DNA of 64,000 nucleotides from Membranipora membranacea (Eukaryota > Bryozoa > Gymnolaemata > Cheilostomatida > Membraniporidae). How positions within the stretch are numbered: position 1 is the first letter of the stretch; every line of letters starts with the position of its first letter. The notes under the pieces are model-generated. The model made no database searches. It was not told the DNA's origin and worked only from the letters and a program-made list of their open reading frames with translations. The stretch covers positions 2,559,501 to 2,623,500 of the forward strand of contig OU612070.1 of the NCBI GenBank assembly GCA_914767715.1, written 5' to 3'. A program made the position numbers and the translations under genes. Shown here piece by piece: positions 1-64,000 of this stretch.

Positions 1-423
1 ACTTGCACAGTGAAGGGGACGGCTTTAAACAGCTGAGCCACCTCTCACCGAGCAACTCGCAGCGGCTGTTGTACAACTAACAACAAAAATACAGCGTGGC
101 TTGATCTCTTTGGTTACATTTTTTGGCATTATGGCAATGGTATTTTGGGATATGGTATGTTGTCCCATATAGTATTATGTCCAATCTGGCATTTAATCCA
201 CTGGTATTTTGACACAACTGGCGTTTTGTACAACTGGTATTTTGGCATTGGTATAGTGTGCAGTGGTGTTATCACCTATGGCATTATGGCCATGACATTA
301 TGGCAATGGCATTTTGTCCCAATGGCATTTTGTCCCAATGGCATTTTGTCCCAATGGCATTTTGAAACGGAATCAACGAAAAAATTGCTAATGAACAAAT
401 ATTGCTTTCCTTTTACACTGAAG
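1..423. other. Non-coding flank and low-complexity repeat before the first visible exon of gene 1
   Basis: No exon is supported here. Positions about 120-370 are built of degenerate TGGCATTATGG / TGGCATTTTG words. An open frame runs through from 145, but only its part after 423 matches the paralogous exon of gene 2. Homology to gene 2 starts near 385, so a duplication boundary lies inside this stretch. The missing first half of the FN3 domain must lie further left, outside the window. Confidence 0.6.
307..366. repeat. 16-bp tandem repeat (TGGCATTTTGTCCCAA)
   Basis: Three exact consecutive copies of the 16-mer TGGCATTTTGTCCCAA, followed by a fourth partial copy, with more degenerate relatives upstream. 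It is absent at the equivalent place in gene 2, so it arose or was inserted after the two copies separated, or it marks the breakpoint. Confidence 0.85.
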
Positions 424-637
424 GCTGGGGATGACCAATCTGAACATGGCATATCGTATAGAGTTATAGTGAAAGATCTGGTAGGAAATCTTCTCACAAA
501 CCAAACCAGAGTTCACGATCAAACTTGGTTTGCTGCAAATAATCTGTTCGGGAGCACAGTATATTCAGTAGAGATCACCACAGTTAACAGAAGAGGACCC
601 AATACTATGAATGCAACTCTTACAACAATTCAAATTT
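424..637 (+). CDS. Gene 1 exon: second half of a type-II FN3 domain
   Basis: 214 nt, phase 0 to 1. It has the FN3 pattern of strands C'-G, with YRVIVKD, the YSVEITTVNRRG Tyr-corner-like segment and an N-glycosylation sequon (NQT). It lacks the CGF..PGS..C signature of the other FN3 type. The acceptor is a pyrimidine run ending AAG. Compared with its copy at 37795-38008 it differs at about 23 of 214 bases, nearly all replacements. Confidence 0.8.
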
Positions 638-3600
638 GTAAAAATATATATGAATGAAATGATAGATATTATTGTAAACTATCACTATCATATTTTAACA
701 AACTTTAGCTGTGTTATTCCATCCACTGTTAACAGGTAGCCATAATTAGATTGAATATGTTCAATTTCTGTGAAATGGGGACAATTTTGCTGTAAAACCA
801 TATCAATCCGCTTTGCTGATTCTGCAACAAATAATTGATCTGCATTGGATATCTGCGCTGATGCAATTTCGCTAAAATAGAGCTAGATTTTCTTGGCTTG
901 TTCTGTGTGCATCCATGACTCTAATCAAAATTAATTTTGAATTTCTCTGTATTTCAGCACCAAATCAGCCACAAGATGTTTCATTTACTACAGTGAACTC
1001 TTCCTGTATACAGTTCCAATGGACAGCTCCTATTGGTGGTGGCAACATTGTTACCGGTTATATGGTAGGTGTGAATAAAAATGTTTGACACTATCACTTC
1101 TCCAACCGCAGTAAACAGTCTCTGCTTGGAAACCAAAATTCATTGAATTCGTTATACTTGTTCTTTTACATTTTTGGCTCATATGTAAGGGTTCGGAAGC
1201 TGTGCGCATTGTTGTATATCTCATCGTCGCTTTGTAAATCCAAATTTGGCGAAGATGCCATACAGCTATTCATTATCACTGTCTTTTCAAGTATTCCTGT
1301 GAAGGGCACCTGCCAATCTCTGGACTGAGTAATTCCACCTTCTCTCACACATCTTGTGGATACACCCCAGGGACAAACATCGCATGCTCACTGCAAGCTG
1401 TGGCTGATGGAAACAGATCAAGTGATGCAATCAAACGCACTGGTTACCTTCCTTGTTCAGGTTCGTCCAAAGGCTGACCATTTTACAATTAACATTATAA
1501 TGTCAATTTTTATGTCTTTTTGAGTGGATATGGGCAGGGCACGTTTAAGATCAAAGAGTAGAAAACCTTAAGAGGTGTCCGGGGGGATCGGTTGTTGAAT
1601 TAGGAATTACATTATTGTTACTAGAAAAAAATCCTTACAACCTATAGTCTATCATCCCATCATAATTTTGTCATGAGGGGTGGGGGGACTCAAATGTCAT
1701 GCTATGCTCTTGAGTAAATTTGAGAATTTGCGCTAAATTATCGAAAAACTACCGATATCCGCATTACTGATACAAAATTTTGTTATTCTTTGAAATTTTG
1801 CATGTTGATAGTCAGCACATGCTGTGCAGCTGCTAGATTTAAATAACTCAGAACATTACCTACTTGACAATCATATTTAAACTATTTTCTAAATTTCAAT
1901 AAACTATTCTGTTAGCCTTGCCAGCATCTCTGATCAGCACTAAATTAAATAGAACTATCAAATATTATTTTCATGTTATAGCACCACTGATCAAAGAGAT
2001 TACCACAGAATCTCTACCAATTGCTAAAGATAATGGTGAAATTGATTTTGAGACAACCGTCAACTGGGAGGTATGAGTTATTTTATTTGTAATTTCTGTC
2101 CTTAAGTATCAGGCACATTCAGTGTTGTGATCCGGTCAATACTGTCAAACTTGTTCAGAGGAATACAGTATAAAGTCTGTATTCTGTTACTTTTTTTTCG
2201 GGATTTTGTAGAGGTACACCATAATCAACTAAAACGTAATGTCCCTATTAGCAACCCAGGGAAAGTTAAAGCAGTTAAGGTACTATATTTGTTTGGCGCT
2301 TATCTAAATGCTCAAACTCTCCCCGGTTTGTTGGTTTTTGCGTTCCAGGGTGAAGTACTGTTGGCTGATAGTTGTATGCCATCTTTGCAACCAGCATTCT
2401 GAATTGGTACCTGATAGATTGATTGTCATTCCTTGTTTCTAACTTGTGATAAGTTAACCTCTTACCATCCTGTGAGGAGGAAGTACTTTATATGGATGAT
2501 TAGGATTAGAAGATTAGATGATAAGATATGCTGCCAGTTGATGGATGTGACACTTTTCCTAATACAATACAGGCGGTACTGATGATAGATACAAAAATCC
2601 TGTTTTGTTGTGCTCTCACCATAAATGTCCTGTTTTTTATTATCCATGCGGACAACATTTTTATCCCATTGCCACTTTTCTCATCATTCACTGTCATATG
2701 TGAACTGATTGACTCCAGTATAGAGCTGTCTTCCTTGTTTAATCTTTGTGAGCACCATGACAGGAGCCTGAAGTGTCCTCATATTTGCACACTTAAATTC
2801 AAAGTGGTTCCTTCTTAAGATAAGGTCACATTGTGATATAAGTGCTTTCCAATAGTTTATCCTGAATTGTGTGTCATCAACCAATGATAGTTTGTACCAA
2901 TACTACTGTGAAACTTAAATTTTTTGTTTGCAAGTCACAAAAAATAAAAGTTCCCAACTTCCTGCATGATCTTACTTGTCGTCTATCCACCCACAGTAAC
3001 CACCATAAGATGTATGTAGCCTTGACTCAATCCAGCCTCACTAAACCACAACAGCAGATTCCAGCATGTTTAACCAGAACAGTTTATCGTTGCTGTTATG
3101 TATTACAGTTTTGTTATTATTCTTTAGTAGAAGTCCTTTATGTTATCTATTACTTGATTGGTATTTCATTATTGTAAAGGCTCTTTTTATTGGCCTATTT
3201 TAATCATTCGTCTGCATCCTTTTTGTTAGTTGTATATTAGATGCATTGAATTGTACTATTGAGTTCAGTGATTAGATGTTAAACAAAGAAGATGCTTTGT
3301 TTAATAAGTTAAGAATAAATAAACTTGTTAGCTTAGGGTTTTAAAGCTAGCACAACCAAATAGATGTCCAATCCATGTACATCTCAATGGCGACGAGATA
3401 TAGTGATTTGAAGCCCACTGCTCAAGAAGAAACTGTGGAGTTGTCCTATCATAAGGTTTGTTGTCATGTTGTCATACATGTACATGTATATTGGTGTTGT
3501 CCTCTCTGCCCTGACCTATATATGACAGAGACTGACTTGACCGTGACCTTGATTGAAGAGACACACATGAGCACTTGTCTACTGACTTTCATGGTGAGTG

Positions 3601-6600
3601 GACTGCCTTATATCTTGCCATCCTGATAGAACCCAACTTCGCAACATGGTGTCAGTTGTGAGATATACTTAGGAGAGGTGAAGGTGAAGTGCTAGGAGAG
3701 GTGTAGAGGAGAAAGAGAGGTGTATAGGAGAGGTGAATGAGTAGGAGATAAGGTGTTATTGAGGAGAGGAGTAAGGAGAAAAAGGTGTGTAGAAAAGGTG
3801 TTTAGGTGAGTTACTAACTAGGAGTGGAAAGCCCTAGTTCAGGTGAGGAGGAAGTGTAGCCAAGGTGTATGAGAAGTGAAACATCCAAAAATCAAACAAC
3901 AAAAGATATTTTCCTCCATCTTTGTTCACAAATTTTGGCTGGAAATTTGAGTAAAAGTTTTCTTTGTGTTCTTGAATACAATTTGAACTTGAATTGCTTG
4001 AGTATACCCTAGCTTACTATTGTTTAAGTTGTACACTGGTGCCATGGCTAGTATCTTTGCTAGTCTACCTGTGTTTGTTGTAGACTCATCCAATGTCCAT
4101 GGGTCATTTAAGCGGTGGTCTGTTGAGTTTAATCTGGCTTTAAGAATGAAGTCGATTGAACTTGGCTATGACATCGAAGAAGTGACTACTGGCACTGGTG
4201 GTTCTAGAGTTACCGAAAAAGTGAGGGTGCCTCGCTTCGGTGAAGATGCAAAGCTGGCGTCTTTGCTCTGGTGTATGGGCAGTGATGCTCGTGAAGTAGT
4301 GTCATCGCTTGGTGTTGACTTGTTTTCCACATCTTTGGAGTTCTTAGATGTGTGGAACTTGTTGAGAGAACACTTTGAGCATGACGAGTCTGAGTATGTT
4401 AAGTTGGACAAGTTTGTTACCTGTCAACAACTTGACAATGAAGATGAACGCGCTTATCTTCTGCGTGTTGAATGACTGAGTAGGCAATGTGATTTCTCCG
4501 GTGGCAATGTCAGGGAGAGATTTGCATTGTTGATCGCAGTAAGAGGTTTGCGTAACTCAAAATTGAAGTTTGAGATGATGGCTGATGATGAGTTGAACTG
4601 GGTCAAGATCAACAAAGTTTTAAGGGCAAGACTAGCTGCGCAAGAGTCTTTGAATGCCTTAAATAGATCAGACCCGACTTATGCGCTGTCAGAGAGTAAA
4701 CAGGTCCCTGCTAAAATACCTGTTAAAGTTGAAGTACACGCTGAGTCTAGTGTAGTTCGTGATCCAATCAATGTTGTACCAAATGTTACTGTTATACAGG
4801 CGCATGTTGGTGAAGTGAAGTGTCGTCCTCACCGAGAGAGAAGTGATGAGAGTAGTGTAAGTAATACTTATCATGATGCTTATAACCATTCTAATCGAGG
4901 TTCTGACAACAAGAGATTTTGTAGTGACAACCATCGTTATAATGGTGATGGTGGGAGTGATCATGATGATTACCCTTCACCTGACCGTGAAAGGAGGTAT
5001 GTAAGTCATAGTAGTAGTCAGCATTCTGGCTGTTATATCTGTCATAAAAATGATCATATTGCGCGTTACTGTCCTGAAGGCGGGTGTTTCAGATGTCAAA
5101 GGATGTCACATCACCAGCAGGATTGTACTGATGTTTATAGATGTAGGTTTTGTTTGCGTGAAGGCGTCTCAGCAAGAGATTGCAGTTGTAGAGTAAATGG
5201 GAGCTCAGACCAGAGGTACAAAGAGCGAACTAAAAGACAGTCATGTGATGATCGCTCTCCACCTAGGCAAAGCTCAGGTAGTAGTGATAGTAATTGGCGG
5301 AGATAACTTCCCTCTGTAAATTCTACCCTAGTGAAGAGCTGTTGTCACCTTGTAAGTAAAAATACTTGTTTTAAGTTGACATCCTATCCGCTTTTCGTTA
5401 TTGCTTGTGTGGTTGCTGACATTTGTCGGTAGTCCCCGTAGTTGTGTGCTAACCCTGAACGTGGGCCACAGAGTATGAGTAAACATCCCTTTCTCAAAGA
5501 AAGGGCATGTGAAGTCTCTCAACCCTGTTAGGGTTATAGAGTATGTGTCAAAAAAACCCTTATAATAGTAAGGGCATATGGAGTTGTCCTATCATAAGGT
5601 TTGTTGTCATGTTGTCATACATGTACTTTGAACATGTATCTTGGAGTTGTCCTCTCTGCCCTGACCTATATATGACAGAGACTGACTTGACCGTGACCTT
5701 GATTGAAGAGACACACATGAGCACTTGTCTACTGACTTTCATGGTGAGTGGACTGCCTTATATCTTGCCATCCTGATAGAACCCAACTTCGCAACAGAAA
5801 CAGACTCAGACTTCGACTGCAGACCAGAAGGAAGTATTGTTCTAGGATGTTCTTTTTCATTCTATAGATTAAATTGTATGTTTTGTGCTCTTGTTGCAAC
5901 AGCACAGGTGCTTACTTGGTTGTAGTAAGCTCAGTAGGTCAAGGCTTCAAACACTAGGGACAACTAGGGCAGTTTTAACATAGACTAAGGTGTACTCAGA
6001 GCTTTTAGCAGGCATACTCAGGGTGCAATGTTTCCTTGGAGCTAGGAACTTGTTGGTGAGTGCTATTAGCTGGAGTCAAAATACAGTCTGTGTAGGCTTA
6101 TCTTTAGTGTAAGATAGTGAGTGTCAATCAAAATTGCTACTGCTGTGTATTGTGATATAGATCAGTTTGATCTTGATGACATGAAAATTTGTATTATACT
6201 CGGACAATCAACCACTATGTCATATATTAGGATCTCGAAAGGGGCTTCCCAGCCTTGCAGCTGCAAGGATTCTCAGATGGGCTATTGGAATAGCCGGATA
6301 TACATTCCAGGTGCAACACAAACCAGGTAGCAAGAATGGTTGTGCTGATGCACTGTCACGTTTGCCGCTAAAGAAAACGGAGACGAATCCCGAGATCATC
6401 AAATGGACACGGGAAGCTAGAGAGTGTAATACTGAAGTTCTCGCTTCACTCCCAGTAACAGCTAGACAGATTGCACGTCAGTCTCGTACAGATCCCATAC
6501 TTTCCAAAGTAATGCACTGTGTGAAAACTGGCTGGCCAGCAGTGTCTGAAGCAACACTGGAAGTTTATCATCATAAAAGGAATGAAATAACGATAGAAGA

Positions 6601-9600
6601 TGGCTGCCTTCTGTGGGGAAATCGCGTTATTATACCCAACAAACTGAGATTTAAACTTCTGGAGGAGCTTCACCAGGGTCACCAAGGCATTGTGAAGATG
6701 AAGGCACTGGCAAGAATTCATTTCTGGTGGCCTAAAATTGATAAAGAGATTGAGGCAGAAGTAAGGAAATGCTCACCATGTCAGCAGAATGCTGAAAGCC
6801 CACCTCAACTGTCCCACAACTCATGGGCATGGCCGGATCGACCATGGAGAAGGGTACATATAGACTTCGCGCAGTTTGAAGGAGATTACTACTTTGTCAT
6901 GGTAGACGCATTCTCAAAGTGGACAGAGGTTATCCTGATGTCAAGAGGTACCAATGCGGAGCGCACCATCGAAGCTCTGAGAAGTGTCTTCTCAAGACAA
7001 GGGCTATGTGAGGAGATCGTTGCAGACAACGGACCACCTTTTCCTAGCCTGGAATTACAGAAGTTTCTTCAGAAAAATGGAGTTAAGAGCATATTCTCAG
7101 CACCATTTCATCCATCATCAAACGGAGCCGCAGAAAGGTTTGTAAAAACATTGAAACGAGGGTTAAAGAAGAGCAACGGTAAGTTCTCTAAACTACATCG
7201 ATTGCATGAGTTTTTATTAGTGTACCGCTCAACACCTCATTCTTTGACTGGTCAAACACCCTCAGAAATGCTCATGGGCCGTAGAATTCGCACTAGGCTT
7301 GATTTGGTGAAACCGGATATGAGGGCTCGTATCACTCAAGAATCAGGAGGGGTGCAGCATCCCCGTGCGTTTGTTATTGGAGATCCAGTAATAGCTCGAG
7401 ACTATCGAAACATTAGGAAACCTGGGTGGTTATCAGGCGTAGTAGTTGCCAAAATATCACCTGTCACTTACAGCATACAGGTCGAACTGAGGGGCGAGTT
7501 GGTAATTTGGATAAGGCATGTAGACCAGCTTAAGGCCTGTGAATTAGATAATTTTGTGGAGGGAAAGGAGTTTGAAGTCAATGATAGAAGCAAATTTCTG
7601 TTTAGAAATAACATGTCATCTTCTTCTGTTGTAGATAGGGAGGTTGGCCAAAATCCAGCAGAGACTACATTTAACGAGAGACCTGAATCAGAAGAAACTC
7701 CCCCACTAGATTAGGCAGTCACCGGTGCCGCTGCCAGTACTGCGGTGGAGGGTCAGGAATTCACTGAGGTGCCAGCGGCCACACCAGCTCAACAGATAAG
7801 ACCACGTAGACAACGCCGCCTCCCGACTTTCCTTAAAGACTACGATATGACTGTTTAGAATCATTGTAGTTGATGTAATTTTATATAGTGTGGGAGAATG
7901 TTATGTATTACAGTTTTGTTATTATTCTTTAGTAGAAAGTCCTTTATGTTATCTATTACTTGATTGGTATTTCATTATTGTAAAGGCTCTTTTTATTGGC
8001 CTATTTTAATCATTCGTCTGCATCCTTTTTGTTAGTTGTTTATTAGATGTTAAACAAAGAAGATGCTTTGTTTAATAAGTTAAGAATAAATAAACTTGTT
8101 AGCTTAGGGTTTTAAAGCTAGCACAACCAAATAGATGTCCAATCCATGTACAGCTCAGTTGCGGTTGCTTTGTCTTGTTAAGAATTGCAATGAATTTGGA
8201 ATGCCTAACCTCATCATAATTATTAATGAGCTAATTGAAATGTGTAAATCCACCTGCGCTGTTAACATACCAGTAATAATTACCTGTCTAGCCACAAAAG
8301 TATATGTGTCTAAAAATAACTTACCCTCTGATATAACCACTATTTGCCCTTAATTGGTTATGCTGATGATTATTTTACCTCTCTTACTGTACATATGAAT
8401 TGTTAAATGACCAGTTTTTCTCTCATTAGGTGAACAGTCATTGCAATAATGTTAACTATGATCTCATAGTTAAGGACAGAGATGACCAAACTGTGATTCA
8501 AGAAGTCAACTACACCGATATCAGTGTGATAATCATTAACCAGGCTGCATGCTCTAATTATACTCTCAGTCTCACTGCTACCAACAATGAAGGCTTCTCA
8601 TCACAAGACACACATGAATGGACAACTACAACTAAAGGTCCAATGATACAGAATATCCGAACTGTTCAATCAACTCATGGATGATTTGTGGATTGCCATC
8701 TTTAAAATCGGAAACTAATAAAAGATGGCCAAACCAATTTAACCAAACAAATCACTCCTCAAGTGCCTTTCTAATTACTTTATCTATAACATCGATGACA
8801 GCTGACAGGCTGATTACAAGTGTTAAATTTTGATGTTTTGATGATTTTGTGAATACAAATGCCTGTGGCATTAGTAGATTATTAAGAAATCATTAATATC
8901 TATTCATCTAAGCAATCTTGCGTTTGTTTACATCAGCATGGTATCCCAAATCCTAACACTGAAAATTGAGATTCACTCTAATCATTCTATCTTCGTTCTC
9001 ATTTAGTGCCAAGGCAGCCAACCTCAGTAACTGTTACAGAGCGCAACGCTACTTGTGTTAAAGTCAGCTGGACAGAATCTGATGAAAATGGATGTCCAAT
9101 ATCAAACTACACTGTGAGTCTTTTTTATAAACAACATCTCTCTGTGTGGATTTTATCCATTGTCACCGTCACATTGATACATGCTCATCGTTGCATACAC
9201 ACATCAGGGACCCTCGACTAGTTCGCTCTGAATTAAGCTGTATTATCTTGTGTCACACTGTACCAATGATGCCCCAACTGTATATAATTACAGCCCCCTA
9301 CAACATATAATGAATGGAGATTTTTTCACCCAAAAAACTCTGAAGCAATGTGTCAAGGGTCAGCTGTTTTAATAATGCAGTGGTTTTACACATCGTAATT
9401 TCACTAACTTCAACCCGACTTTCCAGGCTTATATTTTTTAGTTGTCTTATCATTGTTCTTGCATTATCTTCAATTACCACGTGCCTGAAATGGCGCCTCA
9501 ATGGGGATGATACTAAGTATCATTCCAATCTCATGCTATTGCCTCATTCCTATTCTCAACTTATCTGAATGCCACTAAAAGTATTTTTTCAAAGTATTAC

Positions 9601-12600
9601 TATGCATGGTCATTTATTACTCAGTATGTGGAAGGTTTATTTTGGGTACTTGTGATGTGGATGTGGCGCTTTAGTTTTTGCCTTTTAAGGTATGAAGGCC
9701 TAATGTCTAATTAAAGATTCTTGACCATGCTGTTCTCCAGCAGGTTGCTGTATTGGCTTCTAGAACCTAAAACTTGTCTAACACGCATATCATTCCTTTT
9801 TGAACATCTGATGTAGTTCAACTGCTCGAGCTCTGACGGCCATTTTGTCACAGATACTGAAACAGATCCTGCTCTAACGTCACCTGAAGAAGTCTGCGGG
9901 TTTTATCCTGGCTCACTGGTAACATGTGTAGTGTATGCTTCTAATGTAGCTGGAGTTGGAGAAGCTAAACAGAATGATACCAATCTCAGCTGTATAGGTA
10001 GGTTGGATCATGTTTATGCTTATTGATTTGTAGGAGCATTAAAAATGAGTCTGATGCTCTTTTAGACAGTTACTGTAGTTGTCCCTCCAAATGAACAGGG
10101 AAGACGATAACGCGTTAAACTGGACACAAACTTTATGAATTTCTCGTCTTTTAATCTTCCAGGATTATTAGATAATTTTTTTAATTGATTGTTTTGATTA
10201 TTCTGACAGATCCTACAGCAGCAGTGATCAGTGATAATATGACTGAAACTTCAGAGCCTATTGGTGATAAGGAGAGAATCAAACTCAGATTTGACTGGGA
10301 GGTATGTACTCGTTGTAAATTTTGTTTATGACTTCCGTAAAAGGTACATATTGTTTTATAGGAATGATTATCGAAAAGTGGTTTGTTATTAAAAAACTTA
10401 TTACTCACACCAGATGAAATATTGACATTTTTAATGGATCAGTCTCATTTGCATGCAGGAGTCAGAAGTTAACTGTTATGGCAAAGTGACGTATGAAGTC
10501 AATGTGACAGACACAACAAACACCTCAGAAGTACGCAGTGAAAGTACAGAAGACCTGTTTATAGAGTTTACTGATCTAGGCCCCTACAGGTCTTATTCTA
10601 TCAGAGTCACAAGTAAAAATGATGGAGGCAATGAAGTAACAAGTAATCCGAAAAGCTACAAAACTATGGAGCTAGGTAATTTATTTTCCTGTTATACCAA
10701 CACTAAGCTGTTCTAGCCTGATGCCAGATGGTCCGCACAGTTTGCAATCAGAGCTTTGTACTACTGTCGTGGCACCATATTTTGACCAGATTCTCTTTTC
10801 AGACAATTCTTATATCATGTTTGTCAATACTGTGACGAGGGTGTATGTGTTATTTTCAGGTCAAGAGGTTTATTTGCGTTTCAGGTCATAAATATCTACG
10901 TAAATTTTAATTATTCAGACGACAAAAATAAATTTGATACAAAGTCTAAATGATAATGATTAATTAGATGTTGACTGACAGACACCTAACAGCCAGCGAT
11001 TGGGTGATTGGCTGACTGGTTGACTGGCAAAATATATAAATATGTTAAATATAGTATTTACTTGTTTAAGATTCACACGTACCATAATTTTTCCTGCTAC
11101 AGCTCCTTATGACAAGCCCAGAAACTTCACTATAGAGACTAACAATTCCTCTTGTGTAGATCTACAGTGGAGAGTTCCTGATTATACTAATGGCGAAATA
11201 CAAAATTACACAGTAAGTTTAAATGAGTTTAATTCAATCTCATCTATGTGCCTTCAGCTGGTTAAAAAACCTGTGTATCAAGATGCCTTACCTTGATACC
11301 CAGTTAGAGCAACACCAACCCAATAATGGGGGGAACAAACTTGTTCAAAGTTGAGTGTATTTGCATTTAAGCCTCAGATAACAATTGATTATCTTGGCAT
11401 TTTGAACTCACTGGTTTAAACTGCAAAATAGCCCTTAGTTGTTTTTTTTTAGATTTATTGCATAAGTGAGAAAGGCAACCAAACTACGCACACTGTCGGT
11501 GATACATCCTCTACTCAACAATGTGGATTTTACCCTGGGTCCAAAGTGTCATGCGGTATAGTAGCGTACACCTCAGTAGGCCCTAGTCCACCAGCATTAG
11601 GCCAAGTAACTCTGTCATGTACAGGTGAGTGTGATCCTAACTTTATTCACATTTTACTGTGAATTTTCAAAATTGAAACCTAGTTTATATATATATTGTG
11701 AATGTGCTGTATTTAAATATTAATATTATATGAAAGTATCTCTCGACACAATGTACCGTATATGCTATTATATAGTCAATGTACAATGCAGGACATAATG
11801 GAGGGGATCTCATGCAATCAAAGATACTTCCCCTCTATTGATAAGTTTCATACACAACGCTTTGGATAAAGAGTGCAGATATGAAAAAAAAATCATATGT
11901 TACTATAGATCCTGAAACTCCACGGACTGTGAATGTAACAGAAACCGTAGAGCTTATTGATGGAAAGGAGAGGATAAAGCTGAAGTTTCAATGGACTGTA
12001 AGTGGTTGCATCGCATCATTTGTTCCAAAGCATGTTTTCCGCCATGTAGAGCTTAGCTATGAGTTTCTCAAAATATTTGTTCTTTTGAACGCATCATGAA
12101 GAATGGCTTGGGATAGTCTGAAATCAGACAGATTCCTGAAAAAAAATTTTAAAAATTGATGCACAATGATTTGAGACAATTACTTTCACAGACATGTTAC
12201 GTCAAGCAGGATGCAGGCTGTTTTGAAGAATCATCTACATTATATTCTTCACTCCCATCAAGGGCTCTCATTACACCACTGAATTGACTATTACTCAGGG
12301 GTCAAGAGCATATACATGATAAGAGCGCTAGTGAACTTGTGACTTGTAGGGACAAAGAACAGAATCTGCGACTACATACCATGTGTCCCTCACAGATATG
12401 ATCAACACATCGGTGGTCAAAACAGATTTTACTGGAGATCTTTTTTACGAGTTTGGCGACCTTGAGCCTTTTACCAAATACTCGTTTGTAGTCATTGCCA
12501 GCAACGATGGAATAGTCAACTCGTCTTCTAGTCATCCAGAGAAGCATCAAACCCAAACACTAGGTAGGAGGCAAAACTGCACATGAATATTAACTGCCTA

Positions 12601-15600
12601 TTCCAACATGAAAAGATTAGGGCATATAAATAATGGTTATCGTTGAACCGCTGATTACTAACACTAGTTTTATGACGTAAGCAAAATCAAGATTAGTTAA
12701 TGGTGAGTGTCTAAAAGAAACTCTTAAGATTGGTTGCTCTGTCTAAAAAGATTGTGAGAGATTCTGCTGTCATGCAGTCTATGGTCTGGTTTCACAGGTC
12801 AGTATTTATGACATTTTTGTCTTAATGTTCTCTTCTGCCCCTTGAATTGTCTACTCTTTAAAAACTTTTGTTGTTAATCATTAAAATATTGAAATCTTCT
12901 GATACAAAAGTATTTATTTTTATTGCCTGCCTTTTCTCACCAATCGGCTATGGCAAGATGAAGGAAAAAATAAAAGACATACATTTCCATTATAAAATGT
13001 TGGGTCATAGGCATTGCTTTTTTCCTGTTTAATACATGTGAGGCCTGTTTTTAGCTCCTTATGATGGACCACCATCACTGGATATTTCTGTGATCAAAGA
13101 TTGCAGCAACTGCATTGCTCTATTATGGACAAAACCAACACAACCAAATGGTCAAATATCTATGTACACAGTAAGTCAGTGCAGTGTAGTCCAGACAAGA
13201 AGATCAGAGTGATACATTGAAAAGAGGAAAATGTTGCTACTACCAACTTTTGTTGCAATATTATGCCGGTCGAAAAAATTTACTGGGCTTATTTGATCGT
13301 TAGACTATCCGATAGAAAACACTAGAGTGATGTATATATGTGACATCTGAGAAGATTAACCAAGAGCAGACCAGGATTTGGTATCTTTGCGTTTGATGTC
13401 TTTATATTTACTCTGACAAACTTTGTGACTTATGCATGCATATGAATTATCCACTGGTCTGCTTAAACCTACATATATTATGATTTATCAGGTTGATTGT
13501 AAGGACAAGAAGTACACTCACTCAACTCACACCATCGGTGATGTACAATCTACTCAACTCTGTGGATTCAGCACAGGACCTGATGTGACCTGTGATATCA
13601 TAGCATATAACTCAGCAGGCGCTAGTCCGACTACAACAAGTAATGCCAGTCTCCTCTATACAGGTAATTTAGTATAGACCAACTCCACTTTTTCCATATT
13701 TTGCATGCACAAATAAGCAATTCAGATTTGTTCTATTTTAATCTCAGGGTTTTGATTAACCCAAATGGACCGAAAACCTATCCTACTCACAGGTTGAAAA
13801 ATTGGAATTGGTCTACTTGTAGAGGCAATATCTACAGTGCAGAGAGTATCATGCCCATCAGTCAATCTGAAAGTAGTTTGATTGCGCTGTGTCCATTCAT
13901 TAATGATGAAATTCTAAATTATGAAATATGTTGGTAAATTTTAGTCTTGGTCATGGTGCCTGAATGAGGCCATCAATTTTGGCTCAAATAATGGTATAGA
14001 CAGTTTTCTGAGTTCTGATTTGAGCCTCAATTCAGAGTTTTCCTCACTCCAGTTTGGTATTTTTAACCCACGCCGCATAGGAAAAGCGTGCTGAAATGAG
14101 GGTTATCTTGAAAACCGCTTGTGTTAGGATGAAATTGATTTTTGATCAGAATCTGCACCATTGAAAACTGATAGGGACATAGTTTGGGAAATAATTTTAG
14201 TATTTGGATAGTAAGTTGTAGCATTTCCTGCCTGTTTTGCAGACAATTTGGCAGAATTTTACTTGAATTTCATCACTAAATTTGAGATTTATCACCTTTC
14301 AAGGCTCAAATGATTTAAAAACCCTGTCTCACAGTTTTTTTAATGGTGATGATTCTGAATCACAAATCATTTTTATCATAACAGAAGCGGTTTTCAAGAT
14401 AACCCTCTTTCAGCACGTTTTTCCTATGCAGCATGGGTTAAGAGTACCAAACTGGAGAGAGGGCAACTCCTCAAACTAGAGCTCAGAAAACTGTCTATTT
14501 TAGGAGTTTGCGCCAACTTGATTATTTTCATTGGTCAATTTTTCTACAGAGGAATGCACATCAAGTAAAACAACAGCGAGGATGCCACATTCCTCTGGTC
14601 AGATTGCTATTATTTCCTCATCTACTGCTGGAGCAGTGGTGTTATGTAGTCTTATAGCTCTTGTGGCATACATCATGAAACTAAGATCACGACCAGAAAC
14701 AAAAGCTGCCAATGAAAGGTGAGCTTTAATTCTGATCAAGTTTTTTCGAATTTTTTCATTATGGCTCATCAGCACTGCAGACAAAGACAGCAGACTACAA
14801 TCAGAGAGTTCTGTACGCTTAAACTCTCTAATTCAGACATCGAGATTACACTATTATCATGTGTATCTTTGATCGCTAGAGTCAAACTAGCAAAAGTACC
14901 TAATTAGAAAATTTTACTTGGGTCAACACTCCAAATTTCTTCTGATGGTAATCGCTACTCATACTAAGGGAATTAATTATCTCTTTATCGAACAGACCTA
15001 TACAAGCAATAGTATATAATGTAATCAGTGTGGCTCAAGGAGAAATAGGTAGCTTAGTTGGTTAGAGCGCGGTTCCTTTAGCATGCAAATGTTGAAGGTC
15101 GTTGGTTCAAGTCCCTCTGCAGTCCATCCACTGCTGGGGTTTGGTTGGCCCCCAGGTGTGCTACAACCTGGAAACAGAGAGCGTCCTGGCGCAGATATTG
15201 CAGCATAAAATTTCGCCGCCCATGCTTCAGGATGTAGCGTGTGATATAACAACTGATTTTAATCAAGCATGTTAATCAACGGCTTTAACATAGACTTAAT
15301 AATAAGAGGCATTTAATTGTGGATAATATACCTACATGAGGTGGTGAAGAAGCATTGGTGTTAACATTGACTTACAGCTCATATACCAGGTTAGTTGTTG
15401 AGAACTCAATAAATTTCGTTCAGTTTTGAGATAATTGCAATAGATTAAGCAGCTGTTCGTGAACGGTTTGATAAAAGTTTTCAGCAAACAATCAGTTTGA
15501 AGAAGAAATTTTGTATAGCTGAATTTAACACAATTTTCAAACTCAAAATCCGCTTAAAACTGATTGAGTTATGAACACCAAACCTGGATTGCAGACAGCA

Positions 15601-16674
15601 ATGATGGCATTATTGCTTCTACACCATCCAATGTCGTCATGTTGCACGTGCCTCGCTTCAGCTGCGTATGGTGTTTTGTCTAGGGTTATTAACATGATAT
15701 ATCGCTTTTTAAAACTTTTTAATATTGTATTGGTGATCATGTCTAATAGTTATTTTCACAGTTTAAACCTCCCAAATGTTTGACGTTGAGTTGCAGTGAC
15801 CTCTGGAAGTTCATTTTTTGGCAAAAAGTGCCCTTTTTAAATTGTGCCCTCTGTGCCTTGTTTTTTTCCAGCCAAAAGGCTGAAAATAAGTTAAACAATA
15901 TATGATACACACTAGCTTCCATTAAACTAGAGAGTATTTCCGAGGTTTTGATCGTGGCGTTTGATGATGAATTCAGTAGTAGGGAAGTTATTAGCATAAA
16001 CATTTCTCTTTCCATGCTAAACAATCACCTAAAAAAGGTGATCCATTGTTGTACACAATGTGATTTGCATGTAATACTGCTTAGATTTTCATCACGCTTT
16101 TGCATAACGTAATTTACTGCATCATTTTGCCCATGGCTGCCTATATGTTTTCAATGTATTTTAGTTAATGTACAATTAATCAAGTTAGGAACATGCGGTT
16201 TGAAAAAAATTGCAATATTAACCATAAGTCAGACTACTGGCAACGTGTCAGTGAGGGATCTTTTGAGATGGGACAAGTAGTTCCTGAGAAACTGAAAAGG
16301 CGATATATCATGTTAATAATTCTATAGTTACTTGACTTATACGCGTTTTCGTTTCTTCAAACACTGCGGCTATTTCTACTGCTCATTTTGAGCACTATGC
16401 CTCTCCAAGCCTGCCTATCTAAAGCAGCCTCTAAAGACTCAAAAAGAAATCGATTCATCTGGTCAATTTACAGTCTCAAATAAAACTTTGAGAGAAATGC
16501 ATTGTCCTGTGTTTTATCAGTTCCACAGAACCAGATGACATTGAACTACAAGGAGTTGGCTCTACTGCTGTCTACGAGAGTCAGATGAACACGCAATACG
16601 AAACTGTTGATCCTGTTTACTCCCAGCCAGACATGAATCAGCTGGATAATCATGTATACAGCTTACCCAAATAA
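424..16674 (+). CDS. Gene 1: multi-FN3 type I transmembrane receptor (5' end outside window)
   Basis: Exons: 424-637, 958-1064, 1292-1460, 1982-2070, 8430-8637, 9007-9113, 9817-9997, 10210-10301, 10459-10675, 11103-11212, 11453-11624, 11909-11997, 12350-12563, 13055-13170, 13492-13663, 14550-14718, 16521-16674 (stop TAA 16672-16674). Every junction keeps the frame, and phases alternate 1,0,1,0 through the FN3 region, so each FN3 domain is two exons bounded by phase-1 introns. Donors are mostly GTRAGT-like; that after 8637 is GTCCAA. The product is 7.5 FN3 domains, a membrane segment and a tail of about 50 residues. It is probably a cell-surface adhesion or recognition receptor. Intron 2071-8429 carries a 5-kb Gypsy insertion, intron 13664-14549 a MITE and intron 14719-16520 a SINE. 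No frameshift is seen in the exons. The family is clear; the ligand is unknown. Confidence 0.85.
958..1460 (+). CDS. Gene 1 FN3 domain (type I, Cys variant), exons 958-1064 and 1292-1460
   Basis: The first exon carries the strand-B Trp (FQWTAPIGGGNIVTGY). The second begins YSC and has CGYTPGTNIACSLQAVADG, in which cysteines flank the position of the usual Leu/Tyr corner. This Cys pair defines 'type I' in this cluster. Near-identical exons occur in gene 2 at 38316-38422 and 38643-38811. Confidence 0.85.
1982..8637 (+). CDS. Gene 1 FN3 domain (type II), exons 1982-2070 and 8430-8637, split by the Gypsy insertion
   Basis: The first exon ends at the strand-C Trp (TTVNWE, then GTATGA). The second runs from the conserved HCNNVNYDLIV to EWTTTTK, with several NxS/T sequons. 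The intron between them holds the 5-kb LTR element. The donor after 8637 is GTCCAA; the gene 2 copy has GTACGA, so this site may be weakened. The second exon differs from its gene 2 copy at about 28 of 208 bases, overwhelmingly replacements. Confidence 0.8.
3094..3386 (+). repeat. 5' LTR of the Gypsy element
   Basis: 293 bp, TG...CA. It aligns with the 3' LTR (259 bp) except for one extra segment of about 35 bp here that lies between two copies of ATTAGATG, so one LTR gained or lost it through that direct repeat. It contains AATAAATAAA about 60 bp before its end, a possible poly(A) signal. Confidence 0.92.
3434..5796 (+). mobile_element. Nested gag-only LTR retrotransposon (non-autonomous)
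   Basis: LTRs 3434-3646 (213 bp) and 5577-5796 (220 bp), starting TGTGGAGTTG / TATGGAGTTG and ending CTTCGCAACA. They are flanked by the 5-bp target duplication GAAAC (3429-3433, 5797-5801). A primer-binding-like TGGTGTCAGTTGTGAGAT follows the 5' LTR at 3647, and a purine tract precedes the 3' LTR. The 1.9-kb interior encodes only a gag-like protein; no protease, RT or integrase is present. It therefore relied on enzymes in trans. It is inserted in the leader of the Gypsy element and is younger than it. Confidence 0.88.
4044..5306 (+). pseudogene. gag-like protein with three zinc knuckles, interrupted by one TGA
   Basis: Start chosen at ATG 4044 (GCCATGG context); an in-frame ATG lies at 4020. 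The N-terminal half looks like an LTR-element capsid region. An in-frame TGA at 4473-4475 interrupts it, and the same frame then stays open to 5306. CCHC knuckles: CYICHKNDHIARYC (5031-5072), then CFRCQRMSHHQQDC, both C-x2-C-x4-H-x4-C, then a third, CRFCLREGVSARDC, lacking the His. The linker is rich in Ser/Asp/Arg. Role: capsid and RNA binding. The stop may be decay or a readthrough site; decay is more likely. Confidence 0.82.
6185..7858 (+). pseudogene. Gypsy pol remnant: RNase H C-terminus, integrase, tail (one in-frame stop)
   Basis: The open frame begins mid-domain at 6185. YSDNQPL and the ALSRLP motif mark the end of RNase H. An HHCC zinc-binding segment follows (LHQGHQG...WWPK...CSPCQQ). 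The integrase core has catalytic Asp in HIDFAQ and in VADNGPP, with Glu in AAERFVKTLKRG. A basic tail RPRRQRRLP ends at 7858. An in-frame TAG at 7712-7714 splits off the last 48 codons. The upstream pol and gag are deleted, so the element is not autonomous. Integrase would act on LTR ends in the nucleus. Confidence 0.9.
7899..8157 (+). repeat. 3' LTR of the Gypsy element
   Basis: 259 bp, nearly identical to the 5' LTR outside the 34-35 bp indel. It is immediately followed by target duplication GTTGC at 8158-8162. Confidence 0.92.
9007..9997 (+). CDS. Gene 1 FN3 domain (type I), exons 9007-9113 and 9817-9997
   Basis: The first exon (PTSVTVTERNATC...VSWTESDENG) has the FN3 strand A-C pattern. 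The second (FNCSSSDGHF...CGFYPGSLVTCVVYASN) has the type-I cysteine pair. The acceptor is ATGTAG/TTCAAC at 9816/9817. Similarity with gene 2 continues through the first exon and ends near 9405 in the intron; the second exon has a diverged counterpart at 42934-43111. Confidence 0.83.
10210..10675 (+). CDS. Gene 1 FN3 domain (type II), exons 10210-10301 and 10459-10675
   Basis: The first exon ends RIKLRFDWE before GTATGT. The second begins ESEVNCYGKVTYEV and contains LGPYRSYSIRVTSKNDGG, the classic L.PY..Y...V...N..G Tyr corner of FN3. The intron is 157 bp. Phases are 1 in, 0 between, 1 out. Confidence 0.88.
11103..11624 (+). CDS. Gene 1 FN3 domain (type I), exons 11103-11212 and 11453-11624
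   Basis: The first exon (APYDKPRNFTIETNNSSC...LQWRVPDYTNGEIQNYT) and the second (IYCISEKGNQTTHTVGD...CGFYPGSKVSCGIVAYTS) complete one FN3 domain with the type-I cysteines. Splice sites are CTACAG/CT, ACA/GTAAGT, TTTTAG/ATT and ACAG/GTGAGT. Confidence 0.88.
11909..12563 (+). CDS. Gene 1 FN3 domain (type II), exons 11909-11997 and 12350-12563
   Basis: The first exon (DPETPRTVNVTETVELIDG...KLKFQWT) ends before GTAAGT. The second (GQRTESATTYHVSLTDM...LEPFTKYSFVVIASNDG) has the FN3 Tyr corner. The acceptor is read as CTTGTAG at 12349, the only nearby site that keeps phase 0. Confidence 0.83.
13055..13663 (+). CDS. Gene 1 last FN3 domain (type I), exons 13055-13170 and 13492-13663
   Basis: The first exon is APYDGPPSLDISVIKDCSNC...LLWTKPTQPNGQ. 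The second is VDCKDKKYTHSTHTIGD...CGFSTGPDVTCDIIAYNSAG. It is very like the domain at 11103-11624, which suggests internal tandem duplication of a two-domain unit. It ends in phase 1 and joins the membrane exon in frame. Confidence 0.87.
13977..14516. mobile_element. Foldback MITE in the last extracellular intron of gene 1
   Basis: Inverted arms of about 160 bp, 13977-14145 against 14345-14516. For example TATAGACAGTTTTCTGAG on the left pairs with CTCAGAAAACTGTCTATTTT on the right, and GGGTTATCTTGAAAACCGCT with AGCGGTTTTCAAGATAACCC. A spacer of about 200 bp lies between. No coding capacity. The gene 3 relic retains a few bases resembling its right end (TTTTAGGAATATGCACC near 59912), so insertion may predate that duplication. 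Target duplications are not clear. Confidence 0.7.
14550..14718 (+). CDS. Gene 1 transmembrane exon
   Basis: Begins EECTSSKTTARMPHSSG, then a hydrophobic stretch of about 24 residues (IAIISSSTAG...LIALVAYIM), followed by the basic stop-transfer KLRSR. This is a typical single-pass type I segment. It ends in phase 2 at AG/GTGAGC. A decayed paralogue is at 59952-60118. Confidence 0.87.
15045..15260 (+). mobile_element. tRNA-derived SINE (tRNA-Ala-like head)
   Basis: The head has pol III box A (TAGCTTAGTTGGTTAGAGCG) and box B (GGTTCAAGTCCC). Around them the anticodon arm TTTAGCATGCAAA is reminiscent of tRNA-Ala(AGC). A non-tRNA body of about 130 bp follows. It sits in the intron between the membrane and tail exons of gene 1. 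It is not a functional tRNA: the acceptor stem does not pair and the anticodon region is expanded. Confidence 0.65.
16521..16674 (+). CDS. Gene 1 cytoplasmic tail exon with tyrosine motifs
   Basis: 50 codons and TAA. The acidic start (TEPDDIELQG) is followed by four tyrosines in short contexts: VYES, YETV, VYSQP and VYSLP. Tyrosines followed by hydrophobic or polar +3 residues are compatible with SH2 or endocytic (Yxx-phi) motifs. This is inference from motif form only. There is no catalytic domain, so signalling would need partners. Confidence 0.83.
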
Positions 16675-16836
16675 CCAGAAGCTAGAACTATAGAGAAGGG
16701 TTGATTCCTAGAGAATATATTATACCTTTGGTTATCAATTTCTGTGATAGTATAGATTATGATAATATTTCTCTGAATATTACCAAAACAATCAACTGGG
16801 GAAAATTAAATAGATATAGTATATACAAGATATGGC

Positions 16837-16842
16837 AATAAA
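16837..16842 (+). terminator. Polyadenylation signal AATAAA of gene 1
   Basis: Canonical AATAAA 163 bases after the stop codon of gene 1, in an AT-rich 3' UTR. It is the best placed hexamer downstream of the stop. Confidence 0.6.
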
Positions 16843-17179
16843 CATGCTTCCAGTTTAGCAGATGCGAATTTTTCGAGGAGATGATTAGAAAAAAAGCATG
16901 ACTGATCAACAAGTATTATTGTGGTTAATTGTGATCATATCAACAGCTCAATATCATCCTATTCACCCGTGTTCTAGGAATTATTGTATAGTTGATTAAT
17001 ATCTCTTAATATTCTCAATTCATTTTGGGTATCTTTTTTGTCGCCATAATGTAAAATAAATATAACATATGTTACATGTAACAACAAATAAATGAAAGAG
17101 TTACAATGTAGAAAACTCTGCACATAAGTCGGATGGTACACTGCTCCAGGTTGAAAACCACAGTGGGCAGACAATCAAC
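16843..17179. other. Intergenic, AT-rich, no feature seen
   Basis: Between the gene 1 poly(A) signal and the LINE fragments. AT-rich, with only short open frames, and no motif or repeat recognised. Confidence 0.5.
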
Positions 17180-17425
17180 TCTCAAACACCCACTGAGTAT
17201 CATGGAAGCGATTGTGAAAGGCAAGAGATTGATTGGCCTGAGATTAGTGCCGTCAAGACTTGGTGTGAGCTTGGTGAGTATGCAGTTGTTGCCCTCAACT
17301 CTGCATTGACTAGAAGCGGTGAGAAAAAGGCAATTACCTGCTTTCCTCTTTTCGATCTGTGATGACAATTTTGGCAGTGCAGTGCACAAAAATATCAAGA
17401 AAGGTAAACTCATGGTCATTCTGTA

Positions 17426-17771
17426 TTGCTTAATGATGTCAAGGGAAGAATAAGAAGGCTAGCCAGGGCTGAGGCCTTGCGAAAGAAAAGGAAGTTGAAA
17501 CGAAAGAACTTGAACAATTTTATGAATAATCCATACGGATTTGCCAAGAAGTGTTTGAGCAGAGCAAGAATGGGGAGCTCAAGGCTAGTCAGGCGGAAGT
17601 TGAGGCACACTTGGCAAAAGTGTGCGGTAACAAGAGTGATGTGAACACTGATATCGCTGGGCTTAAACGCCCATTATCTCCGGTTACAGTTTGAGGTGGG
17701 TGATATCAAGCTTTGAGAGGTTGCACAGGTAGTTACCAAGGCACGTGCCAAAAGCGCACCAGGCATTAATG
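17426..17771 (+). pseudogene. LINE A, pre-RT region fragment
   Basis: A basic segment (RIRRLARAEALRKKRKLKRK, then NPYGFAKKCLSRARMGSS) is followed after frame breaks by VTKARAKSAPGIN. That is the 'KAR..S.PG.N' entry motif of LINE reverse transcriptases. At least two frame disruptions lie between 17640 and 17720. Cut at 17771 by the RTE insertion. Confidence 0.7.
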
Positions 17772-20280
17772 ACTTGACTTACTTGACTAATGTTGCAGAA
17801 CTCCTAGTGGAATATTGTGCCAGAATCGCCTTCTCCTTCCCCTTCCATCTACCCCAATCTCTCGCCATCTCACCAGCCTCCGCCCACGACTTGATGTTGT
17901 GCTCATTCATCTGCTTAAGCGCAGTTCTCCGCCAAGTCTCTTTGGGTCGCCCTCTACTTCAAGTGCCCTCAGGGGCCCACCAGAGACTGGTGTGAGGGAG
18001 AGATTCTTTCCTCCTTAGGCTGTATCCTAGATATCTCCATCTTCGATTTTCTATTAGCTGTGAGACTGGTTTCTGATTGCTACGTTCACGTACATCCGAG
18101 TTGGAAGTTTTGGGCCACCAATATATTTTCAATATTCGACGCAACAGTTCATGTGAAATACCTCCAGTTTGTTCATATCCACTTTTGTCATTCGCCATGT
18201 TTCACATCTATAGAGGAGCACAGACACCACGTTCGAGTTGTAGAGTTTGAAGTTGAGATGGTTGCTCATATTTCTTGATCTCTACACCTTGCTCAGTCTG
18301 TAAAAAACTGTAGTTGCAGAGTTGATGCGGTTCTTGACATCTGCTGCTGCACCACCAGATGCATCATTTTTCGCACCAAGATACAAAAAGTTGTCTACAT
18401 AATCGAGTGGCTTATTGCTGACTGTGAAATTGTTGTTAGAGGCAGGGCCCACTCCATCTCGATGAATCCTCAAAACTTTCGTCTTTTGTTCATTGATGTG
18501 CAATCCCGCTTTACTCGCTGTTGTAATGAGCTTGTCTGTTACTGTTTGCATGCCTCCATTTGTTGTGGAAAATAGCGCAATGTCGTCTGCATAAGCTAGA
18601 TAATTCCGCTTGGTTGTAAGATTCCATCGGAGTCCAGTTCGATCCGTCGCTTGTACTTGCTTCATTATGTAGTCTGTAGCCATGATAAATAACAGAGGTG
18701 AGATTACGCAGCCCTTTTCAAACTCCTGAATTTACTTCGAAGTACTCGTCCTCTGCTCCGCCCTGCATTTTACATGCATACCCGGTGTAGAACGCCCGTG
18801 TCAGAGTGATGAGTTTGTCAGGGATACCAGTCTCAAGTGCTGCTGCGCATGAGCTACTGTTACGGAGTAAAACCTCTGCAGGTAGCTCGTCAATTCCTAG
18901 CGCCTTACCATTGCGCGAGGCTATGATAATCTCTTCAATCTCTGAAAGACTAGGTGGATCATCATCTATCTCCAAAGCCGTACCTGTGCTGGGTATATCC
19001 AAGGGGTCCTCAGGCTCTGCTTGATTAAGAACCTTTTGAAAGTGCGCTGTCTAGATCTTTGCTTGTTCTTTGGGGACAACAACTATCTGACCATTCTTGT
19101 CCTTGAGTCTAGCAGTTGATTTCCGCCTCTTTCCACTCAGCTCTCTCGTGATATCGTACACTGCCTTCATCTGACCGCTGTCAGCAGCTTCTTGTACAGC
19201 TCCTGCCATATCTTTGATGTTGTCCCTCTTGTCTTTCCGCACACTCTTCTTGACTAACTTCGCAAACTCTTTGTACTCTTCCTCTAGGCGTGCTGCTACG
19301 CGTCTTGAATGAGTGCCCAGAACTTTAAGCCTTGCGTTCTGTCTTCGTTCTATCAACTCCCATGTTCTTTCTGACATCCAATGTGCAGGTTTTCTGCGCT
19401 TTTCTCTTCCTATTATCTCTTCTCCAACATCATGGTACGCTTCCTTGATCTTAATTCATCTTTCATTAACAGGAGTATCTTTCGGTAAGTCTCGAAGTTG
19501 ACTGAACTTATTCTCCATTGCTGTTGTGAACTTCTCTTTTACAGTCGTCAGTTTAACTTTTTTGCGATTCCATTTTGCCTTTAGACTCGGTGCTGTACAC
19601 TTGCCCGCTAGTTTGAGCCGCACTTTTCCAAGGATCAGATAATGATCGCTGTACACATCTGCAGATCGCTTCACTCTCACATCATGCAGGGATCTCCTCC
19701 ACTTCCTGTTTATCAGCAAATGGTCTATCTGAGTTAGCTGCCCTCGAGGGGAACGCCACGTTAACTTGTGTATATCTTTGTGAGGGAAAATAGAACCCCC
19801 AATCACCATGCCATTTATCCTTCCAAACTGTATAAGCTTCTCTCCATTGATGGTGCTGATTATCTTGCCGAGTACAACACTATTTCTCCAGTCTCCAATC
19901 TCTCCTCTCCTTCTCCCGTCCGTCTGCTCTCACTAATACCCAGAAGCTCCAGCTTCATTCCTTGGAACTCTCTCGCCACCTGCTCGGTGCGCCCGTCCGC
20001 ATATATGGTCATGATATCCCAGGCACCAACACGTAGTAGTTGTCGCGGGGCCAGCAGAAATGTACTCCTATCCAGATTCACATGCCGGTCATGTAGCTTT
20101 CTCGAGGCTGGAATTTTCTTTTTCTGCGTCCTCCGCAACTGGTTTGGGTAGGATTATTTGATTCTGTTTCTGTAACTGGATTGTTTAATGTGAATGTGTA
20201 GTTGACCCAGACACAACCCTCCTCTTTTACACGGACTTGGGACCGTCTGGATGAATTCGGGGACCTGCTACAGGTAGAGA
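17772..20280 (-). mobile_element. RTE-type LINE inserted in LINE A, several internal deletions
   Basis: On the - strand, conceptual fragments in order: 20138-19860 (endonuclease start, LLRVGAWDIMTIYADGRTEQ), 19809-19456 (endonuclease end, IDHLLINRKWRRS and the SDH motif), 19377-19051 (linker), 19002-18718 (RT, GKALGIDELPAEVL), 18683-18282 (RT catalytic YADDIALF), 18198-17959 (C-terminus, RRWRYLGYSLRR). The middle of the endonuclease and part of RT are missing. The 3' end has a short repeat (ACTTG units at 17772-17790), as RTE tails do. The 10-bp duplication GGCATTAATG lies at 17762-17771 and 20281-20290. Confidence 0.85.
17959..20138 (-). pseudogene. RTE-type endonuclease / reverse transcriptase, broken
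   Basis: Apurinic-endonuclease plus reverse-transcriptase polyprotein in six frame-broken pieces (see the element entry). Catalytic residues still visible are SDH of the endonuclease (VYSDHYL) and YADD of RT. Two deletions remove most of the endonuclease core and the front of RT, so it cannot be active. Confidence 0.8.
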
Positions 20281-20290
20281 GGCATTAATG

Positions 20291-20700
20291 GCATCAGTTA
20301 TAAGCTATACAAGAAATGTCCAGGCATTCTTGAGATACTGAAAAAAGTGCTCAATCAAATCTAGAAGACTGGCGAGATCCCAGATGAGTGGTGTTGTGCG
20401 AATGGTGTGTATATACCAAAAGAGGATAAGGCGGAGGGCCTAGGGCAGTATCATTGTTTAATGTAGAAGGCAAGATTTTCTTCAGTGTTCTGGCAAAAAG
20501 CCTGACAGATTATCTTATGAACAATGGATTCATTGATCCATCAATTCAGAGGGCAGACATCCCAAGATTCCCTGGATGTCTTGAGCACGTGAGCATGATC
20601 GGTCAGCAACAAACATATTTCATGATTAGTCAGCAACAAAATCTGCTAAAAAAGCTAAATCAAACTGGAGGTGGTCTGGTTAGATTCGGCCAATGCCTAT
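20291..20700 (+). pseudogene. LINE A, RT finger/palm fragment
   Basis: Reads YKLYKKCPGILEILKKVLNQ, then GEIPDEWCCANGVYIPKED, then (other frame) FNVEGKIFFSVLAKSLTDYL and PGCLEH, ending VVWLDSANAY at the palm Asp motif. It contains a stop and frameshifts. The coding sequence resumes at 25282 with YGPIPHS. Confidence 0.72.
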
Positions 20701-21158
20701 TGTGGCTGTTTCACAGCGGTTTAGACCCTTTGCCATTCAATGGGAGTTGTGCCTAATTGGCCATATCTGCATAGCTTTGTGCGGTACCGGGCTATTGTTT
20801 TTTGTGTCCAATTATCTGCACTGATGGATTAATTTGGCGAGCAAATTCCTCAAGCCTTTAGTTGCCCTGTGAGCCTTGGTGTTTGAGGTTTTCCTCACAA
20901 GCTCAGTAAACTTGAGTTGCGTATAAACTTTAACTATATTTATCTATTTTTCTGGGCAAAGGAGATATTTGGGGATTTACTAACGGAGCAAAAAGGTATG
21001 TTATAAAATAAATTCTGTTTTCTGTAGGTTAAAATAATTCATGTCCAAGTTCACTTGACTTAATATCTTTTTATTTCTCGGTACATTCAAAATTAATTAA
21101 TAGGGTTTAGATTTGTGTTTATTTGATCTTTGAGTATATTGTTCCTTATAGTTTGCGT
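20701..21158 (+). repeat. Truncated 5' LTR of the BEL/Pao element
   Basis: Aligns base for base with 24628-25086 (few substitutions) and stops abruptly at GTTTGCGT. The last 195 bp of the LTR present at 25087-25281 are missing here, which marks the deletion breakpoint. Confidence 0.88.
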
Positions 21159-21234
21159 AGAAGGTATAATATCAAGGGGTGAGGCTGAACTAGTGCCAAA
21201 ATCAGAACTCGAAAGCCGGGAGGGTTGATTTTTA

Positions 21235-24209
21235 CCTCATTACGGTGTTTATCATAAAAAGACCGGAAAGTCGTATTTGACTGTGGTGCGCAGGCTAATG
21301 GTGTCAATCTGAATGATGAGTTATTACAAGGCCCTAACCTAAACAATTCTCTGTTTGGAGTGTTATTGAGATTTCGGCAAAAACCAGTAGCTTTATCTTG
21401 TGACATCGAGAAGATGTATCATCGCTTCAGAGTAGTAAACGAGCACCGTGCTTATCTTCGGTTCATTTGGCTTGATTATCAGGGTAATCCAGCTGTATAT
21501 AGAATGTACGTCCATATTGTTGGCGCTAGATCGTCTCCCAACTGTGCTAAATATGGTCTCAATAGGCTAGCAATAGACTATGGTGAAAATTACCCACTAG
21601 CTCAGGAGTTTATTCAGCGTAATTTCTATGTTGACGGTGGTTTATGTAGTGTAAATACCAGTGATGAAGCCATCGAACTTCTGAAACAAACTAGGTCATT
21701 GTGTAAAAATGGCAATCTTCATGTACACAAGATTCTATCCAATCAACCTCAGGTGCTGAAAGCCTTCCCTCAAGAGGATACAAATCTCAAACCACAGAAC
21801 AATATTCAGCTGCTCGACTCAACAGAGCGAGCTCTAGGCATGCTATGGGCCTTGGACTCGGATTCATTCACCTATAAATATCAGCCTGTACCTGCTAAGA
21901 AAATTACTAGGAGGTTTGTGTCAGCTTATGTAGCTTCGGTATATGATCCTGTGGTCCTCATAAGTCCTCTTATTCTGCCAGCTAGAGTAATGATACAAAA
22001 CTCATGTAAAGACGGTTTGAGTTGGGACCAGGAACTTGATCAAAACATGTGTGATAAGTGGAAAATCTGGGACTTCGAAATCTCCAAAATCTCCAGTCTG
22101 TCCATTCCCAGGTGTATTCACCCACACTCATTCATGCCAGTCAAACAAGAAATCCATACATTCGCAGATGCTAGCGAGCTAGGGTATGGAGCATGCTCTT
22201 ATGTTAGGACATTTGATGAAAATAATGCTGTACATTGTAGTCTAATGCTAGGAAAAACTCGTGTGGCTCCGTTAAAGAAACGTATTACCATTCCTAGGCT
22301 AGAGTTACAAGCAGCATTACTAGCTGCTAAGCATTGTAATTCTCTCAAAACTGAACTAGGCATACAGTGTGATAGTTATCTCTGGTCAGACTCAAAAATC
22401 GTCTTAGGCTATATCAGTAATGACTCGAAACGGTTCCAAACATTTGTTACAAATCGTGTGAATCAAATCAATGAAATCTCGTCGAAATCCCAATGGGATT
22501 GTGTGAATACTAGTTTGAATTCTGCAGATATTGCATCCCGTGGATTAAGCACAGTAGAATTCCTGAACAATTCTATGTGGTTTCATGGATCCGACTATCT
22601 GTGGAAGACCGATCCATTACCTAGCTCAAACTGTTCAGTTACTGATGATCCTGATGACTTGGAGCTGAAAAAATCAGCTATCACTCTAGCTACTAACTCA
22701 AAATCACTGTCAGGGTTTTATGAAATAGTTTTGAGTTTGGTGAATAAATCATCATCATGGAATAAAACTGTCAGATGTGTAGCCATGTTACAAAATATCA
22801 AGTCCAACCATTCATTTGATGGGTGCGGGAAGTTGTCTGCTCTGCATACCCAGAATGCATCAAACTACATCATTTCACTAGTCCAGAGTATCAGCTATCA
22901 GAATGAAATTCAGTCACTCCAGTCAGGGTGCGCAATCGATAAATCTAGTTCATTATGGAGACTGGATTGCTTCATTGATAGTGATGATCTGTTACGAGTG
23001 GGTGGTAGAGTAAAACTGTCGTCTCTGTCATTAGCAGACAAGCATCCCATTGTCATACCAAAACAGTCCAATCTCAGTAAATGGATTTTGCAGCATTATC
23101 ATGAACAAGTAGCTCACCAGGGACGTACTTCTACCATGTCAGCTGTGAGGTCTGCTGGATTTTGGGTGGATGGTTTGAGTAATGCGGTCTCATCTCTGAT
23201 TTACACATGCTCATTTTGTTGTTGACTCAGGAGGCCAGTAGAAAGTCAGAAAATGGCAGACCTCCCACCTGAGCGTGTTGAAGGCGTTTCCCCATTCACA
23301 CATGTAGGATGTGATGTTTTTGGCCCCTTTCCCATAAAAGATGGTCGAAAACACATGAAGAAGTATGGGCTAATAATCACATGCTTGTCCAGTAGAGCTG
23401 TACATATTGAAACTCTAGACGATCTCTCTACAGACTGCTTCTTGCAGAGCTGGCGCTGCTTTGTGGCTCTAAGAGGCCATGTCAGTTCTGTGCGTTGTGA
23501 CAATGGCACTAATTTTGTTGGTGCAAACAACGAAATTCTGAGACTCTATGATGAAATGTCTCAAGATAGTTCATTCAGTAAATATCTACAGGAACACCAC
23601 TGCGAGTTTATTTTCAATACCCCTCACGCTAGTCATATGGGCGGGTGTTGGGAAAGAATGATTAGGACAACACGCTCTGTGTTCAATGGTTTGACACCAC
23701 ATATGCATAACTTCAGTAGTAAATCACTGCGTACTCTACTATATGAATGTATGGCAATCATTAACAGTCGCCCTCTGACGGTTGTCAGCTCAGATTGTAA
23801 ACCTTTATCACCGAATGATTTACTTCATATGAAATCCTCTGTTATTTTACCTATGCCTGGTAGTTTTGATGATGGTGACGTCTATGCCAGAAAGAGATGG
23901 CGTGCAGTACAGCTGCTAGCCAACAAATTCTGGAATAGATGGCGTAAGGAATATGTGCAAAATCTTCAGCAGAGACAGAAATGGGTAAAATCCAGAAGAA
24001 ATCTCGCAATCAATGACATCGCTATTCTCAGTGATGACTGTGGTCGACGTTTTTGGAAACTAGGAAGAATAACCGAAGTTTTACCTAGTATAGATAATCT
24101 AGTCAAATCTGTCAAAGTTCTGTGTTATGATGTAATCAGTAACAATCACTCAACATTCACTCGCCCAGTTAACAAACTGGTATGCCTAGCTGAATCTGGA
24201 GCTCTGTAA
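21235..24209 (+). pseudogene. BEL/Pao pol: partial RT, RNase H, integrase, C-terminal domain
   Basis: In order: RT (VALSCDIEKMYHRF; the active-site box reads FYVDGGL, where the family has YVDD), RNase H (TFADASELGYGACSY, PRLELQAALLA, LWSDSKIVLGY), integrase zinc finger (HYHEQVAHQGR...CSFCC), integrase core (HVGCDVFGPF, RCDNGTNFVGA, GGCWERMIRTTR), then the BEL-specific C-terminal domain (RKRWRAVQLLANKFWNRW). Breaks: a frameshift near 21265, the D-to-G change in the RT active site, and an in-frame TGA at 23223-23225 right after the integrase Cys pair. The frame is otherwise open to 24209. Confidence 0.9.
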
Positions 24210-24627
24210 TAGGGATACAATGTAAATCCTAGACTTTTATCAGGACTCATGGAGGAGCAACTCCAAATTGTTGCTTTTTCATCCCACCTCATGGTGTTTA
24301 TTTTTCACTCGTTAAGCTTGGCTCTGCACTAAATCATTATTGTATTGCATTGCATTTATTATCATTTCATACAGCGATAGGCACTTCTCATTTGTATTTA
24401 TTCTCGGTAGTGCCAGTCGCTGCCTCAATAACTAGCCGTTAATTAATTAAATTGTTTGCTCGATCAAACCTCTCGCATGTCAGTTTTTGTATTTATGATT
24501 GGTGTCGCTAAATGTTTGGAACGAAATGAGAAATATCCTAGGCTTCTTTTTCTCTTTCTGATCAGTTCTTCCTTGCGACCTTCAGTCATGGTTGATGGGA
24601 GAAATCACAAGGTGATTTGGCCGGGAG

Positions 24628-25281
24628 TGTGGCTGCTTCACAGCGGTTTAGATCCTTTGCCATTTACTGGGAGTTGTGCCTAATTGGCCATAGCTGCATA
24701 GCTTTGTGCGGTGCCGGGCTATTGTGTTTTGTGTCCAATTATCTGCACTGATGGTTTAATTTGGCGAGCAAATTCCTCAAGCCTTTAGTTGCCCTGTGAG
24801 CCTTGGTGTTTGAGGTTTTCCTCACAAGCTCAGTAAACTTGAGTTGCGTATAAACTTTAACTATATTTATCTATTTTTCCGGGCAAAGGTGATATTTGGG
24901 GATTTACTAAAGGAGCAAAAAGGTATGTTATAAATTAAATTCTGTTTTCTGTAGGTTAAAATAATTCGACTCCAAGTTCACTTGACTTAATATCTTTTTT
25001 ATTTCTTGGTACATTCAAAATTAATTAATAGGGTTTAGATTTGTGTTTATTTGATCTTTGAGTATATTGTTCCTTATAGTTTGCGTTAAATTGAATAGTT
25101 AATTATTGACGGCATTTTTCTTGAACGAGGCACATTTTTATGCACCACATTAATTGCATCATTTTCCATTCCAGTTTCACGGAACCTTCGGGGATTAGAA
25201 TAAAACCTGTGATCCTGTGATACTATAAGTAATCTCTCAAATCTCGTGTGAATAAATCAAGAAGCCTTGTAGTCCAGAACA
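24628..25281 (+). repeat. 3' LTR of the BEL/Pao element
   Basis: Starts TGTGGCTGCTTC after a purine-rich CCGGGAG. It contains AATAAA-type motifs and ends ACA immediately before target duplication CCTAT. Confidence 0.85.
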
Positions 25282-25286
25282 CCTAT

Positions 25287-25975
25287 GGTCCTATACCGCA
25301 CAGCATAATTGACCTCGCACTATCACACTGCTGGGGGCCCGGCAGGCTAAGGGTTATGGTCGAGGGTAGCCTTGTCACGTGGCCACTGGTTTTGTTCTTT
25401 GGTAAACCAAAAAAACCAAAACCAGTGGCCGCGTGATAAGGCAATTATAAAAAGTTCAAAGTGTGATATACTACTAAGAACTTTACCACGAGCTGGCAGT
25501 AGGCATCCCTATGGGGTGTGCTATATCACCTTTGCTATTCGTTATGGCGATGGGGATAGTTATACAGAATTCACAAAGCAGTGTGAATGGGATCCACGTG
25601 GCGAACAACCAGACACTACAGCTGATGAGGGTCTTTATGGATGATATTACAATAATATCACCAGACAAGGCTCAGGTTGTAGCTTCAATCGATAAACTGC
25701 ATGAGTTGATAGAGAGCTGTGTGATGCAATTCAAACCTAGCAAGAGTCAGTCCCTGTCATTGTGTAAAGGCACACCTGTACCAAATACCTATGAGGTGAA
25801 ACAACAACTCATCACAGAGCTGGACACGATTGAAAAATGTGGTCTGTCTGGTAAATACAAAGCATGGCTTCTCAACTTTGCACTCATGCCTTGAATTTTA
25901 TGGCCTCTGACAGTTTATGATATTCCACTTACACCAGTTGAGAGAATGGAGCAAATGTTTAACAAATGTACTGTA
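25287..25975 (+). pseudogene. LINE A, RT catalytic fragment with FMDD
   Basis: YGPIPHSIIDLALSHCW continues the palm motif. After an inserted hairpin come VGIPMGCAISPLLFVMAMG and LMRVFMDDITII (catalytic FMDD), then QFKPSKSQSLSLCKG. A TGA at 25892-25894 interrupts a frame that continues WPLTVYDIPLTPVERMEQMF to about 25970. This is defective reverse transcriptase. Confidence 0.78.
25376..25435. repeat. Near-perfect hairpin inside LINE A
   Basis: CACGTGGCCACTGGTTTTG and CAAAACCAGTGGCCGCGTG form a 19-bp stem with one mismatch around a loop of about 20 bases that itself can pair (TTTGGT/ACCAAA). It interrupts the reverse-transcriptase reading frame, so it is an insertion or a fold-back rearrangement. 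Confidence 0.7.
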
Positions 25976-26176
25976 TGCCAGTTCGTTCACTCTTTCACTG
26001 CCTAGCACACATCCTTGTTTGACTCCATTTGTCACAGCAAAACCTTCAGAAATTCCAGTGTCTTGTGCTGCTTGAGCTTGCATACCATCATGTAGAGCCT
26101 TTATCAAGTTGATAACCATCTCTGTCAAGCCAAACTTCTCAGTATGAGCCAGCGCGAATCTTGCTAACCCGGGCAA
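25976..26176 (-). pseudogene. LINE reverse-transcriptase fragment (antisense)
   Basis: Reads LARFALAHTEKFGLTEMV, then IKALHDGMQAQ and EGFAVTNGVKQGCVL. This is the 'HDGM...F.V.NGVKQGCVLAP' block of RT palm from a LINE distinct from LINE A. Only about 65 residues survive; both flanks are lost. Confidence 0.72.
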
Positions 26177-29100
26177 CGTTCGAGCCGGTATAAGTATTCA
26201 TCTGTTTGTCCATATCATAAAACTGCATGCAAAAGGTTAAGTGAGGACTGGCTTTTGCATTACCAGAATCACTCTCTTGGCAAAACAGGAATGTTAGTCA
26301 ACGGGCAAGAATTAGTTGAGACATGTTGGCATCCCTGCCTAGCTGCAGTGGCTGACTGGTATGACTGGTTGGTTCGTTTATCTCCTCTCCTGAATGCTGC
26401 CACAGGCATTTGCTGGATTATTCCGGGTTTTACTCCCCTAGCCTTCGTCTTCCATAGACGGCTGCAAGCCAGCAGTACCGGTTTGGTGGATGAGCACAAT
26501 ACCAAAGATGCATACACCCTTAATAAGGTAGGTATTGTATTTGTCCTAACAGGGTGTCCACCCACCCTCCCACACCCTCTACAGGGTCAGTGGGTTCACC
26601 AGATTAGTAGTCGTGAGCTTGACCATGCGGTAGGTGGTACTGGGTTACATGGTCAGCTGACCTGGAGAATACAGTAGTCATATAATAACTCCCCAGAACA
26701 GCGCTTTGCTCAGAGTGCAAGGGCGCAGTGATATACTCTTGTTATTATTGAGATGATTTTACTTGTGCTCTAAAGCAGGGATCTGAGAAATGAAAACCAA
26801 TTTTAACATAACCGCCATCATGCATTGCACATAAAGAGGATGAATGACTAATCAAATGTTCATCCTGCTCGACTGGCTGAATCTTATGTACGCACTTATT
26901 TAGAATCTGAATAACTGTTGTGTGAGACACGAGACAGGAATCGTTTACTTTATGGAGGTGGGAGTGGTGTAGATATTACGGATGACCCACGGACTATGCA
27001 TGTAAAGTCTGACAGGTAGTACTGCTATAACAATACAAATCTTGCTCGTTAAAGATATAAGCAAAATTTTGAATATTGCATATATGCATATTTGAATGAA
27101 AATTTGTGTGCCTGGGTGAATGCTCTTTCATCAAAATTAACAACAAAGCTGAAGTCGTAACAATACTTTATTTATGGGTAGATACATCCTCATGCTCGTA
27201 CTGTTATTTGTATTACAAACTAATTATTACATTTCAATAAAGACTGTAATAAGATTCTAAGGGTGGCTGATATAATATTTCCCTCCATGATTCTTGATTC
27301 GTGATTGAGCTATACCTAGCCTTGGCTCTATGCAGATTTTTTCATTCAAAATTTTAAAAAATGCAGTTTATTCTACCTTTTGCAATAACTAAGGTGAAAA
27401 ACCACTCCATGGGTCAGATCCTATACCTATGATGCGATTTGAGAATTTATCATTCTCATGTAAGATTTTAACATCTTGTCTGGGAAAAAAGTAATGTTGG
27501 AGTTTGAAGATCGTAGCAATCGTCACAGTCACAATAATCATTGTATACATATTGAAATTCATACAAATATTGCCATATAAATTACAGAGGTTTGTCACCT
27601 GGCTCAGACGCTGCGCAATCTTTTTCTAGTGTGAATGCTTCACAGCAAAATAGTCCCGATGCACAAAATGATTTAGATCATTGTTTTGACTATTGTGGAT
27701 GGTTTTCTGTAATTCTGAGTTCCAAATTACGAACATAGCCTTACAGTAAGAATGAATACTGTATATAGGTCATGAACGTTTTATCACTGCAATAAAAGTG
27801 CTGAAGACCAAATCATATTTCATTATTAGATTATAGTTCGTAATTCTTGTCATTTATCCTTATCAATAATACCATGTTCAAACTTGAAATATGGATATTT
27901 GCTTCAATATTAATCTGCATGATTATGGTAATTTACAAAAGTGGGAAATATTGCCAAAATACCATAGACTTAATAATAATATTATTAAGTCTATGCAAAA
28001 TACTCACTTTAGAGAGTTAGCTTACTATTAAGAGATTGTTTAATATAAGAGTTGTCCACTCTCTTTACAAGTGCACACAAATCCCTGCTTATACTTATTC
28101 TTTCTGGTGTCCAGCAATCTAGTATGCAACAGATGAGGTCTGATACTCACAAGGCGATAAACATTGAGTATAAGGTTTACTAAGGGCAGCATATAGATAT
28201 GTTTCTAGTTAGTAAGCTGTACAAATAAGGTCAGGCTGACACTAAACACCTGCTTTAAAACAAAGGATTAGAAAATGGCTGCAGTACTACATTTGTGTAC
28301 CCTGTATATCTTGTTAGTGTTTGCACTTTTCAATAATACATTAGGAACCATAAACACATCAAGATTGAAAGCTGTGCCGATTAATTTATTTTAACCGCCG
28401 AATTTTATTTTGAGAAAACGTATTGTGGTTGCCAGTGTTCAATCAGCAGCTTGTTATCCTTTGGTCAGGAAATGATTGGTAGTGAAGGTACTGTGATGTA
28501 CAATTTATTTCAGTCGCAGTTATTTGTATCATAGTATCATTACGCTGTCAGATAAGATTGTTTGAGGTCTAGTGGGCTATCACATCACAAACTTTATTAT
28601 CTGTGCGATAGTTTAGAAACATTTTCCACATGATTCCTTGTAGTTATCTAGAAGGATTCAGTTTGCCTTATCAACAAAAGTGTGATGGTACCAGAGACTA
28701 TGGACTTATTATATATAGTCTCTGATGGCCCACCTCATATTTCAGGTAGGTTCTTGGTCCAATCACATAGGGGATCACACAAGGGTGATAACTGATACTT
28801 CTAGGCACAGGCACCTCACTCAAAAAATTAACTAGTTTTTATGTGTTGCATGTGTTGCATCGATAAGCATTAACTGTTAACCAAAGTGAATTAAATCTAC
28901 CTATACTACAACCCTATGAAAGTAACATGTATTTACATATATAATCCATGATTGAACCTGAGATATGCCTAAATAGTGTGACCCTTAATTTCTTTTATCC
29001 TTGCTCAGCGCTGTGAACAGGGAGGTAGCAATGAAGCAGTAAATAGTTAGATAGCTACATATTATAAAAGCTCTAGTAAGTTATTTTCCAGATCATACGT

Positions 29101-29534
29101 TTACAAAATCAAAAATGACATCGGCTCAAAATAAAACGAGATAGCTAAGCTGTGATGTCAAGTGTCACTGTACATGATAATGTGTGAGTTGAGGGAAGCT
29201 TGTACATCACTGTACACTCATCGTTGGCTAACAGGGTGATAAAATGTATCTTATCTTTTATTGTTGCATTATGCTAATACTGAACTAACAGTTTATCAAA
29301 TAGTTCCTGATATATCACTCAACAACACTCGAAGTCCAATCCTGATATCAGCCGACTGCTCTGAACTCGTTAGTCACTGCAAGGGTAATAAAAAGTCTGT
29401 TTTGGTCATTTTCTGGCTTCAAATGCTGCAATTCTTCAGATGCCTTTTACTTGTTTAGACATCAATTTGTTGGTGATTAATAATAAATAAGGTCACATTA
29501 GTGATAAAAATAGTTAAGTCATTAGGTCAGCATA
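26177..29534. other. Intergenic, no recognisable gene
   Basis: An open frame of 140 codons at 26255-26677 has no motif I recognise and is probably spurious or TE-derived. The rest is AT-rich. Two small palindromes stand out (27963-27995 and 28693-28723). No conserved exon, tRNA or long repeat was seen. Confidence 0.5.
27963..27995. repeat. 33-base palindrome
   Basis: CATAGACTTAATAATA and its exact complement TATTATTAAGTCTATG, separated by one base. The same 16-mer half occurs at 15287-15302 in gene 1, so it may be the end of a dispersed MITE family collapsed to its two ends. Confidence 0.7.
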
Positions 29535-29690
29535 TGATTGATAGTGTGGTAAAGTTAACTGTAATTGAGCAGAATTCAGCCTAGACAAAGCTGATATCAT
29601 CAGACTTAGAGGGAAGTGCTACTGAGCAGCAGCTGCCTCAGTAACTTAACCAGCGGAAGGGGATCTACAACGGAATGGGAACACAGGAAC
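29535..29690 (+). promoter_or_regulatory. Promoter / 5' UTR block of gene 2, conserved upstream of gene 3
   Basis: About 155 bases directly before the ATG align with 54864-55014 before the gene 3 first exon. Shared words include TGATAGTGTGG, GAAGTGCTAC, CTGAGCAGC and GGAATGGGA. The blocks end at the same distance from the ATG. No TATA box is evident. Shared non-coding sequence of this kind marks the paralogous transcription start and leader. Confidence 0.55.
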
Positions 29691-29751
29691 ATGTCTTCTA
29701 CAACTAAAACAGCCATTACCATCTGGATATTTCTTCTTCTCACCCACGAAG
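29691..29751 (+). CDS. Gene 2 first exon: signal peptide
   Basis: MSSTTKTAITIWIFLLLTHEG has a short basic start, the hydrophobic core AITIWIFLLL and a small-residue end. The in-frame ATG at 29616 is upstream in what aligns with untranslated leader of gene 3, so 29691 is preferred. It ends in phase 1 at GAAG/GTAAGA. Confidence 0.82.
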
Positions 29752-32700
29752 GTAAGAGAGATCTTACACTGCCTCTTCATGGCAGATATATTACTTTAGG
29801 CAATGAGCCATATTCACGGAAAACCATTTGATAGAGGCAAGAAAGCTTTCAGGCACAGTGTGCTGTCCTTATGGCGTGCCTGTGCAAAATGGCAGCTGCT
29901 GGAATCATGTAATAAGTGCTCCTCAATCCAGGTCCATTGCAATATCCTTCTTCAATGAGAGGTAACAAACTGGACAAGAAATAGTCAGTGATAAAACATT
30001 GTACTTATACTCTCAATAGCCTACATATTAATCTTGCAAGTTTGGCTGGTTGCGATTCTGACCGACCCGGTGTTACGTAGGCTGGTGCCTCTGCCATCAT
30101 ATCTATTGGCTGAATTATGAATTGTTAGTGAACTAGACTCAAGAAACTCGTATTTAATCATTCCTGTGGCAAATTTCCAGTTGTTATGGCTGTGGCAAAA
30201 CACAAGAAACTGTCGATCCTTCCTAAACAACCTTTCATTTTATCTGAACAAATTTTAACATCATTCTGCCCCCACACATATTATATTCACAAGCGATGGA
30301 ATCAATGTTCTTATACTGACTTGTAATGCGTGGGAAATTCTATATGTCAGCAAGTCAAATATATAACCATAGCACCACATAGCACAACATCCATGCCCTC
30401 ATATTCATTTCTTCAGTTAAAACATGCTACGTCATCGCTCTCAGACTTTTACCAGACCTCAAAACAGGAAATATTTTCTTTTCTCACTGAATTGTGAGGT
30501 CACAGCAGTCGTAAGTTAGAATCTAAACAGGACCGAAATTGAATCGTTAGTTCAACTCCTGTTACCCTACTATTTCATCATTTCATTGACTTTATTCATT
30601 GAATTCAACTAAAACAAAATTTGTTCTCCAATTATTCTTACCCCGAACAAATGTTTGGTATCGAGGCGCCGTGCCTTGATACCAAACATTTGCAATATCC
30701 CTCCGCCACCACAGAGGGAACATACTTGTTCTAAGCTGCAACATCAGACCCTGCTTATTACTGTGTGTTATGATTCATCGGCAAAAACTTGTCATTTTTG
30801 GTCTCCAATTATACTTACCCGAGAATCATGTTCATGTACAGAATAGTTTAACACAATTAGAGATTGCACACAATGCATCGTATGAGTCATGAATTATTTG
30901 AAGCTATGATTTTGAGGTATATATACTTTTATTGTCAATCTACAATCATATTTAGGAATGTTTTTCATGCAGTTACAGAGCAAAAAAGAAAACTTAAGGG
31001 GAGAGAAAAATAAAAAAATACACAAGATGTAATTAAAATTAATAGGATTTAAAGTGCTTCGATTTCTGTTCTTTTTTCTTTTTAGAGATACCAACAATAT
31101 GATATCAATATCAATATTTCTATCAGAACGTTACCAGGGATTTTTAACAAATTACACATTAGGCTTCTACTCTCCTTATATATATATATATACCTGCTCC
31201 TACAAACTGACAGTTGATGCTGTGGTCTGTGACAACAGATCTTCAGTTGTCGCACTTAATTTTGAAATTTCGAACTATTAACAGGTCGAACTGCACAAAC
31301 ACTTAATATAGCTGTGAATAAAACAGCTACACAGAAGTCAGAATATGAAAATCACCCACCAGGCCTCGCAGTGGATGGTTCAATTCTAGAGCAGCCAATA
31401 CCTGAAGGTACACCTGGTACTCGAGACGGGCAGTTCTCCCACACCAAAGAAGGAAATGATCAATGGTGGAAAGTGGACCTCGGAGCTGTATTTTATATAT
31501 ACCGTGTTGAGATGTGGAGCAGGAAGGGTTATTATGGTATGTGAGCTGAGGGCCACAAGTATTTGGTATCAGCATGATAATGGACCATTGATCTACTTCA
31601 ATCAACCTTTAGATTCTCTAAATCAGATTTTCCTTTTCAAATCAGCTTTGAAAATGCTTGAAAGGCACAATATTTTTGTGAGTATTTTGTATATTCATTG
31701 ATACATCTTTCTGTGTGCTATCAATACTCTGCTTGCATATTTGCAAGGCTGTAAAGGAAAATATCTACACAAGGAATGGTAACAGCAGCTTTCCGATTTA
31801 TTTTTTTTGCAGTGCTTTATCAATACGGTGTTATTATTGGATATTCTTTCAGAGTCTCGTCTGTCTAATATATCGTTGCTGACAAGCCTTGAGAGAGATG
31901 CTGGAGCACCATCACTTAGTTCTTCTGGATGGCAACTTCGCCGATATCGTGAATCAAAATACCCATATCCTGGAAAGGAGGAATTTGAATTTCCGGTTCC
32001 AGGAAGGCATATAGCAGTGTTCAATAATGGCAGTTATGGTGTGACACTCACTGAGTTTAAGGTCTTTGGGATTGGTAAGTTATCAATTGAAATCAAACTC
32101 ATACGATTCCACTCTCTGTTCACAATTCTATACCCGTATCTTTAAAACAGTGTGCAATCATATCTGAGACTGCTGTAGTGCCAATATCTGGATAGTACCA
32201 TAGAAAACCTGGCAAAACAACCTTCTAAACTTGACCAAACTTTATTATAAATATTGATTTTTGCGATCAGTCTGTCATGTCAGCCATGTGTCACGTTGAA
32301 GTTAATTCAAACATTAAAACTGTTAATACCAAACAGCACTTCTTCATACCAAAATAAAAAGTCTTAGTCCAAGTCCAAGTCCAAGTCCAAGTCCAAGTCC
32401 AAGTCCAAGTCCAAGTCCAAGTCCAAGTCCAAGTCCAAGTCCAAGTCCAAGTCTAACCAGAACCCTTACCAATAAGCTTCAACACAGCTTACATAAAAAA
32501 GAAATCAACAATGCCGAACCATCAATTGTCTGTTTACGGCCTGATCACCATCCTATATATACTGATAATATCACTAGTCATAGCTTTGTGTTTAGGAAAG
32601 CAAAAAAAAACTAAATTTACGTGCACAAGGACATTTTTGAATGATGTAACCGATTTCAAAGAGTGAAAATCCAGGGTCTTGAAGGGTCTAGACTCTAGAG

Positions 32701-35700
32701 TATGTTATCTCTCCTGCGACAGATCAATATCAAAATGATGATTCACTAACAGTTTAACAGTAAGCCTTACTCTAGCTTACTTAGGACAGAAACTAGGCTG
32801 CTATACTTACACCAGAAAATATCACAGCACAGTTTTGATCATAGTTAGCCTAGTCAAAGATACTTAAGTGTTAATCTGTGACAGGGGAGATAAACACTCT
32901 AGCATACTTGCCAAGTAATCTAAATTCAAAAGTGGGAGAATTCAATTTACAGCGGTACTGCACGGAATCGCGGTGCTTCGAGGGTGCAAAGCACCCGAGC
33001 GATCCACTTTGGGGTTTTGGGCAGTGTAAGCCCCCAATGGGGACTGGGGTAGAGCCACGGCTGCTGATACTCTGAGAACGCTTCTAGCCACTAGGAAGAG
33101 CTAAAAACGTATTCTTGATCCCAAATAGTTTCATGTTTGTACTTTGTACTGGTACTAAAATATCAAACTGAGATGAAATGCACTTTTAATACTTACCATC
33201 AACACATGGGCCCCTGGGACTCTTCAACAAGTGCTTGGATAGAGTTACTAAGAAATTGCGAAAGGGCTGTTTTTTCTCAAATCTGGAGGAAATAGTGAGA
33301 CTTACAAAAAGTGGGAAGTCAACAGAATTTCATGTGAAAATTTGGAGACTTGGCAAGTATGCACTCTAGACCCTTTTAGACCCAGGGTTTTTGCACTCCA
33401 AACACGGTTACATCATTCAATAACGTCCTCATGCGAGTAAACTTAGCTTTTTTGGTAATATTGCTAAAAAGTTACTTTGCTATGAGCAACGGTTGTTCAG
33501 GGCAAGAGAAACCTTAATACTCACTCGTCTGAGCATTAAACGAAAATAGCTATGTTCCTTGAAAAAATAGAAATTATGATCTCTCCTTGGGCAACTTTGA
33601 ATGTTCTTTTGATAAAAAATGTCCAAGTTTTGTTTAGCTTTTTCCTGTTCATACCATGATTTCAGCACCAAACAAGAACTACAATGTAGCTAGGTATAAG
33701 CCTGTAACCACGACTCCATCAACACCTCATCTTGACCATCTGGTTGACGGGATGAACTTTTCTCTAGAATCTTGTCCAAACCGATCAGATACTGTGCAGT
33801 GGGAGTTAGATTTGCTTGACACTTATTTGATCCACCTTGTTCGTCTTGTCAAAGGGGACTGTGGTAAGCAGAATGATCACTGCGAACTCTTATTAATATT
33901 GAATTTCATTTTGTGAGTCTGTGAGTCTGTTATAATATAAAACCTCTCCTCTAAGTGAATGGTCTCCTCTCCACTGAAAGTCTTGTCTCTTCAAGTGAAT
34001 GATTGAAAAAAAATCCGGTATTTATGTTATGGTAATTGAGTCACCACTATCTTCCACCAGCTTTTTTAAATAAAATGCATGATTGTGTTTAGTTATGGAT
34101 ATTTCTTTATTTTCGGTCATGTTTCCCAGCAACCTTGAAACTCATCACTTAGCAACGCATTGCACTGCATGAGTCATAGGTTGTTGCTTACCATGTATTA
34201 GAGGCTCAGTGCTTTGGTAATTATGTCATGCTTTATTTTTTCTGCCATCTTATTACACCTATCCACCTAATAATAAATGTGCCACAGGGATAGCATATTA
34301 TATACTATATACACTTGTCCCCAAGACAAACTCATGATATGATTCAATGGTGAACATACATCAAAGCCAATGTGAATTCATAAGCCAGACCCCAAAGCTG
34401 AACCTAGAACAAAAAGTGATATCTTTTGTGAATCATATTTGAATGCTGAGACAATCACACAACATACATCTAATCCATGGTCTTGTTTTATTCCTCAAGG
34501 TGAGATTCTAGTTGAAAGCCTGAATTTGATGTTGAAAAATGCTTCAGGTTCCAGTTTTCCTGTAACTTCATTGAACCAGCAACCCACCACATTGATGTTT
34601 ACTGTGAATCTCTACATAGTGCCTCACTGATATCAATAACGGCTTTTGCCCAGGAAATTGGAAAAATATCAGAAATCCAAGTTTTTGGATCACGTAAGTA
34701 AATTGATTTTCCTACACTCAGGACAGTCCCAATATCTTTGTTAAACAGGGACATTTATCAATTATATCTTGGTCCTTGTGAATCACAGTCGACAAACATT
34801 TTATTGTAATTATCTATTTTAAATTCAAAACCAACAGTTAAGACTTTTGTTAAAGGACATCAAAATTGATAGGTTTTTAACTTGTTTTAATTGCTGAGGG
34901 TAGTTATATGAGATAATGCAGATCATATTAGTGTTTTAATTGGTTTATAAGGAATGTTAGTGGGAAGAGGCCAAGAGTTATTTCTCAGAACGAGACCGCA
35001 AAACTGTAGCTATATCGATCAATTGCGCTATTGAGGGTGGTGTCTTACTATTTTTCTCAGATGTATGAAAGATGATCAAATCTTGCTCTCTCAAAATACA
35101 ATATGTACGTCCATTGGTGCAGATAAAACATTCTGTTAATAAAACATCAATGGCACTTTATTTAGAGCCAACTTATATGTTACCTTACATCCTTCAGGAG
35201 CGATCAATTATGCCCGCAATGGAATAGCAACACAGTCAAATCCATATGCCACTTTTCCTGCATCTCGAGCTAATGATGGTACAAAGGGCGCTGGGAGTGC
35301 TGATATAACACATACTGCACAAAGTGAAAATCAGTGGTTGAAAATAGATCTCGGTCGTCGAATGTACATGGTAGAGATGGTAGTGTACAACAGAGTAGGA
35401 GATTGTTCCGTAACACCATGTTGTGAGTACTATGTGTTGTGTGTCGAGTTCGACATGTCCTTACTATCTTCAATGCACTTACTTAGTTCCGTTATAAAAA
35501 ATCATAAGTCAACATGCCCTCAAGGTTTTGATTTGAGTTCATGATAGTAACACCCATGTCCAACTACATGGCACTGCACTGGACAATAATAAAAATGCAG
35601 GAAAGCAATTGTTGTATGGAAATAGACAAAAGCAGACTTGGCCTAGACTAATGGAGGCTGAGGAAACTCTCATATTTGCTATGCTATTATATTATAGCTG

Positions 35701-38700
35701 ATAGAATGCAGGACGCCAGCTTTTACACAACAGAACTTAATGGAGACAGTGCAGGTGATCCTGGCTCTTCTGATTGGACACTGTGTCATTACAATAAGGT
35801 TCCCATTGGCGACATGGACTACATACAGTGTGACGACAACCGCCAGCCGTTGACACAACAAATGGCTGTTAAAGTTGGGTATAACGAGGGTGTTCAACTG
35901 AGAGAATTCGAAGCTTACGGACTTGGTAAGAACTACCGCTAAGTTGTGTAATATTTGTTTTTATCCATGCATTTAATACAATTATGGTGACCCATTCATT
36001 TTGCCAATGTGTGAGCTTGATCTATGCGATGCATATAGTTGACATGCATGTAGTGCCTATAAAATGATCCAGAGATAGACAGGGAAATTTATTACCTCAA
36101 GTACTGTTTATCAAAATTAATCAATTTTCTAGATTATTGTTTGAATCCAACTGATGACCAGGACAAAAGATGTCATATCAACCTGAACTGGTTCATCATT
36201 CAATCTAAACTTTGTTATAAGAGAAAATTTGATTTTGCTCAATTTTCTTTAGAAATTTTTGAAACTCGTATTTTTTAGAAAATAGACAGTATAAAAAGAG
36301 CTTTTTGTTCTAGAACCAGGAACATTCAATGACGTTCCAAGAGTCAGTCTCACGTTCAGCAACTCAACAGATTTAGTGATGTCTCTATATCAGTGGACTA
36401 ACAATATGACCGGCGATGTACCTCCATCAAGGTACATCATATTATCAACTTCTTGTTGGATTAACTCAACCTGATTGGATCAATGCTATAGCTCTTCCGA
36501 TTTATTTGCCTGTGAATCTTTTTTCCTAACAATGCCGTTGTATTTTCAGCTATTCAATTTACCAGAAAACTGACACGGAAAGTTTTGTGAAGATCACCAC
36601 AATACCACATGAATTGTCTGCTGATACTGTAGATATACCTATTGGTGGTCTTATAGCAACAAGTGGGTATGAATACAGAGTGACTTCGAGCCATGGGGAT
36701 ATCCCCTACGGAGATGTCAACACTGTGGGTTCATCTTTAACTGTCCCAGCTTGTAAGTCTTTATTTTTTATTCATAAATAGTTGACATAGGGACTTAAGA
36801 TTGACTGCTTATTTTGATAATAATGAGCCTTTCCTAGAATTGCTTAGTATACTTGCCCTGTTTCATGAGAACTGGTGTAGCATAATTCAGACTCTGTTAC
36901 TATCTGTTGGTTGCTTATACCATGTTGTAACTGCTCAGAGTACACCCTTGAAAATGCATTACTTTTAAGAGTCCAAATTTGTATTGTTGCTTAGATATTA
37001 GTTTCCGACATAAATAGCATGTTTTCTTTCTGATTTCCAAATCATTTTCTAAAGAAATGTTTATCACGCTTTGCTCTGATGCGATTGCCTTTTATGTTAG
37101 AGGTCAAACACTACTGCATAATTACAGCAAAACCTGTCTTGTCCCTTTTTCTCCACTGTCTGTGTGATGTTGTTACTGTCTATGTTTAATATTGGGTTCC
37201 TTTTGCTAAAACAAGGTGGAGGATATAAAACCTGTCATTCAACATTAATTTTTTTACAATTTCTCATAGAGAAACACCACACCACTTGCAACCACTGCTA
37301 TACTAATTTCTCTATACCTAAGCCCTGTTTGAAAATCAAGGTGTTACAAAACATCTCTGGGGTCATCATTATTATAGAGTGTTTCCTCCGCCCACTTAGG
37401 CAATGGGTTGAAAGAACAACACAGCACGGTTTCTGAGCTCTTGATTGTGATGATTAGGTTTTAAAGGATTTGGTTGTGACCCCTTTTTGATTTGATTCAG
37501 TACCTCCAGATGTAGAAGATATAGATACAACAAATCAGACAGAAATATACGATGGGGGTTTTTATTCAGTAGAAGGTATGATTCCAGCCATTTGTCATCC
37601 TAATAAATATTTCCTCATGACTGTTACATGGACAGTTTAATTCATAATCAATCGCATTGTAAATTTGATTGTCAGATTGTCATTGACTGAAGATGTCTGA
37701 TACAAGGAAAGCAAGAATTTTTCGGCATTAGCAGATACTGGATTAAAAGAAAATATTGTTCATGAACGAATAATGCTTTCATTTTACGCTTAAGGCTGGG
37801 GATGACCAATCTGAAAGTGGCATATCGTATAGAGTTATAGTGAAAGATATGGCAGGAAATATTATCACAAATCAAACCAGAGTCTGCAACCAAACTTGGT
37901 TTGTTGCAAATAAGCTATTTGGGAACACAGTATATTCAGTAGAGATCACCACATTTAACAGAAGAGGACCCAATACTGTGAATGCAAGGCTTCCAACAAT
38001 TCAAATTGGTAAAAATATATACGAATGAAATGATAGATATTATTGTAAACTATCATATTTTAACAAACTTCAGCTGTGTTATTCCATCCACTGTTAACAG
38101 GTAGCCATAAGATTGAATATGTTCAATTTCTGTGAAATGGGGACGATTTTGTTGTAAAATCATATCAATCCGCTTTGCTGATTCTGCAACAAATAATTGA
38201 TCTGCATTCTCTGCGCCGATGCAATTTCGCTAAAATAGAGCTAGATTTTCTTGGCTTGTTCTGTGTGCATCCATGACTCTTATCAAAATTAATTTTGAAT
38301 TTCTCTGTATTTCAGCACCAAGTCAACCACAAAATGTTTCATTTACTGCTGTGAACTCTTCCTGTATACAGTTCAATTGGACAGCTCCTATTGGTGGTGG
38401 CAACATTGTTACCGGTTATATGGTAGGTGTGAATAAAAATGTTTGACACTACCACTTCTCCAACCGCAGTCTCTGCTTGGAAACCAAAATTCATTGAATC
38501 CGTTATACTTGTTCTTTTACATTATTGGCTCATATGTAAGGGTTCGGAAGCTGTGCGCATTGTTGTATATCTCATAGTCGCTTTGTAAATCCAACTTTGG
38601 CGAAGATGCCATACAGCTATTCATTATCACTGTCTTTTCAAGTATTCCTGTGAAGGGCACCTGCCAATCTCTGGACTGAGTAATTCCACCTTTTCTCACA

Positions 38701-41700
38701 CATCTTGTGGATACACCCCAGGGACAAACATCACATGCTCACTGCAAGCTGTGGCTGATGGAAACAGAGCAAGTGATGCAATCAAACGCTATGGTTACCT
38801 TCCCTGTTCAGGTTCGTCCAAAGGCAGACCAATTTACAATTAACATTATAATGTCAATTTTTATGTCTTTTTGAGCGGATATGGGCAGGGCACGTTTAAA
38901 ATCAAAGAGTATAAAACCTCAAGAGGTGTCCAGGGGGGGGGATCGGTTGTTGAATTAGGAATTACATTATTGTTACTAGAAAAAAATCCTTACAACCTAT
39001 AATCTATCATCCCATCATATGTCATGAGGGGTGGGGGGACACAAATGTCATGCTATGCTCTTGAATAAAGTTGAGAATTTGGGCTAAATTATCGAAAAAC
39101 TACCGATATCCGCATTATACTGATACAAAATGTGTTATTCTTTGAAATTTTGCATGTTGATAGTCAGCATATGCTGTGCAGCTGCTAGATTTAAATTACT
39201 CCTTGGGCTCATCAGAACATTACCTACTTGACAATCATATTTAACCTATTTTCTATAAACTATTCTGTTAGCCTTGCCAGCATCACTGATCAGCACTAAA
39301 TTAAATAGAACTATCAAATATTATATTCATGTTATAGAACCACTGATCAAAGAGATTACCACAGAATCTCTACAGATTGCTAAAGATAATGGTGAAATTG
39401 ATTTTGAGACAACCGTCAACTGGGAGGTATGAGTTATTTTATTTGTAATTTCTGGCCTTAAGTATCAGGCACATTAAGTGTTGTGATCCGGTCAATACTG
39501 TCAAACTTGTTCAGAGGAATACAGTATAAAGTCTGTATTTTTGTTATTTTTTTCCGGGGTTTTGTAGAGGTACACCATTATCAACTAAAACGTAATGTAC
39601 CTATTAGCAACCCAGGTAAAGTTAAAGCAGTTAAGGTACTATATGTGTTTAGCGCTTATCTAAATGCTCAAACTCTCCCCGGTTTGCTGGTTTTTGCGTT
39701 CCAGGGTGAAGTACTGTTGGCTGATAGTTGTATGCCATCTTTGCAACCATCATTCTGAATTGATACCTGATAGATTGATTGCCATTCCTTGTTTCAAAAT
39801 TGTGATAAGTTAACCTCTTACCATCCTGTGAGGAGGAAGTACTTAATATGGATAATTAAGATTAGAAGATTAGACGATAAGATAATTTCTATCAGGTTAA
39901 ATATTTTCTCAGGGGTCAGGCTTCAGTGTTGACAGTTAATGGATGTGACACTTTTCCTCATACAATACAGGTAGTACTGATGATAGAAACAAAAATCCTG
40001 TTGTGTTGTGCTCTCTATATCTGTCCTGTTTTTTTTATCTATGCTGACAAAATTTTTAACCCATTGCCGCTTTTCTTATCATTTATCTGTCATCTGTCGA
40101 CAGATTGACTCCAGTGAAGTGGTCTTCCTTGTTTTATCTTTCAAACACGATGACAGGACAGGAGCTCTAAGTGTCCTCACATTTTCACACTTTAATTCTA
40201 AGTTGTTCCTTCTTTAGATAAGGTCACATTCTGATGTAAGTGCTTTGCAATAAATGTTATCCAGATTTGTGTGTCATTTAACCAATGATAGTTTGTACCA
40301 ATACTACTGTGAAACCTAAAATTTTTGTTTGCAAGTCACATAGAATAACAGTTCCCAACTTCCTGCATGATCTTACTTGTCGTTTATCCACCCACAGTAA
40401 CCACCATTAGATGTATGTAGCCTTGACTCAATCCAGCCTAACTAAACCTCAACAGCAGATTCCAGCATGTTAAACCAGAACAGTTTATCGTTGCCATTGC
40501 TTTGTCTTGTTAAGAATTGCCATGAATTTGGAATGCCTAACCTCATCATAATTATTAATGAGCTAATGGAAATGTGGAAATCCACCTGCGCTGTTAACAT
40601 ACCAGTAATAATTACCTGTCTAGCCACAAAAGTATATGTGTCTAAAAATAACTTACCCTCTGATACAACCACTATTTGCCCTTAATCTGTTATGCTGATG
40701 ATTATTTCACCTCTATGCTTGTCTATGTGAACTGTTAAGTTACCAGTTTTGTCTCTTATTAGGTGAGCAGTCATTGCAATGATGTCAAATATGATCTCAT
40801 AGTTACGGACAGCGATGACCGAACCATGTATCAAGAAGACAACTATACCAGTACAAGTGTGAATATCACTAACCAGGCTGTCTGCTCTAATTATACTCTC
40901 AGTCTCACAGGTACCAACATCGAAGGCTTCTCATCACAAGACACACATGAATGGACAACTCCAACTATAGGTACGATGATATAGAATATCAGAGCTGTTC
41001 AATTAACTCGTGGTGATTTGTGGATTGCCTTCTTTAAAATTGGAAGAAAATAGAGGATACGATTTTCCATCCCACTCAGTCATACTGAATATCATAGAGG
41101 TATTATATATAATATTATTATTTATAACAATCAACAACTCATAGATATGATAACCCTATGATGTATGTACACAGACAATAGATACTATCTTAATGATGTT
41201 TGAATGATGAGATTAAGATTAAGATTTTAAATAATTCAGTAATGCTGAAGCCTTCGAAGTCTGCTGAAGTCTGTGATGCTAACCTTTTACACCTGATAGT
41301 CTTGTTTGTTTTTGAATTGACATGAATCAGTAGGTTATATACTGTCTGGTGTAACAGTTTAGGCCAAACAAAACAAAACACTCCTCAAGTGCCTTTCTAA
41401 TTAATTTATAGATAACCTCAATGACAGCTGACAGGCTGATTACAATTCCTAATGGTGTTAAATTTTGATATTTTGATGATTTTGTGAATGCAAATGCCTG
41501 TGGCATTAGTGGATCATTAAGAAATCCTTAATATCTATTCATCTAAACAATCTTGCGTTTGTTTACATTATCATGGTATCCCACAATCCTAACCCTGGAA
41601 GTTGAGATTCACGCTAATCATTCTATCTTCGTTCTCATTTAGTGCCAAAGCAGCCGACCTCAGTAACTGTTACAGAGCGCAATGCTACTTGTGTTAAAGT

Positions 41701-44700
41701 CAGCTGGACAGAATCTGATAAAAATGGATGCCCAATATCAAACTACACTGTGAGTCTTTTTATAAACAATATCTCCCTGTGTGGATTTTATCCATTGCCG
41801 CCGTCACATTGATACATGCACATCTTTGCATACACACATCAGGGACCCTCAACTAGTTTGGAAATAAGCTGTATTATCTTGTATCAAACTGTATTCATGA
41901 TGCCCCAACTGTATATAATTACAGCACTCTACAACATTTATAATGAATGGAGATTTTTTTCACCTGAAGAACTCATTTTTCTGAAGCAATGTGTCAAGGG
42001 TCAGCTGTTTTAATAATGGAGTGCTGTTTTGCATAAACATTGTAAATTCACTAACTAACTGGACTTAGGCAATATTTGTCCCTTAATTCTGTACTGTGTC
42101 ATGGTTTATGGGACATAGATACAAAATCACTGTGTACCATTGTTCTATACATCTCTACTAGTACATGAACATCACCAAACAGCTTGTATCAACTCTACTA
42201 TTTCCCAAAAAGTCTTCTGAGCTGGTAATAACATATTATAATTATCAGCATTCTGACAGAGAAGGCAACTCCTAATATTATTGATACCAAAGCGAAATAA
42301 CAAATTACACAGTAAGTGGGTCCACAGTAGCAGGTCTGCTTTGTTAGGGATTTCCATGACGAGAGGCATATGATTTATACAATTATTATTTATATTGGTA
42401 GACTTTCTGGGAACACATTACATTAATTTCAAAATCTGAGGTTTGATATTTTTTCACTGCTGCTGGTGGTTAAAATCCAAAACAATGGATAGTTTCATCA
42501 GAGGCAATACATCACCAAGTCTACAAAAGACGATGATATATATGCTAGGATGGTCGAAAGATATGTCCAATATGAATACTTCATGTTTGTAAAATAAGAA
42601 TAATGAAATGACTCATTTTGATTTTTCAAGAGAAATTGTCACAGTGTTTCATTCAATAAATATTGTTCCTCATTGTCTAATACTCCCATATCAAAATCAG
42701 AGGTACATATTGGACAAAACCAAGAGAAAAACCATCTCATCGCAAGCTTATATCGAAAATACCCTCTCGGTGCATTAATGCTATCTTTTAAATATTTCCA
42801 CTAATAGAGAATATATATATATATATATATATATGTAATTACTTTTTAGTTAATATGGTATGCTCTTCAATTTGAGGTGTTTGAAGTGAACGTTTTCTGT
42901 AACATTTTTGGTTTTTTCGTTAAAATATTGCAGTACACATGCTCAAACCCTGCTGGTCATGCTGTCAAGAATACTATGTTAGCCGCTGCCCTAGTACCAG
43001 TTGAGGCTTGTGGTTTTTCTCCAGACTCAATGGTCACATGTAAGGTACACGGTACTAATCTAGCTGGAGATGGAGAGGCTATGGAATATCAGATCAATCT
43101 CGGCTGTAAAGGTGTGTCATACATCAATCTGATAGCCCCACTTTTCAGTGAAGGAGACAAATCCCTATTTTTCGATACTCAAAGAGAAGGAAAGTTGACT
43201 AAATATATAACCTCTTCATCTACTTTCAACCCCACCTTTTTCTCTGCCACCAACTTGTCAGCTCTTTTAAAAAAACTTGATAGCCAATTTTTTTAATATT
43301 GCAGCTCCATATTTTAAGCCTATAGGCTTTGAATTGAGGGATATTGGCTCGTTCTGTGTCTTCATGCGATGGAATGCTTCTGAGTATGAAAATTGTGAAA
43401 TCAAAAGCTACACGGTAAGTATTACCAATACCGTCGATTTCCATAGTATTTTCATATAATTATTTTATTAAGTGTTCCTTTCATATATTATACCAGGGAG
43501 GGTTTGAAGAATGGAGCAGTAAAAAATTGAACACTCAGAACTCAGTATATGTTTACGTATTGAAAATGTTTTGATTTTCCAGTCCGCTTTTAGGCATTTT
43601 GTAAAGTTAAGTAAGGTAAAGTTATGATAGTATTACCCAAGCCTAAACACATATTAATCAATCTATATTTACACAATAACACCTAACGCGTAATATGTGC
43701 ATTTCTACTCTACCTAACTCAATTTACAGATTTCAGGTTTGAACTCATACCATTACCACAACACTTATTTAAGTCTGGATGGCTAACTCCGCCATACTTT
43801 CTCTACTGTGTTTAGCTTTATTCATTAATCAAAACATAAGCATTTGAATAGTTTTCAGATTTTAAATATTTTCTAAATCTTGATAAATAATTAGAAGACA
43901 TTATTTTTCAAAATCTGATGTTTCAGTTTACTCAGTTGCTTTATCATACGCCGCTTTCTCTCTTGTAAACACTCTGCAGTGTAGAAAAACCATGAATCTC
44001 TTTCGATTTAATTCAGTTAGTAATTGTAGCATTGGGTGGCAGTTTACACCTTGGTTGAAAGGAAATCCTGAAACTTGCAACTTTACTCACTTGAAATAAA
44101 TTTAGTTGCATAACAAGCAGCAGTGTTATTTCTATTAGAATCTAATCGATCAACATAATAGCAAAAGGTAGTTTCTTATCGTAATTCCAATGGAAGGCAA
44201 CTTCACAACCTTTCACACAATAGTCGACAAAATGTCATGTCACAGTGAACTTCTATCTCCATATATGTTACCTTCCCTGCTTATACTTTCTGATGTCGTA
44301 TTGAGCTGATCACAGCAGAATTTGCACCTTTTTCAATTTGTTAGATTGTTTGTAAAGACACGAAGGGGACACAATCTACTAACATGAGTGGTGAATCATC
44401 TTCGACTCACCTGTGCGGATTTTCCCCTGGATCTTTAGTGTCATGCAATATCACTGCACACACCCCAAAAGGCCTTGGCCCCACAGCTACAAGTGACGCC
44501 AGTCTGCCTTGCACAGGTGAGTTTTTTTGTAGGTATGACAATGATCGGTAAATTTATATTGCCTTCAATCAATTTCGATTTTGGTTTTATACTTTCAAAT
44601 GTAACTTGGTGATTACAATTCAGGTGCATATAATATAATTTTTCATTATCACTATGGTTCCATGCCTCGAACGAGTGGTCCACTCCCATATTGAACGATG

Positions 44701-47700
44701 AATGCTAACGATTTCTATGATGAAAAAAAATTGAAAATCATCTGCCGCAGCCAGGGCTTGATACCTGGGCCTCCCGCATTACTGGCATTTGAAGGCATTG
44801 TGTGCAAGCGCGCAGCCACGTCACCGTTATATCGTTTCACATCAAAAAATGTCAATCAGTTCATGCGGAAGTTGACTTAAATACTATTCCCATATATCAA
44901 TTAGGCTTAAAACTGATGTCAAATCGTTATATGGAAACAGTGATTATGAGTTTTGTATTTAATATTGTACAAATTAACAGAATTTGGCACACGATATTTG
45001 GCATGAAACTGTATTTGATAGCAGCACAGCAAAACACAGATAAGCCAAGTGACATATCTTTCACTGTTTGTTTTGCAGTTCCTGAAAGGCCACATATTTT
45101 GAATGTCGAAGAAAATATAGAGCTCGTTGGAGACAATAAAAGAATAGAGCTGAACTTGCTCTGGACAGTAAGTTCTGCTCTTGAGGACCAGACAAAGCAT
45201 ATATTTGGTCATGGTTAGCTAGAAAGTCATATGGGAAAATCTATAATTCTGAATTGGACAGGCTGTATTATTTTCTTTTTTTTTGAGTGGTTTGAGCTGG
45301 AGTGAGGCTTGAGTTTGTAACTTTAATTTTACATTTGTAATCATTTTGATATTTCAGCCCCCCCTCAGCAATTTGAAATCTAAATGCAAAACAAGAGTAC
45401 ATGCTCTGTCTATCCTCAAGTCAAAAGAGTTGAAAAATGTGGTTTTTTTTGCAAAAAAAAGTATATCAATCACAGAAGAGATCAGATAGTGCCCCTCCCA
45501 CACTCACCCCACCTAGCCCTAACACTTTAAAGCCCATATATACAGCCCTGGGCTCTACATAATTTTGTGTAATGGAGTAGCCAGAATCAAATTAGATTGG
45601 CTTTTTGTAGTTTGTTGTTTGTTGTTTGTTGTTTGTTTAATTTATACTCTTTGTCCAAAGATGTTTACATCGAGATAAAAAGCCCCCTTGGAGAGAGAAA
45701 ATAATAAATAATAAATTGTAAAAACAGAAACAATTTAAACTTGTTAGGCTAGATAGTCTTTGTTTTTTAAGATTGCCTTGCTACATTTCACAGTTCGTGA
45801 CCGTTTTATATACACATCAGTTTGACACTTTCTTACAGATCTCTGTGGTCTTACGTTGGTTTTGTTATTTAGGCGGTTTCTGGATTATTGACGATTCTCA
45901 GCACATAGGTTGAGCATACGTCATGGAGTAAATCGCAAAGTGGTGTTAACTTAGCAGCGTTGAGTCTATCGATATAATGTTCAAGGTCATTGAAAATTAT
46001 TCGCAGTGCTAGTTTCTGGATCTTTTCCAGCTCGTTCCTGAGATAGTCTGCTAAGAAAGGAAACCAAGCTGGAGCTGAGTAGGTTATTGTTGGCAGTATT
46101 TGGGCTCTGTACATCATCGCAAGTGTTTCTGTGTTAACCCCAGATTGTTTCAGGACTAACAATCCGTGGATTTTACGGTTTTCAGCCTTTCGTACCTCGG
46201 ACACATGTTCGCTGAATGTAAGGTGGCTATCAAGTGTCACGCCTAGTAATTTTGTACTTGAGACGTTAGTGACGCTCTGGTTGGTGTTCATAACGAGTTC
46301 AGAGTTCATGTTTAGAGATTTTCTGAGGGATACATTGAGCGACTTGGTTTTTTGGACATTAAGACGCATCTTATTCCGATTAGCCCAATCACTGCACTCT
46401 CTGATTAGTTGTTGTCCGACTTCAGGAGGTACAAAGTCGACTTCTGATCGAGTGCAGCTAGTGGTCTCAGTAGTGGATTTCTTCAGCGGATAGTAGGTAG
46501 TCGTATCATCTGCGTATTTGATGGTGGCGCCTTGTGAGAATTTGAGCGAGTTTACGAATGCTGACCAGAGCGTGGGTCCACAGAGTGTGCCCTGAGGGAC
46601 TCCAGTGTTGCATATTCGGTAGGTTGACTTCACATTGTGGCATCTTAGAGTGACACAGTGTGATCGGTTACATAGATAATTTGCGACGAGAGATATTAGT
46701 GCATCAGATAATTCCAGCTCTTGTAGTTTTGTGAGTAGAAGTTGATGATTCATCAAGTCGAAAGCCTTGCTAAGATCATACAAGATCAGTTGAGCCCCAT
46801 GATTGTCAGTATCATCGAGCACAGTAGTCACATCATCCAACAAGTAAACCAGAGCATCTGTGCAGCCTACACCTTTTCTGTACGCAAACTGATTAGTGTC
46901 TAGTTTAATTTGAAGTTCATCTTGGAGTTGTCGGTTTATAAAGGACTCTATAAGTTTCCCAATGTGCCAGAGTAGTGAGATAGGGCGATAGTCCTTACAA
47001 GATGATGCGGATTTAGTCTTTGCTATTGGTGATATCTCGGCTGTTTTATAGAGTGATGGAAATCTGCAGGAGTGGAGTGTCAGATTTACGATTCTGGTTA
47101 CAGGTACACAAAGGTCTTCGTGACACGCTTTACTTATCCATGATGGATAATCTTGGCAGTGTGTGGCTTTCTCTGTGTTGATTCTTCTCAGCGCACATTT
47201 CACCTGTCCTATAGATATCTCAGCATGTTTATTATGTGAAGAGTACGGATGAGGTGGTGTTGGCGTCTGCTCTCCAGCTATAGTACCATAGTGTAGGTTG
47301 AGCTTGTCGACGAACTGCTGCGGGGTGTAGAGATTGTCATCTAGGACATAGTGAGATGGCTGATTGCTACTGCTTGCCGATGGGTTTAAACATTTAATGC
47401 TGCGCCACCAGTTTACAGTTCCTGCTTTCAGTTGGTTTACTTTGCCATCATAGTATCTCTGTTTGGCCTTGGATATGAATCGCTCCAGGGTAGCCCTTAG
47501 GTAAACATATGTGGGGTTTCCCGTGTTGAACGCTTTTTCCTTGGCTCTTCTCAGCTTTATGATACAGATTTGCATTTCTACTACTTTGGTTTAATGCCTT
47601 ATAGACTGCAGATCCTCGGTGCTACGGACACTCAAAATATGAGATCACATTAGTGAAAAGTGATAACACCACTCTTTTCTCTAAGAACACAACCTCAACT

Positions 47701-49582
47701 AATATGACCATACCAGATTTGGACCCTATCACTGAGTGCAGTATACAGATAACAGCTATCAATGAGGAGGGATACAGAACTGACAGTCAAGTCAAATCAT
47801 ACACAACAAAAGAACTAGGTGAAGTATCAAAGATGTTCAGTATAAGGAAGTTATAGATAAAGATAGATTTTATCAGACTGGTCAACGTAGCTTGACATAG
47901 AGATCTTTGTCAGACAATGCATATTCTTTTAACAGCCCCTAACCACAAAAAACTTCTCATCATGGCTTGATGAATAACACAAGTAATTGTAATTGAAATT
48001 CATAAGTTATTCCAAGTTGATTGACATTGGTAGCCAAGAGAGATGTATTCATTTTGATTAAAGAATTTGTCCACAATGGGGGCATGAGCTTGATTTTTCG
48101 TTTTTCTGCTTACTCATTTAGCTTTTTAATATAATTTTAGAATTGAATTTAACATGCCCGGAGGAACAAGTCGCCTTAATATCACCGCAGACTAATTATG
48201 CAACATTCCAGTTCAAGTTTGGTGGACAGATCCATTCTATAATGTTTCCACTGGGGCGTTACCTGTATAATATAGATAATGGAGATGAGCAATGCAACAG
48301 CACTCTGGTGGCAGAAGGTAAGTTAAACTTACTGGTTTGCTGGGAGACCCATGCATGTGCCACCTGTTTGAGCATATGGTTGTCTCCGCAGCGTAGGGCC
48401 TGAAGTATTCACCTAGAATTTATACCTAAATTGGGAAAACATTCGAGACCCATATTTTTTAAATACTTTGGCCTCAACCAAGCGCAGCTTCGGTATCTCA
48501 TCATCTTAAACTCTGAGACTTTCTTGATGGAAGGCAGGACAGCAATTACTGTGCTGCAGCAATTTCTTTTGTCACAAGGCAATCCTAAATGATGCTGGTA
48601 AGGTTAGGATCAATATAATATAACCATAATGTAAGAGTAACTTGATAGTAACAATGATAGGCTCTCATCAAAACATGTATCCACAGTACAAAGTTTACAA
48701 CTGAAGTTAAATGTATTGTATGCTTAAAGTTCTACCATTCCTTCTGAAATACATGCTGAGATAATATATTCCTTTACAGATTACAGAATTAGAAGAGTAG
48801 TCGAGTATCAGGCACATTATGACATCAGCTGCAAAGTGATGAATAACACAGCATCTTTCAGTCTGATCCAAGATATGGCAAAATCTCTTTACTCAAAGAT
48901 AGATGAGTTATGCTCCAACCGTGAGTATGCTCCTGAGAAACTGACCTCTTAGATATCATAGTCAGTACAGATGTTAATCAAGCATACTCTGTTCATTGTT
49001 TATATGCTGATGTCACTTTATTTTGACATTTTTGCAGTGTGCAGGCAACCATCTTCAACTTACCCGACTATTGTCTGCACGAACGATGACAAGCTCAGAA
49101 TAGCTTGGCCAACAGATCTTGTTTTTGGAGCCGATGTGACCAAAATCCCTCCACATATTTGGATTCAACTGGAAAAAAAAATCAATAATGCAGGACTAAT
49201 CCTTGCTATAGCAGTTATCGGGAAAGTGCCTCCGTAAGTTATTATATATTCTTGATATATTAGTCATTCAAATTAATCATAGTTTATTGTATAATCGTTT
49301 ATCAATAAGCTGAGTGTCATTAATATTGAGCTCTGTCACACAACAATATGTATACTGAGCTGTGTCACACAACAATAAGAATAACTTTATCACAAGACAA
49401 AGATATGAAATGAAATTGATAAGATTTGAAAACAGATTGCCTGAGAGATTCTCAAAATTTAATAATTTTCCAGAGTTGTTTATCCAGTAAAAGCAGCTAA
49501 TGGAGGTTACGCTACAGTGGGACTGACAAACATCTGTATGGATGGTCTTCAGTACAGTGAGGCCCAGAAAGCCTGTTTATAA
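29691..49582 (+). CDS. Gene 2: signal peptide, 3 FTP (F-type lectin-like) domains, 7 FN3-type domains, novel C-terminus
   Basis: Exons: 29691-29751, 31285-31536, 31853-32074, 33666-33863, about 34500-34693, 35198-35422, 35698-35925, 36314-36431, 36550-36752, 37501-37634, 37795-38008, 38316-38422, 38643-38811, 39338-39426, 40763-40970, 41643-41749, 42934-43111, 43305-43414, 44345-44516, 45079-45167, 47605-47818, 48141-48317, 48780-48920, 49038-49233, 49474-49582 (TAA 49580-49582). All phases fit except exon 34500-34693, which needs a one-base frame correction. No convincing transmembrane segment is seen, so it is probably secreted or matrix-bound. The FN3 middle is shared with gene 1. Two exon boundaries are weak: the donor after 37634 (GTTTAA) and the acceptor before 37795. 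Confidence 0.8.
30649..30745. repeat. Hairpin-headed dispersed repeat in intron 1 of gene 2
   Basis: AAATGTTTGGTATCGAGGC and GCCTTGATACCAAACATTT form a 19-bp stem (one mismatch). They are followed by a segment (CACAGAGGGAACATACTTGTTC) resembling gene 1 11275-11360, which has ATCAAGATGCCTTACCTTGAT and GGGGGAACAAACTTGTTC. Two copies of one small repeat family. Confidence 0.55.
31285..32074 (+). CDS. Gene 2 FTP domain 1 (exons 31285-31536, 31853-32074)
   Basis: The first exon has the fucolectin/tachylectin-4/pentraxin start: NIAVNKTATQKSEYENHPPG, LAVDG, then FSHTKEGNDQWWKVDLG and a VEMWSRKG strand. The second ends in GVTLTEFKVFGIG, the family's terminal 'L.E..V.G'. The fucose-binding R-x-D motif after the NR position is not conserved (SRKGYYG), so sugar binding is doubtful. 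Both exons are phase 1-1. Confidence 0.83.
32366..32453. repeat. Hexanucleotide tandem repeat (AAGTCC)n
   Basis: 88 bases, nearly 15 uninterrupted AAGTCC units, in the intron after FTP domain 1 of gene 2. The absence of interruptions implies a young and probably length-variable microsatellite. Confidence 0.95.
32577..33486. mobile_element. Element with long terminal inverted repeats (about 110 bp arms)
   Basis: The left arm about 32577-32702 and right arm about 33362-33486 are inverted copies. GTCATAGCTTTG pairs with CTTTGCTATGAG, AATGATGTAACCG with CGGTTACATCATT, and AAGGGTCTAGA with TCTAGACCCTTTT. No coding capacity remains. Its interior is occupied by a hAT-like MITE (32903-33361). It lies in the intron between FTP domains 1 and 2 of gene 2. 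Confidence 0.7.
32903..33361. mobile_element. hAT-like MITE, 459 bp, 8-bp target duplication
   Basis: Terminal inverted repeats CATACTTGCCAAG / CTTGGCAAGTATG continue imperfectly inward (TCTAAATTC / GAAAATTTGGAGA). An exact 8-bp duplication CACTCTAG is at 32895-32902 and 33362-33369. Eight-base duplications and CA...TG ends are typical of hAT elements. The GC-rich interior (32950-33060) can form hairpins such as GGGTGCAAAGCACCC. Confidence 0.85.
33666..34693 (+). CDS. Gene 2 FTP domain 2, frameshifted in its second exon
   Basis: Exon 33666-33863 reads YNVARYKPVTTTPSTPHLD...LVDG and ends VRLVKGDC, a shortened FTP first half. Exon about 34500-34693 starts in frame as ILVESLNLMLKNASGS, but the conserved end (HHIDVYCESLHSASLISITA, then GKISEIQVFGS) is in another frame. 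A one-base loss, or a net +2, is needed between about 34540 and 34600. No alternative acceptor rescues it. It is either a real null allele or a sequence error. Confidence 0.7.
35198..35925 (+). CDS. Gene 2 FTP domain 3 (exons 35198-35422, 35698-35925)
   Basis: AINYARNGIATQSNPYATFP, then ANDG, ITHTAQSENQWLKIDLG and MVVYNRVGDC, close to the canonical 'NR.DC' with one extra residue. The second exon ends GVQLREFEAYGLG. This is the best preserved of the three FTP domains. An extra cysteine-rich loop (CHYN...IQCDDN) precedes the last strand. Confidence 0.84.
36314..36752 (+). CDS. Gene 2 divergent FN3-like domain (exons 36314-36431, 36550-36752)
   Basis: PGTFNDVPRVSLTFSNSTDL...LYQWTNNMTGDVPPS, then YSIYQKTDTESFVK, then ATSGYEYRVTSSHGD and a final LTVPA. 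It keeps a Trp and Tyr-corner pattern but has a phase-2 intron between halves, unlike all the other FN3 domains here. It could be a separate Ig-like fold; FN3 is preferred on pattern and position. Confidence 0.6.
37501..38008 (+). CDS. Gene 2 FN3 domain (type II), exons 37501-37634 and 37795-38008
   Basis: The first exon begins PPDVEDIDTTNQTEIYDGG. The open frame continues through a GAAG/GTATGA site to YFLMTVTWT, the strand-C Trp seen at the end of every other type-II first exon. I therefore end it at 37634 before GTTTAA, which also fixes the phase. The second exon is the gene 2 copy of 424-637 and is enriched in replacement differences. Confidence 0.62.
38316..38811 (+). CDS. Gene 2 FN3 domain (type I), exons 38316-38422 and 38643-38811
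   Basis: Near-identical to gene 1 958-1460: about 7 of 107 and 6 of 169 bases differ. It has PSQPQNVSFTAVNSSC and the second-exon CGYTPGTNITCSLQAVADG with type-I cysteines. Confidence 0.85.
39338..40970 (+). CDS. Gene 2 FN3 domain (type II), exons 39338-39426 and 40763-40970
   Basis: The counterpart of gene 1 1982-8637 without the Gypsy insertion: the intron is 1336 bp and holds the empty target site near 40490. The first exon has 3 of 89 differences. The second has about 28 of 208, mostly replacements, including residues in the NYDLIV...DDQ loop and the NYTDIS strand. Confidence 0.85.
41643..43111 (+). CDS. Gene 2 FN3 domain (type I), exons 41643-41749 and 42934-43111
   Basis: The first exon is a close copy of gene 1 9007-9113. 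The second (YTCSNPAGHAVKNT...CGFSPDSMVTCKVHGTN) is a diverged version of 9817-9997. The shared block ends near 42060 in the intron between them, so this domain is a chimera of recently shared and older sequence. Confidence 0.82.
43305..44516 (+). CDS. Gene 2 FN3 domain (type I), exons 43305-43414 and 44345-44516
   Basis: APYFKPIGFELRDIGSFC...MRWNASEYENCEIKSYT, then IVCKDTKGTQSTNMSGE...CGFSPGSLVSCNITAHTPKG. It directly follows another type-I domain, breaking the strict II-I alternation seen in gene 1. Confidence 0.85.
44745..44830 (-). mobile_element. Decayed tRNA-derived SINE head
   Basis: On the - strand, a box-B-like GGTATCAAGCCCTGG and a box-A-like TGGCTGCGCGCTTGC lie about 55 bases apart, the tRNA spacing. 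No intact cloverleaf. It is in an intron of gene 2. Confidence 0.35.
45079..47818 (+). CDS. Gene 2 last FN3 domain (type II), exons 45079-45167 and 47605-47818
   Basis: VPERPHILNVEENIELVGDN...NLLWT before GTAAGT; then TADPRCYGHSKYEITLVKSD...ITECSIQITAINEEG. The 2.4-kb intron contains an antisense LINE whose end lies only about 15-30 bases before the acceptor at 47604, crowding the branch-point region. Confidence 0.83.
45605..47590 (-). mobile_element. 5'-truncated LINE (CR1/L2-like) in an intron of gene 2
   Basis: Antisense to the host gene. It contains one long open RT frame and a 3' UTR (45600-45868) ending in a short tandem tail (AAACAAC units on the - strand, about 45610-45640), as CR1/L2-type LINEs do. 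The endonuclease is missing: the element stops just upstream of RT, as expected of incomplete target-primed reverse transcription. Target duplications were not resolved. Confidence 0.82.
45869..47575 (-). CDS. Reverse transcriptase of the antisense LINE (568 codons, no internal stop)
   Basis: RT domain complete by motif: DYRPISLLWHIGKLIES, NQFAYRKGVGCTDAL, LYDLSKAFDLMNHQLL, GVPQGTLCGPTLW and catalytic IKYADDTTTY, then the LLGVTLDSHLTFSEHV block and a C-terminal thumb-like region. It lacks the N-terminal endonuclease and may use an internal Met at 47575. An intact frame of this length implies recent insertion. It would copy LINE RNA at a nicked target, but without endonuclease it is not autonomous. 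Confidence 0.85.
   Translation of the reverse strand: MQICIIKLRRAKEKAFNTGNPTYVYLRATLERFISKAKQRYYDGKVNQLKAGTVNWWRSIKCLNPSASSSNQPSHYVLDDNLYTPQQFVDKLNLHYGTIAGEQTPTPPHPYSSHNKHAEISIGQVKCALRRINTEKATHCQDYPSWISKACHEDLCVPVTRIVNLTLHSCRFPSLYKTAEISPIAKTKSASSCKDYRPISLLWHIGKLIESFINRQLQDELQIKLDTNQFAYRKGVGCTDALVYLLDDVTTVLDDTDNHGAQLILYDLSKAFDLMNHQLLLTKLQELELSDALISLVANYLCNRSHCVTLRCHNVKSTYRICNTGVPQGTLCGPTLWSAFVNSLKFSQGATIKYADDTTTYYPLKKSTTETTSCTRSEVDFVPPEVGQQLIRECSDWANRNKMRLNVQKTKSLNVSLRKSLNMNSELVMNTNQSVTNVSSTKLLGVTLDSHLTFSEHVSEVRKAENRKIHGLLVLKQSGVNTETLAMMYRAQILPTITYSAPAWFPFLADYLRNELEKIQKLALRIIFNDLEHYIDRLNAAKLTPLCDLLHDVCSTYVLRIVNNPETA
48141..49582 (+). CDS. Gene 2 C-terminal module, unrecognised (exons 48141-48317, 48780-48920, 49038-49233, 49474-49582)
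   Basis: About 207 residues in four exons with phases 1,1,1,2, ending EAQKACL and TAA. Seven or more cysteines are visible (NLTCPEEQ, DEQCNST, DISCKV, ELCSN, CRQP, TIVCTND, TNICMDG, KACL). Several NxS/T sequons suggest an extracellular location. The most hydrophobic run, AGLILAIAVIG, is too short for a membrane span. I do not recognise the fold. Gene 1 has a membrane segment and tail in its place. Confidence 0.72.
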
Positions 49583-49854
49583 TATTTCTCTACAAAGATG
49601 AAAATGACTGCGGCGGAGAATAATAACTGATTCTTTATAAAACTACTTGCAACAATATTTTCTAGGATCAAGAAAAAAAAAGCAAATTTATGTGCGATCT
49701 TCCGTTTGATGAATACTTCAATTTATTAATCACAACTTATTGTGATTAACAATGGGTGCACATCTTATTTTACCCTCACATAAAATAGCCAATGATTAAA
49801 ACATTTAGAAACATCTTCCTGATTGATTGCCTACCGGCGCAAATATTCACTGAA

Positions 49855-49860
49855 AATAAA
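49855..49860 (+). terminator. Polyadenylation signal AATAAA of gene 2
   Basis: AATAAA 273 bases after the stop codon in an AT-rich 3' UTR. No earlier canonical hexamer was noticed. Confidence 0.5.
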
Positions 49861-50960
49861 ATGGTTTGACAAAGCAGCAGCGTCTGTTTTTGGAAAAGAA
49901 AAAAGGAGTCCAGTGAGCCAAACATTTTAACAGGTGGAAATATACAATGCTCAGCTTATCTTGATCTGTTCAAACACACACAGAGGCTTAACTTAAAATG
50001 CAAATGTAAGGTAATTGTTGTGAATTACTTCTCAACAACACATTATATTTACTTGTCAGGAAATCTCTGAGATAGGCATCATGGAAATATGCAAGATAAT
50101 GATTGTCGACAATGAGGTTAAATATATCAACTCTGTGCTGTCATTGATTTCTTCAATGGGTGAGGTCAGGGTTGGAGAGCACCCGTGTCGAACACCAAGA
50201 CTCTCTACTAACAATGTGATAAACTTCAAATATAAGGGTTTTAAAATATTGCATGTCTTGTGGTAGTTATCTTGTACAGTCCACATACATTGTTAACAAG
50301 CCTGACCAAGATGTCTTAATCGGGGAAAACAGATCAGGGCAGATCAGGTCAGTATCATTACTAGTGGTAGGTGGTATCGGGGTCTAGCAGCAACAGTATA
50401 CTGTTGCAGCCAAGCATGGTAGGGTGCATTTAATTTGGTACACTGCCGCTACATACATATGTACAGGGAGCCAGGAGTGGTCTAATGTTAAAGGGTACCG
50501 TAACCTTAACCCTTGACAAGTTTTGGATCTCTGAGGTCCAACTTCATGTAATATATATCATGTAATAAGCTTGAATGTTATGATACATTATCAATTTTGA
50601 TGTCACAAAGTCTGGTGTCGTGACTGGACTTGAAAATGACAGTTTGCTTGAACTGCAGTACTTTGTATATTCTTTGTATGAATGAATTCAATATTTTACA
50701 ACAGCTCAGCAATAAATAGGTTGAATAGCTCTGTTTCAAGCGTACTCGAACCCGACCTGGCCCGGTCCTGAAAGATAGCCAAACCCCGGAAACCCAACCC
50801 AGCTCTGGTTTTATGAACCCGTTCCAGCCTTAGTGCCTGCAAATTTCTAATAACTCAAAGAAGTTGTATCACTCAGAGAGACAACCAGTTAGAACATAAG
50901 TATGATGATGATGATGGCAGTGGCGTATATTAGCACTCACGGCCCACGGATTTCCGTGAG
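49861..50960. other. Intergenic, no feature seen
   Basis: AT-rich, with short overlapping open frames on both strands at 50056-50286 that carry no recognisable motif. Confidence 0.45.
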
Positions 50961-51045
50961 TGACTGAATAGCTCAGTGTGTAGAGCGTCTGCTTTATAAT
51001 CACTGTAAATCAGATTGTTGTGGGTTCGAATCCCATTTAGGTCAG
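50961..51045 (+). tRNA. tRNA-like gene with enlarged anticodon loop
   Basis: Box A TAGCTCAGTGTGTAGAGC and box B GGGTTCGAATCCC are intact. D arm GCTC/GAGC pairs, T arm GTGGG/CCCAT pairs, and acceptor TGACTGA pairs with TAGGTCA (one mismatch). A pol III stop of eight T follows at 51046-51053. The anticodon stem GTCTG/CAGAT encloses about 19 bases instead of 7, so either a 12-base intron is present or this is a pseudogene or SINE head. Anticodon identity is therefore left open. Confidence 0.55.
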
Positions 51046-51174
51046 TTTTTTTTCAAAATTTTTCCGTAATCTTCTACTGCTATTGAGTTGTTTTCTGAAA
51101 GTACCCAACAGCTCAGTGAGCTATTGAAATACCTCTCTGCTTGCACTATTTTGCTACCGATATGCAAAAATTTC

Positions 51175-51260
51175 CGTGGTGGGAGGGCGCTTAAGCGCCC
51201 CTCCCACACCCTCCCCGCCACGCCTACGGCGTGTGGATCGAGCTGCGCCCGATCATTATG
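51175..51260. repeat. GC-rich compound hairpin repeat, copy 1
   Basis: GTGGGAGGGCGCTTAAGCGC followed by CCCTCCCAC is a near-perfect palindrome. Then come CACGCCTACGGCGTG and GATCGAGC..GCCCGATC, three hairpins in a row in otherwise AT-rich DNA. It is homologous in layout and in part in sequence to 52560-52660. Confidence 0.7.
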
Positions 51261-52559
51261 CTCATCTCTAAAAAGTCAGTGAGTGAAAATTTTTAGAATA
51301 TACGCCCCTGGATGATGGTGCATGAGTTGGTACTGTCTATAAACCTGAATTGAAAAGGGCACAGTTTGCCCTAGGCAACTCCTAGGGTGGATTAATGAGA
51401 GAGTAAGAAGAGTGAGACCTGGTGAGACTAGAAGAGAAACTCTACACTTTTCAACAATGTTACCTCTTCCTCTCCCTGCTCTATCCATCCACAAAAGCAG
51501 CTTCATCTATTGGTCAGGAGCAGTGGTGTTGGGGAGCCCCAACGGTCCCCAACGACGTTGGGGTAAGAGTTTTTGGTGTTGGAGTAGGCCCAACGCTCCA
51601 CCATCTGCGTTGGGGTGGGCTAAACTGCACTGAATGTCCATTGTGATACATTTTTCTTCTCTTTTATTTGGGAGTTGTCAAACCGTTTCAAGGGACGTTT
51701 TATTCAAGTCTCCTTTTCCGAAGATTTTAGACCAAAAATCTTTTAGTTTGAACATACTTCCTGAAAATATTACTACCCACCCACAAGATTGATCTGTTGT
51801 GTGTTCATTTGGATTTCGGCCAGTTCAGTCAAAGGGCATAGCCTGAAATTCACATATGTAAAGTTTTTTTATGGGGAGAGTGCACATTTGACTGTATTCT
51901 ATGGAAATAATCCTATATTCTTGCTAAAGCAAAATCTCAAGCTCAGTGGTTTTCTCATGAGTGTCAATGCTTTTCCTATTTTTTCAATGGAATTACAACA
52001 ATCTATTCTGAATTTCAATTCTCCAAGACTAAGAGGTAAGTTAATTCTAATATATTCCACAGTGGATATACTCCTGACCAATAGATTATGCTTGTTTGGT
52101 GGGTGGATAGAGGAAACAGTTAGAGTTTCATTCTCAGTCTCATTCTTCTTTCTCTCTCATTCACCCACCCTGTGCCCTATTCAATCAATGAACTAAACCT
52201 AGTTCATTGATTCAATTCAGGTTAACAGACTGGACCCACTCATTTACCACCACCATCATCATCATAATGTTCTAACTGGTTGTCTCTGTGAGTGATTTTA
52301 TTGGAAGTTTGCAGGCACACTATGCCTAGCAGGTGTTTGTAATGAAGGAATGAAGAAGAGTTGGTTATTCAAAGGACATATTCATTTTAAGTAGGTTATC
52401 TTAGTGGGATGGGACTGGAAATCCCAGCGGGACAAATTTTAACGACTTCAATCTACCATAGCAAAGCAGTCAAAGCAAGATTGTAAGGGGATTATCACAT
52501 GTATAAATGATTACATTATCTCACTGTGAGATGGATAGATTTGCTCCATTTTGCTCCCT

Positions 52560-52660
52560 TATGTGAAAAATTTTCCAGCGCACGAGGGCGTTCAGCCGCC
52601 CCTCCCGCACCCACCCCGGCGTCAGGCCGTTGGCCTGACAGGGTTGGGGTAAGAAATATT
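52560..52660. repeat. GC-rich compound hairpin repeat, copy 2
   Basis: GAAAAATTTTCC, then GAGGGCGTTCAGCCGCCCCTC, the C-rich CCGCACCCACCCCGGC, then GTCAGGCCGTTGGCCTGAC. Same order of parts as 51175-51260: A/T lead, hairpin, C-rich spacer, hairpin. The hairpin stems differ but remain paired. Confidence 0.65.
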
Positions 52661-53454
52661 TCCTCTCAGCACCACTGGTCAGGAGCACATCCTATGTGTA
52701 ATATATTAGAATTTACTTACCTCCTAGTCTTGGAGAATTGAAATTCAGAATAGATTGTTGTTATTCCATTGAAAAAATAGGAAAAGCATTGACACTCATG
52801 GGAAAACCACTGAGCTTGAGATTTTGCTTTAGCAAGAATATAGGATTATTACCATAGAATAGAGTCAAATGTGCACTCTGATGCTGTAGACATGTGAATT
52901 TGAAGCTATGACTTTTAACTGACCTGGCTGAAATCCAGATGAACACACAACAGATCAATCTTGTGGATGGGTGGTAATAATGTGGTGGATTTTCTTTCCA
53001 CCACAGCCGAACATTCAAAATAAAATTTCATAAATTCATGTATCATGAGTTGTCTTCCCATTTCATCATTTAAAGTAACTTTTCTAATTTTAATAATGCT
53101 ATGCTTTTAATAACTGATTTTAACTCTTAGAAAACCACCTAGAATATTTCATCAGCCATTATTATAATATTCTTTCAATAACTGATTAGAACTCTTACAA
53201 GCCATCTATGGAATTTTCCATAGAAAATTCCCACAGTTAGTGTCACATGACCTACTATGCTTTTATAACTAAACCCAGTGGAATAAGTTCCTCCGGCCAG
53301 TTAGTATTTTGCAGTTGAAGAAACAACACCTCTATTTTTTACTAGTCTACAGCAATCAATAAAGTGCCTTACAACTTAACCAACTGAAGTAAGTTTCTTG
53401 AGTTCTGCCTGCTGGAGGACCTCCCTGCCTTGACATAATGTTGCCTTGTTTGTA

Positions 53455-53890
53455 CTGAGAGCCATTCCCTCCCCCTCCTCCCATTCCAGTCCAGTTCCTC
53501 AAAGCTATCTTGCAAAGATAGTTATAACCCAGAGCCATTCCTCCCCCCCCCCCCCATTCCAGTCCAGTTATCCTTCCAGCTATCTTGCACAGGTAGTTAA
53601 AACCCAGAGCCATTCCATCCTACTCATTTATCTTGCCCGATAAATAGGTTAATATTTTGTCCATATCCCTTCCCCCCGCCATAAATCTTGCCAGATAAAT
53701 AAGCCTACTATCTTTGTCCGCATCTCCCCCTCCCCCAAAAGCCAGCCTCAAAGTCAGGTCAATACTATCCCCAGCCCAGATAGAGTCGGCGTACTTGTTA
53801 CCTTCCCCCTCAGATAGAGTCGGCGTACTCGATACATTTCCACTTAGATAGAGTCGACGTACTCGTTTTAGAGAGTGGGCGTACTCAGCA
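53455..53890. repeat. Two tandem repeat blocks inside the palindrome insertion
   Basis: Block 1 (53455-53660) has units beginning GAGCCATTCC and ending TATCTTGC...ATAGTTA...CCCA, about 65-75 bp each, with a C13 run at 53545-53558. Block 2 (53779-53880) has three units beginning AGATAGAGTCGGCGTACT, about 34 bp each. Confidence 0.75.
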
Positions 53891-54136
53891 CAAATAGGCA
53901 ATGTGTGTGGTTGCAGTGGCGGGTAACCCCCTCAATATCCTCTACAATCATTTCAGGAAACATGTTCAAAATAAAAGATTTTTGGTCTGAAATCTTTGGA
54001 AAAGGAGACTGGAATCAAACAAGAAGGAAAATGTATCAGACTGGACATTCAGTGCAATCTAACCCACCCCAACGCAGATGATGGAGCGTTGGGCCTACTC
54101 CAACACCAAAAACTCTTACCCCAACGTCTTTGGGGA

Positions 54137-54800
54137 CTGTCCTTGCAGAGCGGGACAAAAAAATACCGGAGATCAACTGTGTGTTTGCAGACCCCAGTAA
54201 AATGTATCCGCTCCGCCTCTTCGATGGTGTTCCGTCGGCAAGGGTATAGGGTGCGGCAAGAGTACTATGGATCTCAGAACCTGTACCCAATAACTCTCTC
54301 CACTACAAAGATGATGATGGTACATACATCATTTAACAACCTAATGGGTGTTTCTTATCATAAACATAATTATATATGGTTCTTTGTTTCCTTTTCTGAT
54401 AGTACACATTTTAGATATATTTATATTTTCTATAAAATTGCGATGATACCAGAAATTTGATTTAGACACCATAGTATAATGTGAGGTGAACAATTAAGAT
54501 AGTCTGATAGTCTTATTGGCTATCAAATGTGATAATGTATCATCAAAAAACTTCATTATATAAAAGAATCACAAGGTGCTCAAAAACACTGATGATCAGG
54601 TTTTTTTGGCCATCAATTGCTGCAATCTTTTCCACATCTCTTCCTTGTTAAGACATTTATTTGTTGATGATCTTAGCTAGCATTGTGGTGAGTTTCATTA
54701 TAAGAACTTTGTTATGCATATTTTTCCAGACCCTTGTCTTTGCACCAAACTTACTGAGATCAATTAGACAAAGGATAGTGACCAGCTTTGATGAGATAAA
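54137..54800. other. Intergenic, short unidentified open frame on the - strand
   Basis: 54036-54290 (-) contains a 50-residue stretch (STLAAPYTLADGTPSKRRSG, then YILLGSANTQLISG) with codon-like composition but no recognised family. It is possibly a transposon remnant adjoining the palindrome. Nothing else is seen to 54800. Confidence 0.35.
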
Positions 54801-55014
54801 AATTTGCGGGTAGAGGGAAGCGTTTTCATTAGTTTACGCTTCATCGGCTAACATGGTAATGGTGATAGTGTGGTTAAGTTCTACTGTCATCGAGAAGAAT
54901 TCATCCTGCAAAGCTCATATTCTCAGATCTGGAAGGAAGTGCTACGTACTGAGCAGCTACTTAAGTTATAAAACCAGAGCCGGGTGAGCTACAAAGGAAT
55001 GGGACCACAAGAAC

Positions 55015-55071
55015 ATGACTTTTACAACTAAATCAACTAATATCTGTATATGTTTGTTCTCCCACATGAAG
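55015..55071 (+). pseudogene. Gene 3 first exon (signal-peptide paralogue)
   Basis: ATG followed by TTTTACAACTAAATCAACTA; aligns with gene 2 29691-29751, including the donor AAG/GTAAGC. It is four bases shorter, so the reading phase at the donor differs and the hydrophobic core (NICICLFSH) is weaker. Confidence 0.7.
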
Positions 55072-55504
55072 GTAAGCAAGAAATGCAATTGACACTTCAC
55101 TGCAAGTTTTCAGCTTGATTTAGTCTGTTGAGTCCGATACTGGTAGATCAATTTTTGGAAAACCATTCTAAGTTTGTAGCTAACATGTAACTTGAGGTGG
55201 TCTTCAAACTTCTACTCATGTTGATGTTACCTCAAGTTTCGTGTTTGTATGGTGCCATTCACAGTGCTCAAACACTACTCGGGTTTTTGGTAATAGCACT
55301 CCGTTATTAACCACAGGATGAGCTGTAGGCTGATTATTGAATGCAGCATACTGTAATTCAGGGTTCAAATCCAGCCTGCGGCAGTAAGCATCAATTAAAA
55401 TAGGGAGTGAACAACTCATTCGATGCAGTTGGCTTTCAGAGTGAGAGGTTGTGTTTTCACCTTCTCTCTAATCCCTCAATAGGATTATTAAGCCCTACTA
55501 ACAT

Positions 55505-58500
55505 AATGGTGCAGTTATTGCAGCCTTTGTTTATACTGTTGCTACTCATATTCACCCTCATATATCATCCAAGAGGTGTGTCGAGTCTAGTATATGCTGA
55601 CTACAATTCTCTAGTGGATTATAAAAACTCTTTAAATCAAGACATCATCGCTGCTATTTGGAAATCGAACTATAAAAAACTCGTTAAAAATGTAGATCCT
55701 GGATTATTACGATCTAGAAAGCGAGGTAAGCGTGCTGGTGCTCGACTTAAACATAGCCTCGGGAATGGTAAAGTACCACTACCTGCAATAGTGCTCACCA
55801 ACGGTCAATCAATACTTAAAAAACTAGATGAACTCCATGGATTATTATATACTAAACGATTGCAGAACCAATCTCAACTAATACGTATCACTGAATCTTG
55901 GTTAAAACCGGATATCACCAAGGAACATACTGAACTAGATGGATACGATCAATTCCGTAATGACAGGACTCTAGAAGAAAGTGGTAAAGCTCAAGGGGGT
56001 GGCATTTTGGTTTACATCGATAGAAAGTGGTCCACAAACAATCAAATTATCCACAACTACACTGATAAAAACTGTGTATTACTAACTGTCAAATCTCGTC
56101 CACACTGGCTACCTTGTGAGTTCACTTCCATCATATCTGTATCGTGCTATGCCCCATTCACTGGAAATTCTCGACTTAAACAGGACGCAACAAACACTGC
56201 TAAATGCATCACATCACATGTTAATCAACTTGAAAGGAAATACCCTAATTCTTGTATTCTTGTAATGAGAGATTTCAACCAGCTTAAATTTTGACTAAAT
56301 GGATATTATCAAACTGTTACCAAACCGACCAGAGGAACCAAGACACTCGACAAATGCTATACAAGGATCAAGGGTGCCTACAGTCAATTCATCAATTAGC
56401 CCATCTGGGCAGCTCTGACCATTAAATTATGCATCTCGTGCCATCCTATAAACCTTTGTCTAAATTAAAACCTACGTTTACAACTCGCAGAACATTCTCC
56501 GACAGTAATGTCGATAATCTTCAAGCATGCTTAGATACCACACTTTGGGACAATCTCACAGATGCCAATGACAACATCAACCAGCGGACTGAAACGATAA
56601 CTGACTACATTAATTTCTGCACAGACCTATGCATACCACCAAAGGAAGTTAAAAAATATGCCAACAAAAAGCCGTGGATTACAAAGCGCGTTCTGGATAT
56701 GATAGTTGAGAAACATGACGCCCACAAAAATGGAAATAAAAAACTCTACCATAAACTCAAAAAGCAAGTCTCAAAAGAAAATAAAAAAGCCAAAGGAGAA
56801 TATTCCCTAAAAATCCAACAACATTTAGCCAGTGATCCTGCAAACGCTTGGAACGACATTAAAAAAATTAGCGGACTTCCAACCAGCAACTCCAAGTCAC
56901 AACCAGATATTAACTTCCAACCCGAAGAACTCAACAACTTCTTTGCCAGATTTGAGAAACAAGACACACCACAACCTGCTTACAAAAACCCAACTGCTCC
57001 TCCCTGCATAATAGATGAAAAATCAGTTCTGATGCAACTCAAACGCCTCAACTCAAGAAAGGGTGCTGGATAGGCGTGGAACGGATCAGGGTTGGGCAAC
57101 CTCGGATCGGATATCGGATCGGTCTATAAATTCAATCTCGGATCGGATCCGGACCTGGATAACGCGTAAAAACGCTAAATTTACCAGTCACAGCAGCTCT
57201 TCTTTTGCACCATAATATAAAATTAAGGTCATTGAATATTTGGATAAACACCGTCAACAATCTCTTCCCTGAACCATTACCCTAATTCAAATGCGCACAT
57301 ATCAGCTTGGATATAGTTCTTTACAGGAGCAACTTATTACTCAAACAGCGCAAGGATCACGCAAACAAATTATTTGAAAAGATCATTTAATGAGTTCTAA
57401 GATCTATTGACAACGAGAATTTGTGCATAGGCACTCAATTTGCCAGGATCACTCAAACCCCGATGTTAAAAATCACTGAGTTTGAACAAACTCCCTGCTC
57501 CTATGTCCCAACAGGGAGGTATATCCCACCCTCCCTGGTCCCAAACTCTCTGTTGTGATTAGGGATAGGAATTGTCCTCCTACTTTGAAAAAGCAGAAGG
57601 GGATAATTACTTTGTTCATCAACCTAGACATTTTGTTACAAGGAGCATCATTGGACAAAATTTTGTCTTATGTCACAACGATCTGAGTAAAGATGCTTCT
57701 ATCAATTTCAACAGAAAAAACACATCCATCAAATTTAATCAGCAACAATATAGATAGCTATGAAAATGAGATAGGTATTGAATGCCTACTGATCACCACT
57801 GAGTGCATTCAGCCAAACTCAATTATGCTATCTGAACTACAAATTAATGACTATCATACCTCCTCCCTTGTCATTTTCAGTGAGATAAATGATGCTAAGT
57901 AAGTGTTGATTAAAAACGCATCATCTCGAATCAGACGTAACACATATCAGACCGGTTTGTGGTTAGATCCGAGGTCAAATATCCGAAATTCAACTCCAAC
58001 CTCAAGAGGTCGTTCCACCCCTAGTGCTGGACCTGATGGTCTGATACCAAGAGCATTAAAACTCTGTGCTGACCAACTAGCGCCTGTAATTACGGATATA
58101 TACAACTTCTCTCTAGACTCTCAAACAACTCCTAATATATGGAAATCGGCCATCATCAAACCACTGCCAAAAACTGACAAGCCAAATCAACTTAAACACT
58201 TCCGACCAATAGCCCTGACAAGCTGCTTATGTAAAACAATGGAACGTCTGCTGAAAAGCTATATAGTTAAAAACACTCCTCTCGACAATCACCAATTTGC
58301 CTACCGAGCTAAAAGATCAACCCAGGATGCAGTATTATGCCTTATTACCACAATAACTAGTTACATAGACTTTCAAGCTGCCAACTATGCAAGATGCCTA
58401 TTTCTCGACTTCTCGTCTGCATTTAACACCATCAGTGTCAGTAATCTCCTCACAGAACTGCAACATCTAGACTCCAGAGTTACAAACTGGGTGTCGAGTT

Positions 58501-59318
58501 TCCTGACAGGCAGAACACAAAGAACAATAGTAAACAATATTCTCTCAACATCAATCACCACCAACACAGGAACACCCCAGGGTTCTGTCCTCAGTCCTCT
58601 ATTATTCTCAGTGTATACAAATAGGATTAGGTCAGAACAGAGCAATATAACTATTTTAAAATATGCTGATGACACCTGTATTGTTGGTTGCATCTCTGAT
58701 AATAATGACTTGTCTAATTATTTTAATGAGATCAATAGAATCTCTGGTCTATGCAAAGAACTCGACTAATTACTTAATCCTTCTAAAACCCAAGAGATGC
58801 TTTTCTCCACTAAGAGAGATAAACCTGACAGTCCTACTCTCGAATTAAATGGTGTAAAAATAGATTTTTGTGACAATGTTAAATATTTGGGAGTTCTCTT
58901 TGATAACAAATTACGTTTCGAAGATCATGTCAATAATGTTGTATCCGAAGCAAATCAAAGAATGTTTGTCATCAGAACCTTTGATTATTGGAGTACAAAG
59001 CCTTTAGCCTGCATGTTATTTAAAAGTTTTATTGTATCCATTCTAACCTACTGCCTACCTATTTTGTTCACTAGTATTTATTCACGAGACAAGAAAGCTC
59101 TGAGATAGTTGTTTAAGCAAGGCGACAGACTAGGTCTAGTCATATCAAAACGTACAAAGAACCTGGCCCTGCAGATAACAGATGATGACGAACATTTTTT
59201 AAACAATTTTCTTGAGAAACTCCCCTCAGGCAGATATCGCAGCCTTAAATACAGAACTGCCTGGGGTAAAGACTCATTCCTCAGACACTTGATTTTGATA
59301 TTGCAAGATATTTTTTAA
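55505..59318 (+). pseudogene. LINE endonuclease / reverse transcriptase, multiple breaks
   Basis: Endonuclease marks: ITESWLKPDI, YDQFRNDRTLEESGKAQGGG, VKSRPHWLPCEFTSI, VMRDFN (family GDFN, so the Gly is changed), KPTRGTKTLDKCYT and SSDH. RT marks: FRPIALTSCLCKTMERLL, FAYRAKRSTQDAV, LFLDFSSAFNTI, GTPQGSVLSPLLFSVYTN and catalytic LKYADDTCIVG. Breaks: TGA 56292-56294, a frameshift before 56429, the hAT insertion, TAA 58767-58769 and TAG 59106-59108 in one otherwise continuous frame. Confidence 0.82.
57071..58023. mobile_element. hAT-like non-autonomous transposon, 953 bp
   Basis: Ends TAGGCGTGGAACG ... CGTTCCACCCCTA are inverted repeats (12 of 13 match). The exact 8-bp target duplication GTGCTGGA is at 57063-57070 and 58024-58031. 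Subterminal CGGATCGG/CGGATATCGG repeats (57107-57165) have inverted counterparts near 57985 (ATCCGAGG, ATATCCG). No transposase frame. Inserted in the LINE, which sits in the gene 3 relic. Confidence 0.9.
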
Positions 59319-59521
59319 TCCACTAGAAGTCAGACTTTACTTTACTCATTTTGTTTATGTTTCTTTTTGGTATTCCCTACTCATGTAACAGTATAAACAC
59401 TCAATCTCGCAGCATACCTAATGTTTATGACAAAATAAACCAACCATCCAACCTCCATTCGAACCATGATACCATAGTGATTAGTCTTTGCCTCTCTATA
59501 TTAACCTTTCTCTCTTATTAG

Positions 59522-59710
59522 GTGAGCTGCAATGATGTTAATTATGACATCATTGTTAAGGACAGCGATGACCAAAGCAGTAAACTACACCAGTCTCAGT
59601 GTGTTAATCCTGAACCAGGCTGTCTGCTCAACTTATACTCTCAATCCCACAGCTACCAACAACAAAGACTTCTCACCACATAATTCACATAAATGGCTAA
59701 ATCCATCCAG
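59522..59710 (+). pseudogene. Gene 3 FN3 type-II second-half exon, frameshifted
   Basis: Begins SCNDVNYDIIVKDSDDQS after TTATTAG. About 11 bases are missing relative to gene 1 near 59578, so the following VNYTSL...LNQAVCSTYTLNPTATNN is in another frame. Ends at CCATCCAG/GTAGGA. Confidence 0.78.
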
Positions 59711-59951
59711 GTAGGATTGATAAGAAGTACTTATTCGAACGTTATTGAGAAACTTCTTATATAATAATATATAATATTTAATAATATATTCTTCTATAAA
59801 GTTGGCAGGGACAATTTATTGGTTGATACTAAATGTTGCTTTTAGTTTCCGTCACAGTTAGACAAAACTAAAGAATGACATCATTCAGCAATGGCGTTGT
59901 TTTAGGAATATGCACCAACTTGACAGCCTCTATTTGTCAATTTGTTAACAG

Positions 59952-60118
59952 AGGAATGCACATCAAGTAAATCAACAGCGACGATGCCGCCTTCCTCTGG
60001 ACAGATCGCTTTAATTTCCTCATCTACTGCTGGAGCAGTGGTGTTATGTAGTCTTATATCTCTAGTAGCATACCTTTTGTAAGAATATCAAGGCCAGAAT
60101 CAAGAGCTGGCTTCAGGT
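59952..60118 (+). pseudogene. Gene 3 transmembrane exon, truncated by TAA
   Basis: ECTSSKSTATMPPSSGQIAL, then the same hydrophobic segment as gene 1 (SSSTAGAVVLCSLISLVAYL). A one-base loss creates TAA at 60080-60082 where gene 1 has its basic stop-transfer residues. Confidence 0.8.
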
Positions 60119-60440
60119 GGTAAACTTTTTTCTTAATTTCTTTTCATAGCTCATCTGCATTACTGACAAAGGCAACAGAATTTCATCAGAGAGTCTGTAT
60201 GCTGAAAATATGTTATGATATGACAACTCCAATTTTCTCAATATCTACCAAATATTAATCATAGTGTGTCATTTTTCATCAACAGCGAACAAAAACAAAA
60301 GATTCATAATATATAGCATGGCAAAAAGGTCATGTTGAGCCAACTTCAAAACTAAGGATTATTATGGCCTCTAAAAGAAATCAATTCATTTGGTCACTTT
60401 ACTCCTTGTTTACACAGTCTCAAATAATAATGAATTGCAG

Positions 60441-60598
60441 GCCTACCGAGCCAGGTGACATCCAGCTGCAAAGGATCGGTGACACTGTTGTGTATGATGA
60501 CCAGATGAATTCAGACTATGAAGAATGAAGATGTTGATACAGTTTAATACCAGCCAGATGTGAATCAGATTGATAACCACATGTATAGCTTACCTCCG
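60441..60598 (+). pseudogene. Gene 3 cytoplasmic tail exon, broken
   Basis: PTEPGDIQLQRIGDTVVYDD, then QMNSDYEE and TGA at 60526-60528. Later parts (CAGCCAGATGTGAATCAG, ATGTATAGCTTACCTCC) match the gene 1 tail in other frames. Confidence 0.75.
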
Positions 60599-61275
60599 TG
60601 AATAAAAGCTAGAACTTACGGAGTGCACAACTTCTGAAGAACGATACCTAGGGCAATAACTGTATTTGCAATTTTGGTAAACAATGTTTGTCATAGTAGA
60701 TTATTACCAAATTTTCATGAATGTTACAGGAACAGAGCAATCATCGGCAGATCAAAACATGTTGCCTTGCAATAAAGGGGCTCCCTGCACACAATGCTGT
60801 CTTCAATTTCTTGTTACAAGTTTTTACTGCAATTTTTTTTTTCGCTTCATGAGGAAGAATAGATCTGTGCTGTAAATTGAGTATGCCAACTCCAGGTATG
60901 TATGTATGTATCATGAAGCTAGGGTACGTGGCACATATATATATAAATAAATAAATAATAATCGGTGTGATAAAATTTGAATGTAAGAAAAAAAAGGTGG
61001 AACGATAGTGATGGGGCGGGGGGGGGGGCTGGAGGGACACTATTTGAGATGACAATTCTGATTTACTCCCGAAATATCTAGCTTAGAACTGGCACAGCAG
61101 TCAAAAAGTGTGAGTAGGCTTAATCGGTGATCTCGCAAATCTTTCTTGGCCATGCTGACGCTGCTATGAAATTAATTTTTCAATTTCTGTTTATTATATC
61201 AAAAGCTGTAGTTTAATGATAATTATTTGTATATGTTATCATTTGTGATGCTTTTAAAAAAAGACATCTAGAAGC

Positions 61276-61518
61276 TGGTGTGCTGCCTACGGCTGTGGTA
61301 ATAACCCGGCAGGAAATCCTAATTTAAGCTTCCACGTCTTCCCCAGAAATAACGAGGAGAGACTAAAGGTATGGGTTTCAGCCGTTGAACGCAAGAACTG
61401 GACTCCATCCAAATATGCTGTTCTATGTAGCGAACATTTGAAATGAGATACATTTAGAAGGCCTCCTGGTGTGGGTGGGAGAGCTTTGCTTAAAATGGAT
61501 GCTATCCCAACAATTTTC
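61276..61518 (+). pseudogene. THAP-type zinc-finger domain, one in-frame stop
   Basis: WCAAYGCGNNPAGNPNLSFH, VFPRNNEERLKVWVSAVER, WTPSKYAVLCSEHLK, then TGA (61444-61446), FRRPPGVGGRA and DAIPTIF. The C2CH ligands (C-x4-C ... C-x2-H), the invariant Pro and Trp and the closing AVPTIF-like box are all in place. THAP domains bind DNA sequence-specifically. No start codon lies directly upstream; an acceptor-like CTAG precedes at 61270. About 80 codons, the usual THAP length. Confidence 0.8.
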
Positions 61519-61837
61519 CAATCCTTCTCACACTATCTACAAACCCCTAAAAGTGAAGAGATATACGCTGGTCAGAATACACCATGAAACAACCAAACTC
61601 GCAGCAAACACTGACAATAAGCGCTCAGAACTGAGCAGGCTTATTGTGTTCAGTCATATCTAATTTTCAGCAATCGCTGATAGTGATAGTGACTCATTTG
61701 GAAATTTTGCAGCAATCATCGATAGTGGTAGTTTTCTAGTCTTTGACCCGTCCGCAAAATTCAGTATAATCCCACAGTATTTTTTTTTTTTGCTAAGTAG
61801 TGTAAGAAGTGGCTAGCTTACATTGCTTACATTGGAG

Positions 61838-63049
61838 TCCTGTGTACTTGTCTACTGACTGACTCATAGAATGACATGTGACAGCATGGAAAGACATGCT
61901 GACAAGCTGGAAAGACAGCTAAACCTACTACAAGGGGTCCCAGCAATGGGCCATGTAAGGCCAATAACCCTAACACGTACGCTGTGTTTCATAGGGTGGC
62001 AATGGTGGATTGGAATGTGCTGTGGGATGAGTGAACACAACTCCGAGTAGTGAATAGCAGGCTATCTAATTAGCGCCATCGACCCATTCTTTTTTGGGGA
62101 TGGTGAGATGGCGCAATCGGTTAGCGCGCTTGCTATTCACTGCCAGGCGATTAGTGCCGCAGGAGTTGTGGGTTCGAGCCCCACTGGGGGAGCCTTCATT
62201 GTTGATTGTTCCAGCCCCCAGCGCCCTCGGGTGTATACCTCTCCTGTGTACTTGTCTACTGACTGACTCATGGAAAGACATGTGACAGCATGGAAAGACA
62301 TGCTGACAAGCTGGAAAGACAGCTAAACCTACTACAAGGGGTCCCAGCAATGGGCCATGTAAGGCCAATAACCCTAACACGTACGCTGTGTTTCATAGGG
62401 TGGCAATGGTGGATTGGAATGTGCTGTGGGATGAGTGAACACAACTCCGAGTAGTGAATAGCAGGCTATCTAATTAGCGCCATCGACCCATTCTTTTTTG
62501 GGGATGGTGAGATGGCGCAATCGGTTAGCGCGCTTGCTATTCACTGCCAGGCGATTAGTGCCGCAGGAGTTGTGGGTTCGAGCCCCACTGGGGGAGCTTT
62601 CATTGTTGATTGTTCCAGCCCCCAGCGCCCTCGGGTGTATACCTCTCCTGTGTACTTGTCTACTGACTGACTCATGGAAAGACATGTGACAGCATGGAAA
62701 GACATGCTGACAAGCTGGAAAGACAGCTAAACCTACTACAAGGGGTCCCAGCAATGGGCCATGTAAGGCCAATAACCCTAACACGTACGCTGTGTTTCAT
62801 AGGGTGGCAATGGTGGATTGGAATGTGCTGTGGGATGAGTGAACACAACTCCGAGTAGTGAATAGCAGGCTATCTAATTAGCGCCAACGACCCATTCTTT
62901 TTTGGGGATGGTGAGATGGCGCAATCGGTTAGCGCGCTTGCTATTCACTGCCAGGCGATTAGTGCCGCAGGAGTTGTGGGTTCGAGCCCCACTGGGGGAG
63001 CTTTCATTGTTGATTGTTCCAGCCCCCAGCGCCCTCGGGTGTATACCTC
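61838..63049 (+). repeat. Tandem array: three 404-bp units, each with a tRNA-like promoter
   Basis: Units 61838-62241, 62242-62645 and 62646-63049 differ at only a few bases. Each contains box A (TGGCGCAATCGGTTAGCGCG, first at 62109) and box B (GGGTTCGAGCCCC, first at 62170) about 60 bases apart in a class-II-tRNA-like fold with a long variable region, plus unrelated spacer. Open frames of 63-104 codons recur here only because the unit repeats. Confidence 0.92.
62102..62194 (+). mobile_element. tRNA-derived SINE-like head within the 404-bp unit (copies also at 62506-62598 and 62910-63002)
   Basis: GGTGAGATGGCGCAATCGG opens a tRNA-like sequence with box A and box B and an extended middle. The acceptor ends (GGTGAGA / GGGGGAGCC) do not pair well, so it is a tRNA-derived repeat, not a functional tRNA. 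Three near-identical copies. Confidence 0.65.
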
Positions 63050-64000
63050 TCCTACTAATTTGATTAATTTTAACGTATACTGCAACCAGTCATATCTAAC
63101 TTTGCAATGCTCGCTGATAGTGGTAGTGTTTTTAATTTTTGTCGTGCCCACAACAATTAGTATAACTCAACAGTATATATTCATATTTTTTACAAAGTAG
63201 TGATAAGAAGTGGCTAGCTTCATGGCTGGATTTGTGTCGATAAGCTTTAGCTAATGCTGTAATCAGTCACATCGAATATGGCAGAAATCGCTGATAGTGG
63301 TAGCCGTTAGCCTTGGTCGTGCCCTCAGAAATTAGTATAATCCCGCAGTAACAGCCCTCTTTTTTGTCATGTAGTGATAGAAGTGGTTAAGTACAGGGCT
63401 GTATTTATTTTGATAATTTTTATCTCATAAATTCAAACAGATCTAATATAATTTGGCTGGTATTATACCCTGCGTGTCTTGATTTACTATATTATTTCAT
63501 TGATGAGAGATTACCAAAGACTTTATATATATATATATGTCACATACCCTAGCTTCATCATCCATACATATCTGGAGTTGGCATACTCAATTTACAGCAC
63601 AGATCTATTCTTCCTCATGAAGCGACAATAAAATTTGCAGTAAAATCTTTTAACAAGGAATCCAAGCTGAGCAGGTTGTGCTCAGTCATGACTAGGAATA
63701 TTTATGCAAAAATCTATGATGATGGTGGTGGTGCTTTGATCTGGCTCATCCAACAAAATATTTGTGATACTGTGTTGCGGGTATTCTGTGCATTTGAATA
63801 GTAGTGGTAGAAGTGTTAAGGGTAGACGGCTGTATTTGTTTCAATATTTATTTTACATAAACTCACAAATTTTCTCTGTGTTTAAATAATTAGGGGCCGG
63901 ACAAGGGCCGATATCATGCCCGGCGTCCCTTGACTTTTCACATTATTTCATTGAATGGTATAGTAAACTATGGCTCACAGCACAAACTAATTACGTCATG
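63050..64000. other. Degenerate dispersed repeats, no gene
   Basis: A unit of about 150-180 bp recurs in degenerate form: CAGTCATATCTAA...CGCTGATAGTGGTAG...AGTATAAT...TAGTGATAGAAGTGG, near 61655, 63088, 63265 and 63690. The first copy lies left of the 404-bp array, so the array was inserted in, or grew from, an older repeat tract. Confidence 0.55.

Follow-up and report, generated by a model that had tools for sequence, protein, structure and literature searches.

Two receptor genes in a 64,000-nt stretch of the bryozoan Membranipora membranacea genome (the window: contig OU612070.1 of assembly GCA_914767715.1, positions 2,559,501 to 2,623,500) differ from each other as a patchwork, in which silent and intronic sites track the tract in which they lie and not the exon boundary (the exceptions being the 3′ edge of exon E1 and exon E5 in copies P6 and P7). 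We put at about 83% the probability that this patchwork arose by the exchange or homogenization of tracts within a tandem receptor family, a reading that draws on raised silent divergence, on dN/dS ratios not above 1, on relationships that switch between adjacent segments, and on an exon-sized tract at E3.

A tandem family of FN3 receptors

The two genes (G1 and G2; Table 1) belong to a family of which at least 10 copies of the E5 block lie within 0.43 Mb on contig C6, along with at least 7 copies of E1 plus intron 1, every one on C6 (both numbers being lower bounds). All copies compared come from one assembly, and P8 comprises E4 to E6 only. The family is one of tandem FN3 proteins, putatively receptors, with a predicted membrane span and a four-tyrosine tail. 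Pfam fn3 scored 131.3 bits over five stretches (cut-off, 25); of the four single exons scanned for F5/8 type C, two scored 28.0 and 26.4 (cut-off, 27.8) and two had no match. The membrane-span exon, present also in P4, P6, and P2, and the tail were read from sequence alone, with the hydrophobic stretch judged by eye. The signal-like peptide of the first gene 2 exon was found again upstream of G1, P4, and P6; the survey of signal-peptide and F5/8C-like exons covered C6:2440001-2700000, 2719931-2731300, and 2914546-2923100, and gene counts there are partial.

Table 1. Features of the two receptor genes and of a further copy, in window positions
Feature	Position	Strand	Remarks
Gene 1 block	369-3093 + 8158-9421	+	Aligned to gene 2; split by insertion at ~3094-8163
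E1, gene 1 exon: FN3 second half (type A), phase 0 to 1	424-637	+	AG/GT sites, open frame; 23/214 vs gene 2
Gene 1 intron 1, inside tract putatively homogenized with gene 2	638-957	+	8/307 vs gene 2
E2, gene 1 exon: FN3 first half (type B)	958-1064	+	
E3, gene 1 exon: FN3 second half (type B)	1292-1460	+	Exon-sized tract in copies P9/P10
E4, gene 1 exon: FN3 first half (type A)	1982-2070	+	
Intron 4 divergence peak, top of block	2655-2806	+	21-22 per 100 sites
Insertion carrying retroelement ORFs, gene 1 intron 4	3094-8163	+	Bounds approximate
Divergent patch: intron 4 end, E5, intron 5 start	8376-8823	+	
E5, gene 1 exon: FN3 second half (type A)	8430-8637	+	28/208 vs gene 2
E6, gene 1 exon: FN3 first half (type B)	9007-9113	+	
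E7-E15, gene 1: more FN3 domains	9817-13663	+	
E7-E11, gene 1 exons	9817-9997, 10210-10301, 10459-10675, 11103-11212, 11453-11624	+	
E12-E15, gene 1 exons	11909-11997, 12350-12563, 13055-13170, 13492-13663	+	
Gene 1 membrane-span exon (putative)	14550-14718	+	Hydrophobic stretch, by eye
Gene 1 final exon: cytoplasmic tail, four tyrosines, stop	16521-16674	+	
Probable signal peptide, gene 2 first exon	28275-28391	+	By eye; 3′ end approximate
Gene 2 F5/8 type C-like exons, peptide extents	31305-35924	+	Splice sites not fixed
Gene 2 F5/8C-like exons	31305-31535, 31855-32073, 33668-33862, 35197-35406, 35700-35924	+	
Gene 2 exon A0, preceding E1	37501-37575	+	
Gene 2 block, counterpart of gene 1 block	37740-42066	+	
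Gene 2 E1 copy	37795-38008	+	
Gene 2 E2 copy	38316-38422	+	
Gene 2 E3 copy	38643-38811	+	
Gene 2 E4 copy	39338-39426	+	
Gene 2 E5 copy	40763-40970	+	
Gene 2 E6 copy	41643-41749	+	
Additional degenerate copy: E5-like, membrane-span, and tail exons	59507-60525	+	Frames shifting

Divergence between genes 1 and 2

An earlier note on this DNA described the block as a duplication in which exons outrun introns by replacement, as from diversifying selection or from gene conversion directed into exons. Alignment confirms the duplication; our counts for E1 and E5 are identical to those of the note, intron 1 has 8 differences instead of about 7, and the other four exons fall in the range of 3 to 7% given for them (E2, 7/107; E3, 6/169; E4, 3/89; E6, 5/107, all with corrected exon ends; E3 was taken one base too long in the divergence profile of the block, the family distances, the family pN/pS values, and the PHI/AU sets). 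Silent changes, put at about 4 in each of E1 and E5, come to 5.5 and 7.5 with codon-path averaging, and faster exons are not the rule: across the whole alignment, differences fall at 72/894 exon sites (8.1%) and at 217/3040 intron sites (7.1%; p = 0.38). Block totals and sister pairs (below) both speak against exon-specific acceleration as a general pattern.

Three of the four near flanks of E1 and E5 have diverged as much as these exons: there are 11/55 differences before E1 (369-423) and 1/54 after it (638-697), and 12/54 (8376-8429) and 19/99 (8638-8737) on the two sides of E5, with 6/210 farther upstream (8166-8375). Thus, E1 stands out against its 3′ intron, and E5 against neither near flank. 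The most divergent 100-site windows (21 and 22 differences) are intronic. Differences per 100 sites have a variance-to-mean ratio of 3.74, a value that none of 2000 shuffles reached, whereas the longest stretch of identity, at 97 sites, is not unusual (0.138). Exons and introns are similar within low tracts (16/365 versus 31/1066; p = 0.18) and within high tracts (51/422 versus 106/694; p = 0.16), with the limits of high tracts and flanks set after the profile was seen. Silent sites in E1 and E5 lie above the intron rate of the homogenized tract (one-sided p = 0.02 and 0.0006, respectively). The E1 patch counts against patchwork by exchange in that, on its 3′ side, it stops almost at the end of the exon.

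Divergence among members would be patchy because tracts of ~0.2 to 2 kb, by segment, had been exchanged or homogenized between them, through nonallelic gene conversion and/or unequal crossing-over. Genes 1 and 2 would share a recently homogenized tract that starts in intron 1 and reaches the early part of intron 4 (~3%, in exons as in introns). At E1, in the middle of intron 4, and around E5, they would have retained or imported older sequence (10 to 22%, again in both); their low intron divergence would itself be a product of homogenization. A two-copy comparison can mimic exon-targeted selection once introns have been homogenized. The gene conversion proposed earlier is well supported in this form, that is, as regional tracts over exons and introns alike. 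For most tracts we infer conversion over crossing-over; the exact tract ends and the choice of donor copy are likewise matters of inference.

Relationships switch between adjacent segments

Intron 3 differs by 3.4% between G1 and G2 and by 10.2% between G2 and P5, the reverse of intron 4a (7.6% and 3.1%, respectively). Gene 1 is closer to P5 (6.5%) than to gene 2 (10.7%) in E1 and closer to gene 2 (2.6%) than to P5 (6.6%) in intron 1, where its distances to P5, P6, and P7 span 6.6 to 9.9%. P6 and P7 are 0 to 1.1% apart from E1 to E4, yet 8.7% apart in E5; P5 and P7 are 8.9 to 11.9% apart in E1, intron 1, and E2 and 0.4 to 1.2% apart from intron 4b to E6. With 7 of the 10 copies (P8, P9, and P10 left out), PHI gives p = 0.001 over the block and p = 0.41 inside E1. 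In AU tests on the same seven, four of six cross-comparisons reject: the intron 1-E4 data reject the trees of both other segments (p = 9e-13 and 2e-6), and the intron 1-E4 tree is not rejected by f0+E1 (p = 0.475) or by intron 4-5 (p = 0.195). Because AU does not reject for f0+E1, it is distances and not topology that support the switch at E1.

In P9 and P10, E3 lies 8 to 14% from the seven other copies having it, with the introns on either side at 35 to 41%, and its silent divergence is 0.12 to 0.23, versus 0.26 to 0.54 in E1, E2, and E4 (pairs with G1, G2, and P6, plus P8 for E4, and P10 left out of E1; in the distance comparison, the P10 E1 was begun one base early). Some events in the family are thus exon-sized, at E3 and probably at E5 of P6 and P7. 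The array contains both an exon-sized homogenized tract (E3) and one exon-centered difference (E5 between P6 and P7).

Across four independent sister pairs, exons (97/3469) and introns (322/11329) diverge equally (p = 0.95); these totals leave out E6 and intron 5 of P2 and all of intron 6, and with the P2 segments restored the counts are 108/3576 and 399/11607. E5 differs at 38/832 sites in the four pairs, above intron 4b (21/1016; p = 0.003) and borderline against introns 4b and 5 combined (87/2806; p = 0.05), and E1 is not above intron 1 (p = 0.21). Between P6 and P7, E5 (18/208) is clearly more diverged than the introns on its two sides, 4b and 5 (29/898; p = 0.002), silent sites are raised as well (5/49), and the excess seems to extend ~150 bases into intron 5. 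This E5 excess is the pattern that the earlier note had described.

Constraint, selection, and assembly

The diversifying selection suggested earlier, against which dN/dS near or below 1 was to count, does not emerge from the ratios, none of which is significantly above 1. Between G1 and G2, dN/dS ranges by method from 0.89 to 1.03 in E1 and from 0.68 to 0.86 in E5; maximum-likelihood omega is 0.79 and 0.98, respectively, neither different from 1; and M1a/M2a comparisons yield no significant positive site class (E1, p = 0.38; E5, p = 0.083), the power of such tests being low because the sequences are few. Codon models for E1 (also E2) leave out P9 and P10, and those for E5 leave out P5, which has a frameshift. 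The G1-G2 codon counts for E4 and E6, read in a wrong frame, were set aside, along with the total that includes them. Positive selection by way of codon models was dropped, lacking significant support.

Such omega values would also be expected if genes 1 and 2 were dying and their exons drifting at the intron rate. Both genes look disabled, each in the exon A0 that precedes position 424: that of gene 1 (just before E1; C6:2554024-2554121, upstream of the window) has an in-frame stop, and that of gene 2 is 17 bases shorter than that of P4 and does not keep phase at the donor site common to the two. P5, in turn, has a 2-base deletion in E5. Against this, gene 1 keeps an open frame and consistent phases through each of its 17 exons in the window, overall pN/pS between G1 and P4 is 0.62, all four tail tyrosines persist in P4, and E1 pN/pS is still 0.85 between P4 and P6, two copies with open frames from A0 as far as the tail or membrane exon (the P4-P6 total leaves out E13 and the tail; the start used for E13 in P4 has no preceding AG, which leaves that splice site unsettled). 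Nor can relaxed constraint alone produce one intron at 2% and a neighboring stretch at 20%. We regard it as a possible addition to the mosaic, at somewhat short of even odds, and not as a replacement.

Diversifying selection on E5, and possibly also on E1 (each the C-terminal half of a type A FN3 domain), with variants from conversion or mutation being kept, seems unlikely to us. These exons do have the highest family mean pN/pS among exons with many changes (E1, 0.92; E5, 0.94 with P5 left out or 0.91 in a second estimate that keeps P5 and skips the gapped codon), the others having 0.33 to 0.79 and E4 1.0 to 1.4 on very few changes. In sister pairs E5 is more diverged than intron 4b, its changes are 10 replacement and 1 silent between G1 and P2 and 5 and 0 between G2 and P4, and M2a fits it weakly better, naming codon 36. 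However, with three sister pairs pooled (the fourth, P9-P10, was not split into silent and replacement changes), the replacement/silent ratio comes to 1.46 in E5 (p = 0.26) and 0.71 in E1, E1 does not exceed intron 1, and, between G1 and G2, the intronic peak matches or surpasses the exon peaks and E5 is no more diverged than its near flanks. Because conversion followed by selection also raises silent divergence, in the account that PMC3966226 gives, raised silent sites are compatible with selection, and the P6-P7 E5 excess over both flanks leaves room for selection on converted variants. In a model of the Innan/Ohta type, homogenization would be selected against and E1 and E5 would be islands of divergence, which is compatible with patchwork by exchange.

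Similar tandem copies are hard to assemble, but an assembly artifact or collapsed alleles are very improbable for copies that lie ~14 to 430 kb apart on one 29-Mb contig at 80 to 98% identity, with an intron 4 insertion in gene 1 alone (absent from 9/9 other copies compared).

Relation to known systems

The allorecognition loci of Hydractinia and Botryllus are clusters of membrane receptors with signaling tails, which the C6 array may resemble, given a putative membrane span and four-tyrosine tail read from sequence; unlike those loci, with their proven polymorphism and fusion phenotype, the array is known from one assembly. It is a long shot that these are self/nonself or immune receptors whose half-FN3 modules are shuffled between neighbors by gene conversion at the scale of exons, with broken copies as donors, new specificities being made, and E5 as a diversified surface; polymorphism in the family and linkage to graft outcome, if found, would make it relevant to how self-recognition arose.

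Clustered protocadherins are built of cadherin repeats, and a single large variable exon is spliced in each to constant exons that the cluster shares, unlike the C6 genes, each of which has its own F5/8C-like, FN3, membrane, and tail exons. The two are alike as tandem cell-surface genes with one part homogenized and the rest diverse: in the vertebrate protocadherins, as PMC3966226 describes them, gene conversion homogenizes one part of the ectodomain. The same source presents, under the Innan model, the RHCE/RHD duplicates, which likewise have an exon-located divergence peak in an otherwise homogenized pair (PMC3966226). That peak is tied to an exposed, selected region, whereas C6 peaks fall in introns too. 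Sp185/333 proteins of sea urchins are of a different kind from the C6 family. Their genes form an immune cluster of similar, rapidly diversifying members, as far as PMC5103432 describes it, and in this respect the C6 array resembles them.

Divergence between gene 1 and gene 2

The duplicated receptor block shared by gene 1 (G1; 369–3093 and 8158–9421) and gene 2 (G2; 37740–42066) is real, and the differences counted in the earlier note hold: 23 of 214 positions in exon E1 (424–637), 8 of 307 in intron 1, and 28 of 208 in exon E5 (8430–8637). Most changes in these exons are indeed replacements (16.5 in E1 and 20.5 in E5), but silent changes make up a larger part than the note had estimated: codon analysis assigns 5.5 of them to E1 and 7.5 to E5. 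Depending on kappa, dN/dS is 0.89 to 0.99 for E1 and 0.68 to 0.79 for E5 (uncorrected ratios of this type, 1.03 and 0.86). The generalization that exons outrun introns fails for the block as a whole (exons, 72/894; introns, 217/3,040; p = 0.38); of the note's two readings, diversifying selection or directed gene conversion, the suspicion of conversion was right.

G1–G2 divergence is distributed in patches, far from randomly (variance/mean, 3.74, reached in 0 of 2,000 shuffles), and the longest stretch of identical sites is within the ordinary range (0.138 by shuffling). The near flanks of E1 differ at 11/55 (369–423) and 1/54 (638–697) positions and those of E5 at 12/54 (8376–8429) and 19/99 (8638–8737); pooled, these flanks amount to 43/262, versus 51/422 for E1 plus E5. 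The most diverged windows of the block lie in mid intron 4 (2655–2806).

A mosaic receptor family

A search of the genome (339 Mb, 18 contigs) recovered at least 7 copies of E1 with intron 1 and at least 10 of the E5 block, all at 2.49 to 2.92 Mb on C6, the contig carrying the array; both counts are lower bounds, and a degenerate copy in the window falls outside them. Eight copies were compared in detail, and the two most distant (P9 and P10) were added afterwards.

Relationships change along the block. In introns 1 to 3, G1 and G2 are 2.3 to 3.4% apart and both are 6.6 to 10.2% from copies P5 to P7; in intron 4, G2 is 2.3 to 4.6% from P5 to P7, and G1 is 8.7 to 10.0% from them and 6.8 to 7.6% from G2. 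Between P6 and P7, divergence is 0 to 1.1% from E1 to E4 and rises to 3.0 to 3.8% across intron 4 and 8.7% within E5 before dropping to 3.3% in intron 5; between P5 and P7, it is 8.9 to 11.9% in E1 to E2 and 0.4 to 1.2% from intron 4b (a part of intron 4) to E6. The PHI test gives p = 0.001 for the whole block and, within segments, 0.41 (E1), 0.041 (E5), 0.003 (intron 3), and 0.001 (intron 4a). Of six AU cross-comparisons between segments, four rejected the foreign tree; the intron 1–E4 tree was not rejected for E1 with its 5′ segment (0.475) or for introns 4–5 (0.195).

P9 and P10 (C6:2791001–2796000 and 2871901–2876900) diverge from the rest by 33 to 36% in E1, 19 to 25% in E2, and 30 to 34% in E4; their E3 is 8 to 14% from the seven other E3-bearing copies, with introns on either side at 35 to 41%, and further downstream they are closer again (E5, 8 to 14%; E6, 2 to 9%). 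Silent divergence in these comparisons is 0.12 to 0.23 in E3 versus 0.26 to 0.54 in E1, E2, and E4. E3 of P9 and P10 is an exon-sized homogenized tract; protein-level purifying selection alone would not lower silent sites.

Patchwork divergence by gene conversion or unequal exchange is thus the best explanation, with a probability of roughly 0.83, and belongs to a kind already familiar from tandem receptor families. The titles and abstract openings of part of the literature yielded no F5/8C–FN3 receptor array of this kind.

Possible selection on E5 and E1

Family mean pN/pS is 0.92 in E1, 0.72 in E2, 0.52 in E3, 1.01 in E4 (few changes), 0.94 in E5, and 0.60 in E6, and 0.33 to 0.79 from E7 to the tail (two to six copies per exon). 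Between P4 and P6, which read open from A0 (the exon before E1) to the tail and to the membrane exon, respectively, it is 0.61 overall, 0.85 in E1, and 0.59 in E5. Maximum likelihood omega (E1, 0.79; E5, 0.98; E2, 0.60; E3, 0.44) differs from 1 only in E3 among these four (p = 0.012), and M2a brings no significant gain over M1a (p = 0.38, 0.083, 0.39, and 0.62, respectively); at that nonsignificant gain, M2a puts codon 8 in E1, codon 36 in E5, and codons 6, 8, and 20 in E2 above 0.8 posterior. These fits used fixed nucleotide trees, a single scale factor, and 7 to 9 sequences, and assumed no recombination within exons.

Diversifying selection combined with conversion on E5, perhaps also E1, is an unlikely addition to the patchwork. 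In sister pairs, E5 (38/832) exceeds intron 4b (21/1,016; p = 0.003) and, borderline, introns 4b and 5 (87/2,806; p = 0.05), and in P6–P7 the difference is exon centered (18/208 versus 29/898 in introns 4b and 5 pooled; p = 0.002); on these excesses, E5 may be mildly special. Silent sites of E5 are also raised in P6–P7 (5/49); a combination of conversion and selection is said to elevate such sites as well (PMC3966226), so the silent changes are compatible with it. Pooling three sister pairs yields, for E5, 28 replacement against 6 silent changes (ratio, 1.46; p = 0.26) and, for E1, 10 against 5 (0.71), and no excess of E1 over intron 1 was found in sister pairs (p = 0.21). The receptor family may deserve a population test.

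Gene architecture and possibly disabled copies

Seventeen in-window exons of gene 1, with AG/GT sites throughout, encode 859 residues plus a stop; phases 0 and 1 alternate as far as the membrane exon, and every FN3 domain (Pfam, 131.3 bits) is divided between two exons. Among solved structures, the closest by sequence are FN3 regions of Roundabout, contactins, and other proteins, which indicates only FN3 domain identity. All four tail tyrosines are conserved in P4, the only other tail compared. Upstream in gene 2 lie a signal peptide judged probable by eye and a set of F5/8 type C-like exons; four of the latter were scanned, and one scored above the Pfam cutoff, one just below it, and two gave no match. 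Gene 1, P4, and P6 carry the same peptides in their upstream regions. A simple repeat between the F5/8C-like exons (32327–32611) codes for SPSPSP in one frame. Gene 2 departs from the gene 1 pattern 3′ of E6: other exons at ~48141–49234, two pieces without a Pfam match and one with a weak match only, recur near P8 (C6:2512513–2513570; 83 to 93% protein identity) and form an alternative C-terminal type.

A0 is open in P4, P5, and P6; in gene 1 it has an in-frame stop, located outside the window, and in gene 2 it is out of phase and 17 bases shorter than in P4. Both genes are impaired if these exons are used, which fits the near-neutral exon rates; a possible, weak alternative donor at 37635 would keep the frame in gene 2. 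E5 of P5 carries a 2-base deletion.

Mobile elements and other features

Reverse transcriptase ORFs lie within gene 2, around it, and in the stretch separating the two genes.

Positions of mobile elements, repeats, and other features in the window
Feature	Position	Strand	Content
Insertion in gene 1 intron 4	3094–8163		Retroelement ORFs, integrase core; internal repeats 3094–3392 vs 7899–8163 (86.7%) and 3436–3646 vs 5579–5796 (95.9%)
RVT_1 reverse transcriptase ORF	18282–18731	-	
Pao-type element	20701–25086		Peptidase_A17 (ORF 21258–23222), DUF5641 (ORF 23226–24206); bounded by 459-base direct repeats, 96.3% alike
RVT_1 reverse transcriptase ORF	45872–47590	-	
RVT_1 reverse transcriptase ORF	57903–58766	+	
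Degenerate receptor copy	59507–60525	+	E5-like, membrane-span, and tail exons
THAP domain ORF	61258–61443		
Tandem repeat	61838–63053		Unit of 404 bases, three copies, ~99% identical
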